A stretch of DNA of 64,000 nt from Deltaproteobacteria bacterium (GTDB lineage: Bacteria; Desulfobacterota; Binatia; HRBIN30; CADEER01): assembly GCA_029262455.1 (NCBI GenBank), contig JAJCZJ010000044.1, positions 1-64,000 of the forward strand, in the 5' to 3' direction. The notes under the pieces are model-generated. The model had not been told where the DNA came from. It did no database searches and saw only the letters and a program-made list of their open reading frames with translations. This document shows, piece by piece, positions 1 to 64,000 of the stretch; positions within the stretch are counted from its first letter, which is position 1; each line of letters starts with the position of its first letter. The position numbers and the translations under genes are program-made.

Positions 1-191
1 CGCTCGAGGTCCTCGGCGAGCCGGATATCGCCGTGAACGAAGGTGACCCGATCGGCGACATCCTCGATCAGCCGCAGGGAACACGATGCCGCCAGGTTGT
101 CGATCACGATCACCTCATGACCGCCCTCGACCAGCGCTCGAACCAGGTTCGAACCAATAAAACCCGCGCCGCCAGTGACGATAACCCTCAT
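1..191 (-). CDS. NAD-dependent epimerase/dehydratase, N-terminal part
   Basis: Read on the minus strand from an ATG at 189-191, the frame stays open to the window edge and gives about 63 residues. They begin [17 protein letters not shown], the Rossmann GxxGxxG nucleotide-binding loop of extended short-chain dehydrogenases such as UDP-glucose 4-epimerase or nucleotide-sugar dehydratases. A later HGDIR segment matches the usual second-cofactor-strand region of that family. The catalytic YxxxK lies outside the window, so the exact reaction cannot be named. It is divergent from the B12-rSAM pair to its right. A nucleotide-sugar role would fit the glycosyl-transfer genes further along, but that is inference. 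Confidence 0.85.
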
Positions 192-259
192 AGGCGTGGC
201 GACTGCATCAAATCGTGGACTTGGAGGCACGACCGGTGTTATAGCGATTGAAGTCCACT

Positions 260-1789
260 ATGGCCATCGCCACACTGATCCGAACGCCTAGCGTGGTTGC
301 GCGTTTTGCCTTGACGCTGAACCGGACGCCGCCGCTATCTATCGCCTACTTGGCGGGCAGCTTGACGGCAGCAGGCCACGAGGCCCAACTAATCGACGCC
401 GTCGGCGAAGCCCTCGGGGCGATGCACCCGGCCTATCAGCCGGAAATATTGGTTAACGGCCTGACCAACGACGAGATCGCCGACCGCATTCGCCCCGATA
501 CTGATTTCGTTGGGATCTCCTGCCTTTTCTCGCACGAATGGCCCCTCGTACGCGATATGATCTCGACCATCGCCGAGCGCCTTCCCGGCGTCCCCATCGT
601 GCTCGGCGGTGAGCACGCCACCGCCGTCCCAGACCAATGTCTCGAAGAGGCACCTGCGCTACGCGCCTGCGCGATCGGCGAAGGCGAGGAAACGGTCGTC
701 GAGCTGGTCGAGGCCTTCGCCGCAGGCGGGGCCCTCAATGACATCGCCGGGATCGTCTTCCGGTCAGATGACGGGCCAGTCCGCACGCAGGCACGGGCTC
801 GTATTCGCAATGTCGATGAGATTCCGGCGCCGCGTTGGGACCTGGTACCCATCGAGGCGTACCTCGACGGTGGCCTGAGCTTTGGTGTCGACCGCGGCCG
901 CACCATGCCAATGCTCGCAACCAGAGGCTGTCCCTACCAGTGCACATTTTGCTCAAGCCCAAAGATGTGGACAACCCGCTACACAACCCGCGATCCCGCA
1001 ATGGTGGTCGACGAGATCGCCGACTACGCGGAGCGGTACGGTGCCGTCAACTTTGATTTCTACGACCTCACTTCGATCGTAAAGCGCGACTGGATCCTGG
1101 CGTTCTGCCAGCACTTGCTCGAGCGCAAGCTCGACATCACGTGGCAGCTCCCGAGTGGAACCCGATCCGAAGCTCTCGACGAGCCGGTGCTCGAAGCGAT
1201 GTTTCGCACCGGCTGCCGTAACATCACTTACGCACCGGAGAGCGGGTCGAAGGCAACGCTCGAAGCGATCAAAAAGAAAGTTCGCCTCGAACGCCTCGAG
1301 GATTCGATGCGCAACGCAGTGCGTCTCGGCTTGAACGTCAAGGCCAACATCATGATCGGCTTCCCGAACGAAGACCGCGAAAATCTACGGGAAACCCTCA
1401 GCTTCATCTGGCGCATGGCACGCAGCGGCGTGCACGACGTCTCCGTTTGGAGCTTTTCCCCGTACCCGGGGTCTGAGCTATTCGACGAACTGCGCCGCGC
1501 CGGGCGCTTGCCGGCTCTCGACGACAAGTACTACGCATCGCTACTCTCGTACTCGGACGTTTCCGGTGCGGTTTCCTACGCCGACGCGTTCGACTCGAAA
1601 AGCCTCCAGCGCTATCGGCTGGCCGGGCTACTGCTCTTCTACGTCACGAGCTATCTGAGCCGCCCGGCCCGGCCATTGCGCTCATTGCGCAATATCCTGA
1701 CCCAACGCTACGAATCACGCCTCGAGATGTCGTTTGGCAACCTGGTCCGCCGCTTGACCACCGCACGGACACGTGCGGAGGTATCCTGA
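260..1789 (+). CDS. B12-binding-domain radical SAM enzyme
   Basis: A 509-residue cytosolic enzyme. The N-terminal half has the cobalamin-binding Rossmann layout seen in B12-rSAM proteins: an 'RTPPLSIAYLAGSL' opening, GGEHA near residue 115, and an EGEGEE turn. The rSAM half carries RGCPYQCTFC with the cluster cysteines at about C224, C228 and C231. It is followed by the usual long TIM barrel ending in SPYPGSELF. B12-rSAM proteins typically do methylations, ring contractions or other C-C chemistry. The substrate here cannot be read. The ATG at 260 is preferred over a TTG at 248, which would add four residues. Its stop is one base before the next gene's start, so the two B12-rSAM genes are almost certainly co-transcribed and probably act in sequence. 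Confidence 0.85.
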   Translation: MAIATLIRTPSVVARFALTLNRTPPLSIAYLAGSLTAAGHEAQLIDAVGEALGAMHPAYQPEILVNGLTNDEIADRIRPDTDFVGISCLFSHEWPLVRDMISTIAERLPGVPIVLGGEHATAVPDQCLEEAPALRACAIGEGEETVVELVEAFAAGGALNDIAGIVFRSDDGPVRTQARARIRNVDEIPAPRWDLVPIEAYLDGGLSFGVDRGRTMPMLATRGCPYQCTFCSSPKMWTTRYTTRDPAMVVDEIADYAERYGAVNFDFYDLTSIVKRDWILAFCQHLLERKLDITWQLPSGTRSEALDEPVLEAMFRTGCRNITYAPESGSKATLEAIKKKVRLERLEDSMRNAVRLGLNVKANIMIGFPNEDRENLRETLSFIWRMARSGVHDVSVWSFSPYPGSELFDELRRAGRLPALDDKYYASLLSYSDVSGAVSYADAFDSKSLQRYRLAGLLLFYVTSYLSRPARPLRSLRNILTQRYESRLEMSFGNLVRRLTTARTRAEVS

Positions 1790-1790
1790 A

Positions 1791-3305
1791 ATGCGTGTGA
1801 CTCTAGTAACCAGCGGTCTCGAGCACCTCGGGATCGAAGCGCTCTCCGCCTGGGTGAAGCGCGCCGGGCACGAAGCGGCCCTTGTCTACGAGGCGCGGCC
1901 CTTCTCGTCTGGCAGCGGCACCGACTCGGCCATGCTCGCCCGACTCCTCGACCCATCGCCCGAGGAAACCGCTGACCGCGTCGTCGCCACAAGTCCAGAT
2001 GTCGTTGCGTTCACCTCGTACAGCGTCACCCACGCTTGGTCCGTGGCTGTAGCGCGGGCGATCAAGCAGCGACGCGGGGTGCCCATCGTCTTTGGCGGCC
2101 AACACGTCTCGGCTGATCCCGAACGAGCGGTTTCTGAAGGGGCGATCGACGCCATCGTCGAGGGTGAAGGCGAAGGGGCGTTAGTCGATCTGATCGAGTG
2201 CGCCGAGAACGGTAAATTCACCCGTACAGACATCCCGAATTGCACGTTCAAAGGGGACGACGGGCCCATTCGCAACCCCGTGCGACCACTCCTAGCCGAT
2301 CTCGACCAGTTGCCTTGGGCGGACAAGGAAGGCTTTTACAGCGCCGTTCCCGCCTTCGAGCACGAACTCTACATCGTCTCCCGCAGAGGGTGTCCCTTTC
2401 GTTGCAGCTTCTGCGAGTACAGCACCTTCCCTCGCCAATACCCGGGAGAGAAACCGGTGCGCCGCAGGTCGGTCGAACATCTGATCAGCGAGCTCCGCTA
2501 TTGGAAGGACCGCGGTCGGGTTCGCAAGGTATTCTTCTGGGACGCCATTTTCACGCTCGACCCCAGGTGGATGGCGGCATTTTCGGAGGCATATCGAACC
2601 GAAATCGGAATTCCGTTCGAGTGCTACACCCATCCCCAGACAATGACCCGCGACATGGCGCGGTGGCTCGCAGAAGCAGGCTGCATCATGGTCCGCGTCG
2701 GCGTTCAAAGCGTCAACTCGGACACCCTCGCCGCGGTCGACCGCAAGGGCGATCGACAGAAAGTCATCCAGACACTGCAATACCTGCGCGAGCACGACGT
2801 TCCCTACTCGGTCGATCACATCATCGGACTCCCGGGCGAAGGCGCTTCCGACCAATTAGACGCTCTGCAATTTTACGCCGAGGTCGAGCCGAAACGCATC
2901 GTCACGCACTGGATGACGTATTTTCCCGGCACCACCGCTTTGGATCACGCGCGGCAGCAAGGCATCTTGAGTGACGCCGATATCGACCGAATCCTCGATG
3001 GCGAAGTCGGTCCGGGCTATATGTTTGGCGGCAACAAAGAATACCGCGACCACGAGGAGCTTCAGCACCTCTCCGGGGTATTCGACTTACTGCCGCTACT
3101 GCCCAAGCGTTCGATCGACTGGCTGCTCGAGCAGCGCCGCTATCGACACCTCCGCGGCGTCGGCATCATGCGCCAGCTCGGTACCCTGGCACTGGCCATC
3201 AAGGGCGAGCCGGCGACGCGAGAGCACGTCCTCCACATCATGGCGACGACGATCGACGCCACGCGCGCTGCGGTTCGGCGCAAATTGTCCCTGAGCGCCG
3301 GGTAG
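1791..3305 (+). CDS. B12-binding-domain radical SAM enzyme, second of a pair
   Basis: A 504-residue paralogue-like partner of the preceding gene. It starts at an ATG one base after the upstream stop, with GGAGG about ten bases before it. The N-terminal B12-binding region is recognisable from 'VVAFTSYSVTHAWSVAVARA', 'VFGGQHVSADPE' and an EGEGEGALVDL turn. The rSAM motif is RGCPFRCSFC with cysteines at about C201, C205 and C208. The barrel contains 'VGVQSVNSDTLAAVDRKGD' and 'DHIIGLPGEG', typical of HemN-like and B12-rSAM folds. Its C-terminal extension of about 120 residues resembles that of many B12-rSAM enzymes acting on lipids or natural products, but no product can be named from the sequence. 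Confidence 0.85.
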   Translation: MRVTLVTSGLEHLGIEALSAWVKRAGHEAALVYEARPFSSGSGTDSAMLARLLDPSPEETADRVVATSPDVVAFTSYSVTHAWSVAVARAIKQRRGVPIVFGGQHVSADPERAVSEGAIDAIVEGEGEGALVDLIECAENGKFTRTDIPNCTFKGDDGPIRNPVRPLLADLDQLPWADKEGFYSAVPAFEHELYIVSRRGCPFRCSFCEYSTFPRQYPGEKPVRRRSVEHLISELRYWKDRGRVRKVFFWDAIFTLDPRWMAAFSEAYRTEIGIPFECYTHPQTMTRDMARWLAEAGCIMVRVGVQSVNSDTLAAVDRKGDRQKVIQTLQYLREHDVPYSVDHIIGLPGEGASDQLDALQFYAEVEPKRIVTHWMTYFPGTTALDHARQQGILSDADIDRILDGEVGPGYMFGGNKEYRDHEELQHLSGVFDLLPLLPKRSIDWLLEQRRYRHLRGVGIMRQLGTLALAIKGEPATREHVLHIMATTIDATRAAVRRKLSLSAG

Positions 3306-3427
3306 CGCCCTTCCATCGGAAAGTTCCGGCTGGGGCAAGGCGCTTCCAGCAGAACAGTTAGAGCCAGCAGCGCAACCCGTCCCGCCTGCTTGACTTGTAT
3401 TTACTGGGAACATTACTCTCACGGGTG

Positions 3428-4318
3428 ATGATTTCTATGATGCAGAGGAAACTACAGGCGTTCGCATTCATTACCACCCTGACTCTCGTGGTAGGCACGG
3501 TCTTTGCGGCCCACCACGAAGAACCGGACGCAGCTGGCGACCCGAAGGCCGCCGAAGCCGCAGCTGGAGGCGAAGCCAAGGAGAATGCCACACCAGGAGA
3601 GCAGGAGGCAGAGGGACCCACCGCGGTACCCACTCGCGACGTCCAGGTGATCGCAAGGACGTGCAAGAAAACCGTCGCCTCTATCGCCGCCGGCAACCTC
3701 GATGCGGTCAAATCGGCCGACCCCGACTTGCAAAAACTCCTGTCCGATTCGGATGGGGCGCGGGCCGCCTATGGGTGTCTCGCTGTCGCGAAGGACAACC
3801 AAGCGTACTGCGGGTTGTTACCCGACGAGAAACAGAGCAGCTGCAAAGACAACTTCGCAATGGCCGCGGAACTCAAGGCGCTAGGAGGGGAAGCCAAGAA
3901 GCCCTACGTCTTGTACAAGTCGTGCCTCGAAGCGGCCCCGGTCGCTGAATGCCAAGCCGCACGTGATGCGATGGCCGCCGGTGATCCCGAGAAGTGCAGC
4001 GCACTAACGGCGGATTGGCATCGAAACTTCTGCGCGGCAGTCGCCGCAAGTGACGCTACCAAGTGCAAGGGCCTTGAGGACGCTGGCCAACGCGGCATGT
4101 GTGAGGCGTACGCGACCAACGACGAGAGTCGCTGTCCGAAGGATTCTGCGGACTGCCGTCGCTGGGCGCGTGGGTTCAAGGCTTTCCAAGCAGGGGGATC
4201 GGGGGGGCTGCAAGCTGCCGACCCAGCACTCGCCGCTGCTAATGACGGCATGAAAGCCTGTGCGCCGTCGATTGCGGCTCTCGAGGCTGCGTGCAACGGC
4301 TTCGAATTCAAGAACTAG
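3428..4318 (+). CDS. Exported Cys-rich helical-repeat protein, function unknown
   Basis: A 296-residue protein. From ATG 3428 the first 28 or so residues are a classical signal peptide ending VFAA, followed by an acidic Ala/Glu-rich linker. The mature part has many cysteines in short repeats of the form 'D..KC..L......FC.A', for example GDPEKCSALTADWHRNFCAA and SDATKCKGLED. This suggests a periplasmic or secreted disulfide-braced helical repeat protein. I do not recognise the family. A TTG 33 bases upstream would lengthen the frame but would put a poor extension before the signal peptide. The convergent Rieske gene ends 14 bases beyond its stop. Confidence 0.7.
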   Translation: MISMMQRKLQAFAFITTLTLVVGTVFAAHHEEPDAAGDPKAAEAAAGGEAKENATPGEQEAEGPTAVPTRDVQVIARTCKKTVASIAAGNLDAVKSADPDLQKLLSDSDGARAAYGCLAVAKDNQAYCGLLPDEKQSSCKDNFAMAAELKALGGEAKKPYVLYKSCLEAAPVAECQAARDAMAAGDPEKCSALTADWHRNFCAAVAASDATKCKGLEDAGQRGMCEAYATNDESRCPKDSADCRRWARGFKAFQAGGSGGLQAADPALAAANDGMKACAPSIAALEAACNGFEFKN

Positions 4319-4332
4319 GCGAGCCCCTGCTG

Positions 4333-5556
4333 CTATTCTGCGATGTAGGTATCGAGCCCGCGATGCAAATGACCGATCAGTTGTTCTTGGGCACCGATCA
4401 CTAGCGTCTCGAAGCCACTCGACGACATTCCCCGCTGGACGCGGACCAGGTTGAACATGTCCTGGTCCGTCACCGTGCCGAGGCTCCCTTTCCCATAGCG
4501 AAAGCCCTTGTGGGCTGGGCGCGGCGGGCGAGAGATATCACGCGGGATACGGTCGAAGCGTTGTTGGTCGACGAGCATCCGACCGGGATCCGTCGCATGG
4601 GGACGAGCGCGCAAGGTCAGCGCCTTCATGGCGTACATGTCGATCTGAAAGTTCGGAAAAACGTGAAAGTGGTGGCTTTCCGACAACTGCTCATCACTGA
4701 GGCCCGAACAATCTAGTTCCCCGGCGCGCTCACGTGACCGGATGCTATGTCTTACTTTTTTGTGCACGTCGAGCGCACTCGTCGCCCCATCCAAAGGCGG
4801 GACGCCGGCCTCCTTTAGCATCCACTGCAAGCTCTCGTCGACCTTCTGGCGGTCGCGCAGCCGTGGACTCGGAACGTAAAACGGCACGACCAGCTTGCCG
4901 TGGATTCCGAGCAGCTCAGTCCGAACGTTGATATCGTCGACCACACCGAGAATCTCCGGGTGAACCGAGCTCAGGTGGTAGACTTCGTTGAACGCGTCGA
5001 CGCACACCTTCCAGTTGCACGGCATGTCGAGGGTCAGATCTTCGACCAGTGCAAAGTCCCCGAGTCGGTAGGCGTCGATCTGCGCCCGCACAGGACCCAA
5101 GTACTCTTCGAGGGAGGGCGCCTGCGCGTTGAGATTGACCCAGACAAACCCCGCCCACTCTTCACAAGCGACGGCTTTCAGCCCTAGGGCTTCGACGTCC
5201 AAGTCTTCCGGAAAGGCATCCGGGTCAGTGACCCGAGCAAGCTTCCCGCCGGTCGTATAGGTCCAACCGTGATACGGGCATTGGAACGACTTCGCCTGTC
5301 CGCGCCCTGGATCACACAGGCGACGACCGCGATGCGAACAGACATTGTGAAACGCCCGAACACCTCCCTCATGCCGAACCACCAACACCGACTCGGACGT
5401 CACGTCGAACGTGAAGTAGGAACCCTCTGAGGTGAGATCACAGGACAGTCCCGCTACCTGCCAGACCTGTGGCCACAACCGTTCGGCCTCGGCTCGCAAG
5501 TACTCTTTCGAGGTATACCGATCCTTGGGGATTTGCTGATTCGACACGGGGCTCAC
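4333..5556 (-). CDS. Rieske [2Fe-2S] aromatic ring-hydroxylating-type oxygenase, alpha subunit
   Basis: A 407-residue Rieske non-heme iron oxygenase. The Rieske centre is CSHRG (Cys, His) followed by CPYHGW (Cys, His) at about residues 70-95. The mononuclear iron site is visible as DAFNEVYHLSSVHPE, supplying two His, with an Asp expected in 'FPNFQIDMY'. This family uses electrons from a ferredoxin/reductase to hydroxylate, demethylate or desaturate organic substrates. No reductase or ferredoxin gene is nearby, so the electron donor would be encoded elsewhere. The start is a GTG 19 bases after the isomerase stop. It is the last gene of a closely spaced minus-strand set, which suggests a tailoring oxidation in that pathway. 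Confidence 0.85.
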   Translation of the reverse strand: MSPVSNQQIPKDRYTSKEYLRAEAERLWPQVWQVAGLSCDLTSEGSYFTFDVTSESVLVVRHEGGVRAFHNVCSHRGRRLCDPGRGQAKSFQCPYHGWTYTTGGKLARVTDPDAFPEDLDVEALGLKAVACEEWAGFVWVNLNAQAPSLEEYLGPVRAQIDAYRLGDFALVEDLTLDMPCNWKVCVDAFNEVYHLSSVHPEILGVVDDINVRTELLGIHGKLVVPFYVPSPRLRDRQKVDESLQWMLKEAGVPPLDGATSALDVHKKVRHSIRSRERAGELDCSGLSDEQLSESHHFHVFPNFQIDMYAMKALTLRARPHATDPGRMLVDQQRFDRIPRDISRPPRPAHKGFRYGKGSLGTVTDQDMFNLVRVQRGMSSSGFETLVIGAQEQLIGHLHRGLDTYIAE

Positions 5557-5575
5557 GGCAAGATCGAAGTGACGG

Positions 5576-6124
5576 TCAGGATCCGAACACCCCGACCGCT
5601 ATTTCCAAGCCAGTCGGCAGCCAAGGCGCGTAAACCTGGCCGTCGTCTTCGCGCAGATCTCGCTCCAACTCGGCAACCGTAGTCCATCGCCAATCCGCGA
5701 TCTCGTCCGGGTCGGGATCGATCGAGAGTGCGCCATTCGCCGACCCCACCAGCACGGTATCGTGCTCGAACTCGCTCAACCGACTCGCCGGATCCTCGGC
5801 TCGGTAGACAAACGCACCCGCCTCTTTCAGATCGACGGAAAATCCAAACTCTTCGCGCAGCCGAGCACCAGCCCTGTCGATCAGCTCGTCGGTCGGCGAC
5901 GGGTGACTGCAGCACGTGTTGGCCCAGCGTAGCGGGAACAATGCCTTCTCCGGACTCCGCTGCTGCAGGAGCAACTCTTTACCGTCGTCTCGGAAGACAA
6001 AGATCGAAAACGCCTTGTGCAGGACACCCGCCCCTTGGTGCACCTCCATCACGTCGCCAGCCCCCAGAGCGGCGCCATCGGAGCTACAGACAACAACGCT
6101 GCGCTGAGGTTTGATGGTGCCCAT
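5576..6124 (-). CDS. idi: Isopentenyl-diphosphate delta-isomerase, type I (Nudix fold)
   Basis: A 182-residue protein with the type I IDI signature order: 'LHKAFSIFVF', 'LLLQQRSPEKALFP', 'WANTCCSHPSP' carrying the active-site Cys and metal-binding His, 'LREEFGF', and the acidic 'EFEHDTVLVG' strand. IDI interconverts IPP and DMAPP, so it sets the supply of allylic prenyl donor. The ATG at 6124 lies seven bases after the upstream rSAM stop. A GTG at 6163 would add 13 residues and overlap that gene. No other isoprenoid-backbone gene is visible here. A dedicated idi inside a set of rSAM and oxygenase genes suggests that DMAPP is consumed locally, as noted for the two unusual proteins upstream in the set. 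Confidence 0.85.
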   Translation of the reverse strand: MGTIKPQRSVVVCSSDGAALGAGDVMEVHQGAGVLHKAFSIFVFRDDGKELLLQQRSPEKALFPLRWANTCCSHPSPTDELIDRAGARLREEFGFSVDLKEAGAFVYRAEDPASRLSEFEHDTVLVGSANGALSIDPDPDEIADWRWTTVAELERDLREDDGQVYAPWLPTGLEIAVGVFGS

Positions 6125-6131
6125 CGACCAG

Positions 6132-7484
6132 CTAGACGACCTGGGGTCGTTCGTTCCGCTCACGCTTCAGTTGCACGAGCCCCTTGCGGCTGTCCAACGA
6201 TAGCGAGCCGTCATCACGCGCCTCAATTCGGTCGCATACCTCGCGCAGAAGCCGCTCCAAATGCGGTGGTTCGTACGAGCCGTTGACCTGCGAATAGAAA
6301 ACGTTGAAGGAAGTCGTCCGCAGCAGCGCCGGAGCGTCCTCGTCACGCGAGGCCAAGACCAGATCCAGCGACGCCCCTTCGCCGAACTCCAACGAAAACC
6401 GCGCCTCGTTTCGGCTCAGCTGCACACGAATCATGCGACCGGCGTCGCCTGGTAGCCCTTCGAGCAACGCCTCCCAAGCGGGATGCCCGCCGGGAGCCTG
6501 CGCTGTCTCGGCGGGGCTCTCGTCGGGTCGTCCCTGCACACCAACATCGCGAGGTGTCCACGGGCGCGTCCGCGGCACCGGCGTCAAAGTAGTTTCTTCC
6601 CAGCCGAATTTTCGAACGTAGTCGTGCGAAAGGCCCAGGCACTCCTCACTGTGCTCGCACTCGGCCTCGTACAAACACGCGAAACGCGGAAACTCGTCCC
6701 AAAACGTCTCGACGATAATCGTGTCCGGCTGACTGTTGTCGAGCGTATCGCCGTGCGCGCCGAGCATGCATTGGGGGACGTACTTCGTCACCGATCGGAT
6801 GCCGAACTCGGCACAGCGATCAAGAGCACCGAGCAACGAGGGGAGGCCATTTGTAAGTGGCGCGATCAGGTTGGCCTCGTCGTCGTGGTCCTCCATCGGC
6901 AGGTAGTTCCAAAACTCCATCTCGATGACGCCGTGCGACTGCGCTACCTCGACAATCCCTTCGAAGGCTTTGACGTTGGTCCGGTGCACGACAGTATTCG
7001 TCATCCTCCTGACCGGATGCGCGGATAAGTTCTCGAGCCCTCGCACCAACTCGTCGAAGCTTCCCGGACGCTGCGTAATCTGGTCGTGCAGTTCCGCTGT
7101 GTCGCCGTGGATCGAAACAAAAAATTCGTCGATGCCAGCATCGACCAGTCGTCGCGTAAACGCAGGGTCAGCAAGCTTCCGCCCATTGGTCTGCAAGCGC
7201 ACGTGGCGAAACCCGCCGGAGTTCCGCGCATATGTCACAAACTGAAACAAAGACTCCTCGAGTGTAACCTCACCACCGGTGAAAATGACGCGATCGTATT
7301 TGTGGCTGCGCAGGTTCTCATCGGCAATCGCGGCGAAGCGCTCAAACGGGACGCCGCGATAGTTGTTCATCCCCTCCTGCACGATACAAAACGTGCACGC
7401 ACTATTGCAGTGGAAATCGACTGTCACCGCGAGATCGCGGAAACGGGTCGGATGCACCTGGTCGCGCAACGCAGAATCGTTCAT
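6132..7484 (-). CDS. Radical SAM protein with C-terminal copy of the shared domain
   Basis: A 450-residue protein. CNSACTFC near the N-terminus supplies cluster cysteines C26, C30 and C33. 'VIFTGGEVTLE' is the GGE SAM-binding strand and 'RLQTNGRKL' follows. A Cys group near residues 270-290 (CLYEAECEHSEEC) could bind an auxiliary cluster. After about residue 350 comes a separate region, 'RMIRVQLSRNEARFSLEF' through 'TTSFNVFY' to a terminal helix, which I match weakly to the domain shared across this window. The start ATG overlaps the upstream stop (ATGA), so translation is coupled. It sits between the beta-hairpin protein and idi. The substrate is unknown. A peptide or protein substrate is likely by analogy with SPASM-type rSAM enzymes. 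Confidence 0.8.
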   Translation of the reverse strand: MNDSALRDQVHPTRFRDLAVTVDFHCNSACTFCIVQEGMNNYRGVPFERFAAIADENLRSHKYDRVIFTGGEVTLEESLFQFVTYARNSGGFRHVRLQTNGRKLADPAFTRRLVDAGIDEFFVSIHGDTAELHDQITQRPGSFDELVRGLENLSAHPVRRMTNTVVHRTNVKAFEGIVEVAQSHGVIEMEFWNYLPMEDHDDEANLIAPLTNGLPSLLGALDRCAEFGIRSVTKYVPQCMLGAHGDTLDNSQPDTIIVETFWDEFPRFACLYEAECEHSEECLGLSHDYVRKFGWEETTLTPVPRTRPWTPRDVGVQGRPDESPAETAQAPGGHPAWEALLEGLPGDAGRMIRVQLSRNEARFSLEFGEGASLDLVLASRDEDAPALLRTTSFNVFYSQVNGSYEPPHLERLLREVCDRIEARDDGSLSLDSRKGLVQLKRERNERPQVV

Positions 7485-8365
7485 ATCGTACCGTAGTACC
7501 CTGATTTCACCATCTCGACCGAGCCATCCGGTCGCATGGAATAGTCAATCCCCACATCAAAGCGCAGGTGCTCAAACTCGGATCGATGCTCCATCACAAA
7601 ACTCTGAATTGCCTCAGGGTATTCGAATTTGCGGAAAAAGTAGAGCAATTGGCCAACATCGATCCCCGAATAGTAAATCGCGTCCGCAAACCGCTTCTTC
7701 GCCACACAGACTCGATTGCAGTCGATCAGCTCGGGCAGCAGCACCTGAGACAAGGACACGCGAGAGAAATCGACGAACACACTCTGGTGGATCTCGTGTA
7801 ACATCTCCCGCACCTCGGTCTTTGGGTGCAAGAACCGGTAGACATTGTCCATCTCGAGCCCGGCTGCGGACAGCTTGTAGGAACGTCCCCCCTGCACTTC
7901 ATAGTACGGCAGGTAGAGATTGACGACATCGACCTCGCCGCCCTCAGCCGTGTCGGGGAAAAGATCGAACGAAAACATGAAGTACGGAACAGTTTCCCTG
8001 GGCTGCGCCGCGAACGAAAACCACGGGCTGACCGATTCGATGATCGAGTCGGCCTGTACGGCCGAGTCCTCCTTTAGCCGATCGTAAAAGTACAACTCCC
8101 ACCACAATCGACCGGCGTGATGCTTGATGCCAAACACCGTCATATCCCGGCCCGCGGTCGCCTGGACACTCCGCAGCGCCGCGTCGAGAGACGGGGGAGC
8201 CCCGACGACATCGAGGCTATTCCACAACAAGCACTCGCTGCGTAGTTTGCCCCGCGGATCTCGCACCGGGTCATAAGGCTGCAAGCAATAGTCGAAGTAC
8301 CGATCCTCCTCCGTCGTTGGCACCAGCGGCCGCGCCACTACCGACTGGGTCGCTGCTTCGCTCAC
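7481..8365 (-). CDS. Uncharacterised beta-hairpin-rich protein, possibly ABBA-prenyltransferase-like
   Basis: A 294-residue protein I do not recognise. GTG 8365 is chosen because it overlaps the upstream stop as GTGA; a longer frame to 8419 would run further into the upstream gene. The sequence is a series of paired strands: 'TVFGIKHHAGRLWWELYFYD', 'MFSFDLF' with 'EVDVVNLYLPYYE', 'RVCVAKKRFADAIYYSG', and 'FDVGIDYSMRPDG' with 'VEMVKSGYYG'. Repeated strand-turn-strand units with Lys/Arg and Tyr on the strands are a hallmark of the ABBA barrel of soluble aromatic and cyanobactin prenyltransferases. Proximity to idi makes that attractive. No diagnostic motif proves it, and a different beta-barrel is possible. 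Confidence 0.6.
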   Translation of the reverse strand: MSEAATQSVVARPLVPTTEEDRYFDYCLQPYDPVRDPRGKLRSECLLWNSLDVVGAPPSLDAALRSVQATAGRDMTVFGIKHHAGRLWWELYFYDRLKEDSAVQADSIIESVSPWFSFAAQPRETVPYFMFSFDLFPDTAEGGEVDVVNLYLPYYEVQGGRSYKLSAAGLEMDNVYRFLHPKTEVREMLHEIHQSVFVDFSRVSLSQVLLPELIDCNRVCVAKKRFADAIYYSGIDVGQLLYFFRKFEYPEAIQSFVMEHRSEFEHLRFDVGIDYSMRPDGSVEMVKSGYYGTI

Positions 8366-9495
8366 GATCGATCTCCGGTGTCGACGAAATGCCAGGGCGA
8401 TGGGGGATCCACCAAGCATGCGCCGAGAGCTGTCCCGCGGCTTTCCGATTCGAGCAGCCGACCCGTGAACCAGTCCACCAACGACTCCAGCGCGGGCGGA
8501 GAGGGTTCACCGTCACGCACGCGGATCGAAACGGCGTGATGCGCGGTGCGACGAAATGCCCGTTCGGACCGCTCCGTAGGCGCGATGAAAACCCCAACCT
8601 CAGCAACCCCATCGCGAAACACCGCCGCGGGCTCCAACGCCTCGGGAGCGCAACCACTGTTCAGCGGCTTACAATACAACGTCCAGCTAGCGTCACTCAG
8701 CGATACCCCCACCGAGCGCGGCGGTGCCGGGACGAACGGCAAGAGGGCCTTGATCGCGTCGCCATCATATCCAGGCAACGATCGGACACAGCCCCAGTTT
8801 TCTCGCTCCTCGGGTTCGCGCAACGCTACGAAAAAAGCGCGCGGCACGAGATCTCCGTCGCTGCCGACGTCCATCGATACAACCGCCCCGGCATCGGCAC
8901 CTTCTCCCTGCGCCGCCGCGGCAAGGACCCGCGCCGCGTTGCTCAATCCATCGGCGAGCGACAGAGCATTTGAAGACTGGATATAGATCTTCGTTTCAAC
9001 CTGACCGTCGGCTCGCGCATTGATGCCAATCACCGCCGGCGGCTCATCGAGTCCGGCTGGATCCTTCGACAGTGACGCCAGGATCCGCGACCGCGCAGCG
9101 CGCGAGGCGTCGGATGCGTTGAGGTAGAGCTTCACGCAACGCCGCTCCGTACGACCGCGGCAATCCCAACCCGCGATGACCGGCACCGCTTCACTCCGCG
9201 CGATGTCGAGCCAAAGCGATGTCTCATCCGGGAGCGCTACTTCGAGTTCGGCCGCGATCGCCTCCAGAACGGCAGGAGTTGCGCGCTCGACCATCATGCG
9301 ACCCGCCCGCATCCGGCCATCGGAGTCGACGCGAACCGACGCCTCATAGCTGGCAGGATCCATCACGCCGGCCACCAAGGCTGCCGCTAGATGCTCGCAA
9401 CTCCGCCCGGCAAGGCTCGTTGCCACCTGACGGGCCAGTTCACGCGCCACGGGCGAGTCGGCCAGCTCCGCTGGCGGTTTCTCATGAGATACCAT
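8362..9495 (-). CDS. Uncharacterised protein with repeated beta-hairpins, candidate ABBA-type prenyltransferase
   Basis: A 377-residue cytosolic protein starting at an ATG preceded by AAGGG. It contains repeated strand pairs: 'GWDCRGRTERRCVKLYLNAS', 'VIGINARADGQVETKIYIQS' and 'VGVSLSDASWTLYCKPLN'. The K-x-Y or Y-x-K ends of these strands recall the Lys/Tyr-lined barrel of ABBA prenyltransferases. From memory, the first two units resemble the corresponding hairpins of the PatF/TruF cyanobactin family. The C-terminal part, with 'RRTAHHAVSIRVRDG' then a helix, instead recalls the shared domain of this window. Its stop overlaps the next start, and idi lies two genes further on. The family assignment is a hypothesis; that it is a real gene is secure. 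Confidence 0.6.
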   Translation of the reverse strand: MVSHEKPPAELADSPVARELARQVATSLAGRSCEHLAAALVAGVMDPASYEASVRVDSDGRMRAGRMMVERATPAVLEAIAAELEVALPDETSLWLDIARSEAVPVIAGWDCRGRTERRCVKLYLNASDASRAARSRILASLSKDPAGLDEPPAVIGINARADGQVETKIYIQSSNALSLADGLSNAARVLAAAAQGEGADAGAVVSMDVGSDGDLVPRAFFVALREPEERENWGCVRSLPGYDGDAIKALLPFVPAPPRSVGVSLSDASWTLYCKPLNSGCAPEALEPAAVFRDGVAEVGVFIAPTERSERAFRRTAHHAVSIRVRDGEPSPPALESLVDWFTGRLLESESRGTALGACLVDPPSPWHFVDTGDRS

Positions 9496-9633
9496 TACCC
9501 TTACAATTCATGGATTATTCGCCGATTCGGTCCGATTGAAGCTCTTCGATCGATACGAATACGACGGCGCTCCACCGAAGCATTCTCCGGTACACCGCAA
9601 CTGACTGTCAAGGGAGAAGCGACGCAGGTCGCA

Positions 9634-10479
9634 TCAACTCCAGTACAAGATTCTCCCGTGATCCTTCGTAAACGCGAAGAACCCACCCAACGTCCATCGC
9701 GAGCGGGCTCCTCGCACTTCGGTCACCAGGTGATAGTGTCGGCCACCGTCGAAAACGAGCATATCCCCTACCCCGGGCCGAACTTCGACGAAACCACGCT
9801 CGGCCAAAATGACCTTGGCCTTTTCCGGTCCACCTAGATCACCAATGATCCGTTCACCATCGCCGCTACAGTCCGTCGTATACACTTCTAGCACTCCACC
9901 TGACTCGGGAAGCGTCAACGGTATGTAAAATGACATGAGCGCTTCGGGGTCGATCTGTCGCAGCAGCGGCTTCATCGAATCGTGCTGGGCGGTGCCGTTC
10001 TCATAGTGAATCGGCAACGAGTCTCCTTCGACCAGCGCGCGAAACGTCACCGGTAGGTATTCACGGCCCTCCTCGGTACGCGCCACCTCGACCGGGCGTC
10101 CACCCGCCATCGCCCGAAGCTGTGAAGCGATACGTTCCTCCAGTCCGCCCAGCGAGGCGAAGAGACCTCGCATGCCGCTGCGGAACAGTTCGGCATCGTC
10201 CAAGTAATCCTTGAGGTCCTCAGCCCCCATGACCAGCGGACGCCCATAGAGACCGCCCGAGAACGTCGGGGCGACCGCCCGCGGGACGCCATCCACACCT
10301 TCGTCGAGGCGCGAGGCGACGTCGCTCATCGCAGCCTCGGGAAACACCCCGCGCAGAATCGCTCCGATCCGGCGGCGACGGAACAAATCCTCGAGCAAAT
10401 CTGGATGGCTCCCAACGTCACCTACGCCGAACGAGCTCACCTCGAGCGCATCGGTCAGGCGCTGAGCAATCTCTGCCAT
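9634..10479 (-). CDS. 2OG-Fe(II) oxygenase-like protein (HxE variant)
   Basis: A 281-residue protein starting at ATG 10479, four bases after the upstream stop. The C-terminal half has the double-stranded beta-helix order of Fe(II)/2-oxoglutarate oxygenases: a first metal motif 'LPIHYENGT' (H-x-E), then 'PESGGVLEVYT', 'PGVGDMLVFDGGRHYHLV' with the distal His, and 'SRWTLGGFF' with the 2OG-binding Arg. It is a clear paralogue of the next gene upstream; the two share the end 'L.YWS' and the N-terminal helices. It is likely cytosolic and acts on an unknown, perhaps peptide or lipid, substrate. A 138-base stretch without an evident gene separates it from the downstream set. Confidence 0.75.
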   Translation of the reverse strand: MAEIAQRLTDALEVSSFGVGDVGSHPDLLEDLFRRRRIGAILRGVFPEAAMSDVASRLDEGVDGVPRAVAPTFSGGLYGRPLVMGAEDLKDYLDDAELFRSGMRGLFASLGGLEERIASQLRAMAGGRPVEVARTEEGREYLPVTFRALVEGDSLPIHYENGTAQHDSMKPLLRQIDPEALMSFYIPLTLPESGGVLEVYTTDCSGDGERIIGDLGGPEKAKVILAERGFVEVRPGVGDMLVFDGGRHYHLVTEVRGARSRWTLGGFFAFTKDHGRILYWS

Positions 10480-10483
10480 CCCA

Positions 10484-11311
10484 TCAACTCCAGTAGTGCA
10501 ACGCTCGGCCGTCGGTCGACGGCGCGAGAAACCCGCCCATCGTCCAACGAGAACGCTCACCCTGTACTTCGCTGACTCGGTGGTAGTGCTGGCCTTCCTC
10601 AAAAAGCGCCAAGTCCCCGACGCCGATCCCCAAACGCAGTCCCAAACGGTCTGCCAGCTCTTCGTGTGCCCGTTCGCGACCGAGTCGCTTATCCAGCTCC
10701 TCGATCAACGGATCTCCGAAACACACGTCGTAGATCTCCAAGACACCACCACCCTCCGGCAACGCCAACGGCATCAGCGTACTGATCTCGCCAGTGACAT
10801 CGATGAGCTTCGCCAGCTCCGCAAGCGCCGGAAACGCATACGTCTCGTTGCCGCAGTGCAGTTGCACGACACCACCCGTGCTGAGCACACGGACCGAGGC
10901 GGGCGCATAGGTCTTGTCACCAGATCCGGGCACGGAAATTGAGCGGCCCCCGCTCAGCTCGCTAACGATCTCGCGCAGCCGCGATTCGTATCCCGCGCCA
11001 CCGGAGAAAGCCGCTTCCAAGGCACTCTCGATCTGGCGCGCCGCCGCGAAGTACTCGTCGAGCTGGGCTTCGGCCATACGCAGGACACGACCGTATGTAC
11101 GGCCATTGAAGGTATGCGACTTGAAGACCGGCATATCCGGCATTTCCCGGAACCGCTCCACGACGCGCGCGAGTTGCTCAGCAGGAAAGACTCCCCGCAC
11201 CACAACACCGAACAACTCGCGACGGAGGATCCGGTCGATCACGTCGGGGTGGCCCGCCACCTCACTCACGTCGATGTCGAGCAACTGAAGGCGGGTTTCT
11301 GCGCTAGTCAT
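10484..11311 (-). CDS. 2OG-Fe(II) oxygenase-like protein with HxG metal motif
   Basis: A 275-residue protein starting at an ATG with GAGGA 14 bases before it. The fold motifs are 'VQLHCGNETYA', 'PEGGGVLEIYD', 'GVGDLALFEEGQHYHRV' and 'SRWTMGGFL'. At the position of the usual HxD/E the sequence is His-Cys-Gly, followed by Asn-Glu. In known Fe/2OG halogenases (SyrB2, WelO5) the carboxylate is replaced by Ala or Gly, leaving a site for halide. In this protein the nearby Glu two residues later could instead be the ligand. The paralogue just downstream has HYE. It is divergent from the MBL-fold gene, with a 152-base intergenic region that could hold both promoters. Confidence 0.75.
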   Translation of the reverse strand: MTSAETRLQLLDIDVSEVAGHPDVIDRILRRELFGVVVRGVFPAEQLARVVERFREMPDMPVFKSHTFNGRTYGRVLRMAEAQLDEYFAAARQIESALEAAFSGGAGYESRLREIVSELSGGRSISVPGSGDKTYAPASVRVLSTGGVVQLHCGNETYAFPALAELAKLIDVTGEISTLMPLALPEGGGVLEIYDVCFGDPLIEELDKRLGRERAHEELADRLGLRLGIGVGDLALFEEGQHYHRVSEVQGERSRWTMGGFLAPSTDGRALHYWS

Positions 11312-11463
11312 TCGATTCGATCGTCCTCGGTCCGAATATGAAACGTACCCGACGGAGAAGCAACCAACGCAGCCGGCATTTGCGAGACGGGCCAACAGCC
11401 CTATGGCGCGAAATCTCTCAGCGACGCTTTGCGCGACAGAGCCGACATCGCTAGTGAATAGCT

Positions 11464-12930
11464 ATGTTCGAAGTCACCTTCCTCGGCCACCAAGGCTGGC
11501 ACTTTGCCTCGGGGGGCACCAACGTCCTGCTAGATCCGCTCCTATGCGCCGACTTCGGCCAGGATCCCCGAGGCAACGGATTCGATGTATTCCCACCGCG
11601 TCACCTCGACTTCGCCAGTTGCCCACCAATCGACGCGGTCCTCTTCAGTCACGAACACGAGGATCACTTCAATATACCGTCGATTGAACGCCTCGATCGC
11701 GACATTCCCATCTTCATCTCGGTACGATCGTCGGCAGCGGCGAACCAGATCCTCGAGGAGTTGGGGTTTCGGGTTCGCCCACTCGAACCAGGAGTCGAGA
11801 TCGAGATCGGCGCACTGCGGGTACTACCACTCCCACAGGAGTCTCTGGGCGGCAGTCATCCGGGAGAGTGGGACTCCCTCGCCCTGTATATCGACGATCG
11901 AAATGACGACGGGTCGTTCTTTACTACCGTCGACCATCGGCCCCATCGCAAAACGTTCGAAGCCCTTCGCCAGAGGAGTCTGCGCCCGGCGCTCGTTTCG
12001 TACGCCGACAACGAGCAGAATCACTCGACCATGTTTCCGTGGGCAGAGCCGCAAGGTGATGCAGACGGCTCATTGGCCAACGAACTCCGCGAGCTGATCG
12101 AAGAAGCGACCCCAAGCGACGCTCGGCCCGAAGCAATCATCGTCTGCGCCAATGGCTTCGCTGCACGCGGTGATCTGAGCTGGATGAACCGCACGGTGTT
12201 CTACCGCAACCCAGAAACCGCCTGCGCCCTCCTCCAAGCAGAGTTTGGAGACCTGTTCTTGGCCCCGCTGCCGGGCGATGTCATCGCACTCCGCGGGCGT
12301 CAGCGGAGCGGGCCGTTGCTTCGATCTACATGGGTGACACCAAAGTGCGAAGACGAATGGCCAGCACGCGGCGGCGGCAGTGACCAGCCAGATTCGTTTG
12401 CCCCAGCAACCGGGAAGACAAACCTCAACACCACGGAGCGGGCTGACCTCAGCGGCGCCCTCGACGCCTTCGCCAAGTATCTCTACGGGTCATCACTGTT
12501 CCAGGAAACGTATCTCCTCGATGCAAAAACCGCGGCCGGACGTCGTCAAACCATGGCGTTTGTCACCTTCGAAGGCGACGACATCACGAGCGGTCAGTCG
12601 AACCCTGCAGCGGTATGGGCGTGGGATCCAAGTGCGTGCACTTTCCTCCAAGAGTCTCACGACAAACCCGACGACGAATTCGTCGTCGGCGCCAGATGTT
12701 GGGCAAGCGATCTACTCGCTGTGCTGCGAGCCGAAATGCCTGCCGCATCACTCACTATGGGGCGGCTCGCCGGATGGAACGCGCTTCCCTCAATGCTGCG
12801 TTTCGAATTGCCGAACCTGCTCCATATGTACTGCCACCCGCTGCGGGCGCCAGAGCAGTTTCTGGAACTCTATCGCGCCCTGGTCACCGGAGAGTCACCC
12901 CGAATTCACCCAACCAGCAGACCCAATTGA
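11464..12930 (+). CDS. MBL-fold metallohydrolase with C-terminal extension
   Basis: A 488-residue protein. Residues 1-260 are a metallo-beta-lactamase fold: 'FLGHQGWHFASGG', 'NVLLDPLL', then 'LFSHEHEDHFNI', the HxHxDH zinc motif, and 'TTVDH' later. The remaining 220 or so residues include 'LPGDVIAL' and a helical tail and match nothing I recognise. The fold and length resemble UlaG-like enzymes and the CMP-Neu5Ac-hydroxylase or N-acyl-phosphatidylethanolamine-hydrolase type of MBL proteins. The substrate cannot be read. It is divergent from the 2OG oxygenase pair and convergent with a third 2OG oxygenase, so it is bracketed by that family. Confidence 0.75.
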   Translation: MFEVTFLGHQGWHFASGGTNVLLDPLLCADFGQDPRGNGFDVFPPRHLDFASCPPIDAVLFSHEHEDHFNIPSIERLDRDIPIFISVRSSAAANQILEELGFRVRPLEPGVEIEIGALRVLPLPQESLGGSHPGEWDSLALYIDDRNDDGSFFTTVDHRPHRKTFEALRQRSLRPALVSYADNEQNHSTMFPWAEPQGDADGSLANELRELIEEATPSDARPEAIIVCANGFAARGDLSWMNRTVFYRNPETACALLQAEFGDLFLAPLPGDVIALRGRQRSGPLLRSTWVTPKCEDEWPARGGGSDQPDSFAPATGKTNLNTTERADLSGALDAFAKYLYGSSLFQETYLLDAKTAAGRRQTMAFVTFEGDDITSGQSNPAAVWAWDPSACTFLQESHDKPDDEFVVGARCWASDLLAVLRAEMPAASLTMGRLAGWNALPSMLRFELPNLLHMYCHPLRAPEQFLELYRALVTGESPRIHPTSRPN

Positions 12931-12947
12931 CAGTCGCCGCGAAAAAA

Positions 12948-13020
12948 TGGGGAGGAGAGGCCCCTGCCGAGCCGCGCTGGAGCCTGCAACGCGGCTCGGC
13001 AGGAGCCTCGCCCTCCACGA
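12948..13020. repeat. Dispersed palindromic repeat between convergent genes
   Basis: Perfect 13-base arms CTGCCGAGCCGCG (12964-12976) and CGCGGCTCGGCAG (12990-13002) flank a 13-base loop. Imperfect pairing extends outward. The right side, GCGGCTCGGCAGGAGC.TCGCCCTCC, recurs at 59536-59561. Its place between two convergent stops suits a bidirectional terminator, but the second copy shows it is a repeat family. Confidence 0.8.
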
Positions 13021-13050
13021 ATTGAGGAAAATCGGCTACACTCTGCCGGG

Positions 13051-14451
13051 TCAAGCAAAGTACAGCACCTTCTCGCCCGACTGGTCGAACATCATGAAAC
13101 CGCCCATCGTCCAACGGGTGCGACCGTGCACCCAGTCGACGCGGTGGAGATAGCGCCCACCATCGAAGATCAACACGTCGCCGGCAGTCGGCCGTACTTC
13201 CATCCACTCAGCCTCGCCGAGGAGTGCTCCGACATTCGAGCGTTCGTCTGGCAAGATGTGATCGGGACCAACCTCGTTCCATTTGAGCGAGTAGATGATC
13301 AGGCCGCCGCCTTCTTCCGCCTCCTGCAGAGTCAGGAAATAGGAAAGCTGATCGTGATTGTCGACGAACGAATTGAGGTGTTCGTACGAAGGCCGGTTGT
13401 ACATCTCATTGCCGCAGTGCGGCGCCAACTGACCACCATCAGGGAGAATACGAATCGTCGCCGGAGTGTAGGCGCGTCCATCGGAATAGCGCGCCAGCTG
13501 GACCTCTCGTTCGCCCGCCAAAGTCCCGATAATCCCCTCAATTCGCTCCTCGAAGGGCGCCATGTCACTGAACACCGGCAGAGTCTCTTCGCGAAAGCGT
13601 TCGGCCGAATTCAGGTAGTCGACGAGCGTCGGGTCGCCGCCCTCGAGGCACAGGCCCAAGAAGTACGAACCCTGATTCGGCGGCAAGTGCATGAGTGGAA
13701 ACTTATCTTGCCCTCCGTCCAGCCGATCAACGACGCGCGCCATCTCGTCCTTGGAGTACACACCTTGGATCACCAATCCACCGCGATCGCCGTTGTAGAT
13801 CTCACGCAATGCGTTTGGGTACTTGTCGAGGTCCGAGACGTGGATGAATTCAAAGTCGATGATCGGCCGGTCCGCAGGAGCCTCCTTGGCTGGATCGAGC
13901 GGCGGGGCCTCGTGCACGACCAAATAGGGTTGAGCCGATGCGACAGCAGTCGGTTTGCGAGTCGCCGGCGTACCAAAAGCCTCGATGTGGCGATCGGGGT
14001 CGCCCGGATCAGACCCGGGCATCGTCGCCCGCGGCCCTCCTCGGACGGGCGGAGCATGAGCCGCCATCGCGTCGAGAATCGGCACCAAGGCAGCGCCTTC
14101 GTCGTGAGCCTCGAGTTGCGTCGCCAACTCCTTGAGAAGTTCGGCAACCTCGGAATGGCCGTCCCCGTCAAACGGATCATGCGAGATCGCAATCTCACCG
14201 ACCTGGGCGAAGCAAGGCGTTTCTCCGGCTCGCCGAAACCTCACCCGCAACAGCCAGTCGTCGCGCGAAAAATCCGCTACGGCGGCGCTAGGGGAGTCCT
14301 CGAGATCGTCGATCACGACCGACGCCGAATCCAATGTCCAACCCGAAACGGCCCCGCCTATATCTAGGCCCCAGTCGGACAACAACTGCACGACCGGATC
14401 AGCCGCAGCCGGGCTTCCGAGGTCACTTCCTTCGCGTTCGATCAACGGCAT
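13051..14451 (-). CDS. 2OG-Fe(II) oxygenase-like protein with HxG motif and N-terminal shared domain
   Basis: A 466-residue protein starting at ATG 14451 behind GAGGGA. Residues from about 20 to 110 contain 'VSGWTLDSASVVID' and 'LLRVRFRRAGETP', a likely copy of the domain shared across this window. A Pro/Ala-rich linker follows. The C-terminal 280 residues are a 2OG oxygenase related to the pair at 9.6-11.3 kb: 'APHCGNEMYNRP', 'EEGGGLIIYS', 'PTAGDVLIFDGGRYLHRV' and 'TRWTMGGFM'. As in one of the pair, the first motif is His-Cys-Gly rather than HxD. The C-terminus 'VLYFA' parallels 'L.YWS' of the paralogues. It is the only one of the three with the extra N-terminal domain, so it may be the one that docks on the common partner. 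Confidence 0.75.
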   Translation of the reverse strand: MPLIEREGSDLGSPAAADPVVQLLSDWGLDIGGAVSGWTLDSASVVIDDLEDSPSAAVADFSRDDWLLRVRFRRAGETPCFAQVGEIAISHDPFDGDGHSEVAELLKELATQLEAHDEGAALVPILDAMAAHAPPVRGGPRATMPGSDPGDPDRHIEAFGTPATRKPTAVASAQPYLVVHEAPPLDPAKEAPADRPIIDFEFIHVSDLDKYPNALREIYNGDRGGLVIQGVYSKDEMARVVDRLDGGQDKFPLMHLPPNQGSYFLGLCLEGGDPTLVDYLNSAERFREETLPVFSDMAPFEERIEGIIGTLAGEREVQLARYSDGRAYTPATIRILPDGGQLAPHCGNEMYNRPSYEHLNSFVDNHDQLSYFLTLQEAEEGGGLIIYSLKWNEVGPDHILPDERSNVGALLGEAEWMEVRPTAGDVLIFDGGRYLHRVDWVHGRTRWTMGGFMMFDQSGEKVLYFA

Positions 14452-14588
14452 CTGCTCCCTCAAAAGAAAAACACCAATGAACCCTTTAGACGCCTAGAGT
14501 AGTACAACACCGGAGATTGTCCAACGGCACATGGCTCGCCCGATGGACTTCGTTGCGGCCTTTTGGGGTAGCTGCTAAACGCCCCTCC

Positions 14589-16220
14589 ATGCCTGCCCTG
14601 AACGAGCAGATTCGCCGCATCGTCGGCGTACTGCTCACCGACCCGCGCGTCGTCAGCTGCCTGACCCTCGCCTACATCATCCTCGGATTCGCCTTTGTCT
14701 ACACCGACTATACAATGCACGACGAAGGGCTACTGACGCACTACTGGGCCAGCTGGGCGCGGCAGGAGTTCATCCCTGTGTTCTTCTTTCAAAAGGTCAA
14801 ACCCGTGATCGCCGCCCTCTACGCCCCATTCACTGCCGGCGGCGTACACGCGACGATGACGGTTCACGTCCTCGTCTCTGCCGCAGCAATCCCGATGATG
14901 GCGGCCACCGCTCGCGCTCTCGGGCATAGTCTACCGAACTTGCCTGCCATCGTCCTGATGTTTTCGCCAATCTACCTCTACGGCGGCAGCTCGGGCCTAT
15001 CAAACATAGACGGCGTCGCCGGTATCGCCCTGGCCCTGTATCTGCTGACCGCAAGAGACAAGCCGTTCTTGGCGGGTCTCGTCGCCGGCGCAGTCCCCTG
15101 GGTGCGCTTCGAGCTGGCGGTGTTCGCGGCCTTTTTCGGTCTATACGCGCTGATTTCCAAGCGTCACCGTTGGGCGGTCGTCGGCCTCGCCGTGTTTCCA
15201 ATCACCTACGCCGTCTGCGGCGCACTCTACCACAGCGATCTGCTTTGGATCGCTCACTTCCCGCCCTCGGCTCCGGTCGCTCCCAACAATCCGATTTTCG
15301 GATCGCAGAAGATCGGCCTCCGATACTTCCTCGAGCCTGCACTCGCCGTCACGCCGATTGCAGCCCTCGTGGTGGCGTTGCGACTCAGCCGACTCGATCT
15401 CCTCGAGAAGATTCTGTTGTTCTACGCTGCAGCTGCCATGACAGCAGCCAACATCTTGCCGATGTTCGGAGCCGGCGGCTTCGGCGACTCGCCGCGATAT
15501 ACGGTTCATGTACTACCCGCACTTGCCTTGCTGCTCGGCCGTACCGCCGGGCAATGGTGGGACGGCGAACGACCAAACCTGCTTCAAACCGCAGCGATTG
15601 CGCTTGCCGCTGTTTGGATAACGACGCGACAAACCAACTACGACGAATTGGTTATCGTATTCGTCGCTTACGCAGGCATCGTCCTGGCCGCCCGCCTGCG
15701 GCAACCCGCATGGGCGATGAGCTTGGCACTCGCACTCGTTATCGGCGCCCCCCTACTCCCCGTGCGCCACGATGTCGGTCGCAGGATCACCGCATCCTAC
15801 CTCGACCCAATTGCAGAATGGTTAGAGGCACATCCCGAAGTAGCGACCGACGACACCCCGATCTACACCAACTCGCAGATGCTCGCACCGTTCCTCGAAG
15901 GGCGAGGCCACGCTCCGAAGGCCGGTATCTACTTCGTCACCGGCGCCGACATGAGCAACGAGCTCAACCATCTGACCAACCCCGAGAACGGACAACTCGA
16001 AATCCTGCGCAACCTCGCCGCCACCGACCTCTATGGCAGGACGATCGAGGGCCCATTGAGCCCAGACGATCTACCGCCCAACGCGCTACTCGCATTTCGT
16101 GTCGAAAGTCGGCTCCACATCGTCTTCCCAAAGGAAGTCTGGGACCCCCGACTGGAGGTCCTCGCCGACACCAAACGCTTCCGGGTCGCCAAGCTCCGTG
16201 CCAAGGACAATCCACAATAG
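14589..16220 (+). CDS. Polytopic GT-C-type glycosyltransferase-like membrane protein
   Basis: A 543-residue inner-membrane protein with about ten hydrophobic helices. The first periplasmic loop has 'YTMHDEGLLTHYWASW', whose acidic pair sits where GT-C (GT39/GT83/ArnT-like) enzymes place the catalytic Asp/Glu. Hydrophobic segments such as 'ALALYLLTARDKPFLAGLVA' and 'VRFELAVFAAFFGLYAL' follow. The last 130 residues are a soluble region with 'DDTPIYTNSQMLAPFL' and 'AFRVESRLHIVFP'. Such enzymes transfer sugars from polyprenyl-phosphate carriers outside the cytoplasm. The ATG at 14589 is preferred to a TTG 72 bases upstream, whose extra residues look non-coding. It is the first of five GT-C-like proteins in 23 kb and is convergent with the beta-propeller gene. 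Confidence 0.7.
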   Translation: MPALNEQIRRIVGVLLTDPRVVSCLTLAYIILGFAFVYTDYTMHDEGLLTHYWASWARQEFIPVFFFQKVKPVIAALYAPFTAGGVHATMTVHVLVSAAAIPMMAATARALGHSLPNLPAIVLMFSPIYLYGGSSGLSNIDGVAGIALALYLLTARDKPFLAGLVAGAVPWVRFELAVFAAFFGLYALISKRHRWAVVGLAVFPITYAVCGALYHSDLLWIAHFPPSAPVAPNNPIFGSQKIGLRYFLEPALAVTPIAALVVALRLSRLDLLEKILLFYAAAAMTAANILPMFGAGGFGDSPRYTVHVLPALALLLGRTAGQWWDGERPNLLQTAAIALAAVWITTRQTNYDELVIVFVAYAGIVLAARLRQPAWAMSLALALVIGAPLLPVRHDVGRRITASYLDPIAEWLEAHPEVATDDTPIYTNSQMLAPFLEGRGHAPKAGIYFVTGADMSNELNHLTNPENGQLEILRNLAATDLYGRTIEGPLSPDDLPPNALLAFRVESRLHIVFPKEVWDPRLEVLADTKRFRVAKLRAKDNPQ

Positions 16221-16232
16221 GTCTTCGACCAT

Positions 16233-17735
16233 TCAGCTCGACAACTCGTCCAGTGGGATGCGGACGATGCCCAGGTTCCCTGTAGCCAACAGGGCACGCC
16301 CATCCGGGGTGAGTCGGACCCAGCGAGAAAATCGACCGACGAACCACCGGCCGACGATCTCCCCGGAGATCTCGTCCAGGGCGACAACGTAGCCTCGCAG
16401 GAAGTCGGTCATATAGATTCGGCGCCGCAGGTCGTCGTACTCCACGGAGCGCATTCCAGGACCAACGAGCCACCGCGCTTCGACGGCTCCGGTGTCATAG
16501 TCGATGCGGGTCAACAGCGCCAAGTTCGGAATCGCGATATACGCTTTGCGCCGAACCTCGTCCCAGTCACACCCCCAAGTCATCGACAGGCGCTCGATCG
16601 GCGACAAATCGCTGCCGACCATGTAGCGCTCGCGAAACGGCGCGCCACGAATCGCTGCGCCTACGTACTGCCCACAGGCGACTCCCTCCCCGAGATCACG
16701 GTCGTATCGCAACTCTCCAGACGTGATGGCGGAGGGAATCGTCTCCATCCGTTCGAAACTCGGCAGGCGGACACGATGAATGCCGTTCATGCGAGCGGAT
16801 AACATATACAAGATCGATCTACGCGGATCATAGAATCCGTCGCCAACCATCTCATCGAACCAGTGTTCGGCCAGAATCGTAATCCCGGCATCACGCGGCA
16901 GCTCGAAAACCTTTGCACCCAACCCGCCGTCCTCTGCCTCGATTCCCCACTGCATCGCCAGCAGCCGTTTGTGCTCGGGCACATCGATCAGGCCTTGGGC
17001 TTTGCCGATCGGCGGGCCCACACACTTCGGGGCTGTCCTGCCATCCAGATGCGCTTCGCAAACCGAGCCGTCGAAGCCATCATCAACCGCCGGTCCCTGC
17101 GTTGAAAAAATCACCCGGCCACCCTCACGGGCCTGCCAAATTGTCCGTGGAAATCGCCCACTCGGGCGCACCTCTCCGGGGCTACAGGACGCCGTGTGTG
17201 GATTGGCGACAACCAACTTAACTGGCGCACGGAGCGAAAGAAAATCGTCGCAACGCAGCAGATTCTCCTCGCGCTCCCACCCTGACAAAACTGCCGCAAT
17301 CCAGATGCCAACCGGCAAAATCAAGGGCAGCCTCACGCCTCCAATCGGTCTGATCGTCGTCACCACGACAGCTACCAACATCAAGGCCAGGACCACCAAG
17401 ACCCAGGGGGCGACCGTCCAACCAAGGAGCAGGCCAAACGCAACAGCGAGGTAACCCCACAGAGCCACTGAGCCCAAATAGAATAGCCAGCAAAAGACCC
17501 CTACCACCTGCGGCGCAACCGATCGTGAACCGACCAACTCCCGACCTAGCCAAGCACATGTTGCAGCCAACCCTGCCGACACTACACCGATCCAAACCAG
17601 CGCCGAGTTTTCCCAAAAAGTAGCGAGGAAGGAAAAAGCCAAGGAAGCCCCTAGAGAAAACGTCGTCACTGTCAGTGCACGAGGCCGGACAACACTCCCC
17701 GAAGCTGCCCGACCTTCTTCCCCGTCAATCGGCAT
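16233..17735 (-). CDS. Membrane-anchored beta-propeller-like protein, paralogue 1
   Basis: A 500-residue protein. Its first 190 or so residues hold five or six hydrophobic helices. The remainder is exported and rich in repeated blades of the YVTN/SMP-30 style: 'GVACGQYVGAAIRGAPF', 'TWGCDWDEVRRKAYIAIPNL', 'GPGMRSVEYDDLRRRIYMTD' and 'RWVRLTPDGRALLATGNLG'. It aligns end to end with the 18.0-19.5 kb gene, including 'EVRPSGRFPRTIW' and the close 'GNLGI.RIPLD'. Cysteines at matching places suggest disulfides. It has no known enzymatic motif. A sensing or scaffold role at the periplasmic face is a guess. ATG 17735 is used; a GTG 30 bases upstream is possible. Confidence 0.7.
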   Translation of the reverse strand: MPIDGEEGRAASGSVVRPRALTVTTFSLGASLAFSFLATFWENSALVWIGVVSAGLAATCAWLGRELVGSRSVAPQVVGVFCWLFYLGSVALWGYLAVAFGLLLGWTVAPWVLVVLALMLVAVVVTTIRPIGGVRLPLILPVGIWIAAVLSGWEREENLLRCDDFLSLRAPVKLVVANPHTASCSPGEVRPSGRFPRTIWQAREGGRVIFSTQGPAVDDGFDGSVCEAHLDGRTAPKCVGPPIGKAQGLIDVPEHKRLLAMQWGIEAEDGGLGAKVFELPRDAGITILAEHWFDEMVGDGFYDPRRSILYMLSARMNGIHRVRLPSFERMETIPSAITSGELRYDRDLGEGVACGQYVGAAIRGAPFRERYMVGSDLSPIERLSMTWGCDWDEVRRKAYIAIPNLALLTRIDYDTGAVEARWLVGPGMRSVEYDDLRRRIYMTDFLRGYVVALDEISGEIVGRWFVGRFSRWVRLTPDGRALLATGNLGIVRIPLDELSS

Positions 17736-17890
17736 CGGCCAAACGTAGCAGACGCCCCCACGCACGCCAGCGCGCTTTTAAGGCGCCCGTCAACGAACAG
17801 GCGCGCAAGCGAAAATGGGGATCCGCCCATCCGGAGTTCGCACGCTTACGCTCGTTCCGGTCTCCGATGGTCTCGCGCCGGCTCTCGCCG

Positions 17891-17999
17891 GAACTCCAAT
17901 GGCAAGGCGGCGAAGCGGCCTGCCCACCCAAGCCTAGGCCGAGGTGGGGGGCAAAGCCAAAGTGAGGGTTGAGGATTTCGCAACGCACCAATGGCGTTC
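17891..17999. repeat. Short dispersed element with imperfect terminal inverted repeats
   Basis: The ends GAACTCCAATG (17891-17901) and CAATGGCGTTC (17989-17999) are inverted repeats with 9 of 11 matches. The interior, from GGCAAGGCGGCGAA to GTTGAGG...CGCAACGCA, is clearly related to the element at 62377-62490. No reading frame is convincing. It resembles a MITE- or REP-like element and fills most of the 293-base gap between the two beta-propeller genes. The rest of that gap shows nothing I can name. Confidence 0.65.
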
Positions 18000-18028
18000 A
18001 AGGACCGTTTGCAGCCCGCTGCTGTTTT

Positions 18029-19540
18029 TCAACCGGAGGCTGGAAGTGCGAAGTTTGGGGCATCGAGCGGGATGCGCGCGATGCCGAGGTTGCCTGTAGC
18101 GAGCAGGGCGCTGCCGTCGCGGGTCAGGCGCACCCAGCGGGAAAACCGCCCGACGAACCAGCGATCGACAACGCGTTCCGACCGTTCATCAAACGCAACA
18201 ACATAGCCCCTAAGAAAATTCGTAAAATACACCCGCTGACGGACGCGGTCGTAAGCTACCGATCGCATCCCAGGTCCGACGAACCAGCGCTTTTCGACCC
18301 GCCCGGTATCGTAGTCGATTCGCGCCAAGAGTCCGAGATTTGGTATTGTCGTATACACTTTGCGGCTCTGCGGATCCCAATCGCAGCCCCAGGTGACTGA
18401 AAGGTGATCGAGAAACGAGTAACTCCCCTCAGCGAAATACCTCAGGGTGACTGGATCACCACCAATGGCCGCTCCAAGATGCGATCCACAAGCGACACCT
18501 TCTTCAATGGCTCGATCGTAGTGGTGTTCTCCCGGAGCAAATTCGTACGGCAGAGCCGACCTCCGCTCAAAGCCAGGCAGGGATACGCGGTGCAATCCGT
18601 TGTAGCGATCTGAGAACAGATGAAGCGTCGAAGTACGCCGGTCGAAAAATCCGTCAGCGAACATTTCGTCGAACCAATGCTCGTTTAGAATCTCGAGCGG
18701 CGTGCTTCTCGGGACTTCAAAAAGGACCGATCCTGACACACCTGCAGGAGACAGGATTCCCCACTGAACGACGAGCAGCCGATCGCGGTCAGGAAAATCA
18801 AGGAGCCCCTGCGCCTTGTTCAAAGGTCGCCCTACGCACTTCGAGATCACACCCGTGCGGACATCCGCCTCGCAGACCGATCCATCAATCCCACCCGGCG
18901 CCTGGCGCCCCTGAGTCGTAAAGACCAATCGCTCGCCGTCGGGCGCCTCCCAGATCGTTCGCGGGAAACGTCCGCTCGGGCGAACTTCACCCGGCTGGCA
19001 TTTCGCCAGCCGCCCGTCTCCGGGGACAATCAGCTCCACCGGTGGCCGCAACGATAGGTAGTCGTCGCAGCGAAGCAAATGCTCTTCCGCCAACCAGCCG
19101 GAGAGCAAGGCGGCGATCCAAATCCCCAGCGGTATGACCAACGGAACATGAAACCGGTCGCGACTCCTGCGCGCAGTCGCGACAACGGCAACCAGGCAGG
19201 CTCCAACGACAATGCACAGCCAAGCCGGAACCGTCCACCCCAGCAGAAAACCAAATACGGCAGCAAGGTAAATCCAGAGCGCGTGACAGCCCAAGACTGC
19301 GGCCCGACACACCCATCCGAGCGAGCGAACCAGACTCGAATCGGTGCTACCAATCCCGAGTCCGATCCACCATCCAGTACAAAGGAACGAAACGAACGCC
19401 ATCCAAACATAGCTCTGCAACGGCCCGTACAACACTGACATCGCGAGAGCCGAGCCCACGACGAACATCACGATCGATGCAAAGTGAGGCCATACGAACC
19501 GGTCGCCGGCCGTCCTCGGCCGCCGGAGCGCGCCAACCAT
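18029..19540 (-). CDS. Membrane-anchored beta-propeller-like protein, paralogue 2
   Basis: A 503-residue paralogue of the neighbour at 16.2-17.7 kb with the same plan: five or six N-terminal membrane helices, a 'LLRCDDYLSLRPPVELIV' junction, then a propeller with 'EVRPSGRFPRTIWEAPDG', 'HWFDEMFADGFFDRRT', 'WGCDWDPQSRKVYTTIPNL' and 'NFLRGYVVAFDERSERV'. The tandem pair probably arose by duplication, later split by the small repeat element. The ATG at 19540 is one of two close starts; the GTG at 19549 is the other. It lies about 50 bases behind the SPASM-type rSAM gene and is probably read from the same transcript. Confidence 0.7.
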   Translation of the reverse strand: MVGALRRPRTAGDRFVWPHFASIVMFVVGSALAMSVLYGPLQSYVWMAFVSFLCTGWWIGLGIGSTDSSLVRSLGWVCRAAVLGCHALWIYLAAVFGFLLGWTVPAWLCIVVGACLVAVVATARRSRDRFHVPLVIPLGIWIAALLSGWLAEEHLLRCDDYLSLRPPVELIVPGDGRLAKCQPGEVRPSGRFPRTIWEAPDGERLVFTTQGRQAPGGIDGSVCEADVRTGVISKCVGRPLNKAQGLLDFPDRDRLLVVQWGILSPAGVSGSVLFEVPRSTPLEILNEHWFDEMFADGFFDRRTSTLHLFSDRYNGLHRVSLPGFERRSALPYEFAPGEHHYDRAIEEGVACGSHLGAAIGGDPVTLRYFAEGSYSFLDHLSVTWGCDWDPQSRKVYTTIPNLGLLARIDYDTGRVEKRWFVGPGMRSVAYDRVRQRVYFTNFLRGYVVAFDERSERVVDRWFVGRFSRWVRLTRDGSALLATGNLGIARIPLDAPNFALPASG

Positions 19541-19593
19541 CACCGTCACTACCGTGCCTGTGCCACGATCAGATCACGCGAAGGCAAGGCGAA

Positions 19594-20721
19594 TCACGCG
19601 AGGGCAACAGGTGCACTTTGGTACAGCAAGTTGATCTCGGTGTGACAGTTCCAATAGCAGTCGGTGCAGCTGGTGAGTTCCCGGCGTCCCTGTTCGTAGG
19701 AATCCGAGTGCCACACCTCGCGCAATGGCTTATCGCGGATACTGCCCATGGGCCGGTGCAGCTCATAGTGCAGAGCACACGGGTACACGTTGCCATAACA
19801 ATCTACCATCACGTTGTGGTAGCCGACGTAGCAGCGCAGCGGAGACGGCACTGAACGGAAGGCCCTCGGAAATAGCGACAGATAAGCATCTGAGTTATCA
19901 ATGAACTCCGAGTCCGCAGCGCGCGTCTTCTCTTCGCGAATCCACGCCACGGCGTCGTCCATCGCCCGCAGCCCTTCCGAGGTGTGCGCCGCAGCACCGC
20001 TGTAGCATCCGGACAGCGGAATAAAGCTCACCGAATTGATCCCACGGTCCCGCGCCAGCCTCACGAAATCCGGCACCTCTCGACAGTTATCAGGACCGAG
20101 AACAAACGTGTATGTGACCGCCGGACGGCCACTTCCCCGTCGCGCCAGGATCTCTTCCGTAGCCTTGGCAATCCGCTCGAAACCAAGGACTGCATTCCGT
20201 AGGCGGTTGTGAGTCTCTGCCGTAGCTCCATCGAGTGAAATGTTCATTGCGTCAAGATCACTCTCCAAGAGCTCGTCGACCCGCCCCGGACTCGTAAGCA
20301 GATTGTAGCCATTGGTGTTCAAGTGAACATGCAGTCCGCGTTGGCGCGCGTGCGCGAGCAACTCGAAACAGTCACTGCGAATCGTCGCCTCACCACCGGT
20401 GAGAGTGAGTCCAGCAACACCAATCGCCGCCATGTCGTCAATGACATTCTTCAGTTCGGCGGTGTTAAACTCGCGATCGCCCCGGGTCTTGTAGAATTGG
20501 GGCTTCGGCAAGTCACACATGAAGCAGGCGTTATTGCACCGGTAGGTCGGAATCAAAATCCCCATCAACGGACCGGCCAGTGGTTTACCTACGCGCTGAG
20601 AGATCGGTACCAACACCGTCTTGGCTGCGGTCGAAGCAAGCCAAGACAGCCGCCCTTCCTGCAACGCCCGCCGCGCGACGCGGAGGTACTGCATCCGGAA
20701 AGGAAGAGAGAGAGTGCCCAT
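19594..20721 (-). CDS. SPASM-type radical SAM protein
   Basis: A 375-residue enzyme. 'PTYRCNNACFMC' gives cluster cysteines C62, C66 and C69. 'LTLTGGEATIRSD' is the SAM-binding strand, 'HLNTNGYNLL' and 'NISLDGATAETHN' follow. The C-terminal SPASM-like region has 'RCYVGYHNVMVDCYGNVYPC' and 'CTDCYWNCHTE', enough cysteines for auxiliary clusters. The layout is typical of peptide- or protein-modifying rSAM enzymes and of HpnH-like enzymes. The N-terminal 50 residues form basic amphipathic helices that could lie on the membrane. It carries no obvious copy of the shared domain. Confidence 0.85.
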   Translation of the reverse strand: MGTLSLPFRMQYLRVARRALQEGRLSWLASTAAKTVLVPISQRVGKPLAGPLMGILIPTYRCNNACFMCDLPKPQFYKTRGDREFNTAELKNVIDDMAAIGVAGLTLTGGEATIRSDCFELLAHARQRGLHVHLNTNGYNLLTSPGRVDELLESDLDAMNISLDGATAETHNRLRNAVLGFERIAKATEEILARRGSGRPAVTYTFVLGPDNCREVPDFVRLARDRGINSVSFIPLSGCYSGAAAHTSEGLRAMDDAVAWIREEKTRAADSEFIDNSDAYLSLFPRAFRSVPSPLRCYVGYHNVMVDCYGNVYPCALHYELHRPMGSIRDKPLREVWHSDSYEQGRRELTSCTDCYWNCHTEINLLYQSAPVALA

Positions 20722-20820
20722 AATTTAGCTTTGATGGCCCGCTGGAGAAACCATAGTCGCCGTCAGTGTCATTGGTACATGAGCACTTTCTAATCAGCAA
20801 GGATCATCACCAAACGAGAG

Positions 20821-22527
20821 TCACCGCGCCTCCGGGCGCTTAAGTAGCAGTATCCACTCGTTCGTCGTCCGAAAACCTACCGCATGGTGGGTCAAAACCT
20901 GTAACGAACGGCGGCGCGTATAGGGCAAAACATCTTCGCTGGTGGCATTGCGGAAGTGCTGGTGACCAGCCCGCGGAGCCGCGTCAGCAGCCGCAACCTG
21001 CTCGGGACGCCGCAGCATCGCGAACGGAGTGGTCTCGACGATCAGGAGCTCGCCGCCGGGCTTGAGCATCTCGGCCATCCGCCCAATCGCCTCGTCGAGG
21101 TCGAAAACGTGATTCAACGAGCGCAAGCAAAGGATTCGGTCGTAGGCCGCCGCTTCAACCCGGAAGTCCTCGACGCCGCCCTGGAAGTAGTCGCCTTCCG
21201 GTAAGATCTTTCGCCAATCACTGAGACTCGGCTCGTCGGGGTCGAGTCCGGTGTAGTGCACCGTACCCGAACGAACCAGCGGAACGATCTCATCCCGATA
21301 GAGCTGCTCGCCGCAGCCGACGTCGAGAACCCGACCGCGCAACCGGCGAACGTAGTCCGCGATCCAGGCTTCTTCACGAGCAAACGGCTGTCCGCCGACG
21401 ACTCGAAAGCGCCGCCCGCAGTGGCCGCGCTCGGTGCAGTCACGGCAAGTCGAATCCGGAATGACACGGCGCATGCCTTCGCGAAAGTCGTCGAGCACCC
21501 CCGCGGCCGCCCGATCGACGAAGACGTGACTCCACTGGTCTTTGATCCGGGCCACCGCTTCGGCGTCGAAGTCGCCGGTGTCGGTTGCATACTGCGCTAG
21601 CTCGTCTCCCTCCACCAGCCACATTTCGCGATCGCTCGCCCCTTCACGACTCGCTTCGTCACGACTCGCTTCGTGTGCGCGGCAGGCTTCGCTCGAGTCG
21701 ACGAAGGGTACGACCACACCGGTGCGCACGAAGTTGAAGGAGTTCGACTGAGCGCTCTGTTGGGCGTCCATGCCCAACGATGAAAAGTCGCCGAGGCAAC
21801 ATGAGCGCGGGGCCGTCGCGACAAAGTTCGGCAGCAACCGCGGCACCGTCATACACGCCGCCGGAGAGCCGGCCTCGCGCAACCCCTCCCAGGCAACGAG
21901 CGGACGCCCGGGGTCGTCGTTCCAGCCATCGAGCTCTCGTACCACCTCAGAGAACCGATCCCAGTCGGCCACTCCATCCGCCGCCACGACGATCTGCACA
22001 GATGAATCCAGCGCCTCCGCGATCCGCTCGACTTCAGCCTTCAAGCTTTCGGGCCGACGTCCTCGCACGTTGATTGCGACATCGAGATCACAAACCCCGT
22101 CGGCTTCCTCGAGCCACGAGCGGACACCACCGAGTACGAGATCAAAAGCCCCCTCGACACCGGAGTTGCGATCGTGATCCTCACCAGTGCCGAAGAGCTG
22201 AAGCCTCAGATATGCCAGCCCGCTCGAGCGCAGGCGTTCCCGCACCTGTGGGTACCCCAGAGCCAGCCCTGTCGTAACAATGCCGGGAGTGCTCCCGTTG
22301 CCACGGATGGTCGCGACATAGCGCAGGATATCCTTCCTCAGGAAAGGTTCGCCCCCAACCAACAAGACCAAACGTCCACCGCGATCCGGCAACGCCACCA
22401 ACTGACGGTGCAGCTCCGCGATATCTGCCGCATCCGGCGCGGACGACGGATCGATCGGACAGGTTCGGCAACCATACGTACACGCCGCGCCGGCCCAAAA
22501 GAGCAACGTGTCGGCCCGGGGACGCAT
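20821..22527 (-). CDS. Radical SAM-methyltransferase fusion protein
   Basis: A 568-residue two-domain protein. The rSAM half begins at once with 'ACTYGCRTC' (C16, C20, C23), then 'LLVGGEPFLRKDILR' and 'GIVTTGLALGY'. Residues 355-375 carry 'CRDCTERGHCGRRF', an auxiliary-cluster-like Cys group. From about residue 390 a class I SAM methyltransferase follows: 'VLDVGCGEQLY' is motif I, 'YTGLDPDE' motif II, and 'MLKPGGELLIVETTPF' the later strands. One polypeptide therefore holds both a radical and a polar SAM domain. This suggests sequential modification of one substrate, or a radical step followed by methyl capping. It sits 53 bases after a small exported protein gene on the same strand. Confidence 0.85.
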   Translation of the reverse strand: MRPRADTLLFWAGAACTYGCRTCPIDPSSAPDAADIAELHRQLVALPDRGGRLVLLVGGEPFLRKDILRYVATIRGNGSTPGIVTTGLALGYPQVRERLRSSGLAYLRLQLFGTGEDHDRNSGVEGAFDLVLGGVRSWLEEADGVCDLDVAINVRGRRPESLKAEVERIAEALDSSVQIVVAADGVADWDRFSEVVRELDGWNDDPGRPLVAWEGLREAGSPAACMTVPRLLPNFVATAPRSCCLGDFSSLGMDAQQSAQSNSFNFVRTGVVVPFVDSSEACRAHEASRDEASREGASDREMWLVEGDELAQYATDTGDFDAEAVARIKDQWSHVFVDRAAAGVLDDFREGMRRVIPDSTCRDCTERGHCGRRFRVVGGQPFAREEAWIADYVRRLRGRVLDVGCGEQLYRDEIVPLVRSGTVHYTGLDPDEPSLSDWRKILPEGDYFQGGVEDFRVEAAAYDRILCLRSLNHVFDLDEAIGRMAEMLKPGGELLIVETTPFAMLRRPEQVAAADAAPRAGHQHFRNATSEDVLPYTRRRSLQVLTHHAVGFRTTNEWILLLKRPEAR

Positions 22528-22580
22528 CGACTCGGGCTACTCGGGCAGTGAAGTGGGATCGGTCGCGAGAAAAATACCGA

Positions 22581-23012
22581 TCACTGCTCGAAGTCTTCGG
22601 CGCCTGAATCATCTTGATCGCCGGCTGGATCTACCCAGTCGAAGTCACCTTCACGCGCCAAGATCATTGCCGAAAGGGACTCCCGCAAGCTCGCCGGAGC
22701 CGAACCTTCGAGGATCGCGATCGCAAACTGCTCGGTCTGTAGATCCGTATCGCCCGCTTCCGAGAAATGCGCCAGCTCGACAACCACTTCTCCGAGACGG
22801 CATTTGTACGTCGCCTCTACGACTGTGTAGTCCACCTGCCCGTTATCCAGAGTGCAGCCACCGGGAAGGGTCTTTCCCTTGCCGAGCATCTCCAGGAGCA
22901 AGTCCTCTTGGCCAGGCGGAATCGCCGGGCCGTCGGCCGCGAACAGCGGGAACGAACAGAACGCCGAAACGAGAAGAGCGGCGGCTAGCATCGCTTTGAA
23001 CCGAGTAAACAC
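22581..23012 (-). CDS. Small exported protein consisting of the shared domain (Cx17C form)
   Basis: A 143-residue protein. GTG 23012 gives a signal peptide with a charged start (FTRFKA) and hydrophobic core ending LFAA; ATG 22991 is an alternative with a weaker n-region. The mature protein starts 'PAIPPGQEDLLLEMLGKG' and runs through 'GCTLDNGQVDYTVVEATYKC', in which the two Cys are 17 residues apart. It then has 'TEQFAIAILEG', a helix ending 'EGDFDW', and an acidic tail. Nearly the whole protein is one copy of the domain found in neighbouring rSAM and membrane proteins. It follows the rSAM gene at 23.1-24.3 kb, which carries the cytosolic form, so an enzyme-substrate or carrier relationship is plausible. 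Confidence 0.75.
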   Translation of the reverse strand: MFTRFKAMLAAALLVSAFCSFPLFAADGPAIPPGQEDLLLEMLGKGKTLPGGCTLDNGQVDYTVVEATYKCRLGEVVVELAHFSEAGDTDLQTEQFAIAILEGSAPASLRESLSAMILAREGDFDWVDPAGDQDDSGAEDFEQ

Positions 23013-23123
23013 AGTTGAGACTTTCGCACAGCCGGCCCCAGAATGTCCAGAACCAACCCTATCAATCCAGGCAAGCCGCCAAACCACCGACCACCAGGCT
23101 CGGTAAACCCAAAAACAGGTCTT

Positions 23124-24266
23124 TCATGCGTTCAGGAGGGGTTCAAAGTTGTCCAGTGGTTCGACGGCTACCCCACGTGCCTCAAAGGCCGCCGTCAATT
23201 GCCCAATGGTCTCAGCAGCCCACTCCCCGGTCCTATACTCCTGCAGTCCGTTATCGTCGTAGAGGTGGTGCACCCGCTCGCCGACGTAGAGTCTGTCGAG
23301 GCGAACCGCCCGCACGAACGGCGCAACGTTCTCGACCATGCGATCGACGTTCATCGGCAAGACCGGTTGAATCACCGCAAATGTACTGACGCCGGCGGAG
23401 TGGAGAGCTCGCAGCGCCGTCAGGCGATCCTCAATCGCGTCGGCGCGCGGTTCGAAGATTTTGCGATACTTATCCGAGTCTGTCGGGATGCTGAATCCGA
23501 CCAAGGCGCGCGGGAAACGCCTGAGCAGGTCGAGGTCTTGTAGAATCCGCGGCGCGCGCGTGAGAATCACCGGCGCAAGTTCTGTTTCGACCAGAACTTC
23601 GAGGCATTGGCGGGTGATCCTGTAGCGCTTCTCCGCCGGCTGATACGGATCGGTCAGGATCGGGCTCATGCGCACGATCCCACCGCTCACGTTCTGCACC
23701 TCGCGGCGCAGCACTTCAGCGGCATTGATCTTGACGTCGAGCGACTTACCCCACGGAAGCTGGGACAGTCCTTCCAGGCGACGCGAAAAGTCGGCCCGGT
23801 CGATGACGTAGCAAAACGGGCAGGCAATCATGCACCCGACGTAGGGGTTGATGTAGTAGTGCCCCTTGCCCTCGGGAATCAGCACGCGATCGACAAAGAT
23901 CTCGCGCACTTCCGGGCCGCCCCCAGCCGGACGTTCAGGATCCGGCAGCGACACCTCGCGACGTCGAATCACATCGAGCACTGCCTCGACCATGCGACGG
24001 TCAACGTCGTTGAGGTCCGAATCTTCGAACAGCCGGTCGACACAGACGTTGAAGCGTGCCGTTCGCGTATAGCAATCCAGAGCTTCGTTGCGCATCTCAC
24101 ACTCGATCGCGATGCACACGTCGTCCCTCTGAAAGCTGACAGAGATCGCCTGCTCACAATCCCAAGAGACCAGCTGCCAACCGGCCGGTACGGCGGTCCC
24201 GTCGAGAAATGGAGCAAGCAGCTCGCGGGCAATCCCGTCGAGCCGACGCGGAGCGGGTTCAGTCAT
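23124..24266 (-). CDS. SPL/Rv2578c-like radical SAM protein with N-terminal shared domain
   Basis: A 380-residue protein. Residues 10-105 are a cytosolic copy of the shared domain: 'LLAPFLDGTAVPAGWQLVSW', 'AIECEMRNEALDCYTRTA' with 'RFNVCVD', then a helix ending 'IRRRE'. The rSAM part opens with 'HYYINPYVGCMIACPFCY', cysteines near 144, 148 and 151. That opening matches the spore-photoproduct-lyase/Rv2578c branch ('INPY.GC...C.YCY'). Later segments 'LTDPYQPAEKRYRITRQCLE' and 'IPTDSDKYRKIFEP' support this branch. Members of this group include DNA-lesion repair enzymes, but the added domain points to a different substrate here. The ATG at 24266 is supported by the domain boundary. Confidence 0.85.
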   Translation of the reverse strand: MTEPAPRRLDGIARELLAPFLDGTAVPAGWQLVSWDCEQAISVSFQRDDVCIAIECEMRNEALDCYTRTARFNVCVDRLFEDSDLNDVDRRMVEAVLDVIRRREVSLPDPERPAGGGPEVREIFVDRVLIPEGKGHYYINPYVGCMIACPFCYVIDRADFSRRLEGLSQLPWGKSLDVKINAAEVLRREVQNVSGGIVRMSPILTDPYQPAEKRYRITRQCLEVLVETELAPVILTRAPRILQDLDLLRRFPRALVGFSIPTDSDKYRKIFEPRADAIEDRLTALRALHSAGVSTFAVIQPVLPMNVDRMVENVAPFVRAVRLDRLYVGERVHHLYDDNGLQEYRTGEWAAETIGQLTAAFEARGVAVEPLDNFEPLLNA

Positions 24267-24306
24267 CCTACCAAGGTTTAGACGGCTGTCGCGGCGCTGA
24301 CAATGC

Positions 24307-24693
24307 TTATGACAAAGCGATCCAGTGGGTCAGGATCCAAAACCGCGTGAAAGAGAAGGCAGTGGCGAAGATCCAGGCACCAGAAAAGCTGGTCAAAGTA
24401 CCCGGCTCGGAATCCCTTCCCCGCAGCCAACGCCCAAGAAGATGCATCAAGCTTGCGGTGATCAGCGGCGAAACAAGGACGTTGAGTCCAGTAATCTCAC
24501 GCCCAAGTAGCGGCTCGGGCAAGACAGCCGTCGCGAGCATCCCGGCAAGGCCACCCAACGACATGCAGCCCAAGTAGGCCGCCCACCGATTCGTCGATCG
24601 GCGACGTCCCAGCGAGTGCGCGGCACTCTCGCCAAGCAACTCGAAAGAGAGCTGAGCAACGACTTCGATCAGCAGTTCGACGAGGAATTCCAT
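24307..24693 (-). CDS. Small integral membrane protein, function unknown
   Basis: A 128-residue protein with about three hydrophobic segments: 'EFLVELLIEVVAQLSFELLG', 'AYLGCMSLGGLAGMLATAVL' and 'VLVSPLITASLMHLLGRWL', plus a C-terminal hydrophobic helix. I do not recognise the family. ATG 24693 is used because residues before it are not membrane-like. It lies 40 bases upstream of the rSAM gene on the same strand and is divergent from a GT-C-like gene, with a 177-base intergenic region that may hold two promoters. Confidence 0.6.
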   Translation of the reverse strand: MEFLVELLIEVVAQLSFELLGESAAHSLGRRRSTNRWAAYLGCMSLGGLAGMLATAVLPEPLLGREITGLNVLVSPLITASLMHLLGRWLRGRDSEPGTLTSFSGAWIFATAFSFTRFWILTHWIALS

Positions 24694-24870
24694 TCGGCTC
24701 GTCTGTAGAACCCCCCATCGAAGCGCAGTCAATGGAAACTCAAAGAGAATTGCCTCGGATCGCCGGAGCGCTCCAAACCTGCCGCCGATTGCACCTCGAC
24801 GTAGGTTCTAGAATAGTCTCCCTCCACAGCCAGTACCGACGATTACCGACGTGACCATAGACCGAGCAAG

Positions 24871-26850
24871 ATGGATATCCTGAGAGCGGCGGTCGCCGTG
24901 GTTCTGCTCGGCCTCGCTGCGCTGCTCCTGGTGCCGGGGCCGCCGGAAAAACCCGGCGTCACCTGGGCGGATCTCATTGCGCCTCTCGCGGTCGGTGAAC
25001 CGCTCGGCCGCGGATTTGTCCTCTCGCCGCCTCGGCGCGGGGAGGCGCACGATGTCGTCTACGTCGCGCGCCGTTCCGCCGCACCAAGCCAAGCCGAGGG
25101 ACGGGTCGAGATTCACGTCGTCGATCGCGGACGTTGGAACGGAGTTCCCGAAACGCGCAGCTTCGGCATCGCCTGGGAAGTACCGCCCCGCGGTTCGTCG
25201 ATCATCACCTCACCGGAAGAATCCGGCGCGGTGACCCGCTTGCTTTTCGACGCCATCGCCACGAACGACACTGGCTTTACATCGGTTGACTCGATACCAC
25301 TCACCGCAGAACCAGCGGCCCCCATGATCGTTCGCGTGCTCGACCGATTAGCAAGCCCGCGCGGAAAAATCGCCGCCATCACGACTTCGCTCGCGCTCAT
25401 TCTGCTGATCGCACTCCCGTCCGGGCCTCCCCTGGTTGCCCTAATTCTCTTCGCAATCAGTCTCGCCATTCGAGTTCCGGTCATCGATCTCCCCTTCGCA
25501 CACGACCAAGATGTGCAGCGAATGCTCACCGGCAACTCGTCACTTACAGATATCGCCACCGGAGTCGGCCTACAAGATCGCCACCCGCCGCTCTACTTTT
25601 TCATCCTGCACTGTGCCCAGTGGTTCGGACAATCCGAAGCCATCGGCAGAGCCCCAGCTGTCCTCGCCGGCGCTCTCGCCGCGCCAGCGCTGGTCATCGC
25701 CTCCGTCGCGATGGTTGGTCGCGCAACCGCCGCTACGGCGATCGCCGGGCTCGCCGTAGCAATCTCGCCGCAATTGGTCGCGCGTTCGCGCGAAGTCAGC
25801 GGGATCCCCCTCTACGGCCTGCTCTTGCTCGTCGCCGCCGCTTCTCTCGTCGCGGCGTGCCGTCGGGCCACACTGCCGCGCCGCCTCACCTTGGCCGCCT
25901 CCCACACTCTCAGTCTGTTCACCTACTATCTCGCACCATTCGTCGTCGCAGCACACGCCGGTGCATTGTTCTGGCGCCGCCCGACAGGAAACGTCGCACG
26001 CGCTTTCATTTCCGGCGTCGTCGCTGGGACGCCAGCCCTGATACTCGGCATCGCAACTCTTCTGCGCGACTGGAGCGCTCGCGACGTCGCACGCGCTTTC
26101 CCCGCGATCGCCTGGGGCGAACACAACCCAATTCAAATGGGCGTCGAGATGGCACAGATCGCTGTCGACGCCTTTGGGCCAATCCTGCTCGCGGCTGTAC
26201 TCATCGCCGCACTCGTCGGACTTCGATCTCGTGACTTCGCGACGATCGTTCCCGCACTCGGCGTCCTCGCCACATTCTTCGCGGTCGCACTATTGTCGCC
26301 AATCGCAAGAGTGCAAAGCTACTACTTCACCTCAGCTCTACCGCTGGCAGCACTGCTCCTAGCTGTCGTCCCAGCTCATGTCGGTCGCTGGACCGGCTAC
26401 GCCTGGACCGCGCTCCTGATCATCGCAATCGGATTCACTACGGCTCCCCTCGCCGCCGCCAACCGCACGATCTATCTGCCCGATTCCGACGCTTTCATGC
26501 CACGCTTCGCCGCAGCGATCATGGATCGACCGGAACAAACCGTGGTCACCATCGCTCATTACGACAAGACTCTGCTGGCCTATTACCTTGCCCGGGCAAA
26601 CGATCGCAGTATCAACTGGAGGAACTGGGAAGCCTCGGCCAAGAAGATCATCCCTCTGGTCAAAGTTCACGCACTTCGTATCGGCGCCGCATCCAAACTC
26701 GTGGCCGAGCTAGACCATATCATCGCGGAGGGAGCAGCTCTCGTCATCGAGCGCGACGCAGTCACAATTCCCGAAATTCAAAGACGACTCGACGCCTGCG
26801 AGATTCTCCTCGCCGCTCCGACCGGCAGACTGAAACTCTGTCGTGGTTGA
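24871..26850 (+). CDS. GT-C-type membrane glycosyltransferase-like protein with N-terminal shared domain
   Basis: A 659-residue protein. A first membrane anchor ('AVAVVLLGLAALLLV') is followed by a periplasmic region from about 33 to 140 that matches the shared domain: 'DLIAPLAVGEPLGRGFVL', then 'GRVEIHVVDR' and 'ETRSFGIAWE'. Around ten further hydrophobic helices form a GT39-like core, with 'DLPFAHDQDVQRML' in the first catalytic loop and 'DRHPPLYFFILH', a pattern common in GT39/ArnT relatives. The soluble tail contains 'DYDKTLLAYYLARANDRSIN'-type sequence. The opening of its extra domain is strikingly similar to the C-terminal domain of the 42.6-44.5 kb rSAM protein ('LIAPLALDQPFADGW'). Confidence 0.7.
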   Translation: MDILRAAVAVVLLGLAALLLVPGPPEKPGVTWADLIAPLAVGEPLGRGFVLSPPRRGEAHDVVYVARRSAAPSQAEGRVEIHVVDRGRWNGVPETRSFGIAWEVPPRGSSIITSPEESGAVTRLLFDAIATNDTGFTSVDSIPLTAEPAAPMIVRVLDRLASPRGKIAAITTSLALILLIALPSGPPLVALILFAISLAIRVPVIDLPFAHDQDVQRMLTGNSSLTDIATGVGLQDRHPPLYFFILHCAQWFGQSEAIGRAPAVLAGALAAPALVIASVAMVGRATAATAIAGLAVAISPQLVARSREVSGIPLYGLLLLVAAASLVAACRRATLPRRLTLAASHTLSLFTYYLAPFVVAAHAGALFWRRPTGNVARAFISGVVAGTPALILGIATLLRDWSARDVARAFPAIAWGEHNPIQMGVEMAQIAVDAFGPILLAAVLIAALVGLRSRDFATIVPALGVLATFFAVALLSPIARVQSYYFTSALPLAALLLAVVPAHVGRWTGYAWTALLIIAIGFTTAPLAAANRTIYLPDSDAFMPRFAAAIMDRPEQTVVTIAHYDKTLLAYYLARANDRSINWRNWEASAKKIIPLVKVHALRIGAASKLVAELDHIIAEGAALVIERDAVTIPEIQRRLDACEILLAAPTGRLKLCRG

Positions 26851-26907
26851 CCGCACCATGCCAGCGCGACTAAACCGGTGCATCTATCAACAGACTGGTA
26901 CGACTCG

Positions 26908-27453
26908 ATGATGAAAAGCCTCGCCAATACGCGGTGCGCCGCGCTTCTAGGAACACTTCTGGCTCTCCTGGCCTCGTCGCCAGCCCACGCCGATGAGACC
27001 CCGACCGATACCGAGGGCAAGGGGCAGTGGGTCATCCCACCGGAACGCGAGCAAGTCCTCGGCGGAATCCTGGGGGTCGGTGACGAACTCACCGACAATT
27101 GCAAACTCGGCAACGGCGACATTCGGTATTCGATTATCAAGGCTACCTATATCTGCGACGGCAAACCGTTCGAGGTGGAGTTTGCGCACCCGGACCAGGC
27201 AAACACGGCACCGAGCGCGACGACCAAGAACTTTGCAATCACCGCGACTGACAAAGGCATCCCGCCCGATTTGCTCACTTCGCTCCAAACCCGCGTACGC
27301 GACAAAGAAGGGGACTTCGAGTGGCAGTGGATCGCGCCCCCAAAGAGCGAGGTCGAAACCGCGTTACCTATCGACGGCGTGCTGCTCTACGCCGCCGCGG
27401 CGGCCGCGCTTATCGGAATTGGCGTCGTCGGCTTCATCCTGCGCAAGGCCTGA
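26908..27453 (+). CDS. Small exported, membrane-tailed protein of the shared domain (Cx17C form)
   Basis: A 181-residue protein. A signal peptide ('TRCAALLGTLLALLASSPAHA') leads to the domain 'WVIPPEREQVLGGILGVGDE', then 'NCKLGNGDIRYSIIKATYIC' with 17 residues between the cysteines, 'KNFAITATDKG', and a helix ending 'KEGDFEWQW'. A C-terminal transmembrane helix ('AAAAALIGIGVVGFILRKA') would hold the domain at the outer face of the inner membrane, with a short basic tail inside. ATG 26908 is chosen; 26911 is equivalent. It follows the GT-C-like gene on the same strand after 57 bases. Its last 90 bases overlap the end of the convergent gene. Confidence 0.75.
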   Translation: MMKSLANTRCAALLGTLLALLASSPAHADETPTDTEGKGQWVIPPEREQVLGGILGVGDELTDNCKLGNGDIRYSIIKATYICDGKPFEVEFAHPDQANTAPSATTKNFAITATDKGIPPDLLTSLQTRVRDKEGDFEWQWIAPPKSEVETALPIDGVLLYAAAAAALIGIGVVGFILRKA

Positions 27454-29094
27454 GTCCCGCCCGATTTGATACATCACGAACCGTTGTCGACGCGTCGCCG
27501 GTTCGCAGATCCGACGACGCATCTCGCCGACGTAAATGCTGCAATCCATAAACGGCGCTGCAATCACCTCGCGTTGCGCAAGAACAGAAACCTCCCGTTC
27601 GGCCAAAAGTCGCATACACTGCTCGCGTGTGTAGGGATAGACGCGCTGCTCCAAGCACGGCAGCCCGTAAAAGAAGGCGCATCGACCTTGCGCGCAAACT
27701 TCTGTGTGGCCCCCCTCCAGGAAGGCCGTCAGGTTGACCAACTTCACCCGGCCTCCGAGTTCTCGTACCCCGGCTAGGGTCATCGCGTACTTGTTCTGCA
27801 GCTCGATCGTCGAATGGGTGCGCCGCCTGAGCAGCACGTCATCGGGAACGATGATGTGCGTCACGGCCGCGGGCAGGGAAGCGAGCTGCGATCGGTAGAA
27901 CTCGTGCTCCAAGATCTCAATGTGCTGGGTCGTCAATCGATCGGAGACGACCAACGGCTGCAAGGCGAAGTAGGCCAAACCTGCCCAGCCAGCGAGTCGC
28001 GGCAAGAGTCTTTCGCTGCCCAGCAATCGGGTCAGCGCAAAACTCGCCAACGGAATCAACAAGACGAGCCAGCTCGCAAACACGCGCGACGCGCCGTGAC
28101 CCGACTCAGACAGGAGCGGTAGCCCGAGAGCGGCAAGCCAAGACCCGATGGCCAGCAACCCGACCCACCAGCCTCCAAACCAGCTGCCCACCAAGGATCC
28201 CAAAGCGAGCGCTGGGACGGCCACAAAAGGATTCGCAACGACATGCTCGGCCACCATCACAAGCGCGGACGACAAGCGGACTGGGTTCTGAAACGACAAC
28301 CCAGCCGTCGTGCCCCAATAGCCGTAGCCAACGACCAGAAGGAGCGTCGCGGCAAGTGGCGCGGCAACAATTCGCCACCGTAACCGCTCGCGCCGCAATA
28401 GGATGAGACCCAATGCCGGCGCTGCAAAGAGGACGTTCTCGTAGCGAACTTGTGTGAGCAACGCCAAGCCCGAAAAACCCGCCAGATAGCGCAGTCGTTC
28501 GATCGCTTCACAATCCTCTTCGCCTGTCCCGCTGTCGAACCCGATCAATACGTACGACGCGGCAGTGAGGAACACTGAAAACACCGCGAGTGCGTCCGAT
28601 GCGGAAAACAGGATATGCAACGGAGACACAGCAAATAACAGGGCCGAAACAGCGGGGAACGGTCCTCGCAAGAAGGAACGACAGAACCCATATACGAGTG
28701 GGACCGTCAGCACGCCCACGACGCGGTTGAATGCGATCGCGTGCTCGATGTCGCGCCAACTCAGCTGGTAGAAAGGCGCGTAGAATTGCGCCGTCCCGAA
28801 GTGGCCCTTGTACCCGACCAGCAGCCGACTGTAGGGAATTCCGCCAAAATCGAGAAGATTTGTCGCGGCTCCGAAACGGAAAACCGCCGCCAGCAAGGTA
28901 ATTGCCGAAACTATCAGTATTTCCCGCCGTCCCGATTCGCGGCGCCAGCATCGATTCCGGCGGACCGCCCAAACAACGACGACAGCTGAGCAGATGACGA
29001 AGATCAAGATATTCGACCGCACGGCCATCAGCCAGAACGGGAAATCGTCGTCCCCCATTCCGAACAAGACATCGAGCCATCGGTCGTTGTGCAC
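27364..29094 (-). CDS. Polytopic GT-C-type membrane protein
   Basis: A 576-residue protein with about ten hydrophobic helices and a soluble tail of about 180 residues. It has 'LLDFGGIPYSRLLVGYKGHF' in the first loop, 'NRVVGVLTVPLVYGFCRSFL' and 'SALLFAVSPLHILFSASDAL', segments typical of GT39-like proteins. The tail has 'IIVPDDVLLRRRTHSTIELQ' and several cysteines ('CAQGRCAFFYGLPCLEQ'). Its start is uncertain: GTG 29094 or ATG 29058. Its stop lies 90 bases inside the convergent gene, so the last 30 residues, which are polar and low in character, may be an accident of read-through. It follows the SGNH gene on the same strand. Confidence 0.65.
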   Translation of the reverse strand: MHNDRWLDVLFGMGDDDFPFWLMAVRSNILIFVICSAVVVVWAVRRNRCWRRESGRREILIVSAITLLAAVFRFGAATNLLDFGGIPYSRLLVGYKGHFGTAQFYAPFYQLSWRDIEHAIAFNRVVGVLTVPLVYGFCRSFLRGPFPAVSALLFAVSPLHILFSASDALAVFSVFLTAASYVLIGFDSGTGEEDCEAIERLRYLAGFSGLALLTQVRYENVLFAAPALGLILLRRERLRWRIVAAPLAATLLLVVGYGYWGTTAGLSFQNPVRLSSALVMVAEHVVANPFVAVPALALGSLVGSWFGGWWVGLLAIGSWLAALGLPLLSESGHGASRVFASWLVLLIPLASFALTRLLGSERLLPRLAGWAGLAYFALQPLVVSDRLTTQHIEILEHEFYRSQLASLPAAVTHIIVPDDVLLRRRTHSTIELQNKYAMTLAGVRELGGRVKLVNLTAFLEGGHTEVCAQGRCAFFYGLPCLEQRVYPYTREQCMRLLAEREVSVLAQREVIAAPFMDCSIYVGEMRRRICEPATRRQRFVMYQIGRDSGLAQDEADDANSDKRGRRGGVEQHAVDR

Positions 29095-29145
29095 GGCAGA
29101 ACGCGTAGCCGATTCAAGCTACCGGGGATAGAGTCGCGGAACGAT

Positions 29146-30777
29146 TCACCGCGCTTCGAGCAAAGACTGCCACATTGGTTCGGCAGCCAAAGTCTTGGCG
29201 ATGTGTTGCGCCGAACGCTCGTTGCCAACAGAAGTCGGGTGGCCGTCGCCGGGGATGAACTCGTCGGCCTGGGTCGTCCGATTCGGAACCAGGATCGCGT
29301 TCGGCACCCGCCGCACCCTCGCCGCCACCGGCGGATCCCACGGCTGGAAGCCAAACAGGACCAACAACGGTTGGCCCGAGGACTCCTTGCGAATCCCCCC
29401 GAGCCGCTGCAGCTCCCGGTCCAAATGGTCCAGCCCTGCCTGCGTTGTCTCCCTCTCCAGATTCACTAGTGCCCACAACGACTCGACCGAGTCTCCGATC
29501 AGAAATCGAACGAAACTGTACGCCCCATAGCGTCGTGCATCGCGACGCGCATCCTGCTCGTCCCAGCGCGACAGGTCATTCGCGAAGGTGAGCCCGAGAA
29601 TCACGACATCAGGCGATAAGCGCGTCGTCACCTCGCGATACATCGACACATGGGAAGCTAGATTGTTGCCCGGGATCCCGACGTTGAGCACCTCGAAACG
29701 GAGACCCGGCCAGCGCTGACCGAGCGCGCGTTCCAAGTGCGGGCGCAGGGAGCCCTCGTAGTTGACGCCAATCCCGAAGACGAAGGAGTCACCAATCAGC
29801 ACAACGCGCACCACGTCATCGTCGGCGTGATCTGCGAAATCGGGATAGCGAAATCCACGCCCGTTGATTCGGTACGTCACCGGGCCTCCGTCGCCCAGTG
29901 ATTCGCCCATGGTCGTATTTGGTGGATAAGTCGAGAGCGAACCAAAATAGTGCAGATCGTCCGCCAACAAGCTCGCGTGATAGCCGCAGGCAACGTAGGC
30001 CAACATCAATCCAACTGCCCATGCCCGCAGCAGCCCGCCTCGCGCAAAGCGCCCAATCCCGGCGACCGCTACGGCGCTCGCCAGAATGAGGCCAAAGCTC
30101 CCGCCCAAGTTCAGGGCAATCGCGGTCGGCGAACCACCCTGGAGCATCGAGCCAAACGCTGCACCGGTCAGGCGTAATGCCGCGTGCACGCATCCGATGA
30201 ACGCCAAAGCCAAGAAGGATGCCAGGACCACCGACCCAAGTCCGGAGCTCGAAGTGCGCACGGGCGCTCCGCGCCGCACCGACCACAGGAGGAGCCCGGC
30301 AACGAACCCGGCTACGGCCAAGCACAAGGAGGCAATCGCGGCGGCTCCTCCGATCGAGGAGTAGTACGAATTCTCCTCCTCGGCCCCGGGCAATGGCGTC
30401 CACGACCATTCGAAGCCTGTTTCTCGTGCCCGGATGCGGTCCAGCAAGGCGGTCGACAACTCGTCCGGAGCGTCCCCCTCCACGACGACGAGCGCGAAGC
30501 GATCGGTCGTCAGTTTCGCGGCCGGCACCACAGACGGGTGCCGGAGCTCGTAGACAGCGACGCCGGATGCGCAGTCATAACGGCTGCGAATGAACGTTCG
30601 ATCTGCGCCGGCACCCGAAAATCGACACGAAGCGGGCAACTCCGCCCCGAGTCCTAACATCTCGCCGAGCAGCGACTCGTAGCCCGGCGGAATCACCGCC
30701 AGCCCCCGACTCTCGTCGCCAACCGCAGCGCTCGTGGAAATAGCCACCGAAAACCAAAACAAGATCGCCAGCCGCAT
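29146..30777 (-). CDS. Membrane protein: exported shared domain + helices + SGNH/GDSL hydrolase
   Basis: A 543-residue three-part protein. A signal peptide is followed by a Cx17C copy of the shared domain (about residues 28-130): 'LAVIPPGYESLLGEMLGLGA', 'SCRFSGAGADRTFIRSRYDC', 'TDRFALVVVEG', ending 'ETGFEWSW'. Four or five membrane helices follow. The C-terminal 240 residues are an SGNH hydrolase: 'VVLIGDSFVFGIGV' is block I with the catalytic Ser, 'NVGIPGNN' block II, 'LGLTFANDL' near block III, and 'GDGHPTSVGN' supplies the Asp/His pair. SGNH domains on membrane proteins commonly act as esterases or O-acyl modifying enzymes. It is divergent from the GT-C-like gene at 30.9 kb. Confidence 0.8.
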   Translation of the reverse strand: MRLAILFWFSVAISTSAAVGDESRGLAVIPPGYESLLGEMLGLGAELPASCRFSGAGADRTFIRSRYDCASGVAVYELRHPSVVPAAKLTTDRFALVVVEGDAPDELSTALLDRIRARETGFEWSWTPLPGAEEENSYYSSIGGAAAIASLCLAVAGFVAGLLLWSVRRGAPVRTSSSGLGSVVLASFLALAFIGCVHAALRLTGAAFGSMLQGGSPTAIALNLGGSFGLILASAVAVAGIGRFARGGLLRAWAVGLMLAYVACGYHASLLADDLHYFGSLSTYPPNTTMGESLGDGGPVTYRINGRGFRYPDFADHADDDVVRVVLIGDSFVFGIGVNYEGSLRPHLERALGQRWPGLRFEVLNVGIPGNNLASHVSMYREVTTRLSPDVVILGLTFANDLSRWDEQDARRDARRYGAYSFVRFLIGDSVESLWALVNLERETTQAGLDHLDRELQRLGGIRKESSGQPLLVLFGFQPWDPPVAARVRRVPNAILVPNRTTQADEFIPGDGHPTSVGNERSAQHIAKTLAAEPMWQSLLEAR

Positions 30778-30868
30778 GACCGCGTCATCAGCGCACGTCT
30801 CGAACGCGCAGGCAATCGCCGAGCGTCGAGTGGTTTACGACCAACGTCGTTTATGGCAGGCGTCATCC

Positions 30869-32884
30869 ATGTTCGAACAGGGGACCGTCGGTCGGCGCAT
30901 AGCACTGGTCCTCGGACTTCTGGCAATCACGGCTGCCGCGACCGTGGCTACCGCACAGGACGCAGGCGACAAATCCGTCCAACTCGGAACTGCCATCACC
31001 CCCGACATGGCGCGGAGCATCTACGACCGAGTGGCACCGCTCCGCAGTCCCGACGGATGCCGACTGAGCCGTTTCGACACCATTCGCTTCAGTATCAATA
31101 TCGGGCTCGAAGGTCCCTCGGGAACTTCCCACACCCTCGCCTTGCTAACGTCCGCGCAAGGTAGCTCCGATGAGATCGTTGCTGGAGGTTGGTTCGCCAC
31201 ACCGTCGGAAGCACTCGCATCGGAATGCGCCGAATCGGTCGCCGCCATTCGGCAGATCCTCGAAGAGACCGCCCCGCCTAGCGGAGCGCCCTGGCGACAG
31301 GATCGCTGGGCCGCAGTTCGCGCCAACTATACAATCCTGGCCGTCGCATTCCTGGTACTAGTCGGCTGGAGCCTGCTTCTTCTCTATCGCGCGTGGGTCG
31401 AAAGTCGCCCGCCACCAGCAGCGATCGTCACTCTCGCGGCGCTGACTTTGCTCGCGCTCGTGCTGCGCTTGGCGCTCTCGCCGCACACGTTCCTGCACGA
31501 GTACTACCACATCGCCGAAGCACTCTACGGCCACCTACGCGGAGAGACCGGTCCGGTCTACGGCGATACAGGGCCCGCCCTGTATCAAGCCGCGGCCTAC
31601 CTATGGGGGCGACCTGACGACGCATCGGTCATCTTCCTCACCAACGCGATCATGGCGAGTCTCGCCATACCCGCGGCCGCTCTCCTCGACCTCGCGATTG
31701 TCGGCTCGTGGCCGCGCGCGATCTGCGCCGCCGCGCTGCTCTGCGTGCTCCCGCACCATTTGCGATTCTCCGCCAGCGAAGTCCTGTTCATTCCCGCCGT
31801 TACTCTCGGACTGTGGAGCCTCGCATTGTGCGCACTGTACGCGCGCACCCAGCAACTATCGCACGCGCTCTGCGCAGTCATCGCGCTATGCCTAGCCATG
31901 CAAACCCGCCCGGAGATGATGTTCTTCCCGGCAATCGCCGCCTTCCTGGTTCTCCTCGCCGCACCGCGGGCCTGGCGAATATTTTTCACCTGGCGGTCGC
32001 TGCTCGCGCTGGTGGTGCTGGTCGTCCTGTTGACTCCGCGCTGGTTCGAGCTGCGCCAGGTCATGAACAGCGACAACGGTGCGCAGACCGCCCTCCCAGA
32101 TCTGCAACGCTACACAAACGCCCTGGTCTTGCTCGATCCGAACATCACTCCGCAATCGTATCTCTACCTGATCGGGATCGGACTCATCGCCGGAATCCGT
32201 GTCAACTTCGGCTACGCACTGTGGTGCGTCCTCACCTTCGGGATCTACACCCTGTTTTCGCTCTCCCTCTTCGACAACCCACCCTACAACGTCCGCTCGC
32301 AGCTCCTTCCGACTGCTTTTACGATCTTCCTGGCGGCTGGAGTTGCCTCGATCTGGATGGGGCTCTGGCAGCAGAGGCGTGTCGCCGCCTCGATCACCGG
32401 GGGCGTTCTCCTGTCGGTGCTCTGCATCCACACCCTGCTCGGCTCAAAGGCTTGGATTACAGAGCTCGCGGATCAACAACTCGAATGGGCGTTCCTCGAA
32501 CGCACCGTGCCAACCCTACCTCCGCAGGCGACCCTGCTGGCGGTCACCGAAGTTGGCGGACGCAGCCTCGACGCTTTTCCCGAGCTCCTATTGCGCCGCG
32601 CCGACAAGGACTATCGGCTGGTCGACCTGCGGCAGGCGATCGAAGGGAACAGCGAGTGGCCGAAAGCCGGGCCCGGCTCCCTCTTCTACCAGGGCATGTT
32701 CTGCTACTTCGCCTTCCCAACCGAGCCTTCGCCAAACCCAATGACAGAAATGTGCGCCGCCGTTCACCGCCGCTACACTCTGGAGGCCTTGCACATCACC
32801 GACCTCGATACCAAGGGGTACTCGGCCATGAGCTACGCCGACGGACCGTATCGCATCGGCTTCTACCGACTGTTGCCGCGCTAG
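30869..32884 (+). CDS. GT-C-type membrane protein with diverged N-terminal shared domain
   Basis: A 671-residue protein. ATG 30869 gives a signal-anchor ('IALVLGLLAITAAATVATAQ'). Residues 40-140 resemble the exported shared domain: 'AITPDMARSIYDRVAPLRSP', then 'DGCRLSRFDTIRFSINIG', with the first Cys kept and the second absent. About ten hydrophobic helices follow, including 'HEYYHIAEALYGHLRGETGP' in a loop with the acidic residue expected of GT-C enzymes. A soluble tail ends 'IGFYRLLPR'. Its stop and that of the convergent fusion gene overlap on the palindrome CTAG. A 91-base region separates it from the divergent SGNH gene. Confidence 0.7.
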   Translation: MFEQGTVGRRIALVLGLLAITAAATVATAQDAGDKSVQLGTAITPDMARSIYDRVAPLRSPDGCRLSRFDTIRFSINIGLEGPSGTSHTLALLTSAQGSSDEIVAGGWFATPSEALASECAESVAAIRQILEETAPPSGAPWRQDRWAAVRANYTILAVAFLVLVGWSLLLLYRAWVESRPPPAAIVTLAALTLLALVLRLALSPHTFLHEYYHIAEALYGHLRGETGPVYGDTGPALYQAAAYLWGRPDDASVIFLTNAIMASLAIPAAALLDLAIVGSWPRAICAAALLCVLPHHLRFSASEVLFIPAVTLGLWSLALCALYARTQQLSHALCAVIALCLAMQTRPEMMFFPAIAAFLVLLAAPRAWRIFFTWRSLLALVVLVVLLTPRWFELRQVMNSDNGAQTALPDLQRYTNALVLLDPNITPQSYLYLIGIGLIAGIRVNFGYALWCVLTFGIYTLFSLSLFDNPPYNVRSQLLPTAFTIFLAAGVASIWMGLWQQRRVAASITGGVLLSVLCIHTLLGSKAWITELADQQLEWAFLERTVPTLPPQATLLAVTEVGGRSLDAFPELLLRRADKDYRLVDLRQAIEGNSEWPKAGPGSLFYQGMFCYFAFPTEPSPNPMTEMCAAVHRRYTLEALHITDLDTKGYSAMSYADGPYRIGFYRLLPR

Positions 32885-35355
32885 ATCGGTTCTACGCCGC
32901 GGCCGCCGAAGGCGTCGACGTAGGTCTTGTGCACACCGAGACAACGTTCGCGCAACGCGCAGGGCCGACAAGCGTCGACAAATACACGATCGGTTCGCAT
33001 ATCATCGCTAACCACCTCCGGCAGTGAATCCAACAGAGAGCCCGGATCAGCATAGGCACAAGGAGGGAATCCGCTGGTGCCGAGAAATCGCACTTCGATC
33101 CCGGCTTCCTTCAGGATCTGCGCCGCGCCGGAAAGACGGGGGCGGAGGACGTCCAGCGGCACGATCGCTCCGTCGTATTGTTCGCGATCACGGTAGGCGA
33201 TCGGAAAGCTATAGCTGACCTGCGAGATCCGCGTGCGCGCCGACGACAGATCAGACGCGACGAATCGCGCATGCGACTCGAGGCCGTCAACATTGCCACT
33301 CTCGACGACACAGTGGATACCAACGCGCAGTCCCGCAGAGAGGGCCGCGCGGATGCCCTCGACTGTAGCCACGAAACTCCCGGGAGCGCGGGTCAGAGAA
33401 TCGGAAACTTCGCCATGAGCAGAGTGAAGCGAGACCACGACACTCTCGAGACCAGCATCGATGAGACCTGCGAGAAACTGAGGCTCAATGAGTCGGATCG
33501 CGTTTGTCTCCAGCGTCACGTGCACCGCCTCGGCCTTGGCGACCCGCAGCCAGTGCGGCAGACGAGGATGTAACGTCGGCTCGCCGCCACTAAAAATCAG
33601 GGAACCGACGCGGGCGTCGATCAATTCGGCAAGCCAGCGATCGAAAACAGCGTCGGGCGGCGCCGGCCAAGAGCGCCCCTGCCAACACATCCGACAATCC
33701 TGGTTGCACCCAAAGCCGAACCACAAGATGCCAACCGGATGATCGGCACCCGTGAACACGATGCGATAGTCTTCATCCTTCACCGGAAGAAAAGGCTGGT
33801 ACTTCTCCACCGCCGACAAGAACGCATCAACCGCTGGGTTTTGTCGTCCCGGATCATCGAGGGCAGCCAGTCGATCGCACATGGCGCGCAACACGACGGC
33901 ATCTTCGGCACGAGCCAGAGGGTCGTCCTTGCCGCGGTACGAACAGGTCAAGGACGCGCTGCGGAACCAAGCCGAGCGTCTTTCAGTGTTGCGATGAAAA
34001 TCGAGCGGTAGAACTCGTCCCGACGGAAGCTCCACCTCGATCTCGCCGCGCCAGTCAGCCACGGCATCGGAGTCGGGCCCGATACGGACGACCCGGATCC
34101 TCTCGGCGAGTCCAGTTAGCTCCGCAAGCCGATCACCGGCAGCCGCGGCCAAGGTCGAGACAAAAGGGGACAAGAGCTGCGGCTCGGATGAGGGAGTATC
34201 CTCCGGCGATGAGCCCACTTCGGCACCGGTATCGGAGACCGCGCCCCCCAAGGCTCGGCTCTTCACGACTAGAGCGTCCTGGAGCGAGGCGCTATCGGTG
34301 AATCCGTTCTGCTGCCGTGCGAGTTCGAGCAGTCGCGTCGCCGGTGTCTTGAGCGAACCACGCGCCACGACGTGAATTCGCGGCTCGTCGGAGTCATTCA
34401 CCACGTAGTGATATTTCGCGACATTCAGGACCAAAGCACTCCCGGGGCGAAACGGTGCGACACGGGTGTAGGCGTTGTCACTGCCGTCCGGATTGGCGTC
34501 GATGACCAATCGGCATTTCTCGGGCATGTTCAGTGCAAGATTGAGAGAGCGAATGACCGGCGGCCCCTCGCCGTCGACGTGCACTGCGATCCCCGCGCCC
34601 GGTTCGACCATGAGGAAAGAAACCGTCCGCGACTGCGAGAAGTCGAGTAACTCCTCGAGAATCGACATCGTCACCGGGCAGAGCTCGGCCACGTCCGTCA
34701 ACCGATAGCGCGACTGATCTTGGTACGCGCCGCGGTCATCGTCGGTCGTCGCTATGTGCGTCGGGTCGCCATCGAGCGCCTGAATCGCGAGGCCGCGCCA
34801 ACCGGTGATGCCGTAGCGAGGGTCGCTCTGGTAGGCAACGAATCGATCGCGCAGTGTCAGGGCTTCGGAGTACGCCCGCCGATAGTCGATGCCGACACCG
34901 AGATCGATATACGGCGTGTGGTCGAGATGTCTGTCGACCTCTGGTTCGGCAGCGCGACCGGCAGCCGCCGACGGGGTTAGTTCAGACGCCACCTCGGCCC
35001 GAGTATCCCTCCATTCAAAATCGGCTTCGGCGGCGCGGACGGCATCAACCACAGAACGAAACAGCTGCGCAGCATCCGAGCGTACGGATTTCGCCGCCGC
35101 TATGGCGAGAGCAAAAGACTCTGTGCGATGCCAACTCTCCGGCGCGTCGGCAGACGCGCGCAGGACTACCCGAGCGCTTGCGCCGCCGCGATGCGAATAG
35201 AATCCTTCGACCGCATCGACCTGAATCGACGCCCGCACAAACGACCAACCGTCGCCAAGCCCGGCGCCTGGCTTGAGCATGCGCGCAATCACCGGCTCTT
35301 GCCCCGGCGGCACAACAAATCGAGAGCCCTGATTGGCTGGGGGCGGCATCGTCAT
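32881..35355 (-). CDS. Triple fusion: shared domain + Asp/Asn-beta-hydroxylase-like 2OG oxygenase + radical SAM
   Basis: An 824-residue cytosolic protein. Residues 10-120 are the shared domain in its Gly-Trp form: 'VVPPGQEPVIARMLKPGAGL', 'GWSFVRASIQVDAVEGFY', ending 'EADFEW'. Residues 190-380 resemble aspartyl/asparaginyl beta-hydroxylases: 'FLMVEPGAGIAVHVDG' with an HxD near 257, and 'LNVAKYHYVVNDSDEPRIHV' with the distal His near 315 and the 2OG-binding Arg. A middle region near 430-520 may be a second, diverged copy of the shared domain. The rSAM domain follows: 'GCNQDCRMCWQG' near 548-556, 'LIFSGGEPTLHPRL' and 'VTLETNAIRLIEP', with a C-terminal 'CRPCALRERCLG'. ATG 35355 follows the GT-C-like gene by 35 bases. 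Confidence 0.85.
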   Translation of the reverse strand: MTMPPPANQGSRFVVPPGQEPVIARMLKPGAGLGDGWSFVRASIQVDAVEGFYSHRGGASARVVLRASADAPESWHRTESFALAIAAAKSVRSDAAQLFRSVVDAVRAAEADFEWRDTRAEVASELTPSAAAGRAAEPEVDRHLDHTPYIDLGVGIDYRRAYSEALTLRDRFVAYQSDPRYGITGWRGLAIQALDGDPTHIATTDDDRGAYQDQSRYRLTDVAELCPVTMSILEELLDFSQSRTVSFLMVEPGAGIAVHVDGEGPPVIRSLNLALNMPEKCRLVIDANPDGSDNAYTRVAPFRPGSALVLNVAKYHYVVNDSDEPRIHVVARGSLKTPATRLLELARQQNGFTDSASLQDALVVKSRALGGAVSDTGAEVGSSPEDTPSSEPQLLSPFVSTLAAAAGDRLAELTGLAERIRVVRIGPDSDAVADWRGEIEVELPSGRVLPLDFHRNTERRSAWFRSASLTCSYRGKDDPLARAEDAVVLRAMCDRLAALDDPGRQNPAVDAFLSAVEKYQPFLPVKDEDYRIVFTGADHPVGILWFGFGCNQDCRMCWQGRSWPAPPDAVFDRWLAELIDARVGSLIFSGGEPTLHPRLPHWLRVAKAEAVHVTLETNAIRLIEPQFLAGLIDAGLESVVVSLHSAHGEVSDSLTRAPGSFVATVEGIRAALSAGLRVGIHCVVESGNVDGLESHARFVASDLSSARTRISQVSYSFPIAYRDREQYDGAIVPLDVLRPRLSGAAQILKEAGIEVRFLGTSGFPPCAYADPGSLLDSLPEVVSDDMRTDRVFVDACRPCALRERCLGVHKTYVDAFGGRGVEPI

Positions 35356-35390
35356 TCTGCGATAGCAAAGACAGTCAGAGAGGCGAAACG

Positions 35391-37136
35391 CTACCGGATC
35401 GGGCCGAGAACGCGATAGAGAGTGATCGGCATCTCCTGCGTATACCACGGCGCGCGCAGCACTTGCGGTGCGCTAATCAGTCTGTGGTGAAAAAACTCGA
35501 CCGGCACCGAGGCGATCTCTTCGAGCACAAAGCCCTGTTCAATTTTCTCACAAGCGACAGCCTTGCGGCCCCGGAACGCGTGCGAACAATACGGTCCCTT
35601 GAGATAGGTCCAGCACCCAGCCGATGCGGTATCTTCTGCGCCTAGATAGTCGAGGATCGGTACGATCTCGACCAAACGGAGTTTGCCCATGGCGTAGGCC
35701 TCGGCGGCAATCGATTGATATCGCTGATGAATCTCCCAGTTAACCCCATCCGCCCTATCATCGGCAACGATCACTCCGCAGCCCTCGGGTACCAGAGCCA
35801 GCACTTCGAGAACCGCCGTCTCCGACGCAGAGTGCCCGTAGCGGCGGCCGAGGTAGTCGCTGTGAGTGACGATCGAAAACATAACCAACAGCACCAGGCA
35901 CGGGCGCACCAACCACTTCCATCGCGATTCATCTCCAGCGCGTCGAGAAACCCAACCCGCGACCGCGTCACAGGAGGCGGCAGAAGCGAGGATCAACCAA
36001 GCGAAAGCCGGTTGGCCGTAGCGCAGCGTATCGAGATGAGTTCCCGGGGGATCGGGAAACATGCCGCGCAAATAGACCGGGAGCACCCCGGTGATCAGTC
36101 CGGCGAGGACGACCAGGATCTGGCGACCGCTGAGCACGAAAGGTGCAACGAGCAACGGCAACCACAGCCACCATGGCGTCACCGCACCAGAGACGAAGAC
36201 ACTCCAATCGACGTTGCTGAGCGAACCACCGCCACCCGTCGAACCAGAGGTCGTCGCCGTCGCCAAGGCAATCGCGCGAAGAGCGACGAGCAGCGCCGCG
36301 ACGGCACCGACAGCGAGCACGGAGGGCCGCGCCGTCCACGCACGAAAATAGAGGACCAAGACCGCGACCAGCGGCAGCAGTCCAAGTCCACCTTCCGGGC
36401 GGAACCACATGGCCCAGCAAACCACCACGAAGCCGGTTGCCAGAAGGTCAACGCGATCAAACCGCCGCGCCGCGAGCGCCAGGGCGAGGCCCGCCAGTTG
36501 AACAGACGCCATCGGCCCGACCAGCAGATCACTGCTCGTCAATGCCGCGTGAATCGGCAGAGACGCCAGCATCAAGCCGGCGAGCACTGAAGAAAATCGA
36601 TTGAGCCCGAGACCACCAGCCACCCAAACCAAGAACACGGGCGCCATTGCACCCAAGGCTCGCGGTACGAACATCGCGCGCCACATGAAGCCATCCCAGG
36701 TCGCCGGCAGCAGCTTCACCAAGGTCGCCATCCCACCGTAGCCGTCGATGTAGCGCATGACCCGGCCATAGCCTGATCCGCCATCGGTTAGGATGTTCGG
36801 CTCCGCCACAACAAAGCGAACGAAGAAACTCCACAGCCCGACCCCGAAACCCGCTGCCAACCACCAACCGACCCGCCGATCACGCCAACGTCCGCCGATC
36901 AAATCCGCCGCTGTTCCGCCGACCAAAAACACCGCAAACGCGATGACGACAAACAGATTGCCGGTGGCAACCATCTCCTCCCAGCCCAACGGACCAGAGT
37001 GCCAAAACGCAGACAGCTGCTGGGCTCGACCGTCGAGCTTGCCCGCGCCGCAGCCGCACATCACAAAACCCAAGAAGATGACGACGACGGGGACGTCGAT
37101 CTGAGGACTCTCAGAAGGCTGTGTGTCGCTATTCAT
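35391..37136 (-). CDS. Polytopic GT-C-type membrane protein
   Basis: A 581-residue protein starting at ATG 37136 with a short polar N-terminus. About eleven hydrophobic helices include 'VVVIFLGFVMCGCGAG' and 'NLFVVIAFAVFLVGGTAADL'. A first loop with 'NILTDGGSGYGRVMRYIDGY' is where GT-C enzymes carry their acidic residue. The soluble tail has 'EGCGVIVADDRADGVN' and several cysteines and ends 'ITLYRVLGPIR', like the end of the 30.9 kb protein. It has no clear copy of the shared domain. The downstream fusion gene begins 35 bases after its stop, so the two are probably one transcript and one pathway. Confidence 0.65.
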   Translation of the reverse strand: MNSDTQPSESPQIDVPVVVIFLGFVMCGCGAGKLDGRAQQLSAFWHSGPLGWEEMVATGNLFVVIAFAVFLVGGTAADLIGGRWRDRRVGWWLAAGFGVGLWSFFVRFVVAEPNILTDGGSGYGRVMRYIDGYGGMATLVKLLPATWDGFMWRAMFVPRALGAMAPVFLVWVAGGLGLNRFSSVLAGLMLASLPIHAALTSSDLLVGPMASVQLAGLALALAARRFDRVDLLATGFVVVCWAMWFRPEGGLGLLPLVAVLVLYFRAWTARPSVLAVGAVAALLVALRAIALATATTSGSTGGGGSLSNVDWSVFVSGAVTPWWLWLPLLVAPFVLSGRQILVVLAGLITGVLPVYLRGMFPDPPGTHLDTLRYGQPAFAWLILASAASCDAVAGWVSRRAGDESRWKWLVRPCLVLLVMFSIVTHSDYLGRRYGHSASETAVLEVLALVPEGCGVIVADDRADGVNWEIHQRYQSIAAEAYAMGKLRLVEIVPILDYLGAEDTASAGCWTYLKGPYCSHAFRGRKAVACEKIEQGFVLEEIASVPVEFFHHRLISAPQVLRAPWYTQEMPITLYRVLGPIR

Positions 37137-37256
37137 ACAAAAGAACAACCAAAAAGGTATTCGCTTCGTAGCCGGAATCGCCGACAGATGACACCGCAAC
37201 GCCGGATGCGAGCCATTGGGTCAGGCTCTAGGCACGTGCTACGGTCTCGCCCCAAG

Positions 37257-39257
37257 GTGACGATTTCCACGACAACAAGATCTGGCGACGACGGAGAGTC
37301 GAGCGGCATTGCCGGCTGGCACATCGAGCGCGTTACCGGCGCTTTTCCAACCGCGGTTTCGTTTTGGCTCGCACGCGAGGACGGCGATGCGAAGATCCAG
37401 ATCCTGGTCGGCCAGCGCGGCGAGGCAGAGTGTCTCAAGGCGACACCGCTTGGCGACGTTTCGTACAGGCAGTTCTCGGGAATCGGCGAAAGAGAGGCAG
37501 CCAAGGTCACCCTGGCCTTCGCCAACGGGCTCGAGGCAGGCAACGTGCCGGTGGCGCGATATTTCCCTCACCTTTCGACTGGTGCAGACGTCGCCGACGA
37601 CCAGTCGCGTTTACGCCTCGAGAGGATCATCCAACCGGCGATCCCCCTCTTAGGCGACGCCGGGAGCCAGTTTCGCGAAGTCGCGACCCGCGCCAAACCG
37701 ACGACCCTGATCTTCGATCCGCCGGGAATCGCCGAGTTTCTGGAGCCCGAAATCGCCGTCGACGGCATGGCTATTCTCGGCTGGGTGTTTCGCGGTGTCT
37801 ATCTGCCGAGCGTAGCGCGGCGCGAGAGCGCCGACTTCAGCACGTTCATGCTCGAGTTCACCCGCGACGACAGCGAACAAGCGGCGCGGCTCACACTAAA
37901 AGTCGATGGCAACGACACCAAGGCCTTCGGACGCTGCGGGCGCCTTTGCCTCGGCATCGCCCACGACGGCGAAGTCGATACGGTACCTGTTGAGGTCGCG
38001 TCGCTCGCGTCCTGGATTGTCGCGCTTCTCAGGATCCGATCCTCGGCTGAGCTCGACATCGAGGTGGCAACGGCCCTGACAGACCTGCGAGCGATTTCCT
38101 ACCCAGCTCGAACCGACGCCATCGAGACCCAAATCGAGAGTGACGAATCGGGCGATATCGCGACCGTAACTGGCAACGCAAAGCCACCCGCACTCAATCT
38201 CGCGCTTGACCCTGAATGCGGTCAACGCTGCGTTTTCTGTTCGGTCAAATCGTACGTCACCCCCACCGATGCAGGCGATACTGATCTCAACGATGTACTC
38301 GTCCAACTCGACCAAGCAAGGCAGCGCGGAGTTGGTGAAGTTCGTCTCAACGGCATTGATCCGCTGCGGCACTCCCGTGTGCTGGAAGTCGTCGACGCAA
38401 TTCGCGACGCCGGTTTCCCAGCCCTGACCGTATTTTCGACCGCACGCCGTCTAGCCGAAGACGATTTTCGCAAGGCCTTCCTCGACCGCGTACCTCGCCA
38501 ATTCGAGATTTTCATTCCTCTCTACGGGCTGAGTGCCGAGGTCCACGACATCGTAACCGGCACGCCAGGTGCTTACCGAGAGGTGCAGTCGGCAATCGAT
38601 GGACTTCGCAAGGACGGTGCAGGAGACGCGATTCGCATTTCTACGATCTTCGTCCAACAAAACGTCCACGAAATCGTCCCCATGCTCCGCAAGCTGCGCA
38701 GCGAAGGGGTCCATCACGTCGACGCTCACCTGCCATATCCCATGCGCCCGACGACCCGTGACCCGTACGTCGATTCCGCGGTGCGCGAGGCGGATCTCCT
38801 CGATCGCCTCCTCGCCGACCTCGAAACGATCCCAGAAGACGACGGGCAGTGGGCCCTGCCGATCATCACGGGCGCTTTCCGGCACCCGTGCATTGCGTGG
38901 CGCGCCGAGAGCAGAGGACGCGTGCCAGCACTCGGCGCAGCCTTTCCCGAAAGAGCATTCCCCCTCGCCGGCACAGAATACCGCAGCGACCAGTTCGTAC
39001 ACGCCAGCGGCACCGCAGGCGAAGGAGGAGCCTTCGCCGTCGCCGTAGTGGATTGCCCACACACGGATCGCTGCGCCCTCGCACCGGTGTGTCCCCGCGA
39101 GCACTACAGCGTCTACGCCGAGCACTACGGCCTTGAAGAATTCGAGCCGGTGCACCCATCAGAACTCTACCAGGCGAAATCACACCGCCGGCAAACCGAC
39201 GACTCCCCCGTCGCCAACCTGTGGAGCGGATTACGCAGCAAGCTCCGCGGCCGCTAG
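37257..39257 (+). CDS. Radical SAM protein with long N-terminal region, possible shared domains
   Basis: About 666 residues. The rSAM domain begins 'LALDPECGQRCVFC' (C321, C325, C328 from this start), but the usual GGE strand is 'VRLNGIDPLRHSRVL', so the Glu is replaced. The C-terminus has 'CPHTDRCALAPVCP', an auxiliary Cys group. The first 300 residues look like two beta-rich units, 'IAGWHIERVTGAF...AVSFWL' and 'DSEQAARLTLKVDGND', which may be diverged copies of the shared domain. The start is poorly defined. GTG 37257 fits the domain edge, whereas ATG 37188 or 37206 would add Arg-rich residues that look non-coding. It is divergent from the GT-C-like gene. Confidence 0.7.
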   Translation: MTISTTTRSGDDGESSGIAGWHIERVTGAFPTAVSFWLAREDGDAKIQILVGQRGEAECLKATPLGDVSYRQFSGIGEREAAKVTLAFANGLEAGNVPVARYFPHLSTGADVADDQSRLRLERIIQPAIPLLGDAGSQFREVATRAKPTTLIFDPPGIAEFLEPEIAVDGMAILGWVFRGVYLPSVARRESADFSTFMLEFTRDDSEQAARLTLKVDGNDTKAFGRCGRLCLGIAHDGEVDTVPVEVASLASWIVALLRIRSSAELDIEVATALTDLRAISYPARTDAIETQIESDESGDIATVTGNAKPPALNLALDPECGQRCVFCSVKSYVTPTDAGDTDLNDVLVQLDQARQRGVGEVRLNGIDPLRHSRVLEVVDAIRDAGFPALTVFSTARRLAEDDFRKAFLDRVPRQFEIFIPLYGLSAEVHDIVTGTPGAYREVQSAIDGLRKDGAGDAIRISTIFVQQNVHEIVPMLRKLRSEGVHHVDAHLPYPMRPTTRDPYVDSAVREADLLDRLLADLETIPEDDGQWALPIITGAFRHPCIAWRAESRGRVPALGAAFPERAFPLAGTEYRSDQFVHASGTAGEGGAFAVAVVDCPHTDRCALAPVCPREHYSVYAEHYGLEEFEPVHPSELYQAKSHRRQTDDSPVANLWSGLRSKLRGR

Positions 39258-39280
39258 CCTACCGACCACACCCGCCGATC

Positions 39281-39300
39281 GGGTAGGCTAAAGCCTACCC
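39281..39300. repeat. Perfect GGGTAGGCT-AA-AGCCTACCC hairpin
   Basis: A 9-base-pair stem with a 2-base loop lies between two convergent genes, and the minus-strand stop codon falls inside it. A related hairpin lies at 44583-44598. With 'GTAGG' beside both, this is a dispersed REP-like family. It may also end transcription in both directions. Confidence 0.75.
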
Positions 39301-40698
39301 TACGAGATGCGCTTCGCCCGCGATCGGCTTGGCGCAGGCTTCGCCGTACAACTCGACGTCCGCTACGCGGACACCGAAACACGATTTGCGTACCGAACAC
39401 TTCTCACATGCCGCCAAGTACGTGCGGCCTTCGATTTCCTCGGAGATCGGCGTGAGCTTGGTTATTCTTTTGTCGGCGCCGAACGCGCACAGTGGCGGGC
39501 CGCACGGACCGTCCAATCCACTGACCTCGACACCGATGTCGAACGCCTGATCGATGACCGACGCGAGTACCGTACGCAATCGCTCTGGTTCGGGAATGAT
39601 CGTCGGCAACAGGGTGCGATCCCACGGATCCGTCGGCTGCGACAGCATGAGACTGCGGCCGGACGGATACTCCCCGAAATTGCTCATCAAGAACTCGGGC
39701 ACGCCCTGCAGATGATCAATGCCCTCGCGCGTCATCACACAGTTGAACCGCACCGGCACTCCCGCCTCGAGCAACGCTTTGCAGCCGGCCACGGTGCGCG
39801 GGAACGTCCCCGGTGCCCTGGTAATCGCATCCGATGTCGCCGCGTCGCCGCTGTGCAACGACACGAAACAATCGGTCATCCCAGCGTCGCGCAGCCGCTC
39901 GGCGTGACCGGGCTTGGAAAACTGAATCGCGTTGGTCTCCAGAGTGACCGAGAGAAAGCCGAGCTCGCGCGCTCGTCGAACATAACTCTCGAGCTGTGGG
40001 TCAAGGGTCGGCTCGCCGCCGGAAATGATCAACCGGCGCGCGCCCGCAGCGAACAGGTCTTCGATCCAAACCAAAACCTGCTCGGAACCGTATCGTCCCC
40101 ACTTGCGATCCTGCCAACAGATGCCGCAGTTCTGGTTGCAGTTGAAACCCGTACGAACCAAGCCCTGCTCGCCGACCCCCGGCACTAGCTGTCGATAGAA
40201 CGCCAACGGAACATCGACCGGCAGATCCGCGACTTTCTTCGCCACGACCATCGCAGCGCGCCACTTCTCTTCAGTGATCGAAGCTTGTACGCGCAGCGCC
40301 ATCGCGCGCAGCTGGCGCTCGAAGCGGTGCGCTGCCGAATGCTCGTTGACGACCCCAACCTGGACGACCGGGACACGCCCCTGCGCGGTCGGCAAGGCAT
40401 CGCCGGCAGCCTTCTCGATCCGCAACCGCGCAAACGGCGACTCCTTGCCCAGCACCAGATCGATCCCGCGCTTCGTCGACCCAGCCGCCAACAGGGTCAA
40501 GCCAAAGGCCGGCAACTCGATCGGCAGCGACGGAGCACGGACCAAAATCTTGGCGATCTCCGAATGGAGCGCCGCAACCTCTCCCTGGAGCCCAACCGGG
40601 TCGCGAAACGCAACGCCGGCCATGGCTTCACCAACGCCTCGGTTGACCCGAGCGTCGTCGCCAGACAGTTGAGGCTCCTTGTCGAGAGTCACCGACAT
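39295..40698 (-). CDS. Radical SAM protein related to the fusion enzyme at 33 kb
   Basis: A 467-residue protein. 'TGFNCNQNCGICWQDRKWG' provides the cluster cysteines near residue 186, 'LIISGGEPTLDPQLESYVRR' the SAM-binding strand, and 'VTLETNAIQFSKPGHAERLR' and 'FVSLHSGDAATSDAITRAPG' closely parallel the rSAM part of the 32.9-35.4 kb fusion. 'CEKCSVRKSCFG' near the end is an auxiliary-cluster-like group. The N-terminal 150 residues ('IELPAFGLTLLA', 'IDLVLGKESPFARLRIE') could be a diverged shared domain; I am unsure. It lies 39 bases after the stop of the Gfo/Idh-DUF483 gene on the same strand, so the two are likely co-transcribed. Confidence 0.8.
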   Translation of the reverse strand: MSVTLDKEPQLSGDDARVNRGVGEAMAGVAFRDPVGLQGEVAALHSEIAKILVRAPSLPIELPAFGLTLLAAGSTKRGIDLVLGKESPFARLRIEKAAGDALPTAQGRVPVVQVGVVNEHSAAHRFERQLRAMALRVQASITEEKWRAAMVVAKKVADLPVDVPLAFYRQLVPGVGEQGLVRTGFNCNQNCGICWQDRKWGRYGSEQVLVWIEDLFAAGARRLIISGGEPTLDPQLESYVRRARELGFLSVTLETNAIQFSKPGHAERLRDAGMTDCFVSLHSGDAATSDAITRAPGTFPRTVAGCKALLEAGVPVRFNCVMTREGIDHLQGVPEFLMSNFGEYPSGRSLMLSQPTDPWDRTLLPTIIPEPERLRTVLASVIDQAFDIGVEVSGLDGPCGPPLCAFGADKRITKLTPISEEIEGRTYLAACEKCSVRKSCFGVRVADVELYGEACAKPIAGEAHLVG

Positions 40699-40737
40699 CG
40701 TCCGAGCCTAGCAGTCCAGAGAAAGGCGGGACACCTC

Positions 40738-42591
40738 TTAGCTGGACTTCACCAAATTTGCCGCATCCCCGAACGGCGCGATCAATCCCAAGGCGGGGTC
40801 GATACGCTGCAGCTCGAGCACTCGATCGCGGCCCTTGGTGACTTCCAGTCCGGTTCTGCTGAGCCGCAATCGGTCGCCCTTGGCGACCGCCGAGACCAGC
40901 GCCGCCCATTGCCAACCGCCGGCCGAAGTCGCCTGCACCCCGCGGTAGCTGACCAGCTCCCCGTCCGATTCACCAGCGAGGACCAGCTGGTGTTCGTGAT
41001 CAAAGTACAAAACCGGCTGCGCCAGGTTTTCACGAAGGCCTGTTGCCAGCGCCGTGTGAACACGGCCCAGCTCGGTCAGTGCCGACCGTGACCAGCTCAG
41101 GGCCTCCTCGCACGAGTATGAACACGGATAGAAGGGAGCCACCATGGTGTGGAGGTTATTCAGCTCCCACGGCCATGGTGTCGCGCTCGACCCGTCAGCC
41201 GCGATCGTGCGAGCGAAGCTCTGATAGCGATTGCCCGTATTGTTCGAACGATCATCCTGGTCGGCGAACGCCGCAACACAGCAACTGGGGTAGCCGACCA
41301 ACTCTCCCAGCTCACGAATCGCGTCGCTCGGGTCGGCCTCGGCTTGCAGGTACGCGGCTCGCTTGGCGAGATCCGCATCTCTCGAGATGTAGAGCTCGAC
41401 CCGTGGCTCACCTCGGTCGCGCTTGTCGGTCCACCGGTCCTGCGCAGCGACCTCGACCAGTCGTTCCCGCTGCTCGCAGTGAACCTCGCCGAAATGAGAA
41501 AGCGTCGACTCCACGTCCTGCGGCAACACTGTGAGGAATACCACTGGCTTGATGCCGGCACGGAATGCCCACAACTCGAACGGCTCCTCCGGCAGGTCGA
41601 CGTCGAGACGCCGGACGATCCCGGCACCGCGCGGAAGCACACCACTCAGGCCAAGCCTGTCGAGCAGGATTTCCGGACGACGAGACGCGACCGACGCCGA
41701 CTGACGCAAACGCCGCGCACTCACTGGCAGGGCCGATGGCATCAAGGCTCGGCAGGCGGCGGCGAGGCGCAGGGCCTTCGCGGCGTCGCGCAGATCGTCA
41801 CCGTGCTGCGCGTCCGGTATCAACTGCGCCAGCGCCCGCACTGCCGCGGGTGGCGGCGTGTTCGGTGCAATCAAAGCGGTCTCCCCGACGACAACGCTTT
41901 CGCGACCTTCCTCGTACTGCCACAGAGCGGTCTCGACACCCCCTTCGACACGCGCGCAAACACTTTGCCCGTGCGGCCGCAAGCGCAGATCGATCTGCCA
42001 GGCGGACCCGCTCTCGAGTGCCACCCGCAGCTCGCCACGAGACGAATGGGCGGCAATCGGTCGAGCGTCCGGCAACAGAAACCGCACCAGCGCGGCAGCG
42101 TGGATCAGAACCTCACCGACGTCGCCGCCCGCTTGCTCCGGGAGGCCGGCCATGTCGAGAAAGAGTTTCCCCGAGCCGACCCTTCGCAGAATGGCCCCAA
42201 CAGCACGTGCCCCGCGCAGCGTTGTCCAGCCGTGTGCGACGCGGACCCGAGCGGCGCCAACACCGAGCTGCGCCTCGCACAGAGCGTCGTCCAGCGGCGC
42301 CTCGACGACGCTCTCACGAGCCGCCCGCGCCAAGACCAACGAAGCCGCCAAACCGCTGCGCGGCGGCAAGGCAACCGCAAAAGCGGCTTTCGGCTCGCCC
42401 GCCAGGGCCTCTTCGATCGAGGCGAAATCGGGCAGATCCGGGGCCACGGAGGCAGCGCCGCGCTGCACTGTGGCCACAACCCGCAATCGAGACGAGCGCC
42501 GCAACGGCTCGAGCCAGGCCTGCGCACGCTCACCGGCGCCGACCAGGACCACGGGCCGCGCCTTATCGGCTTCCGAATCTGAATTATTCAC
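40738..42591 (-). CDS. Gfo/Idh-like domain fused to a DUF483-like domain
   Basis: A 617-residue protein starting at GTG 42591, with GGAAG eight or so bases upstream. Residues 1-300 follow the Gfo/Idh/MocA plan: 'PVVLVGAGERAQAWLEPLRR' nucleotide loop, then 'VVEAPLDDALCEAQLG' where active relatives have the E-K-P motif, so the catalytic Lys is Ala here. The C-terminal 270 residues contain 'FRAGIKPVVFLTVLP', 'RVELYISRD', 'LVGYPSCCVAAFADQ' and 'YPCSYSCEEALSWSR', matching DUF483-type proteins and the stand-alone protein at 54.9 kb. The Gfo/Idh part may bind nucleotide without turnover. Divergent from the 42.6 kb rSAM gene by only 53 bases. Confidence 0.8.
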   Translation of the reverse strand: MNNSDSEADKARPVVLVGAGERAQAWLEPLRRSSRLRVVATVQRGAASVAPDLPDFASIEEALAGEPKAAFAVALPPRSGLAASLVLARAARESVVEAPLDDALCEAQLGVGAARVRVAHGWTTLRGARAVGAILRRVGSGKLFLDMAGLPEQAGGDVGEVLIHAAALVRFLLPDARPIAAHSSRGELRVALESGSAWQIDLRLRPHGQSVCARVEGGVETALWQYEEGRESVVVGETALIAPNTPPPAAVRALAQLIPDAQHGDDLRDAAKALRLAAACRALMPSALPVSARRLRQSASVASRRPEILLDRLGLSGVLPRGAGIVRRLDVDLPEEPFELWAFRAGIKPVVFLTVLPQDVESTLSHFGEVHCEQRERLVEVAAQDRWTDKRDRGEPRVELYISRDADLAKRAAYLQAEADPSDAIRELGELVGYPSCCVAAFADQDDRSNNTGNRYQSFARTIAADGSSATPWPWELNNLHTMVAPFYPCSYSCEEALSWSRSALTELGRVHTALATGLRENLAQPVLYFDHEHQLVLAGESDGELVSYRGVQATSAGGWQWAALVSAVAKGDRLRLSRTGLEVTKGRDRVLELQRIDPALGLIAPFGDAANLVKSS

Positions 42592-42644
42592 GATGTGCTT
42601 CCGTTGTGGGCATCGGCGGTCGGTTCGACTATAGAGGAAATTGT

Positions 42645-44534
42645 ATGTTCGAACATCGCTGTTCACCGGACCACCCGGTCGCCATTCTAAGCTTCCACAG
42701 CCACAGTGACCGGTCCTTCCTCGATGACCGGGAGCTGGCCCTCCTTTCCGGCGATCTGCGTCACGATGGAATAAAGAACGACCTCGTCCTCACGGTCATG
42801 ACGGCCGGTCAAGAACAGAGCCCTGCCAACGCTGAAATCGAAGACCGGCTGGTGGCAGAGTTGCGCAACTACGACCCCATCGTCTACGAGCGCGTCTGGA
42901 GCCCGCAATTGGTCGAGCGGCTGCGCGCCCAACTGCCCGACAAAGTCTTCATCGGCCTGCGCGGCGAACACGAGCTCCTCGACAGCGCGCCGGCCGACAT
43001 CTACTGCAATGCCGAGCCGCGGCAAATCCTCGCGCCGCTGATCCAGTGGCTGCGCAATTCGCGCACCGATCCGCCCGCAGGAACTCTATTTCGCGACCGC
43101 ACCGCAGACTCCCAGAAGGGCACATGGCAGCCTCCCACAACGACAGCGGAGGTCCAGCCGAGCGATCGAACCTATGCTCCCAACCTACGCCCCCTCGTGG
43201 TCAATCCCGAGCTCTTGCCCAAGATCCGTACCTTCTCCGTCACCGGCAACATCGGCTGCCCCTTCCAAAACGACGCACGCGACAATCCTCTCTACGAGGG
43301 CACCGATATTCCGCAACAGTTCGGCCGCGGCTGTGCGTTTTGCACGACCGGCAACGTCTACGAAGGTAAGCCGAACAACGAAACCGCCGCCTTCGTGCTC
43401 GAGCAGATCCGCCACGTGCGCAGCACCGCACCCGAGCTTCAGCTGCTGGTTCTCAAGGACCAGAATCCGTTCGGCTACCTGACCGAAGTCGTCGAGCGCT
43501 GCGCGCAAGAGGACCTTCGCGATTTCGCCCTGCTGCTGGAAACCCGCGCCGAATGGTTCCTGCGCAACTCCAAACGCTTCGAGCGCGCACTCGAAATCGC
43601 CAATCAGATCAACGTCCGGCTTGCGCCGTTCTTGGTCGGTATCGAGAACTTCTCACAAGCCGAGCTCGATCGCTTCAACAAAGGCATCAAAGCCGATCTC
43701 AATGTCGAGTTTCTCGAGACTTTGTGGAAGTGGAAGGAACAACACGGCGACGCTTTCGATTTGTCACACACTGCCTTCGGCTTCATCTTGTTCTCGCCAT
43801 GGACGACGCTGCAGGACCTCGAAATCAACCTCGCGGGGATCCGGCGAACGAAGCTCGACCGCCTGCGCGGCAGTCTGCTCTTGTCACGGGCCCGACTCTA
43901 TCCGGACACAGCACTCTACTATCTCGCCAAGCGCGACGGTTTGCTGGTCGAAGACTTCGCTTCGGAGAGAGACAACGCCTCGCAACGTTACGGCTACTAC
44001 CCCTCACATCCTTGGAAACACGTAAACGCCGACGTCGCACACTTTGCCGAGCTTGCGACTGAAGTTGCCGAACGCAACAACAGCCGCGACATGGTCAATC
44101 TCTTCGACGCTCTCCTCACCGAGTTCCAGAGCCGCGGTGAAGAATGGTCCGCAATCACTGCCGAAGACATCTGGCAACGCTACTCGAAGCAACACGGCGA
44201 CCGGCAGTCCGGCGGCAACGGGGCGGCCCTACAGCCGGCAAGCGAAGATTTCCGAGCCCGCTTCGCCCGCTTGATCGCTCCGCTCGCGCTCGATCAGCCA
44301 TTCGCCGACGGCTGGACCATCGCCGAGATCCAAACCCGCCCAGGTCAGGTGCGGGTTCACGTTCAGCACCCAAGTGAAGCCAAACTCGTCATCGAGTTGT
44401 CGCCGCGCGGCGAAGCGCCCCGCTACCGCCGCTCGCGCCACTACGACATCCGTGCCCAAGGGTCTGAGTTCACCGCCAGCCAAAGCGAAGGGCTGCGCGT
44501 ACTTGCGGAATCGATCACGACCAACGACTCTTAG
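42645..44534 (+). CDS. Radical SAM-like protein with split CX24CX2C motif and C-terminal shared domain
   Basis: A 629-residue protein starting at ATG 42645 with GAGGAAA six bases before it. A much longer open frame upstream is antisense to the Gfo/Idh gene and is not used. The N-terminal 190 residues resemble a B12-binding or related Rossmann domain. The cluster region reads 'GNIGCPFQ', 20 residues, then 'GRGCAFCTTG': cysteines C205, C230 and C233, instead of CX3CX2C. 'LLVLKDQNPFGYL' and 'LSHTAFGFILFSPWTTLQD' suit a B12-rSAM barrel. The last 85 residues are a shared-domain copy: 'RLIAPLALDQPFADGWTIAE', 'AKLVIELSPRG', 'YRRSRHYDIRA'. Confidence 0.8.
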   Translation: MFEHRCSPDHPVAILSFHSHSDRSFLDDRELALLSGDLRHDGIKNDLVLTVMTAGQEQSPANAEIEDRLVAELRNYDPIVYERVWSPQLVERLRAQLPDKVFIGLRGEHELLDSAPADIYCNAEPRQILAPLIQWLRNSRTDPPAGTLFRDRTADSQKGTWQPPTTTAEVQPSDRTYAPNLRPLVVNPELLPKIRTFSVTGNIGCPFQNDARDNPLYEGTDIPQQFGRGCAFCTTGNVYEGKPNNETAAFVLEQIRHVRSTAPELQLLVLKDQNPFGYLTEVVERCAQEDLRDFALLLETRAEWFLRNSKRFERALEIANQINVRLAPFLVGIENFSQAELDRFNKGIKADLNVEFLETLWKWKEQHGDAFDLSHTAFGFILFSPWTTLQDLEINLAGIRRTKLDRLRGSLLLSRARLYPDTALYYLAKRDGLLVEDFASERDNASQRYGYYPSHPWKHVNADVAHFAELATEVAERNNSRDMVNLFDALLTEFQSRGEEWSAITAEDIWQRYSKQHGDRQSGGNGAALQPASEDFRARFARLIAPLALDQPFADGWTIAEIQTRPGQVRVHVQHPSEAKLVIELSPRGEAPRYRRSRHYDIRAQGSEFTASQSEGLRVLAESITTNDS

Positions 44535-44582
44535 GGTTCGCTTCAGCCTACGGAAAGAGCCCGCGACTCGCTTCCCTTGATG

Positions 44583-44598
44583 TCAGGCTAAAGCCTGA
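44583..44598. repeat. Perfect TCAGGCT-AA-AGCCTGA hairpin
   Basis: A 7-base-pair stem with a 2-base loop, 49 bases after the rSAM stop, related to the hairpin at 39281. The rest of the 296-base gap up to the methyltransferase start shows no gene I can support. A longer frame reads through it, but its residues look non-coding. Confidence 0.7.
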
Positions 44599-44830
44599 CC
44601 TACGGCCCCGCCTCACAAGTTCCACGGTTGCGCGGGCATGAGATGTGGAATGCCACTGTCTGCGTGCCTCCAGCCAGCCCGATGGGCATCTTTCAGCCGA
44701 TCAATCACGGTGCGCCTCGAGCGGGAGCCACCCGACGCGCGCGACGATGCTCTCAACCAGACGTCGCCCGGACCGACAAAGGCGCAAAAAAGCAGTGGTC
44801 CACCCCCACAACCTCTGGTATCAGGTTGCA

Positions 44831-45838
44831 GTGAGCCCCACGAAGGAACGAGAAACACCGCGAGAACGTCTCGCTCGCCATAGGCCGGTCATCGCGAACG
44901 TCGCGGCGGTTGTGTCACTCCTAGTGCTCGCCTACCTGACCCCGGGTAAGGCCTACTTATTCGACGGACGCCTGCAGCAGACGCTCGGTCCAGACGTCGA
45001 CTTTGAGACCCAGGCGCAGGGGTTCCGCTACACCGGAAACACCGAGAACCGGATCGATCGACACATTTACTATGTCGGAATGTGGGAGTCCGAGGTTCTG
45101 TGCTTCATGCGTGACGCTATTCGCGCAACCTCGGGTGAAGATGGGATATTTCTCGACATCGGCGCAAACACCGGACAGCACGCCGTCTTCATGGCAAAGC
45201 ATTCCAAAGAGGTCCATGCCATTGAACCGTTTCCCCCAGTTGTCGAGCTATTGAAACAAAATATCGCGTTGAACGAAGCCCGGAATGTGACGGTTCATGC
45301 TGTTGGTTACTCGAACGAAGAGGGTTCGTTACCGTTTTTTGCTCCTCCTGAAGAGACTTTGGGGAGAGGGTCCTTCGATCCGAAGTTCTCCAACCTCAAC
45401 CGCAAGCTCGGCGATCTCCCACTCGTGATCGGAGATGATCACCTCCGCGCCGCCGATGTCTCGAAGGTCGACGTGATCAAGATCGACATCGAAGGCTACG
45501 AACGAAACGCCCTGGAGGGCTTGGCGGAGGTCCTGAAAAAGAGCCGGCCGGTCGTGGTCATGGAGATGAACAACGCAGAAGGCGGGTTCCGAAATCGCGC
45601 CGAACTCGAGGCAACGTTTCCCGAAGGCTACCAATTTTTCGATCTCCTGATCGGCGGCCTGCCCGACACGGAAGAGTCGGTCTGGTCGCGAAACTTTTTG
45701 GGCTACGTTTACACCTACGGCCCGGAGGTGAGCTGCGAATACGGGCTCACCCCCTTCGACTATCGCTTCGAGTTGCAGAGAAACGTCGTCGCAGTCCCGA
45801 CAGAGAAGGTGAACGTGCTACCCGGCCGTTCGACATAA
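44831..45838 (+). CDS. FkbM-family SAM-dependent methyltransferase with N-terminal membrane anchor
   Basis: A 335-residue protein. 'GIFLDIGANTGQHAVFMAK' is SAM motif I, 'EVHAIEPFPP' motif II, and 'VDVIKIDIEGYERNAL' the FkbM hallmark. FkbM-type enzymes O-methylate sugars or polyketide-like hydroxyls. Residues 20-45 ('VIANVAAVVSLLVLAYL') form one membrane helix, unusual for the family and consistent with a membrane-bound or lipid-linked substrate. The start is uncertain: GTG 44831 is chosen because the preceding in-frame residues are Arg/Ser-rich. It is followed by 303 bases with no supported gene. Confidence 0.8.
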   Translation: MSPTKERETPRERLARHRPVIANVAAVVSLLVLAYLTPGKAYLFDGRLQQTLGPDVDFETQAQGFRYTGNTENRIDRHIYYVGMWESEVLCFMRDAIRATSGEDGIFLDIGANTGQHAVFMAKHSKEVHAIEPFPPVVELLKQNIALNEARNVTVHAVGYSNEEGSLPFFAPPEETLGRGSFDPKFSNLNRKLGDLPLVIGDDHLRAADVSKVDVIKIDIEGYERNALEGLAEVLKKSRPVVVMEMNNAEGGFRNRAELEATFPEGYQFFDLLIGGLPDTEESVWSRNFLGYVYTYGPEVSCEYGLTPFDYRFELQRNVVAVPTEKVNVLPGRST

Positions 45839-46141
45839 GAAGGCAAAGTACCGACAACCAGTCTCCACGACGGCGGGATGGGCTACACTTCGGGACCGCA
45901 CCGGAATGAGGCCGCGCTCAAAGGCAGCGCCACGACGGCAACGCAGTCGCTGGGCAAAAGACCCCATCTACTAGAGCAGGTCTTCTAGAGCACGTCTTCG
46001 ATCGAGACCGGGTCGGGGCGTGGTCAAGAAGGTCCCGCAGGTCGACCAACCACCCGGCCTCGATATCCCCGGACCGTGCTCGGACCTTGACGACTCCGCC
46101 TCGCTGTCGCATGACCAGATCGTCACGCTGCTGACTTCGCA
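45839..46141. other. Intergenic stretch without a supported gene
   Basis: These 303 bases hold no frame with coding character. The only structure I see is an imperfect tandem pair, TAGAGCAGGTCTTC then TAGAGCACGTCTTC, at about 45971-45998. A promoter for the PAP2-type gene may lie here but cannot be picked out. Confidence 0.5.
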
Positions 46142-47041
46142 ATGATCGCACACGCCGAGAAGCTTTGGGGAAACCTGTGGTGGGCTCCCGGCGGAATGGT
46201 ATTGGCCTACTGTTTCGCACTTTCTCGGATGGGAGACCTCCGCCCGGAGCACGTTGTCCTAGGTTGCGCCGTGATTGCTACCGCGTACATCGGCCGACGC
46301 ACCAAGCGGTTCATGGTCGACATGCTCCCCTACATCGCGGTCGGGATCGGTTACGATTCACTGCGCTACGCCAGGAGCGCGGTGCTCTCCGCCGACCGGG
46401 TCCTCAGCTGCAGCCTGCGCGACATCGATGCTGCGCTATTCCCAGGACCGAAGGGAGTATCGTTGCAGGAGTGGCTCGTGCAGCAGAACACTCCTCTGCT
46501 CGACGTTCTCGCCGCAGGGCCGTACACGGTGTTCGCCTACGCAGCATTCGTCTACGCCACGTATCTCTATGTCGTCGACCTTCCGCGAGCACGCCACTAC
46601 CTGTGGGCGTTCGCCATCGCAAACTACGTTTCGTTCACCCTATGGCTCCTCCTACCCGCAGCAGCACCGTGGTACGTGCGCCAATTCGGCTGCTCCATCG
46701 ACTTGTCTGCCCTGCCCAACGCCGCAGGCCTACTCCGCGTGGATGAGTACCTGGGCTTCTCCTACTTTGAGAACTTCTACTCGCGGACTACGTCGGTCTT
46801 CGGCGCCATGCCGTCGATGCACAACGCCTACCCATGCCTCGGGCTCCTGACCGCCTGGTCCGCGATCTCCTGGAAAACCAAACCGTTGCACGTCGTCTAT
46901 TTGGTCTGGATGTTGCTGGGTTCGATGTACCTCGACCACCACTGGGCAGTCGATGCGGTTGCCGGATGGGCGGTCGCCGGCGTGGCGGTCATCGCCGCTA
47001 GACCAGTGGTGCGGGCGTTGCATAACCCGAACCGAGAGTGA
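46142..47041 (+). CDS. PAP2/Aur1-like membrane phosphatase or phosphotransferase
   Basis: A 299-residue polytopic protein with six or so helices. 'VFGAMPSMHNAYPCLGLL' carries the PSxH core of PAP2 motif 2, and 'YLDHHWAVDAVAGWAVAG' the H-x3-D of motif 3. These are the catalytic His residues of the type 2 phosphatidic-acid-phosphatase fold. A long insertion and 'WLLLPAAAPWYVRQFGCSID' between the first helices and motif 2 recall the Aur1/inositol-phosphotransferase branch rather than simple phosphatases. A role in lipid phosphate removal, polyprenyl-phosphate recycling or transfer of a head group would fit the GT-C context. Confidence 0.8.
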   Translation: MIAHAEKLWGNLWWAPGGMVLAYCFALSRMGDLRPEHVVLGCAVIATAYIGRRTKRFMVDMLPYIAVGIGYDSLRYARSAVLSADRVLSCSLRDIDAALFPGPKGVSLQEWLVQQNTPLLDVLAAGPYTVFAYAAFVYATYLYVVDLPRARHYLWAFAIANYVSFTLWLLLPAAAPWYVRQFGCSIDLSALPNAAGLLRVDEYLGFSYFENFYSRTTSVFGAMPSMHNAYPCLGLLTAWSAISWKTKPLHVVYLVWMLLGSMYLDHHWAVDAVAGWAVAGVAVIAARPVVRALHNPNRE

Positions 47042-47180
47042 TCCGAACCCTGCGGAGCTCGAACGAGATTCGCCATCGGCAGCAAACAGACCATCGTCCA
47101 ATTGCATATTGCGGCATCTTGTGGTCTTCACGATGCGGAGCACTGAGCTTACGCGACTGCATTTGGCCAGGAGGCGTAGC

Positions 47181-48092
47181 ATGATGTGGGGCGACAGAAC
47201 TTGGTTTGTTGCCGTAGCTTTAGCAGTTTTCTGCTCGGCAATTCCGTCGGCGCATGCCGTGGGACCATTCCCATTTTCGTTCGAGTTCTCGGGAACCGAC
47301 TTCTTCTTGCTGGTCGACGGCAACCAGGACGGGCCGGGGCCGGGCGACTGCCGGTACCGGATTCTTCTATCGTCGAGCAATCCTTTCAACTTTCCGAACA
47401 TCAGAATCGAGGCGGTTCAGGACACGACGACACCGCTCAATCTTTGTTCAGGTGAGTACATCGGGGACCTCTTCCTCGGCAGTGACTCCAGCAGCGACTT
47501 CGCCGAGGTCGATATCGACTCGACCGACATGAACGCAGGAGGCAATGCCGCGACCAACAACTCGCTGGCTGGTCTTCGTTATTTCCCGCAGATGGAAGTG
47601 GAGTTCATCGACGAGTTCAACGGGCCACCCGACGGATTCCCGATGTCGTTCAATCAAGTCGCGATCACCGGTCCCAACGACCAGCTCTTGTTCTCGATGC
47701 GTCCCTGCTCCGACGGAGGTCCGGCGCTCGAAATCGGAACCCCGAGCGGACCGCGAGTCTTGATCGCACTAGAACCGTACCCCGACAACGCCAACCCAAC
47801 GCACCTCAAGATGACCGGACTCCCCTTTGAACTCTCCTCCCCCAACCTGGGAACGACCGTGACTAGGGATGCATACTTCCCCATCGAGAATCGCGCACTC
47901 ACCGGCAGAGTCGCGGGGAACGGCACCGAGGTCCTCAACGCTTCGATCGACGGCCTCCTAGGGTGCGGTCGCACTGGCGCGCCCACAGCCAACCAGTGGA
48001 CAATCGCGGCCCTGCTCATCGGCCTTCTCCTTGTCGGCTGCGCGTCGCTCGGGCGATGGGAGTTCTTCTACCGGTCACTTCCGCGCGACTGA
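47181..48092 (+). CDS. Exported protein with C-terminal IPTL-CTERM-like sorting tail
   Basis: A 303-residue protein starting at ATG 47181 with AGGAGG seven bases upstream. The signal peptide ends 'IPSAHAVGPF'. The mature part is beta-rich, with 'LLVDGNQDGPGPGDCRYRIL' and 'RVLIALEPYPDNANPTHLKM'. The C-terminus 'APTANQWTIAALLIGLLLVG' followed by a short basic end has the PT....W-hydrophobic-Arg plan of IPTL-CTERM/exosortase-like tails, where it would mark cell-surface sorting. No exosortase is in the window. The function of the main domain is unknown. Confidence 0.7.
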   Translation: MMWGDRTWFVAVALAVFCSAIPSAHAVGPFPFSFEFSGTDFFLLVDGNQDGPGPGDCRYRILLSSSNPFNFPNIRIEAVQDTTTPLNLCSGEYIGDLFLGSDSSSDFAEVDIDSTDMNAGGNAATNNSLAGLRYFPQMEVEFIDEFNGPPDGFPMSFNQVAITGPNDQLLFSMRPCSDGGPALEIGTPSGPRVLIALEPYPDNANPTHLKMTGLPFELSSPNLGTTVTRDAYFPIENRALTGRVAGNGTEVLNASIDGLLGCGRTGAPTANQWTIAALLIGLLLVGCASLGRWEFFYRSLPRD

Positions 48093-48277
48093 CGCAATCG
48101 TCGCGTCACGCCCCAAAACACGACGGCCTGCGCAGCTGGCAGGATGACGAGCTGCAAGAGCGAGTACGCTCGCACGTCGAGATAGCCAAAGACGAGCTGG
48201 TCATAGGCCACCTTGACGAGAACATAGCTCACCGTCAGCAGTAGCCACATGCTGGCGAACCCCCGGTAGTCGCTCAT
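48068..48277 (-). CDS. Small two-helix membrane protein, doubtful
   Basis: A 69-residue frame from ATG 48277 with two hydrophobic helices, 'FASMWLLLTVSYVLVKVAY' and 'LLQLVILPAAQAVVFWGV', and a basic tail 'RRLRQSRGSDR'. The amino-acid pattern is membrane-like and does not look like an antisense shadow. There is no clear ribosome-binding site, and its end overlaps the convergent gene by 25 bases. It could be a true small protein or the remnant of a larger one. The remaining bases up to 48671 hold nothing else I can support. Confidence 0.4.
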   Translation of the reverse strand: MSDYRGFASMWLLLTVSYVLVKVAYDQLVFGYLDVRAYSLLQLVILPAAQAVVFWGVTRRLRQSRGSDR

Positions 48278-48671
48278 CGGACCAGCATCTGCCCACAATC
48301 CATCTTCGTCAAACCCCAAAGATCGGAATGCTACCGAAAGGAATCTTCGCCGGCCGGCGCCCTTCTGGGCGGACGCCAAGCCAAGTTGGGGGGAATATGC
48401 AGGTCGCTCAGAATCCGACCGACCGACTCGAACATGTCTCGAGCACCCGACGACCTCGGTAGCCGCAGCTCTCGGCAGCAACTCTCGCAACGCTTGTACG
48501 GATTCTTGCGGGGGTGTAAGCCAAATCAGTTTGAGCGCCGTGCACGGTCGTCCAGCAGGTCCCAACCCACGCAGTAAGTTGGAATGGTGGGGTTCTCGGG
48601 AGGGGCTGATCGGCCGGCGATTGCGCTCCCGCAATTCTGCGGGAGCAAGAATCCTTTAAGGAGGGTTGGTC

Positions 48672-49400
48672 ATGCAGGTGATAGGAATCCTCACGCTCGC
48701 CATTGTGCTGGTCTCGTCGCAAGCCGTTCATGCGGCTTCGTGGGGGCTGCTCAACTTTACGATCTCGCCTCAGGACGCCGGCAAGGTCGTGGCTGCGGCC
48801 GACAAATTGATGAGTTCGTCGGTCGGCAAAGAATTTTCGGGCAAGCTCATTTTCCAGGCGATATCCGCCAACGGTGCCGATCCAGCGACGCACGCCTTCG
48901 TTCCCATCTACAAGAGCGCGGCCGAGCGCGAGATGTTCGTCTCCAAGTTGCAGGCCGACCCGGCATGGACGGCCTTCCAGAAGGCTACCAGCGGAATCTC
49001 AAAGCCGGTTTCACAGTCTCTCTACCGAACGATGAAAAGCTGGGGCGACCTGGCCGAGACCGACCACGTCTGGATGGCCCACGCCTTCGCAGTGAGTGAC
49101 CCGCCGGCCTTCCTCGCAGCGCTCGAATCCTTGATGGCGTCCGGGACCGGCAAGAACTTCCCCGGCCAAGTGTACTTGTCCGAGGTTGTCGCCGGTGGAA
49201 TCTCGCCGGTGACCCATGTCATCTCGGTCGGCTACGCGAGCGAAGCGGAGATGGAGAGTTGGGAGAAGACTCGCGACGCGAGCGCCGACTGGACGAGCTA
49301 TCTCGCCGCGTCGAGAGACGTCGCCCAGCACCTCGGAGCCAACTTGGCTCGCGACGTCAAATCCTGGGGACCGGCGACACTGAAAGCGGTCTCTGAATAG
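48672..49400 (+). CDS. Exported protein with an internal duplication, function unknown
   Basis: A 242-residue protein starting at ATG 48672 with AAGGAGG about eight bases upstream. A signal peptide ends 'SSQAVHA'. The mature part consists of two repeats of about 100 residues that align over 'LMSSSVGKEFSGKLIFQAIS' and 'LMASGTGKNFPGQVYLSEVV', each followed by 'THAFVPIYKSAAERE' or 'THVISVGYASEAEME' and a Trp-containing helix. The plan recalls ferredoxin-like dimeric alpha/beta barrels, but I do not recognise the family. A strong terminator follows, so it is probably its own transcription unit. Confidence 0.75.
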   Translation: MQVIGILTLAIVLVSSQAVHAASWGLLNFTISPQDAGKVVAAADKLMSSSVGKEFSGKLIFQAISANGADPATHAFVPIYKSAAEREMFVSKLQADPAWTAFQKATSGISKPVSQSLYRTMKSWGDLAETDHVWMAHAFAVSDPPAFLAALESLMASGTGKNFPGQVYLSEVVAGGISPVTHVISVGYASEAEMESWEKTRDASADWTSYLAASRDVAQHLGANLARDVKSWGPATLKAVSE

Positions 49401-49418
49401 CGACGAATAGAACGCCTC

Positions 49419-49470
49419 GGAAGCCCAGGGAGAAACCCAATAGTCGGGTGGCCCTGGGCTTCCTTCGCTT
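49419..49470 (+). terminator. Strong hairpin terminator-like structure
   Basis: Perfect 12-base arms GGAAGCCCAGGG (49419-49430) and CCCTGGGCTTCC (49452-49463) enclose a 21-base loop with an inner ACCC/GGGT pair. A weak T-rich run (TTCGCTT) follows, beginning 18 bases after the stop of the exported-repeat gene. Confidence 0.75.
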
Positions 49471-49568
49471 AGCATCACTGCCTCGGCCGAAAGGTCGTCG
49501 CTCGCCAGGCAAAAGCGTCGCGGTTGCTTATTTTGCAGGCCCAAAAGTGGTGCCGTACCTTGTAATCG

Positions 49569-49854
49569 ATGGACGGCAACAGCAACGGCGTCAAAATCGA
49601 TCAACCCAAAGAAGCGGCCCTCGAGATCGCTCTTGCGCCCTAATATAAACCCAAAAATCCCCCGCACTGGTTCAGCAATATCGCGGGCAGCTGCAGCCTG
49701 GGCCCCCTGGAGCCCGATCTGCGGCATCTGTGGCCATCTACAGACAACGAGCCGGAAGCCGGAACACCCATTCGGCCCGTCCCCAGAACAATCAGGTCGC
49801 ACGCCGCTGCGGAACGCGTTGCTAATGCTTTCCGAAGAGTTGTAGATTGGGCTG
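49569..49854 (+). other. Region upstream of the double-rSAM gene with broken coding character
   Basis: An ATG at 49569 gives a 24-residue frame (MDGNSNGVKIDQPKEAALEI...) ending in TAA at 49641. The same frame continues after the stop with high third-position GC, including 'NPPHWFSNIAGSCSLGPLE'. A second frame, the one used by the next gene, then contains 'SPICGICGH' and reaches a TAG at 49843, twelve bases before the GTG start. This could be a small peptide gene, a decayed 5' part of the next gene that once carried its first Cys motif, or chance. I see no Shine-Dalgarno for the ATG. Confidence 0.35.
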
Positions 49855-51834
49855 GTGAAAGAGGCGAAACTGACAGTCTTTCCGGACTCCCTGGAGTACC
49901 GGTTTGCCGACCCCGGATGGCAACGATCCAGCCGGCCCGCTCCGCTCGATCAATTGCTCGCGCAAGCGCGCGCGCTTGACCCAAAACAGTGTCAGCGCCT
50001 GACGATTTCGGGCGGCTCGCCACTCAGCCATCCGAACTTCGTCGATATCGCCATGGAGTGTCGCAACCTCGGCTTCAACCGGGTCGCTCTCCAGACTGAC
50101 GGCGCGCCACTGGCCCGTCGCGGCGCGATATCTCTGCTGCGCAAGCTCGGCTTCAGCGAATTGTTCATCGTTGTCGGAGGCTTGCACGAGGCGACCAACG
50201 AGGCGGTGATGCGCGACGAGGGTACCACCCGCGCCTCACTCGAAGGGTTGGGACGTGCCCTCTCACAGGACGCTGCATCGGGCCTCAAGGTCTACCTCGT
50301 CGCCCCGCTCCTGAAGACCAACCTCGAAGACCTCGACCCGCTCGTCGATTGGGCGATTGGCCTCGGCCGGCTCAACGGCTTTCTTCTGTCGCTCCCCGAA
50401 GTCGAACGCGTCGCCCCCGAACACAGAGACGCCCTACTGCCGTACTCGATGCAGGCCGAAGTTGCCTCACGGCTGTTCCGCAAATGCCAAGGGCACAACG
50501 TAGAGTACGGCTTTACGAGCAAACGCGGTATCCTGCCCTGCGCGGCAGGCGATGCGCTCGAACACTTCGCTACGGTATTCTTCGACCGCTCTCAGTTTCT
50601 CAAGCACGCGGCCGACCAAGACTCGTTCGGTCGCACCGATGCGTGCAACGACTGCTCGCTGCTGCACAGCTGCCCGGGGATCGAGAAGGACTATCTCGCA
50701 CACTTCGGTGCTGGCGAGATCGCACCGGTGCCGCTCGAGACATCGATGGGCTGGAAGCTTCGACGCATCAACAAGCTCGAGGATTTCGAGTACCGCAACA
50801 TCTCCCCGTTCAAGAACGAGTCGGCGGTCAATCCACGCGGACTGATCCGCATCAATGGTCATTGCAACATGTCGTGTTCGTTTTGCTTCGTCGACCGCAC
50901 CGCGCCAGACTTCGAAGCCGATCAGATGCAATCCGAAATCCAGCAGATGGCCGAAGCCGGCACCAAGCATCTAGTGCTCTCCGGCGGCGAGCCTACGCTC
51001 CACCCCGACCTCGCCGGCTTGATTCGCTTCGCCAAGTCGCTCAATGCGTTCGAAGTCATCGAGATGCAGTCGAACGGCGTCAAGTGCGCCGACCTCGAAT
51101 ACGCGCGCGAGCTCGTCGATGCAGGACTGCAGAAGGTCACGTTCTCGCTCCACAGCATCGACCCAGCGCATTCGGATGAGATCACACGACTGCCCAACGC
51201 CTTTGGCAAGACGATGCAGGCGATCCACAACTTCCGCGAGCTCGGCATCTTGACGCAGATCGCTCACGTCCTAACGAAATCAAACTACGCGGAGCTGCCC
51301 GAAACGGTTCGCTTCTTGCGCGAAGAGTTCCCCGCTGACGGCGGTCACCTATCGATCTGTCTCGCAATCGCACAAGGCATCAGTGACCTGGTTTTCGAAT
51401 GGGTCATTCCAACATTCAGCGAAATCAAGCCCTACGTTTCCAACGCCCTCGACTACTGCCTCGATACCGGTGTCGGCTTTGGCGGGATGATCGGACAAGG
51501 CGGATACCCTCCGTGCATGCTCGACGGAGAGATCCGCTATTACGACAACGTCCTCGACAAGGTCTTCAAGAGCAATGACTCTGGAGATCAATTCTACAAA
51601 GCAGAAAAGTGCAAGGAGTGCTCGTTCGATCCGTACTGCCTGGGCCCGCGCCGATCCTACGTCGAGCACTACGGCGAGGACGAGATCAAGCCGTTCACGC
51701 GGCAAATCGCCGCGAAACATGGCGCCGCTCCCGGCGCCGCGGCCGACAGTTCTGCCGAAGCCGCAATGAGCGCGGTCGCCCAGAAGGCAGCGGTTCAGCC
51801 GGCCGCTCAACGAAACCAGCGCACTCCGAAATAG
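49855..51834 (+). CDS. Double radical SAM protein, first domain lacking the cluster motif
   Basis: A 659-residue protein. Residues 1-290 follow an rSAM barrel from the second strand on: 'RLTISGGSPLSHPNFVDIAM', 'VALQTDGAPLARRG', then 'CNDCSLLHSCPG' near 263-275, but no CX3CX2C precedes them. Residues 330-640 are a complete rSAM domain: 'GHCNMSCSFCFVDR', 'LVLSGGEPTLHPDLAGLIRF', 'EMQSNGVKCADLE', 'FSLHSIDPAHSDEITRLPN' and 'CKECSFDPYCLG'. The first domain may have become a substrate-binding or regulatory unit, or its motif may lie in the broken region just upstream. A Pro/Ala-rich tail closes the protein. The next gene starts 17 bases on. Confidence 0.8.
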   Translation: MKEAKLTVFPDSLEYRFADPGWQRSSRPAPLDQLLAQARALDPKQCQRLTISGGSPLSHPNFVDIAMECRNLGFNRVALQTDGAPLARRGAISLLRKLGFSELFIVVGGLHEATNEAVMRDEGTTRASLEGLGRALSQDAASGLKVYLVAPLLKTNLEDLDPLVDWAIGLGRLNGFLLSLPEVERVAPEHRDALLPYSMQAEVASRLFRKCQGHNVEYGFTSKRGILPCAAGDALEHFATVFFDRSQFLKHAADQDSFGRTDACNDCSLLHSCPGIEKDYLAHFGAGEIAPVPLETSMGWKLRRINKLEDFEYRNISPFKNESAVNPRGLIRINGHCNMSCSFCFVDRTAPDFEADQMQSEIQQMAEAGTKHLVLSGGEPTLHPDLAGLIRFAKSLNAFEVIEMQSNGVKCADLEYARELVDAGLQKVTFSLHSIDPAHSDEITRLPNAFGKTMQAIHNFRELGILTQIAHVLTKSNYAELPETVRFLREEFPADGGHLSICLAIAQGISDLVFEWVIPTFSEIKPYVSNALDYCLDTGVGFGGMIGQGGYPPCMLDGEIRYYDNVLDKVFKSNDSGDQFYKAEKCKECSFDPYCLGPRRSYVEHYGEDEIKPFTRQIAAKHGAAPGAAADSSAEAAMSAVAQKAAVQPAAQRNQRTPK

Positions 51835-51850
51835 GGGCGCCTGCCGTACA

Positions 51851-54847
51851 ATGAGCAGCACACCTGCCAACGGTACTCCCCGCCGCAACCAGCGTTCCTC
51901 GCTGCTCCACGGTGGAGGAGAATGCGGTCTGCGCTGCGTCGTTTGCGACTGCAACTCGGCGGCGTCACCCGCCGACGACGTAGCGCGCGCCCTCCAGGGC
52001 GGCGGTTCGCGCCTGGTCGTGCGCGGACCAACCGAAAGTAGTCCGGGAATCGCCACGATGATTGGACGGGCCCGCGAGGAGGGCTACGCAGAGATCGTCC
52101 TGCGTACCAATGCCATCGACTTCGCAGACGGAGAGGCCGCGAGCAAATTCGCTCACAACGGGGCCGATGCTGTCCTCGTACCGCTATTCTCCCAGATGCA
52201 GGGCGTCCACGACCGCATCACCGGCCGCACCGGGGCCTTGGTCGATGCGCTCACCGGCATCAAAAACCTCGCCCGCAACGGGATGGGGATCGAAATCGAG
52301 ATACCAATTCTTCCGCCGCGGCTACAGAAACTCGAGCAAGTCGTGCGACTGGCACGCGGGTTTGCGCCGGCGCTGCGCGCGGTTCGTTTCTTCGTACCGT
52401 CAACAATGGTCCCCGACGTGGTCGCGCCGCCGCCCTGGAAGACGGCCAGCCCGGGCTTGGCAGAGGCGCTCCTCGCTTGCCGTGAGCTAGAAATCAAAGC
52501 CCGATTGACTGCGGACACCGGCATCCCGCTGTGTGCACTACGCGAATACCCCGACCTCTACGACTCGTACATTCTCAATCCGCGCTCGCGTTCGGCGACG
52601 CGGGGCGGCGCCATTCTCGGAACGGCCTGCAACGGCTGCGCCGTGCGCGCCCAGTGCCCTGGCATGATGCCATCGTACAGACGTGCCAACGGCGAGGCCG
52701 ACATCGTGCCTTACGACCGCAAGCCGAAGCTCATGTACGAGCAGCGGACGACACGGCGGCGCGTATGGACCGACGATCAACGCAGCGCTGCATCGAAGGC
52801 CGAGATTCTGGTGCTGCGGCCAACCGTCAACTGCAACCAAGATTGCACCTTTTGCAGCGCCAACGAGACTTCTGCGAATGTTTGGTCCGATCACGACGAA
52901 ATGCTGCGGGCAATCGCCCGCGGCGCGCGACGCAAGATCATCCGCCTGTCATTTTCCGGCGGCGAACCAACATTGTCCAAACATCTGGTCGAGTACGTCC
53001 ACTGCGCCTCTCGCCTCGGAGTTCCCGAAGTCGAGATCGTCAGCAACGCGGTGTTGCTGGCGAAGCGCGAGCGCACCGACGCCCTCGTCAAAGCCGGACT
53101 GACCCACGCTTTCGTCTCGTTGCACGCGCACGACGAGTCACTCTCGCTCCAGTCGACCCAGAAGGTCGGCGACTTTGGACGCACCGTTCAGGGCGTAAAG
53201 AACCTCCTCGACAACGGCATCAAGACCGCGCTCAACCACGTCATCACAGCGCGCAACTACCCTTATCTGCGCGAGTACGTCGAGTTCGTAAGGCGCGAGT
53301 TCGGCGGTCGGCTCAAGATCTCGTTCGCATTCGTCACGCCGCAGTTCATGGCTCTCGACAACATCGAGGTCATGCCCCGGCTGTCGCATGTCATGCCCTA
53401 TCTGAAGCGGGCGATGTATCGCGCCGTCGAGATCGGACAACCGTTCAGTATCGGATCGCGCCAAGGCATTCCATTTTGCTTCCTCGACGAGTTCCGCGCA
53501 TGGTCGGACGGCTTCGCCCTGTCGAACTCCGCACTCTCCGAAGACGCTCCGCAGAAACAGAAAGCCGATGGGTGCGACGACTGTCGCTTCTCCAACTACT
53601 GCACTGGCTTGTGGCGCCCCTATGTCGCCAAGTACGGACTCGACGAGATTCAGCCCGTGCTTGGTGCGAAGCTGTCGGACCAAGAAGTCAGAACCCTGCG
53701 CGGGGAGGCACTCCCGGAACCCTGGGGCGTCCCGCGATCCTTCGACGAGATCCCGGCTGCGGTACGCGAGCCCGATCTGGAGACCGGTCCTCCCAAAATC
53801 CAGACCGTCGCAGAAGCCGAGCGCCTACCTGAGTTCGTCCCGCATCGCACCCGCCCGTTGAGGATGGCACTCTTCGGTAGCGGCAGACAGGCGCGGCGGC
53901 TCGCGCGCGGCGCGCTCAGCACCGACGGCATCTCGATCGATGCAGTCGCATCACCTCACGCCCCGCAAGCAGATCTCACCGACTTTGGTGGCTGCCCTGC
54001 GTACGCCGATGCCGCCTTGGCCATCGAGGACATGGACGCTGAGGCGGTGATCGTTGCGGCGGCGACGACGGCTCACAACGAGCTCACCCGCCTTGCGATC
54101 GAGCGAGGTGTTCCCGTCCTGGTCGAGAAGCCCTTGACCCCTACCATCGCCGAAGCTGAAGAGCTTCGTGAATTTGCCACAACCAAGGGAGCGCGCGTCG
54201 TCATGGCGCACAACTCCCTGCACGCACCCGGCTTGGGCGAGATGCTCGCCGATCGGATCGACGACGCGGCGGCAACTTATCTGTTGCGACGAACGCCGAG
54301 CAGCTCGGACGGGATGCGCACCTGGAGCCGCTCGTTTCTCTATGAAACCATCTATCACGTCCTCGCGATCACGGGACGCGCCTGCGGCGGTGGCATCGGC
54401 GAGGTCACCCACGCTTCGTACCGCGGCGAAGGGCGCCCGGAGCAACTGCGGATGACGGTCCGCTACGACAAGGGTACAGCAGACGTCACTCTCGACTACA
54501 GTGCCGCCGTTGAGGAAGATCTGCTGACCCTGCGCCAAAAAGCTCAGGCGTCGGATGAGAGTCGCGAGCGAACCTGGCGTCGGCAGGGGCCTACGATCAC
54601 CATCGCAGACCAAACTGGGGTGCGCGAAGTCGAACGCCGCGGCAACGACGTGCAACGAATGCTGGCGAATTTCAGAGACTTCGTACTCGGGGACGCGGAA
54701 CCTGCCGCGACCATCGACGAATCGATCGAGATCATGCGCACCGCGCAAAACGTCGTCGAGGCGTTCGCCGCTGCCGGGGCTCCTTTCAAGCGTGCGACGG
54801 CCCCGAAACACGTCGCCACTCGCCCCGCGCAACAGCCGTTCCAGTAA
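51851..54847 (+). CDS. Trifunctional fusion: radical SAM + radical SAM + Gfo/Idh oxidoreductase
   Basis: A 998-residue protein. Domain 1 has 'GGGECGLRCVVC' (C25, C29, C32) and 'FSQMQGVHDRITGRTG', with a Cys group 'CNGCAVRAQCPG' at its end. Domain 2 has 'TVNCNQDCTFCSANET' near 327-334, 'RLSFSGGEPTLSKHLVEYV', 'VSLHAHDESLSLQSTQKVGD' and 'CDDCRFSNYCTG'. From about 670 a Gfo/Idh/MocA domain follows: 'LRMALFGSGRQARRLARGAL', 'AVIVAAATTAHNELTRLAIE' and 'VLVEKPLTPTIAEAEELREF', with the catalytic E-K-P intact, unlike the 40.7 kb protein. One chain thus offers two radical sites and an NAD(P)-linked redox site. The DUF483 gene starts six bases after its stop. Confidence 0.85.
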   Translation: MSSTPANGTPRRNQRSSLLHGGGECGLRCVVCDCNSAASPADDVARALQGGGSRLVVRGPTESSPGIATMIGRAREEGYAEIVLRTNAIDFADGEAASKFAHNGADAVLVPLFSQMQGVHDRITGRTGALVDALTGIKNLARNGMGIEIEIPILPPRLQKLEQVVRLARGFAPALRAVRFFVPSTMVPDVVAPPPWKTASPGLAEALLACRELEIKARLTADTGIPLCALREYPDLYDSYILNPRSRSATRGGAILGTACNGCAVRAQCPGMMPSYRRANGEADIVPYDRKPKLMYEQRTTRRRVWTDDQRSAASKAEILVLRPTVNCNQDCTFCSANETSANVWSDHDEMLRAIARGARRKIIRLSFSGGEPTLSKHLVEYVHCASRLGVPEVEIVSNAVLLAKRERTDALVKAGLTHAFVSLHAHDESLSLQSTQKVGDFGRTVQGVKNLLDNGIKTALNHVITARNYPYLREYVEFVRREFGGRLKISFAFVTPQFMALDNIEVMPRLSHVMPYLKRAMYRAVEIGQPFSIGSRQGIPFCFLDEFRAWSDGFALSNSALSEDAPQKQKADGCDDCRFSNYCTGLWRPYVAKYGLDEIQPVLGAKLSDQEVRTLRGEALPEPWGVPRSFDEIPAAVREPDLETGPPKIQTVAEAERLPEFVPHRTRPLRMALFGSGRQARRLARGALSTDGISIDAVASPHAPQADLTDFGGCPAYADAALAIEDMDAEAVIVAAATTAHNELTRLAIERGVPVLVEKPLTPTIAEAEELREFATTKGARVVMAHNSLHAPGLGEMLADRIDDAAATYLLRRTPSSSDGMRTWSRSFLYETIYHVLAITGRACGGGIGEVTHASYRGEGRPEQLRMTVRYDKGTADVTLDYSAAVEEDLLTLRQKAQASDESRERTWRRQGPTITIADQTGVREVERRGNDVQRMLANFRDFVLGDAEPAATIDESIEIMRTAQNVVEAFAAAGAPFKRATAPKHVATRPAQQPFQ

Positions 54848-54853
54848 TACCAA

Positions 54854-55564
54854 ATGAGCGACGACGCGATTCGCCGTATCGACGTCGAGTGGGTGGCGAT
54901 CAAGGCGGGCATCAAGCCAGCGAATCGAGTCACCGTCGATCCGGAAAGGGCTGGTGAAGTCGAGGTACGGGCGCAGCGCGAAGGGTTCCACGTAGAACGC
55001 GGCGCACGCGTCATCGAATTCCCGGGGCGGCCGGCATCGGCGATTCTCTATATCTCCCCCGACCCGGAGCGTGCGCGTGAGCTAGTCGCCGCCGAGGCTC
55101 CGCTCCTGCCACCTCGCGGCAACCGGCTACCGGTCGCCGAATCGGTTCCACTGCACGTCCGACTCGGCGGTCTACTCGGGTTTCCTCGGTGCTGCGTGCA
55201 GGAGTTCGCCAACCGGCTACGACGCGGCATTACGACGAGAAGCAGCGGCGGCGACGCCCACGAGGACTTTGTCGCCGCAGAGTGCGCATCAGCTGCTTCG
55301 CAGCGCTATCTCGGCCGGCTCAATGACCTATCGGCGGATCGCCGCCTGAGAATCATCACCTTCTACCCATGCCGCTACGACTGCCCCACTGCCGCAAAGT
55401 ACGCAGCCGCCGTATTCAAGGCAGCGGCCGCTCTCGATCACGCGGCCGCGATTGCGATCCGCGCCTCGATGCTCGGCGAGATGAAAATCGACGTCACCGG
55501 AGGTCGCGGCACCGATGCGGCGGGGAACCAAGAGTCGTTAACCCTCCAGTTCGATGAATATTGA
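54854..55564 (+). CDS. DUF483-like protein
   Basis: A 236-residue protein. The N-terminal 100 residues contain 'VAIKAGIKPANRVTVDPE' and 'SAILYISPDPERARE', matching the 'AGIKP' and 'LYIS' segments that precede DUF483 in the Gfo/Idh fusion at 40.7 kb. The DUF483-like part has 'LLGFPRCCVQEFANR' and 'FYPCRYDCPTAAKYAAA', with paired cysteines at matching places. The function of DUF483 is unknown to me; the Cys pairs could bind metal or a cluster. It follows the rSAM-rSAM-Gfo/Idh gene by six bases. The two loci together therefore link the same three protein types. Confidence 0.75.
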   Translation: MSDDAIRRIDVEWVAIKAGIKPANRVTVDPERAGEVEVRAQREGFHVERGARVIEFPGRPASAILYISPDPERARELVAAEAPLLPPRGNRLPVAESVPLHVRLGGLLGFPRCCVQEFANRLRRGITTRSSGGDAHEDFVAAECASAASQRYLGRLNDLSADRRLRIITFYPCRYDCPTAAKYAAAVFKAAAALDHAAAIAIRASMLGEMKIDVTGGRGTDAAGNQESLTLQFDEY

Positions 55565-55565
55565 T

Positions 55566-55632
55566 TCACCCCTGGCATGGCTGCGGATATCCTCAGAGAA
55601 GCTCTACCTCAGGTTTGTGCAGACAGGGGTGA
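55566..55632. other. Long-loop inverted repeat downstream of the DUF483 gene
   Basis: Perfect 9-base arms TCACCCCTG (55566-55574) and CAGGGGTGA (55624-55632) flank 49 bases that include a small AGAG-AAG-CTCT hairpin. There is no T-run after it. It could be a terminator stem, a structured leader for the next operon or a protein site. Confidence 0.5.
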
Positions 55633-55713
55633 TCCTGCTAGTTCGGTGAAAAAGGGTATGGCATTGTAACGAATCCACCCTCTCAAGCCGCCAAAGCGCG
55701 GCCCTACTTTTCC

Positions 55714-55742
55714 TTGACACGTTACCCTAAAACGTAGTTAGT
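55714..55742 (+). promoter_or_regulatory. Candidate promoter with overlapping ACGTT-N7-AACGT palindrome
   Basis: TTGACA at 55714-55719 is a consensus -35 box. The -10 is weaker (TAGTTA or GTTAGT at about 55735-55742). The inverted repeat ACGTT (55719-55723) and AACGT (55731-55735) lies in the spacer, where a repressor would block polymerase. The next gene is a ROK-type repressor, so autoregulation is plausible. Confidence 0.5.
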
Positions 55743-55749
55743 TCGGACA

Positions 55750-57015
55750 GTGAACGAAGTATTAAGTAAAGGCCGCCCACAGTTGGCGACTCCCCTGCAA
55801 GCCCTGCCCCACGTGCTTGGGGCGTCGGCAATGCGGGCGCAGCATAATCGCCTCATCCTCAATCTCCTGTGGACCGAGCGGGAGATATCGCGGGCCGATC
55901 TATCCAGGCGCACCGGACTCAGCCGCTCGACCGTCTCAGCGATTGTGAATGACCTTCTCAGCACCGGACTGGTCAAAGAGGCATACGCCGGGGCATCCAC
56001 CGGCGGACGCCGACCCATCATGCTCGAGTTCCAAGACGACGCATCCTTTATCGTCGGGATCGAGATAGGCGCGACACACATTTCGTGCGTCTTGACAGAC
56101 TTGCGGTGCAAGGTGAGGGCCAGCTGGTCAGCCAATGCGCCGGTTCGCGACGAGCCCCAGATCGCACTCGACAAAATGGTCGCCGCGGTTCGCTCGGTAC
56201 TGGATGCCGACGGCATCCAGCCGGAACAGCTTCTAGCCATCGGCGTGGCGGTACCGAGTCCGGTCGACAACAGCCGGCCCGGGGAGCTCCTACCGCTCAT
56301 CGTTCCGAAGTGGCAGGGCTACAACATCGCAACGACTCTCGAAGAAAACTTCTCCCGACCTGTGTTCATCGACAACGACGCAAATCTAGGCGCTCTCGCG
56401 GAGCTTTGGTGGGCGGCTGGGCCCGCGGTCAGCAACCTCGTGTATATCAAGGTAGCGACGGGAATTGGTGCGGGCTTGATCATCGACGGCCGTATTTTCC
56501 GCGGCAGCGCCGGGATCGCAGGCGAGATCGGCCACACAGCGATCGACTCGAATGGGCCACCCTGCGGTTGCGGCCTCAACGGATGTCTCACCACGTTTGT
56601 CGGCACGAACTTCCTGCTCCAGCACGCCGCAGAATACGCGCAGGAGCACGGAACGGCTGCACCCAGGACTCTCGACGAGTTCGTGGACGCAGCGCTCGAA
56701 GGTGACCCCCGCGCGGCCGAATTGGTCCGATACACCGGAGAGCGTCTCGGCATCGGTGTCGCAAACATGCTGAACCTTTTAAACCCCGACACGATCATTC
56801 TTGGTGGCGGAATCACACGGGCCGGAGACCTGTTGGTCGATGCCGTGCGCAGCACGATCGAGAAATCGTCCTTGGCGGCTTCGGTATCTAATGCCGACAT
56901 TCGGGTAAGCGCTCTCGATGAGTGGGGAATCGCGGTCGGCGCGGCAACCCTCGTCCTCGAGTCTGCGCTGCAAGCACCGGCACAGTTCTTCGCTGCGCCA
57001 CAAGGAGTCCTATGA
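55750..57015 (+). CDS. ROK-family transcriptional regulator (NagC/XylR type)
   Basis: A 421-residue protein starting at GTG 55750. Residues 25-90 form a winged helix-turn-helix: 'QHNRLILNLLWTEREISRAD' then 'TGLSRSTVSAIVNDLLSTGL'. A ROK sugar-kinase-like domain follows, with 'FIVGIEIGATHISCVL', 'FIDNDANLGALAE' and 'CGCGLNGCLTT'. The last is the zinc motif CxCGxxGC with the usual following Glu replaced by Thr. Such repressors respond to a sugar and control catabolic genes. Its stop overlaps the GH16 start (ATGA), so regulator, hydrolase and transporter form one operon. Confidence 0.9.
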   Translation: MNEVLSKGRPQLATPLQALPHVLGASAMRAQHNRLILNLLWTEREISRADLSRRTGLSRSTVSAIVNDLLSTGLVKEAYAGASTGGRRPIMLEFQDDASFIVGIEIGATHISCVLTDLRCKVRASWSANAPVRDEPQIALDKMVAAVRSVLDADGIQPEQLLAIGVAVPSPVDNSRPGELLPLIVPKWQGYNIATTLEENFSRPVFIDNDANLGALAELWWAAGPAVSNLVYIKVATGIGAGLIIDGRIFRGSAGIAGEIGHTAIDSNGPPCGCGLNGCLTTFVGTNFLLQHAAEYAQEHGTAAPRTLDEFVDAALEGDPRAAELVRYTGERLGIGVANMLNLLNPDTIILGGGITRAGDLLVDAVRSTIEKSSLAASVSNADIRVSALDEWGIAVGAATLVLESALQAPAQFFAAPQGVL

Positions 57016-57848
57016 AAAGCCATGTCCGCTCGATCTGCCGACACGCAATCCACCTTGGCCTGGCCGCACTGCTCGCCAGTTGCGGATCGGATGCGATGAC
57101 CAGCCCGCCTTCGAACTGGGTACTGACCATGGCCGACGAGTTTGACGGCGCCGAAGGCTCCCCACCCAACCCGGCCATCTGGTCTCACGACATCGGCGGC
57201 GACGGTTGGGGGAACCAGCAGCTAGAATACGATACCAACAGCGTCGACAACGTCTCGCACGACGGGCAGGGCAACCTGCGCATCGTCGCCAGGGAAGAAT
57301 CGTTTCGAGGCAACGACTACACGTCCGCCCGCATCAAGACCGAGAACCTTTTCGAACAAAGGTACGGTCGCTTCGAAGCACGGATCAAGCTGCCGGCAGG
57401 CCAGGGGCTTTGGCCGGCGTTCTGGATGCTCGGGGCGGACTTCGATCAAATCGGTTGGCCCGAAACCGGCGAAATCGACATCATGGAGTTTCGCGGCCAG
57501 CAAACCAACAGCATTAGCGGCGCCTTACACGGACCTGGCTACTCGGCCGGCGAGTCGTTCTTCAGCTCCTACCGGCTCCCCGAAGGTGAAACGTTTACGG
57601 ACGACTTCCACGTCTTTGCCGTGGATTGGGATCCCGGACAGATTCGCTACTGGGTGGACTCCGAAGTCTATCAAACACTCACATCCTCACAGATCCGCGA
57701 GCGCGGCAGATGGGTATTCGACCATCCGTTCTTTGTGTTGATCAATCTTGCCGTCGGTGGCGGGTTCGTTGGGCCGGTCGGGCAGAATACTGAGTTCCCT
57801 GCGGAGATGCTGGTCGACTACGTCCGCATTTTCGAGCGCGCTCCGTGA
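57012..57848 (+). CDS. Glycoside hydrolase family 16 endo-beta-glucanase-like lipoprotein
   Basis: A 278-residue protein starting at ATG 57012 behind AAGGAG. 'GLAALLASCGSD' is a lipobox, so the enzyme is probably anchored to a membrane. 'WPETGEIDIMEFRGQ' is the GH16 active site E-[IVL]-D-x2-E with nucleophile and acid/base. 'RIKLPAGQGLWPAFWML' and 'DPGQIRYWVDSEVYQ' complete the beta-jelly-roll. Close GH16 families cleave laminarin-type beta-1,3-glucan or related polymers; which one cannot be told. Its stop overlaps the transporter start (GTGA). Confidence 0.9.
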   Translation: MKSHVRSICRHAIHLGLAALLASCGSDAMTSPPSNWVLTMADEFDGAEGSPPNPAIWSHDIGGDGWGNQQLEYDTNSVDNVSHDGQGNLRIVAREESFRGNDYTSARIKTENLFEQRYGRFEARIKLPAGQGLWPAFWMLGADFDQIGWPETGEIDIMEFRGQQTNSISGALHGPGYSAGESFFSSYRLPEGETFTDDFHVFAVDWDPGQIRYWVDSEVYQTLTSSQIRERGRWVFDHPFFVLINLAVGGGFVGPVGQNTEFPAEMLVDYVRIFERAP

Positions 57849-59314
57849 GCGCGTCTGCACCCAGGCACTACGAAACAGCACCTGAAGACCGCATCCCCCT
57901 AGGACACCGGCTGATCTACGGGTTGGGCGGGTTGGTCAACAACCTGCTGGCAGCGGCGATCGGTAGCATGTCCATCGTGCTCAACCTCGGCCTCGGCATG
58001 AACCCCGCGCTGGTAGGTCTATTGGGCGCGCTGCCGCGGCTCACCGACGCCCTCACCGATCCGTTGATGGGGTACATCTCCGACCACACGCGCTCGCGTT
58101 GGGGACGCCGACGGCCGTATATCTTCGTCGGAGCAATCGCCGCCGGCGTGGTCTTTGCGTTGCTGTGGCAGCTCCCGGAAGGCCGAAGCGAGAACTTCTA
58201 CTTCTGGTACTATCTTCTCGGCTCGCTGATTTTCTATTTGGCCTACACCGTCTTTGCCACGCCTTGGGTAGCGCTCGGCTATGAGCTGACCCCTGACTAT
58301 CACGAGCGCACGCGACTGATGGGCATGCAGAACTTCCTCAGCCAGCTCGCCTACGTCATCTCACCGTGGTTCTTGGCGATCATGCAATACGAGCCCTTCT
58401 TCGATGACATGGTGGCCGGTGCTGCGGGATTGTCGATTGCAATAGGCGTGGCCGCCGCTGGCATCGGTATCCTGCCGGCCATTTTCTTACGGGAACGCTT
58501 CAGCGACGACCAAGCTGTCGACAAGGACGTTGCCGCCGAACCGCCTCACGCAGCGAATCCGTTCGTACACAGCATGACCGACTTCTTCAAAGGCTTCGCT
58601 GCGACCCTGCGCTTCCGCCCGTTTCTGAAACTCTGCGCCGCTACCTTCTTGGTGTTCAACGGCTTCATCTTGATCTCAGCCTTTCAGTCTTACGTGATCA
58701 TCTACTACGTATGGGGGGGCGACCAGGCGAAGGGTGCTGAGTACGTAGGTTACGCGGGCTCGATCGCGGCGGTCTCCACGTTCGCTGTCATCGCGTTCAT
58801 CACCTGGCTCGCCACCAGAATCGGCAAGCGCAGGGCCTTCTTCGTTTCGACCGGCGTCTCGATGGTGGGCTACGCCTTAAAATGGGTCTGCTACAACCCA
58901 GAGGTGCCGTGGCTGATCCTGTTGCCCATGCCACTGATTGCGTTTGCACTCGGCGGTCTGTTCACATTGATGCCGTCGATGGTGCCCGATGTGGTTGACC
59001 TCGACGAGCTCGAAACAGCCCAACGCCGAGAAGGCATGTTTGGCTCCATCTTTTGGTGGGTGGTCAAGCTCGGAATGGCCGTGGCAATCTTTGGCGGCGG
59101 CCTGTTGCTCAACGCCAGCGGCTTCGACGTTGCGCTAGAAGGTGCTCAAACCGAGCGGACCCTGCTTTTGATGCGCATCTTCGACGTTGGGATTCCGATC
59201 GTCGCCTCGGCGATCGCGATCTGGATGATTGCCTCGTACGAAATCACCGAAGAAAAAGCACATGAGGTTCGGGTCGAGCTCGAACGCCGCCGCGCCACCC
59301 CGCTACCGAGGTAG
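57845..59314 (+). CDS. GPH-family sugar:cation symporter (MFS)
   Basis: A 489-residue protein with about twelve membrane helices. 'GLGGLVNNLLAAAIGSMSIV', 'RLTDALTDPLMGYISDHTRS' and 'RWGRRRPYIFVGAIAAG' are the typical first-half signature of MelB-like glycoside-pentoside-hexuronide symporters. A long central loop (about 215-245) and a cytosolic C-terminal tail are usual. It starts at a GTG overlapping the GH16 stop. It most likely imports the oligosaccharides released by that hydrolase. Confidence 0.85.
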   Translation: MSASAPRHYETAPEDRIPLGHRLIYGLGGLVNNLLAAAIGSMSIVLNLGLGMNPALVGLLGALPRLTDALTDPLMGYISDHTRSRWGRRRPYIFVGAIAAGVVFALLWQLPEGRSENFYFWYYLLGSLIFYLAYTVFATPWVALGYELTPDYHERTRLMGMQNFLSQLAYVISPWFLAIMQYEPFFDDMVAGAAGLSIAIGVAAAGIGILPAIFLRERFSDDQAVDKDVAAEPPHAANPFVHSMTDFFKGFAATLRFRPFLKLCAATFLVFNGFILISAFQSYVIIYYVWGGDQAKGAEYVGYAGSIAAVSTFAVIAFITWLATRIGKRRAFFVSTGVSMVGYALKWVCYNPEVPWLILLPMPLIAFALGGLFTLMPSMVPDVVDLDELETAQRREGMFGSIFWWVVKLGMAVAIFGGGLLLNASGFDVALEGAQTERTLLLMRIFDVGIPIVASAIAIWMIASYEITEEKAHEVRVELERRRATPLPR

Positions 59315-59371
59315 ATGTTTCCGCAGTTCCCCGGGGAGGTGCCGGCAAGTGAGCGCTCTTGCTCGGGAGGG

Positions 59372-59562
59372 CTCAAGGCTCCGCCCGTGCCGCGTTTCAA
59401 TCCGAGTGATTCGATCCGCAGATGGCCACAGATGGCCGCAAATTGGCTTACGCTCTCGTCATCTGACGATGGGCGAAGCCCACAGAACTGGGAGAACTCA
59501 AGGCTCCGCCCGAGCCGCGTTTGCGAGTCGTAGCGCGGCTCGGCAGGAGCGTCGCCCTCCCG
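59372..59562. repeat. Cluster of dispersed repeats in the 294-base gap
   Basis: A 26-base direct repeat, CTCAAGGCTCCGCCCGNGCC followed by GCGTTT, occurs at 59372-59397 and 59497-59522 with one mismatch. Perfect 9-base arms CGAGCCGCG (59511-59519) and CGCGGCTCG (59535-59543) form a hairpin. The sequence 59536-59561 matches the right side of the repeat near 13000. The stretch between 59314 and 59608 holds no gene I can support. Confidence 0.75.
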
Positions 59563-59608
59563 GACATGTACGGGGACGCGATGAGATGATTCGCGTCCCC
59601 GTCAAATC

Positions 59609-61090
59609 CTACTGCGCCGTTGCTGCGCTACCGATTTCGACGTTGTCGTAAAAGTTTGCAGAAGGTTCGAACAAGGTTGCCGTCGTCGCAAAGCCAACTT
59701 GCAAGAGCTGGCCGACGAGTCCGGCGTCGATCGGCAGCCTGATCTCGAATCGACCCCAGGAATCAGGCAGAGCGGTTGTGATCTCCCGAACGTTGTTGGT
59801 CTGGTCGAAATTCGAACTCGGATCGATCGTCTTGATGAATGCGAAGGCCGTGCTGCTGCATGGACATAGCGCATCCCCGGGATTGTTGATGTTGCCGGCT
59901 TTGGCATCAAAGCTGAACAAGATCGTTCTACCAACATCAGCCGCCGTGATCGTCCGTTCCCGGAACACACTCGCCTCGATCGTGTTGCCCAAGGCGTGGT
60001 CGGTGTTGTTGTAATCGCTGTAGATTGACACCTGCTGGCTGCCCTGATCGGGGCCGCCCTGATCCCGGACGATGGCGGAGAACGCCGACCCATCGTTAGG
60101 TGCAGCGAACGTTCCATAGCCGAAGAGGAAGTTTCCTGCCGGATCAAAAACACTGCCGAACACGATCCAGCCATCGTCCCCCAACGCATTGACGTCCATC
60201 TGGTCGAGAGCTTCGAAGTCCTGCATGTACTCCACTTCGCTCGTCGACAAACAGGATCCGCCACTACAAACGCCAGCGCCGCCGTCGCACACCGTACCGT
60301 CCAAAACCGGCTCACTGCTACAGCCGGTGGAAGGATCGCAACTCTCGGCCGTGCATTCCTCACCGTCATCGCAGTTTGCAGAGTTGTCGGTGTTGACGCA
60401 GCCGGTCTCCGCGGCACAGCTGTCATCCGTGCAGGCGTTCCCATCGTCACAACTCGCCGTGATATCCGTGTTCACACACATGTTGTTCGACAGGTCACAT
60501 CGGTCCATCGTACATGCGTCACTGTCGTTGCAGTTGGCATCGCTGGAGCAGGCCACGGCTTCGCAAACACCGTTTAGGCAGGCGCCAAGACCACGGTCGC
60601 AAGGCGTGCCCATGGCGACAGGAACACTGCTACAGCCGGTCATCGAGTCACAACTTTCGGCCGTGCATTCGTTGCCATCATCGCAACTCATAGTCGCATT
60701 GACGCAGCCTAACGAAGGATCGCAACTGTCTGTTGTGCACAAGTCCGAGTCGTCACAGCTTGCCGAGATCTCGGTATTCAAACATCCCATCGACGGATCG
60801 CAACTGTCGGCCGTGCACGCATCGCGATCATTGCAAGAGACCGGAGCAGTGACGCATCCAATCGCCGAATCGCAGGAGTCCACAGTACAGACATCGCCGT
60901 CATTGCAGCTCACGGGTTCGTTGAGACAGCCTCGAACTGGATCGCACCGGTCCAATGTGCACGCATTAGAGTCATTGCAGTCGAGATCTGGATTCGCGCA
61001 AAGACGGACAACATCGCCGTCATCAGCACATCCACAAAGGGCCATCACCACCAGGATCACAAGCCAATACTTCATTCGCATCATTTGCAT
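59609..61090 (-). CDS. Lipoprotein with Cys-rich tandem repeats and a C-terminal beta-sandwich-like domain
   Basis: A 493-residue protein. 'VMALCGCADDGD' is a lipobox. Residues 30-280 are about nine tandem units of the form 'C(D/N)D.(N/D).CT.(D/E)(S/R)CD...GC', with six or so Cys per unit, a repeat type common in exported proteins of Myxococcota and relatives. The C-terminal 200 residues ('MQDFEALDQMDVNALGDDGW' through 'GRFEIRLPIDAGLVGQLLQV') look like a carbohydrate-binding or galactose-binding-like sandwich. A surface protein that displays a glycan-binding domain on a stalk fits the adjoining GH16 locus. Confidence 0.8.
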   Translation of the reverse strand: MQMMRMKYWLVILVVMALCGCADDGDVVRLCANPDLDCNDSNACTLDRCDPVRGCLNEPVSCNDGDVCTVDSCDSAIGCVTAPVSCNDRDACTADSCDPSMGCLNTEISASCDDSDLCTTDSCDPSLGCVNATMSCDDGNECTAESCDSMTGCSSVPVAMGTPCDRGLGACLNGVCEAVACSSDANCNDSDACTMDRCDLSNNMCVNTDITASCDDGNACTDDSCAAETGCVNTDNSANCDDGEECTAESCDPSTGCSSEPVLDGTVCDGGAGVCSGGSCLSTSEVEYMQDFEALDQMDVNALGDDGWIVFGSVFDPAGNFLFGYGTFAAPNDGSAFSAIVRDQGGPDQGSQQVSIYSDYNNTDHALGNTIEASVFRERTITAADVGRTILFSFDAKAGNINNPGDALCPCSSTAFAFIKTIDPSSNFDQTNNVREITTALPDSWGRFEIRLPIDAGLVGQLLQVGFATTATLFEPSANFYDNVEIGSAATAQ

Positions 61091-61103
61091 TGCATCGTCC
61101 CAA

Positions 61104-61787
61104 TCAGAATTTCGTGAAATAGAGGTTGTCGATCAGCAGCGTATCACCCGACTGACCGCCGGCGGCGCCAATGATGAACGGCGAACGAACCATGGCCAGA
61201 TTGAAACCGGCTGCGACAGCCTCCTGAAGATCAATCTCGAGAGAATGCCATTGCCCGTCGTTGGTGTAACCAAAGTCGGTCGGATCGAAAACGACTGAGC
61301 GCTCGATGTCCCCTTCCAAAGAAAGCAAGGTAATCTCAAACGTAGCGAACGATGGATCGCTCGACTTGAAACTCACGAACATCTTCGCCCAAGCCGACAG
61401 GTCGATGGGTTCTTCCCAGATGATCCCACCGCCCCAGAACGGCGTTCCGACGAGCGTGACCTGATCGGACTGCTCCCCCTCGAGTCGGTCCAGAGCCGGT
61501 ACGATCGCGAAGGTATCCCGCCCGACCTCCATCGCTCCAAACACGAAGAAGAACGTCCTAAACCCGTTGATCTTGATGGTTTCGGAACGCCCGCCTTCAT
61601 AGAAGAGATCGACCGACAGGCGATCTTTGCCCGGCTGGAAAGGGTCCGGCTCGTCGAACTTCTGATTCGGCGGAATGAGACCTACATGGTCTGAGAAGTC
61701 TGGATCCCCGAGATCGGCGCCGCACCCGATAACGAAGGTTGCGGCAGCGGCGGTCATTGCGCGGAGAAAATGCCCGGGCCTCTGCAT
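61104..61787 (-). CDS. Lipoprotein with carbohydrate-binding-like domain
   Basis: A 227-residue protein starting at ATG 61787, which overlaps the upstream stop by one base (TGATG). 'AAATFVIGCGAD' is a lipobox. The mature part is beta-rich: 'WEEPIDLSAWAKMFVSFKSS', 'DGQWHSLEIDLQEAV' and 'GDTLLIDNLYFTKF', the strand order of jelly-roll carbohydrate-binding modules. It probably binds a glycan at the cell surface. It lies between two other lipoprotein genes on the same strand. Confidence 0.75.
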   Translation of the reverse strand: MQRPGHFLRAMTAAAATFVIGCGADLGDPDFSDHVGLIPPNQKFDEPDPFQPGKDRLSVDLFYEGGRSETIKINGFRTFFFVFGAMEVGRDTFAIVPALDRLEGEQSDQVTLVGTPFWGGGIIWEEPIDLSAWAKMFVSFKSSDPSFATFEITLLSLEGDIERSVVFDPTDFGYTNDGQWHSLEIDLQEAVAAGFNLAMVRSPFIIGAAGGQSGDTLLIDNLYFTKF

Positions 61788-62365
61788 CACTGTGCCTCCG
61801 GCGTTGGGCGGGTGTTGTCGACGCCCGCTCCCTTGATTGCGACCAGATCCCCGTTCTGATCCGGCACCAAGACCCAATCACCGAAAACCTCTCCGTTGAG
61901 GTCCAGAATCCCGATGACGGCCGGTGTCGCGAGACGGAAGAATTGGGTTCCCGTAGAATCGAAAATCACCGAGTCGGGAAAATCGTCGAGGATTGCCTGA
62001 TATCCGTTGATCGCCATCTGACGTACGGTTTCACGATTCGGGCCCTCGACTTCTCCCGCCTCGAGAATGTCACGCAGCTTGTTGGCCGTGAAGAATTGGT
62101 GCTCTCCCGTCGGCTGGCGGACCAGCAGAGTCGCCCATGCGTAGAAAGCTCCGGCGTTCCCACCGCCACCCAAGATGGCGAACTTGGTGGTATCGCTAAT
62201 CCCGAGAAACCGAAAGGGATTGCGTGGGTTGTCCAACACGGCTGTGGATGGGTGAACGCCTTCCGTTTCGTCAAAGAACTGGTAGGTCAACCCACTGAGA
62301 TTGACTCCGAAAACGGGCTCGGGGTCGTCACCGCAAGCGCCCGCAGTCAGAACGATCGCAGCCAT
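61787..62365 (-). CDS. Lipoprotein, function unknown
   Basis: About 192 residues from ATG 62365. 'IVLTAGACGDDPEP' contains a lipobox, but this start leaves a very short, uncharged signal. The frame is open further upstream to 62623, through the repeat element at 62377-62490. That element may have replaced the original start, so the true N-terminus is in doubt. The mature part includes 'GVNLSGLTYQFFDETEG' and 'FRLATPAVIGILDLNGEVFG'. No family is recognised. Its stop is coupled to the next lipoprotein start. Confidence 0.6.
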   Translation of the reverse strand: MAAIVLTAGACGDDPEPVFGVNLSGLTYQFFDETEGVHPSTAVLDNPRNPFRFLGISDTTKFAILGGGGNAGAFYAWATLLVRQPTGEHQFFTANKLRDILEAGEVEGPNRETVRQMAINGYQAILDDFPDSVIFDSTGTQFFRLATPAVIGILDLNGEVFGDWVLVPDQNGDLVAIKGAGVDNTRPTPEAQ

Positions 62366-62376
62366 TAGAGCGATAA

Positions 62377-62490
62377 TCTTGGCGTCAAGGCTGGCGGCGA
62401 AACCGGCCCGTCCACCGCAGCCTTGGCGTAGGCGGGAGGAAAAGCCGAAGCTCCTGTTGAGGGTTCCGCAACGCAGCCAAGGCGCCAAGA
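62377..62490. repeat. Short dispersed element, second copy, with 8-base terminal inverted repeats
   Basis: Ends TCTTGGCG (62377-62384) and CGCCAAGA (62483-62490) are perfect inverted repeats. The interior matches the element at 17891-17999, sharing GGCGGCGAA, AAAGCC.AAG and GTTGAGGGTT.CGCAACGCA. It has no coding character. It sits directly in front of a lipoprotein start. Confidence 0.7.
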
Positions 62491-62528
62491 TGCCGTTCAC
62501 AGCGCGCCGCCTGCTCTTGAGCGCGTTG

Positions 62529-64000
62529 TTAAAGCGAGAGGTGTACATAGGTCCTGATCTCCCATTCCAAGCCTTCACGGCCAGGCCTGCTCGGATCAAC
62601 GAAAAATCGGTTCGAAAACTCATCGAGAGTGCGATACTGGCCGCGAATGCCGAATCGCGTATAGGTCGTTGCGAACCAACTCGGTGTTTGGAACGAGTAC
62701 GAGAGGTCCAGCAGAGTCTGTATCGGGAACGTCAGGTTAAAATCCTTATGGTAGTCGTAAGGACCCCAGTCGTCGAACTTGATCTCGTAGTCGAGCGCGA
62801 CCTTGCCCGAGATGAGTTTGCCATACGCACCAAATCGCGTGATCGAACGTGGGTCGTCCCCACGAGCCTGCCCCTCACCAACAAAGAGCCAATTGGCCAG
62901 GCGCAGGTCTGGCGCAAAGCGAAGACTCGGCGTAATGCGAATGTTCGGCGTGAAGTTCGAGATGGTTCGAAGGCTCAAGTCCCAAATGTCTTTCTTCGGC
63001 GCCGCGCCATTGAATCCAAACGTAAATCCCTCGAACGCAACCGCCAATCCGCCGTCTTGGCTGGTCGGATGATGGCGGTAGACAAAGTCGAGAGCGGCCG
63101 CAAAGCTTGCGTTCTCCCGATCCAGATTGTCCCACGCCCACATGAACGTGGCTGGCGTCGGATCGTAGGCTAGCAAGAGCTCGAAGCCGTAGGTCTCTCG
63201 ATTCGATCGGACCCAGAATGGATCGTTGAGCTGGTTCCTGAGGGGTACGCCTGGAAAGAACGTCCCGGTATCCGGATCAAAGAAATCTCCCGTGATCGGT
63301 TGTCCCGAGTCTCGCGACAGCGGATCTTCCAGCGGTTGCTGGACCAAGATGTTCGGACCGATCATGAAGTCGCCGAGATAGTAGGCTGCTCCAGTCGAAA
63401 CCGCCCAGTGATTACCCTGGCCGCTTTCCTTGAGCGACCATCCGGTGATCGTCAGGGTCTGATCCGGCCCGCCATCGGCGACCAGCCCACGGTAGCCCCC
63501 CTGCAAGTACCAGAAGAACGGCGCCATGTTGAGTTGAACCTTGCCGCGCGCACCCAGCGTGTCACCAAATCGAACCTTGTCTTCGAAGACGTTGAAGCCG
63601 GACTCCAAATACCCCGGTCCCGAAGTCTCCTCCGCGAGCTGGTAAGGGCGGCCGATGCGCCTCGTGCCGGACATGATGCCGCCGACGTCGAACGCCCACT
63701 TGCCCATCGTGTAGCCGAGATACGCCGTCGTCCTGCGACTCTGCGGCTGCGGAATCACCGAGCTCGTGACGTCCCCCGACACTTGAGCGATATCTTCTTG
63801 GTGCACGACCGCGAACTTGAAGTCATCCAACGTGCGATAGTACTTGCCAATGATTGTCGGGTTGGCGCCCCAATACAGCTCCGGGCCATACGCGATCTTG
63901 AAACCACTCAGCTCTTTCTTGCCCTCGACTACAAATCCACTCGGCGTATCTGCATTGAAAATATCAACATCGCGCTGATAGTGCGCTTCGGGATAAAGAC
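62529..64000 (-). CDS. Outer-membrane beta-barrel protein, 5' end beyond the window
   Basis: The frame stays open from the stop at 62529 to the window edge, giving 490 or so residues without a start. Residues alternate polar and hydrophobic in many short strands rich in Tyr, Trp and Gly, e.g. 'TTAYLGYTMGKWAFDVGGIM', 'NMAPFFWYLQGGYRGLV' and 'WFATTYTRFGIRGQYRTL', ending 'EWEIRTYVHLSL', a typical C-terminal beta-signal with an aromatic-hydrophobic end. This is consistent with a porin-like barrel for sugar or polymer passage next to the GH16 locus. The exact family is not clear. Confidence 0.75.
   Translation of the reverse strand, partial: LYPEAHYQRDVDIFNADTPSGFVVEGKKELSGFKIAYGPELYWGANPTIIGKYYRTLDDFKFAVVHQEDIAQVSGDVTSSVIPQPQSRRTTAYLGYTMGKWAFDVGGIMSGTRRIGRPYQLAEETSGPGYLESGFNVFEDKVRFGDTLGARGKVQLNMAPFFWYLQGGYRGLVADGGPDQTLTITGWSLKESGQGNHWAVSTGAAYYLGDFMIGPNILVQQPLEDPLSRDSGQPITGDFFDPDTGTFFPGVPLRNQLNDPFWVRSNRETYGFELLLAYDPTPATFMWAWDNLDRENASFAAALDFVYRHHPTSQDGGLAVAFEGFTFGFNGAAPKKDIWDLSLRTISNFTPNIRITPSLRFAPDLRLANWLFVGEGQARGDDPRSITRFGAYGKLISGKVALDYEIKFDDWGPYDYHKDFNLTFPIQTLLDLSYSFQTPSWFATTYTRFGIRGQYRTLDEFSNRFFVDPSRPGREGLEWEIRTYVHLSL

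Follow-up and report, generated by a model that had tools for sequence, protein, structure and literature searches.

A 64,000-nucleotide stretch of a Candidatus Binatia genome (the window) carries a repeated unit that is a single domain of ~105 residues, for which there is no database model. Sequence comparison places it on radical SAM (rSAM) enzymes, GT-C-type membrane proteins and small exported proteins, supporting the proposal of an initial annotation that these share one domain family. What is new here is the context of this undescribed domain, namely the His-Xaa-Ser (Hxs) system. We observe homology, a predicted order of fold elements, linkage of genes, and joint occurrence with HxsA4 and HxsB; on this basis we propose, at about even confidence, that the domain serves an enlarged HxsA4-type His-Xaa-Ser radical-SAM peptide-modification system of Candidatus Binatia as its substrate-recognition (or escort) module.

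A domain repeated across the window

The relevant parts of the window are as follows, with proteins designated by their coordinates.

22626..22934, minus strand: domain copy 1, IPPG type with two Cys, in the small exported protein 22581-23012 (plain search, profile, AlphaFold2)
27022..27336, plus strand: domain copy 2, in the exported protein 26878-27453, which by eye has a C-terminal membrane anchor (plain search, profile)
30394..30702, minus strand: domain copy 3, N-terminal in the membrane/SGNH-hydrolase-like protein 29146-30777 (plain search, profile)
35002..35325, minus strand: domain copy 4, N-terminal in 32881-35448 (phmmer, profile)
23949..24221, minus strand: diverged copy, N-terminus of the PA0069-like radical SAM protein 23124-24266 (hhalign, AlphaFold2 element order, tiles)
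44268..44528, plus strand: diverged copy, C-terminus of the rSAM-like protein 42645-44534 (hhalign to bridging GT-C copies, tiles)
24961..25269, plus strand: diverged copy, N-terminal past the first hydrophobic segment of the GT-C-type protein 24871-26850 (hhalign to bridges, tiles)
30956..31303, plus strand: weakly supported copy, N-terminus of the GT-C-type membrane protein 30734-32884 (hhalign)
6213..6413, minus strand: possible weak copy, C-terminus of the HxsC4-like radical SAM protein 6132-7484 (hhalign, tiles)
33739..34173, minus strand: second domain between the hydroxylase and rSAM parts of 32881-35448 (hhalign)
20821..22527, minus strand: radical SAM-methyltransferase fusion, next to the gene of the small exported protein with the domain, both in this genome and in five relatives
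27364..29094, minus strand: GT-C-type membrane protein of the cluster, with relatives near domain genes in G001, G003, G012 and G013
35391..37199, minus strand: GT-C-type membrane protein of the cluster (sequence by eye; no Pfam match)
36999..39257, plus strand: HxsC-like radical SAM protein, its true start probably within the open reading frame, whose orthologues in G001 and G004 lie close to those of 32881
39295..40698, minus strand: HxsC4-like radical SAM protein (Pfam/NCBIfam scans)

When the 143-residue exported protein 22581-23012 was used as a tblastn query against the 7.3-Mb genome, it matched 29146-30777 (E 4e-18, 41% identity), 26878-27453 (E 2e-14, 37%) and the N-terminus of 32881-35448 (E 6e-7, 34%); beyond itself and these three there was no match at E<=1. 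Each of the four proteins, compared by phmmer with the 752 six-frame open reading frames of the window, recovered the other three at E<=0.01. A 24-row profile, which has the four strong copies among its own rows, scored them at 2e-42 to 4e-32 among 45 window proteins, followed by 23124 (0.0014), the C-terminus of 6132 (0.028), and 8362 and the C-terminus of 42645 (0.14 each). Judged from these alignments, the four copies (22581, 26878, 29146 and the N-terminus of 32881) are homologous.

Pfam and NCBIfam scans placed no model over the domain; at E<=0.1 Pfam gave no family for 22581 or 26878, and none covering the domain in 29146 or 32881. There is likewise no model for it in the scanned libraries where it stands on the Tat-type partner described below or on membrane and periplasmic proteins. 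The domain profile, run against PDB sequences, found nothing under E 0.5. The remainder of 29146-30777 has AlgX/NonGDSL Pfam matches below their cut-offs, and 42645-44534 has weak HpnJ/HpnR NCBIfam matches and no Pfam match. The GT-C identity is weak: one of eight proteins has a PMT_2 (PF13231) match (E 3.5e-5); 27364..29094 has no Pfam match above cut-off, and 30869-32884 no PDB sequence match. In 32881-35448, copy 4 (residues 42-149 of the open reading frame) shares one polypeptide with an Asp_Arg_Hydrox domain and a radical SAM domain; this protein has no signal peptide by eye, and Trp/His replace the Cys pair. The pair is present in 21 of 26 domain copies and is missing from the three rSAM-hydroxylase copies, as well as from two exported copies (L084 and L086).

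The AlphaFold2 model of copy 1 (pLDDT 90) runs H-E-E-E-E-H, with a further short helix in its low-confidence tail, and would place the Cys pair face to face in the hairpin E29-36/E40-47. The model of the 23124 N-terminus (pLDDT 72, from 2 sequences) has the same element order, the two being likened by order of elements rather than by superposition. Foldseek found no PDB match to copy 1 at E<=0.001, and VIA-align gave neither model a Z of 8 or higher; by that program's own guidance, lower values may reflect just a common arrangement. Among the matches listed for copy 1, the C-terminal domain of RseB/MucB reaches Z 6.4 (3.2-3.3 Å over 81-82 residues), and SPLUNC1 and a KA1 domain reach Z 5.5. 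For the 23124 model the first neighbour differs, being SPLUNC1 (Z 6.7), then KA1 domains. The RseB/MucB domain resembles copy 1 in being periplasmic and in its arrangement of helix and antiparallel sheet, but its Z lies below the level at which relatives part from common arrangements, it is absent among the matches listed for the 23124 model, and PF17188 has no match in the strong copies.

These neighbours, which include lipid-binding proteins, could suggest that the ligand is a lipid or a polyprenyl-linked sugar and that the domain does no more than place its proteins at the membrane. We regard this as very unlikely, since the Z values may stem from common arrangement alone and since such binding would leave both the cytosolic rSAM fusions and the linkage to HxsA unexplained.

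Diverged copies and rejected candidates

Profile-profile comparison with hhalign, in which controls reached at most 10.7% save for pairs related by construction, linked the N-terminus of 23124 to the main family at 82-91%. The N-terminal domains of two relatives' GT-C-type proteins matched the main family at 97% and bridge to the N-terminus of 24871 (91-92%) and the C-terminus of 42645 (82-85%). A profile built from window rows only found strong GT-C-type copies in relatives (E 1e-29 in G013, 1e-13 in G002); the strong GT-C-type copies come from relatives, not from the window.

As a background, 300 tiles of the 45 window proteins were compared with a profile of the diverged LLAPL-type form of the domain (24 rows, all from outside the window). 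Its six best tiles fell in 23124 N, 32881 N, 42645 C and 24871 N, the seventh reaching only 6%; the link to 23124 spans only 20 columns, and the exported proteins 22581, 26878 and 29146 were not singled out among the 300 tiles. The background tile count also took in tiles holding a profile's own rows, which are self matches. Taken together, profile comparison supports 23124 N, 42645 C and 24871 N as domain copies. The cases for 30734 N (47-60%) and 6132 C (35-37%) are weak, these diverged copies being close to noise; the 30734 N subdomain sits C-terminally in relatives' proteins. The second domain of 32881-35448 aligns with 6132 C at 70-79% and with the main family at only 4-7%.

Several other segments were rejected or found no support by hhalign. 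Protein 13051-14451, a WelO5-type protein, stayed at 6% or less with every domain family, its best partner being the 36999 N-terminus (10.7%). The C-terminal piece of 8362-9495, the protein with the faint profile likeness, reached at most 3.6% with a domain family, and the high values among its pieces stem from overlapping cuts. The N-termini of 36999 and 39295 (<=9.7% with a domain family) and N2, the second C-terminal segment of C44:93354-95234 (<=7.7%), likewise found no support. When the initial 4-row profile was run across the phylum, only 2 of 395 genomes matched: the present one, and another whose match (E 0.008 over 46 positions) was not counted.

The recurrent domain described initially is thus real, by plain search for the four strong copies and by profile comparison for others; of the ten proteins originally named, four stand by plain search and three by profile, 6132 and 30734 are weak, and 13051 drops out. 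Chance likeness of short motifs (PPGQE, DFEW) without common origin would suit the two near-noise copies, but conflicts with the lowest plain-search E-values, the element order common to both models and the background tiles; it is refuted for the four strong copies, and as a general account we give it practically no credence.

Association with the His-Xaa-Ser system

Among 148 Binatia genomes, the window form of the domain occurs in 10, a count that leaves out G479 (E 0.006, two internal stops), and nine of these have full-leader HxsA4 (E<1e-50), which is present in those nine alone (hypergeometric p 1.4e-13, uncorrected for relatedness and ignoring phylogeny). HxsA4 matches at E<=1e-5 extend to 15 genomes: the nine, G040 and G488 with partial leaders, and four weaker ones that were excluded. 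G040 and G488 combine partial-leader HxsA with the LLAPL form and lack the window form. HxsB is above cut-off in 12 of the 148 genomes, including G440, which has no domain; G054 (82% complete) has both domain forms and no HxsA or HxsB match.

The contig of the window carries HxsA4 (NF038313), HxsB (TIGR03978), HxsD (TIGR03976) and HxsD-like genes above their NCBIfam cut-offs, and ends in this Hxs cluster. The HxsA repeat peptide at C44:123036-123365 scores 102.6 bits (cut-off 55), HxsB 510.8 (370), HxsD 60.2 (50) and HxsD-like 69.6 (41). The contig's HxsA genes, at 104756 and 123042, lie some 60-100 kb from the domain cluster; within the window there is no HxsA gene and no run of at least three HxS. 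Unlike known Hxs enzymes, the window rSAM proteins fall far under the HxsC4 (NF038332) and HxsC cut-offs (best 110 against 500 bits and 71 against 268; 6132-7484), and the domain, Tat-type partner, hydroxylase fusion and GT-C/SGNH arm match none of the system's models.

The standalone form of the domain adjoins Hxs genes. This diverged LLAPL/F-type form is found on proteins with a twin-arginine motif, and 16 of 22 standalone copies lie within 1.2 kb upstream of an HxsA match on the same strand, 15 of them at 113-326 bases. Five of the other six lie directly upstream of HxsD and HxsD-like genes (by eye) and of an HxsB-family gene (280-350 bits, short of the cut-off of 370). One partner, on G054 C66, is near a contig end, with the following gene out of view. 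On the window's contig, C44:122609-122911 encodes a Tat-type protein of this kind. Conversely, 13 of the 29 HxsA matches lack an upstream domain gene. Of 42 HxsA rows, 29 entered this count, the 13 left out having E-values higher than 1e-13 and being largely repeat-only or overlapping; of 31 LLAPL-type rows, 28 were used and 3 fragments dropped. The SRR motif of a Tat signal is present in 16 of 18 standalone LLAPL-type frames; the two without it are from G004, where a longer frame outside the count (L177) has SRRAF by eye. No Tat or HxsD-fusion match reached a curated cut-off. In six further proteins the domain stands beside HxsD-like segments, which, for the two compared, match HxsD at 97% (hhalign).

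HxsD and its relatives resemble the domain in being a small partner of the same system, adjoining it in fusions. HxsD is nonetheless rejected as a homologue: hhalign with the domain families gives at most 0.6%, and TIGR03976/NF038315 have no match in the complete lists for 22581, 26878, 29146, 23124, 24871 and 41565-44534.

A generic protein-protein contact module of rSAM-rich genomic islands, uninvolved in substrate recognition, would accommodate the diverse architectures, which include TPR proteins in two genomes outside the class set that were found only via the domain. Both of these genomes carry HxsB above cut-off, against 12 of 148 in the class; three stretches of their sequence showed neither a recognisable LLAPL partner nor HxsA4. 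Since HxsA or HxsD/HxsB-like genes adjoin all but one of the 22 standalone LLAPL-type copies, such a module appears quite unlikely. The "undescribed modification system" of the initial annotation needs adjusting: the domain itself is without a model, but it travels with a radical-SAM system that has NCBIfam models.

A proposed role in substrate recognition

The domain is associated with a poorly understood radical-enzyme system whose target is a His-Gly-Ser-repeat peptide, and therefore probably recognises that peptide; the "recognition or carrier module" suggested at the outset is the reading that seems to fit the evidence best. In the mechanism that we infer, from peptide binding through Tat escort and the disulphide to every chemical step, HxsA4, comprising a leader followed by (HGS)n-Trp, would be the target of the cytosolic enzymes. 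Copies on rSAM enzymes (32881 with its hydroxylase domain, 23124, 42645) would bring these enzymes to HxsA4. Outside the window the domain is also fused with HxsD-like segments, rSAM and ferredoxin, and such fusions would likewise recruit enzymes. Because HxsA4 has no signal peptide by eye, the Tat-signal domain protein, encoded just upstream of many HxsA genes, may be its carrier, binding HxsA4 and exporting it folded. Outside, copies with the Cys pair (probably a disulphide) on anchored small, GT-C-type and SGNH-like proteins would hold HxsA4, which could then be glycosylated or acylated, for example on its repeated serines. That one domain tracks one peptide across two compartments, through cytosolic rSAM/hydroxylase maturation, Tat export in folded form, and presentation by membrane-anchored copies to GT-C enzymes for glycosylation of its serines, is a tentative and somewhat doubtful extension.

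Alternatively, the small exported domain proteins could themselves be substrates, modified by the 20821 rSAM-methyltransferase on a conserved residue before export, with enzyme-borne copies acting as dimerisation partners. Counting the present genome, six have a 20821-type gene adjoining that of the exported protein, though in G004 the two genes diverge and in G027 only half of the neighbour matches; Tyr45, Glu97, Phe100 and Trp102 are invariant across 12 domain copies. Enzyme and membrane-protein fusions of the domain preserve these residues too, however, so that they look structural; a variable core peptide set apart from the domain is not seen, and HxsA4 is available as a candidate substrate. 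We judge this alternative unlikely.

A recognition role would give the domain a parallel in the RRE (PqqD-like), which also occurs as a discrete protein beside the precursor or fused to a modifying rSAM enzyme. The two differ in predicted order (alpha-beta4-alpha in the 22581 and 23124 models versus beta3-alpha3), and the domain lacks a PqqD-type Pfam match and occurs on exported proteins too; RRE chains were absent among the structural matches listed, which excludes nothing. If the recognition reading is correct, the domain would be a peptide-recognition fold unlike the RRE used in genome mining. If it labels the enzymes recruited inside and outside the membrane, it would name specific candidates for reconstitution with HxsA4 and offer a handle for finding such systems elsewhere. 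An assembly line for a ribosomal peptide that crosses the membrane and relies throughout on one recognition element other than the RRE would represent a new principle.

Strong copies of the domain and their predicted fold

When the 143-residue exported protein encoded at 22581 was used as a query against the whole genome (7.34 Mb in 127 contigs, the window being the first 64 kb of the 123,377-base contig C44), the only matches at E≤1 besides itself were the proteins at 29146-30777 and 26878-27453 and the N-terminus of that at 32881-35448. A genome search at E≤10 with a profile of these four strong copies added no further place. The resemblance between the exported protein and the radical SAM (rSAM) fusion at 32881, the central comparison of the initial annotation, is therefore not attributable to chance. 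By eye, three of the four copies reside on exported proteins and one on a cytosolic enzyme, 32881-35448, in which family searches also identify Asp_Arg_Hydrox and radical SAM domains. Pfam and NCBIfam scans yielded no model covering the domain, a recurring unit of ~105 residues.

The model predicted for the 22581 copy (pLDDT 90, built from 12 sequences) comprises a helix (residues 12-18), strands (29-36, 40-47, 50-58 and 72-78) and a second helix (83-99), with an additional short helix in the low-confidence tail. The common fold proposed for the copies is borne out as far as the order of elements, which recurs in a model of the 23124 copy (pLDDT 72, from two sequences), the two being compared by order alone. 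Among solved structures, SPLUNC1 (Z 6.7) comes nearest to the 23124 model and the RseB C-terminal domain to that of 22581, the latter at a Z of 6.4 that is too low for kinship to be claimed. In the 22581 model, Cys29 would lie opposite Cys47 across the first hairpin (36+40 = 29+47). Of 26 copies, 21 have this pair; it is missing from the three rSAM-hydroxylase copies and two exported tetratricopeptide (TPR) proteins.

At the loci retrieved, carriers of the strong form include small exported proteins, many with a C-terminal anchor, proteins judged SGNH-like by eye (29146, and in genomes G001, G027 and G054), and TPR proteins (loci L084 and L086). The anticipated fusions in other genomes were also found, with rSAM-hydroxylases in G001 and G004 as in the window genome, and with GT-C-type membrane proteins in G013 and G002, a weak label given a PMT_2 match in one of eight such proteins scanned. 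Seven named records were reached through the domain, and their labels are Candidatus Binatia (Binatia being part of Candidatus Binatota), Deltaproteobacteria, Myxococcota or bacterium.

A gene of the 20821 type, encoding an rSAM-methyltransferase fusion, adjoins a small exported domain protein in the window genome and in G002, G003, G004, G012 and G027. The two lie farther apart on one contig in G013 and G053, and on separate contigs in G054. The 20821 match is limited to its C-terminal half in G027, G040, G053, G054 and G488.

Diverged copies in the window

When window proteins were scored with a 24-row profile, those following the strong copies were the 23124 N-terminus (E 0.0014), 6132 C-terminus (0.028), and 42645 C-terminus and 8362 (0.14 each). 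In profile-profile comparisons with hhalign, whose E-values apply to single comparisons and are uncorrected for their number, the 23124 N-terminus matched the main family at 82-91%. Two GT-C-type proteins of relatives matched it at 97% and reach on to the 24871 N-terminus (91-92%) and the 42645 C-terminus (82-85%); directly against the main family, 24871 gave just 1-2%. Among the controls, which were reversed families, segments from rSAM and methyltransferase proteins, HxsD, and the N-termini of 36999, 39295 and 13051, only pairs of genuine relatives exceeded 10.7%, namely two reversed families compared with each other and HxsD compared with HxsD-like. Of the copies listed initially, 23124 holds directly and 24871 and 42645 through bridges, the 30734 N-terminus (47-60%) and 6132 C-terminus (35-37%) are weaker, and 13051 falls among the controls.

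A profile of the diverged LLAPL/F type, built outside the window, was compared with 300 tiles of 45 window proteins; its six top places are regions named in the initial annotation, and 22581, 26878 and 29146 are not among them. The main-family profile ranked 23124 N-terminus (47%), 6132 C-terminus (34%) and 42645 C-terminus (15%) best among non-member proteins. A deeper LLAPL profile matched the window form at 82-91% over 81-85 columns.

Other window features were observed. Two proteins at 248-3305 are radical SAM proteins by eye, and their relatives in G002 share a contig with domain genes. Three WelO5-type proteins lie close together at 9634-14463, near IDI-like and Rieske-type genes (by eye); 9634 and 13051 match PF22814 (E 2e-58 and 1e-66), and 10484 matches 13051 by phmmer. 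Within the rSAM cluster, 40738-42666 joins a DUF483 segment to a weak oxidoreductase-like N-terminus, and each of two large proteins at 49855-54847 contains two stretches resembling the rSAM part of 32881.

Association with His-Xaa-Ser systems

Relatives of the domain, of the LLAPL/F type, adjoin peptides composed of a leader and (HGS)n-Trp, and C44 itself carries His-Xaa-Ser (Hxs) genes.

His-Xaa-Ser genes on C44, all above the NCBIfam cut-off
111621-113174, HxsB
113167-113409, HxsD-like protein
113406-113894, HxsD
123036-123365, HxsA4

A three-row LLAPL profile found matches in 12 of the 148 class genomes, from which 28 places were used. Six lie inside larger proteins with HxsD-like flanks, whose rSAM part was recognized by family search in both proteins scanned (L168 and L170) and by reading in G013 and G053; the order in the rSAM fusions is HxsD-like segment, domain, second HxsD-like segment (by eye), rSAM and 2Fe-2S ferredoxin domain. 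The other 22 are standalone. For 16 of these, an HxsA match follows on the same strand within 1.2 kb; of the six left, five lie directly upstream of HxsD and HxsD-like-looking genes and an HxsB-family gene scoring 280-350 bits, below the cut-off of 370. From the peptide side, 16 of 29 HxsA matches have an LLAPL partner and 13 have none. An SRR twin-arginine motif occurs in 16 of 18 standalone frames; Tat-signal family models matched some of the standalone proteins scanned, none reaching its cut-off.

A second Hxs-like operon of the window's genome (contig C46, 76272-79000) contains a Tat-type domain protein, HxsD-like genes and an HxsB-family gene below cut-off. Large exported-looking, partly Cys-rich proteins adjoin HxsA4 genes (L044-L046 on G004 contig C3; L018 and L019 at C44 100110-109084), and are possibly partners of the HxsA4 peptide.

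Co-occurrence and a proposed recognition role

The window form is present in 10 of the 148 class genomes (G479 dropped), and all nine genomes with a full-leader HxsA4 are among them. It is likewise found in nine of the 11 genomes with 20821-type proteins and nine of the 12 with HxsB above cut-off; p-values for these co-occurrences ignore the relatedness of the genomes. Carriers are spread over four families (f1, f4, f10 and f11), and several listed members of f4, f10 and f11 have none of these genes. The association was also tested on two further genomes that only the domain had led to, one labelled Myxococcota (locus L084) and the other Deltaproteobacteria (L086); HxsB exceeds its cut-off in both. 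Three stretches of these genomes were read, and two of them have HxsD-like genes close to HxsB. Apart from a single weak repeat-like match, none of the three showed a recognizable LLAPL partner, HxsA4 or HxS run.

Because the domain occurs either as a discrete protein beside the precursor or fused to a modifying enzyme, we read it as a likely recognition element. Against this reading stand G440, which has HxsB without the domain, G054, which has the domain without an HxsA or HxsB match, and G040 and G488, which lack the window form. The Tat motif, the exported copies and an HxsA4 without a signal peptide (by eye) together suggest that recognition goes on outside the cytosol. From the enzyme families present, one might guess at glycosylation of the repeated serines of HxsA4, and at hydroxylation. 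In a passage of PMC9062424 that cites Haft and Basu, HxsB and HxsC are termed putative maturases. As the family scans gave no model for the domain, we regard this as a known His-Xaa-Ser system that additionally has a membrane arm and a recognition-like module not previously described.
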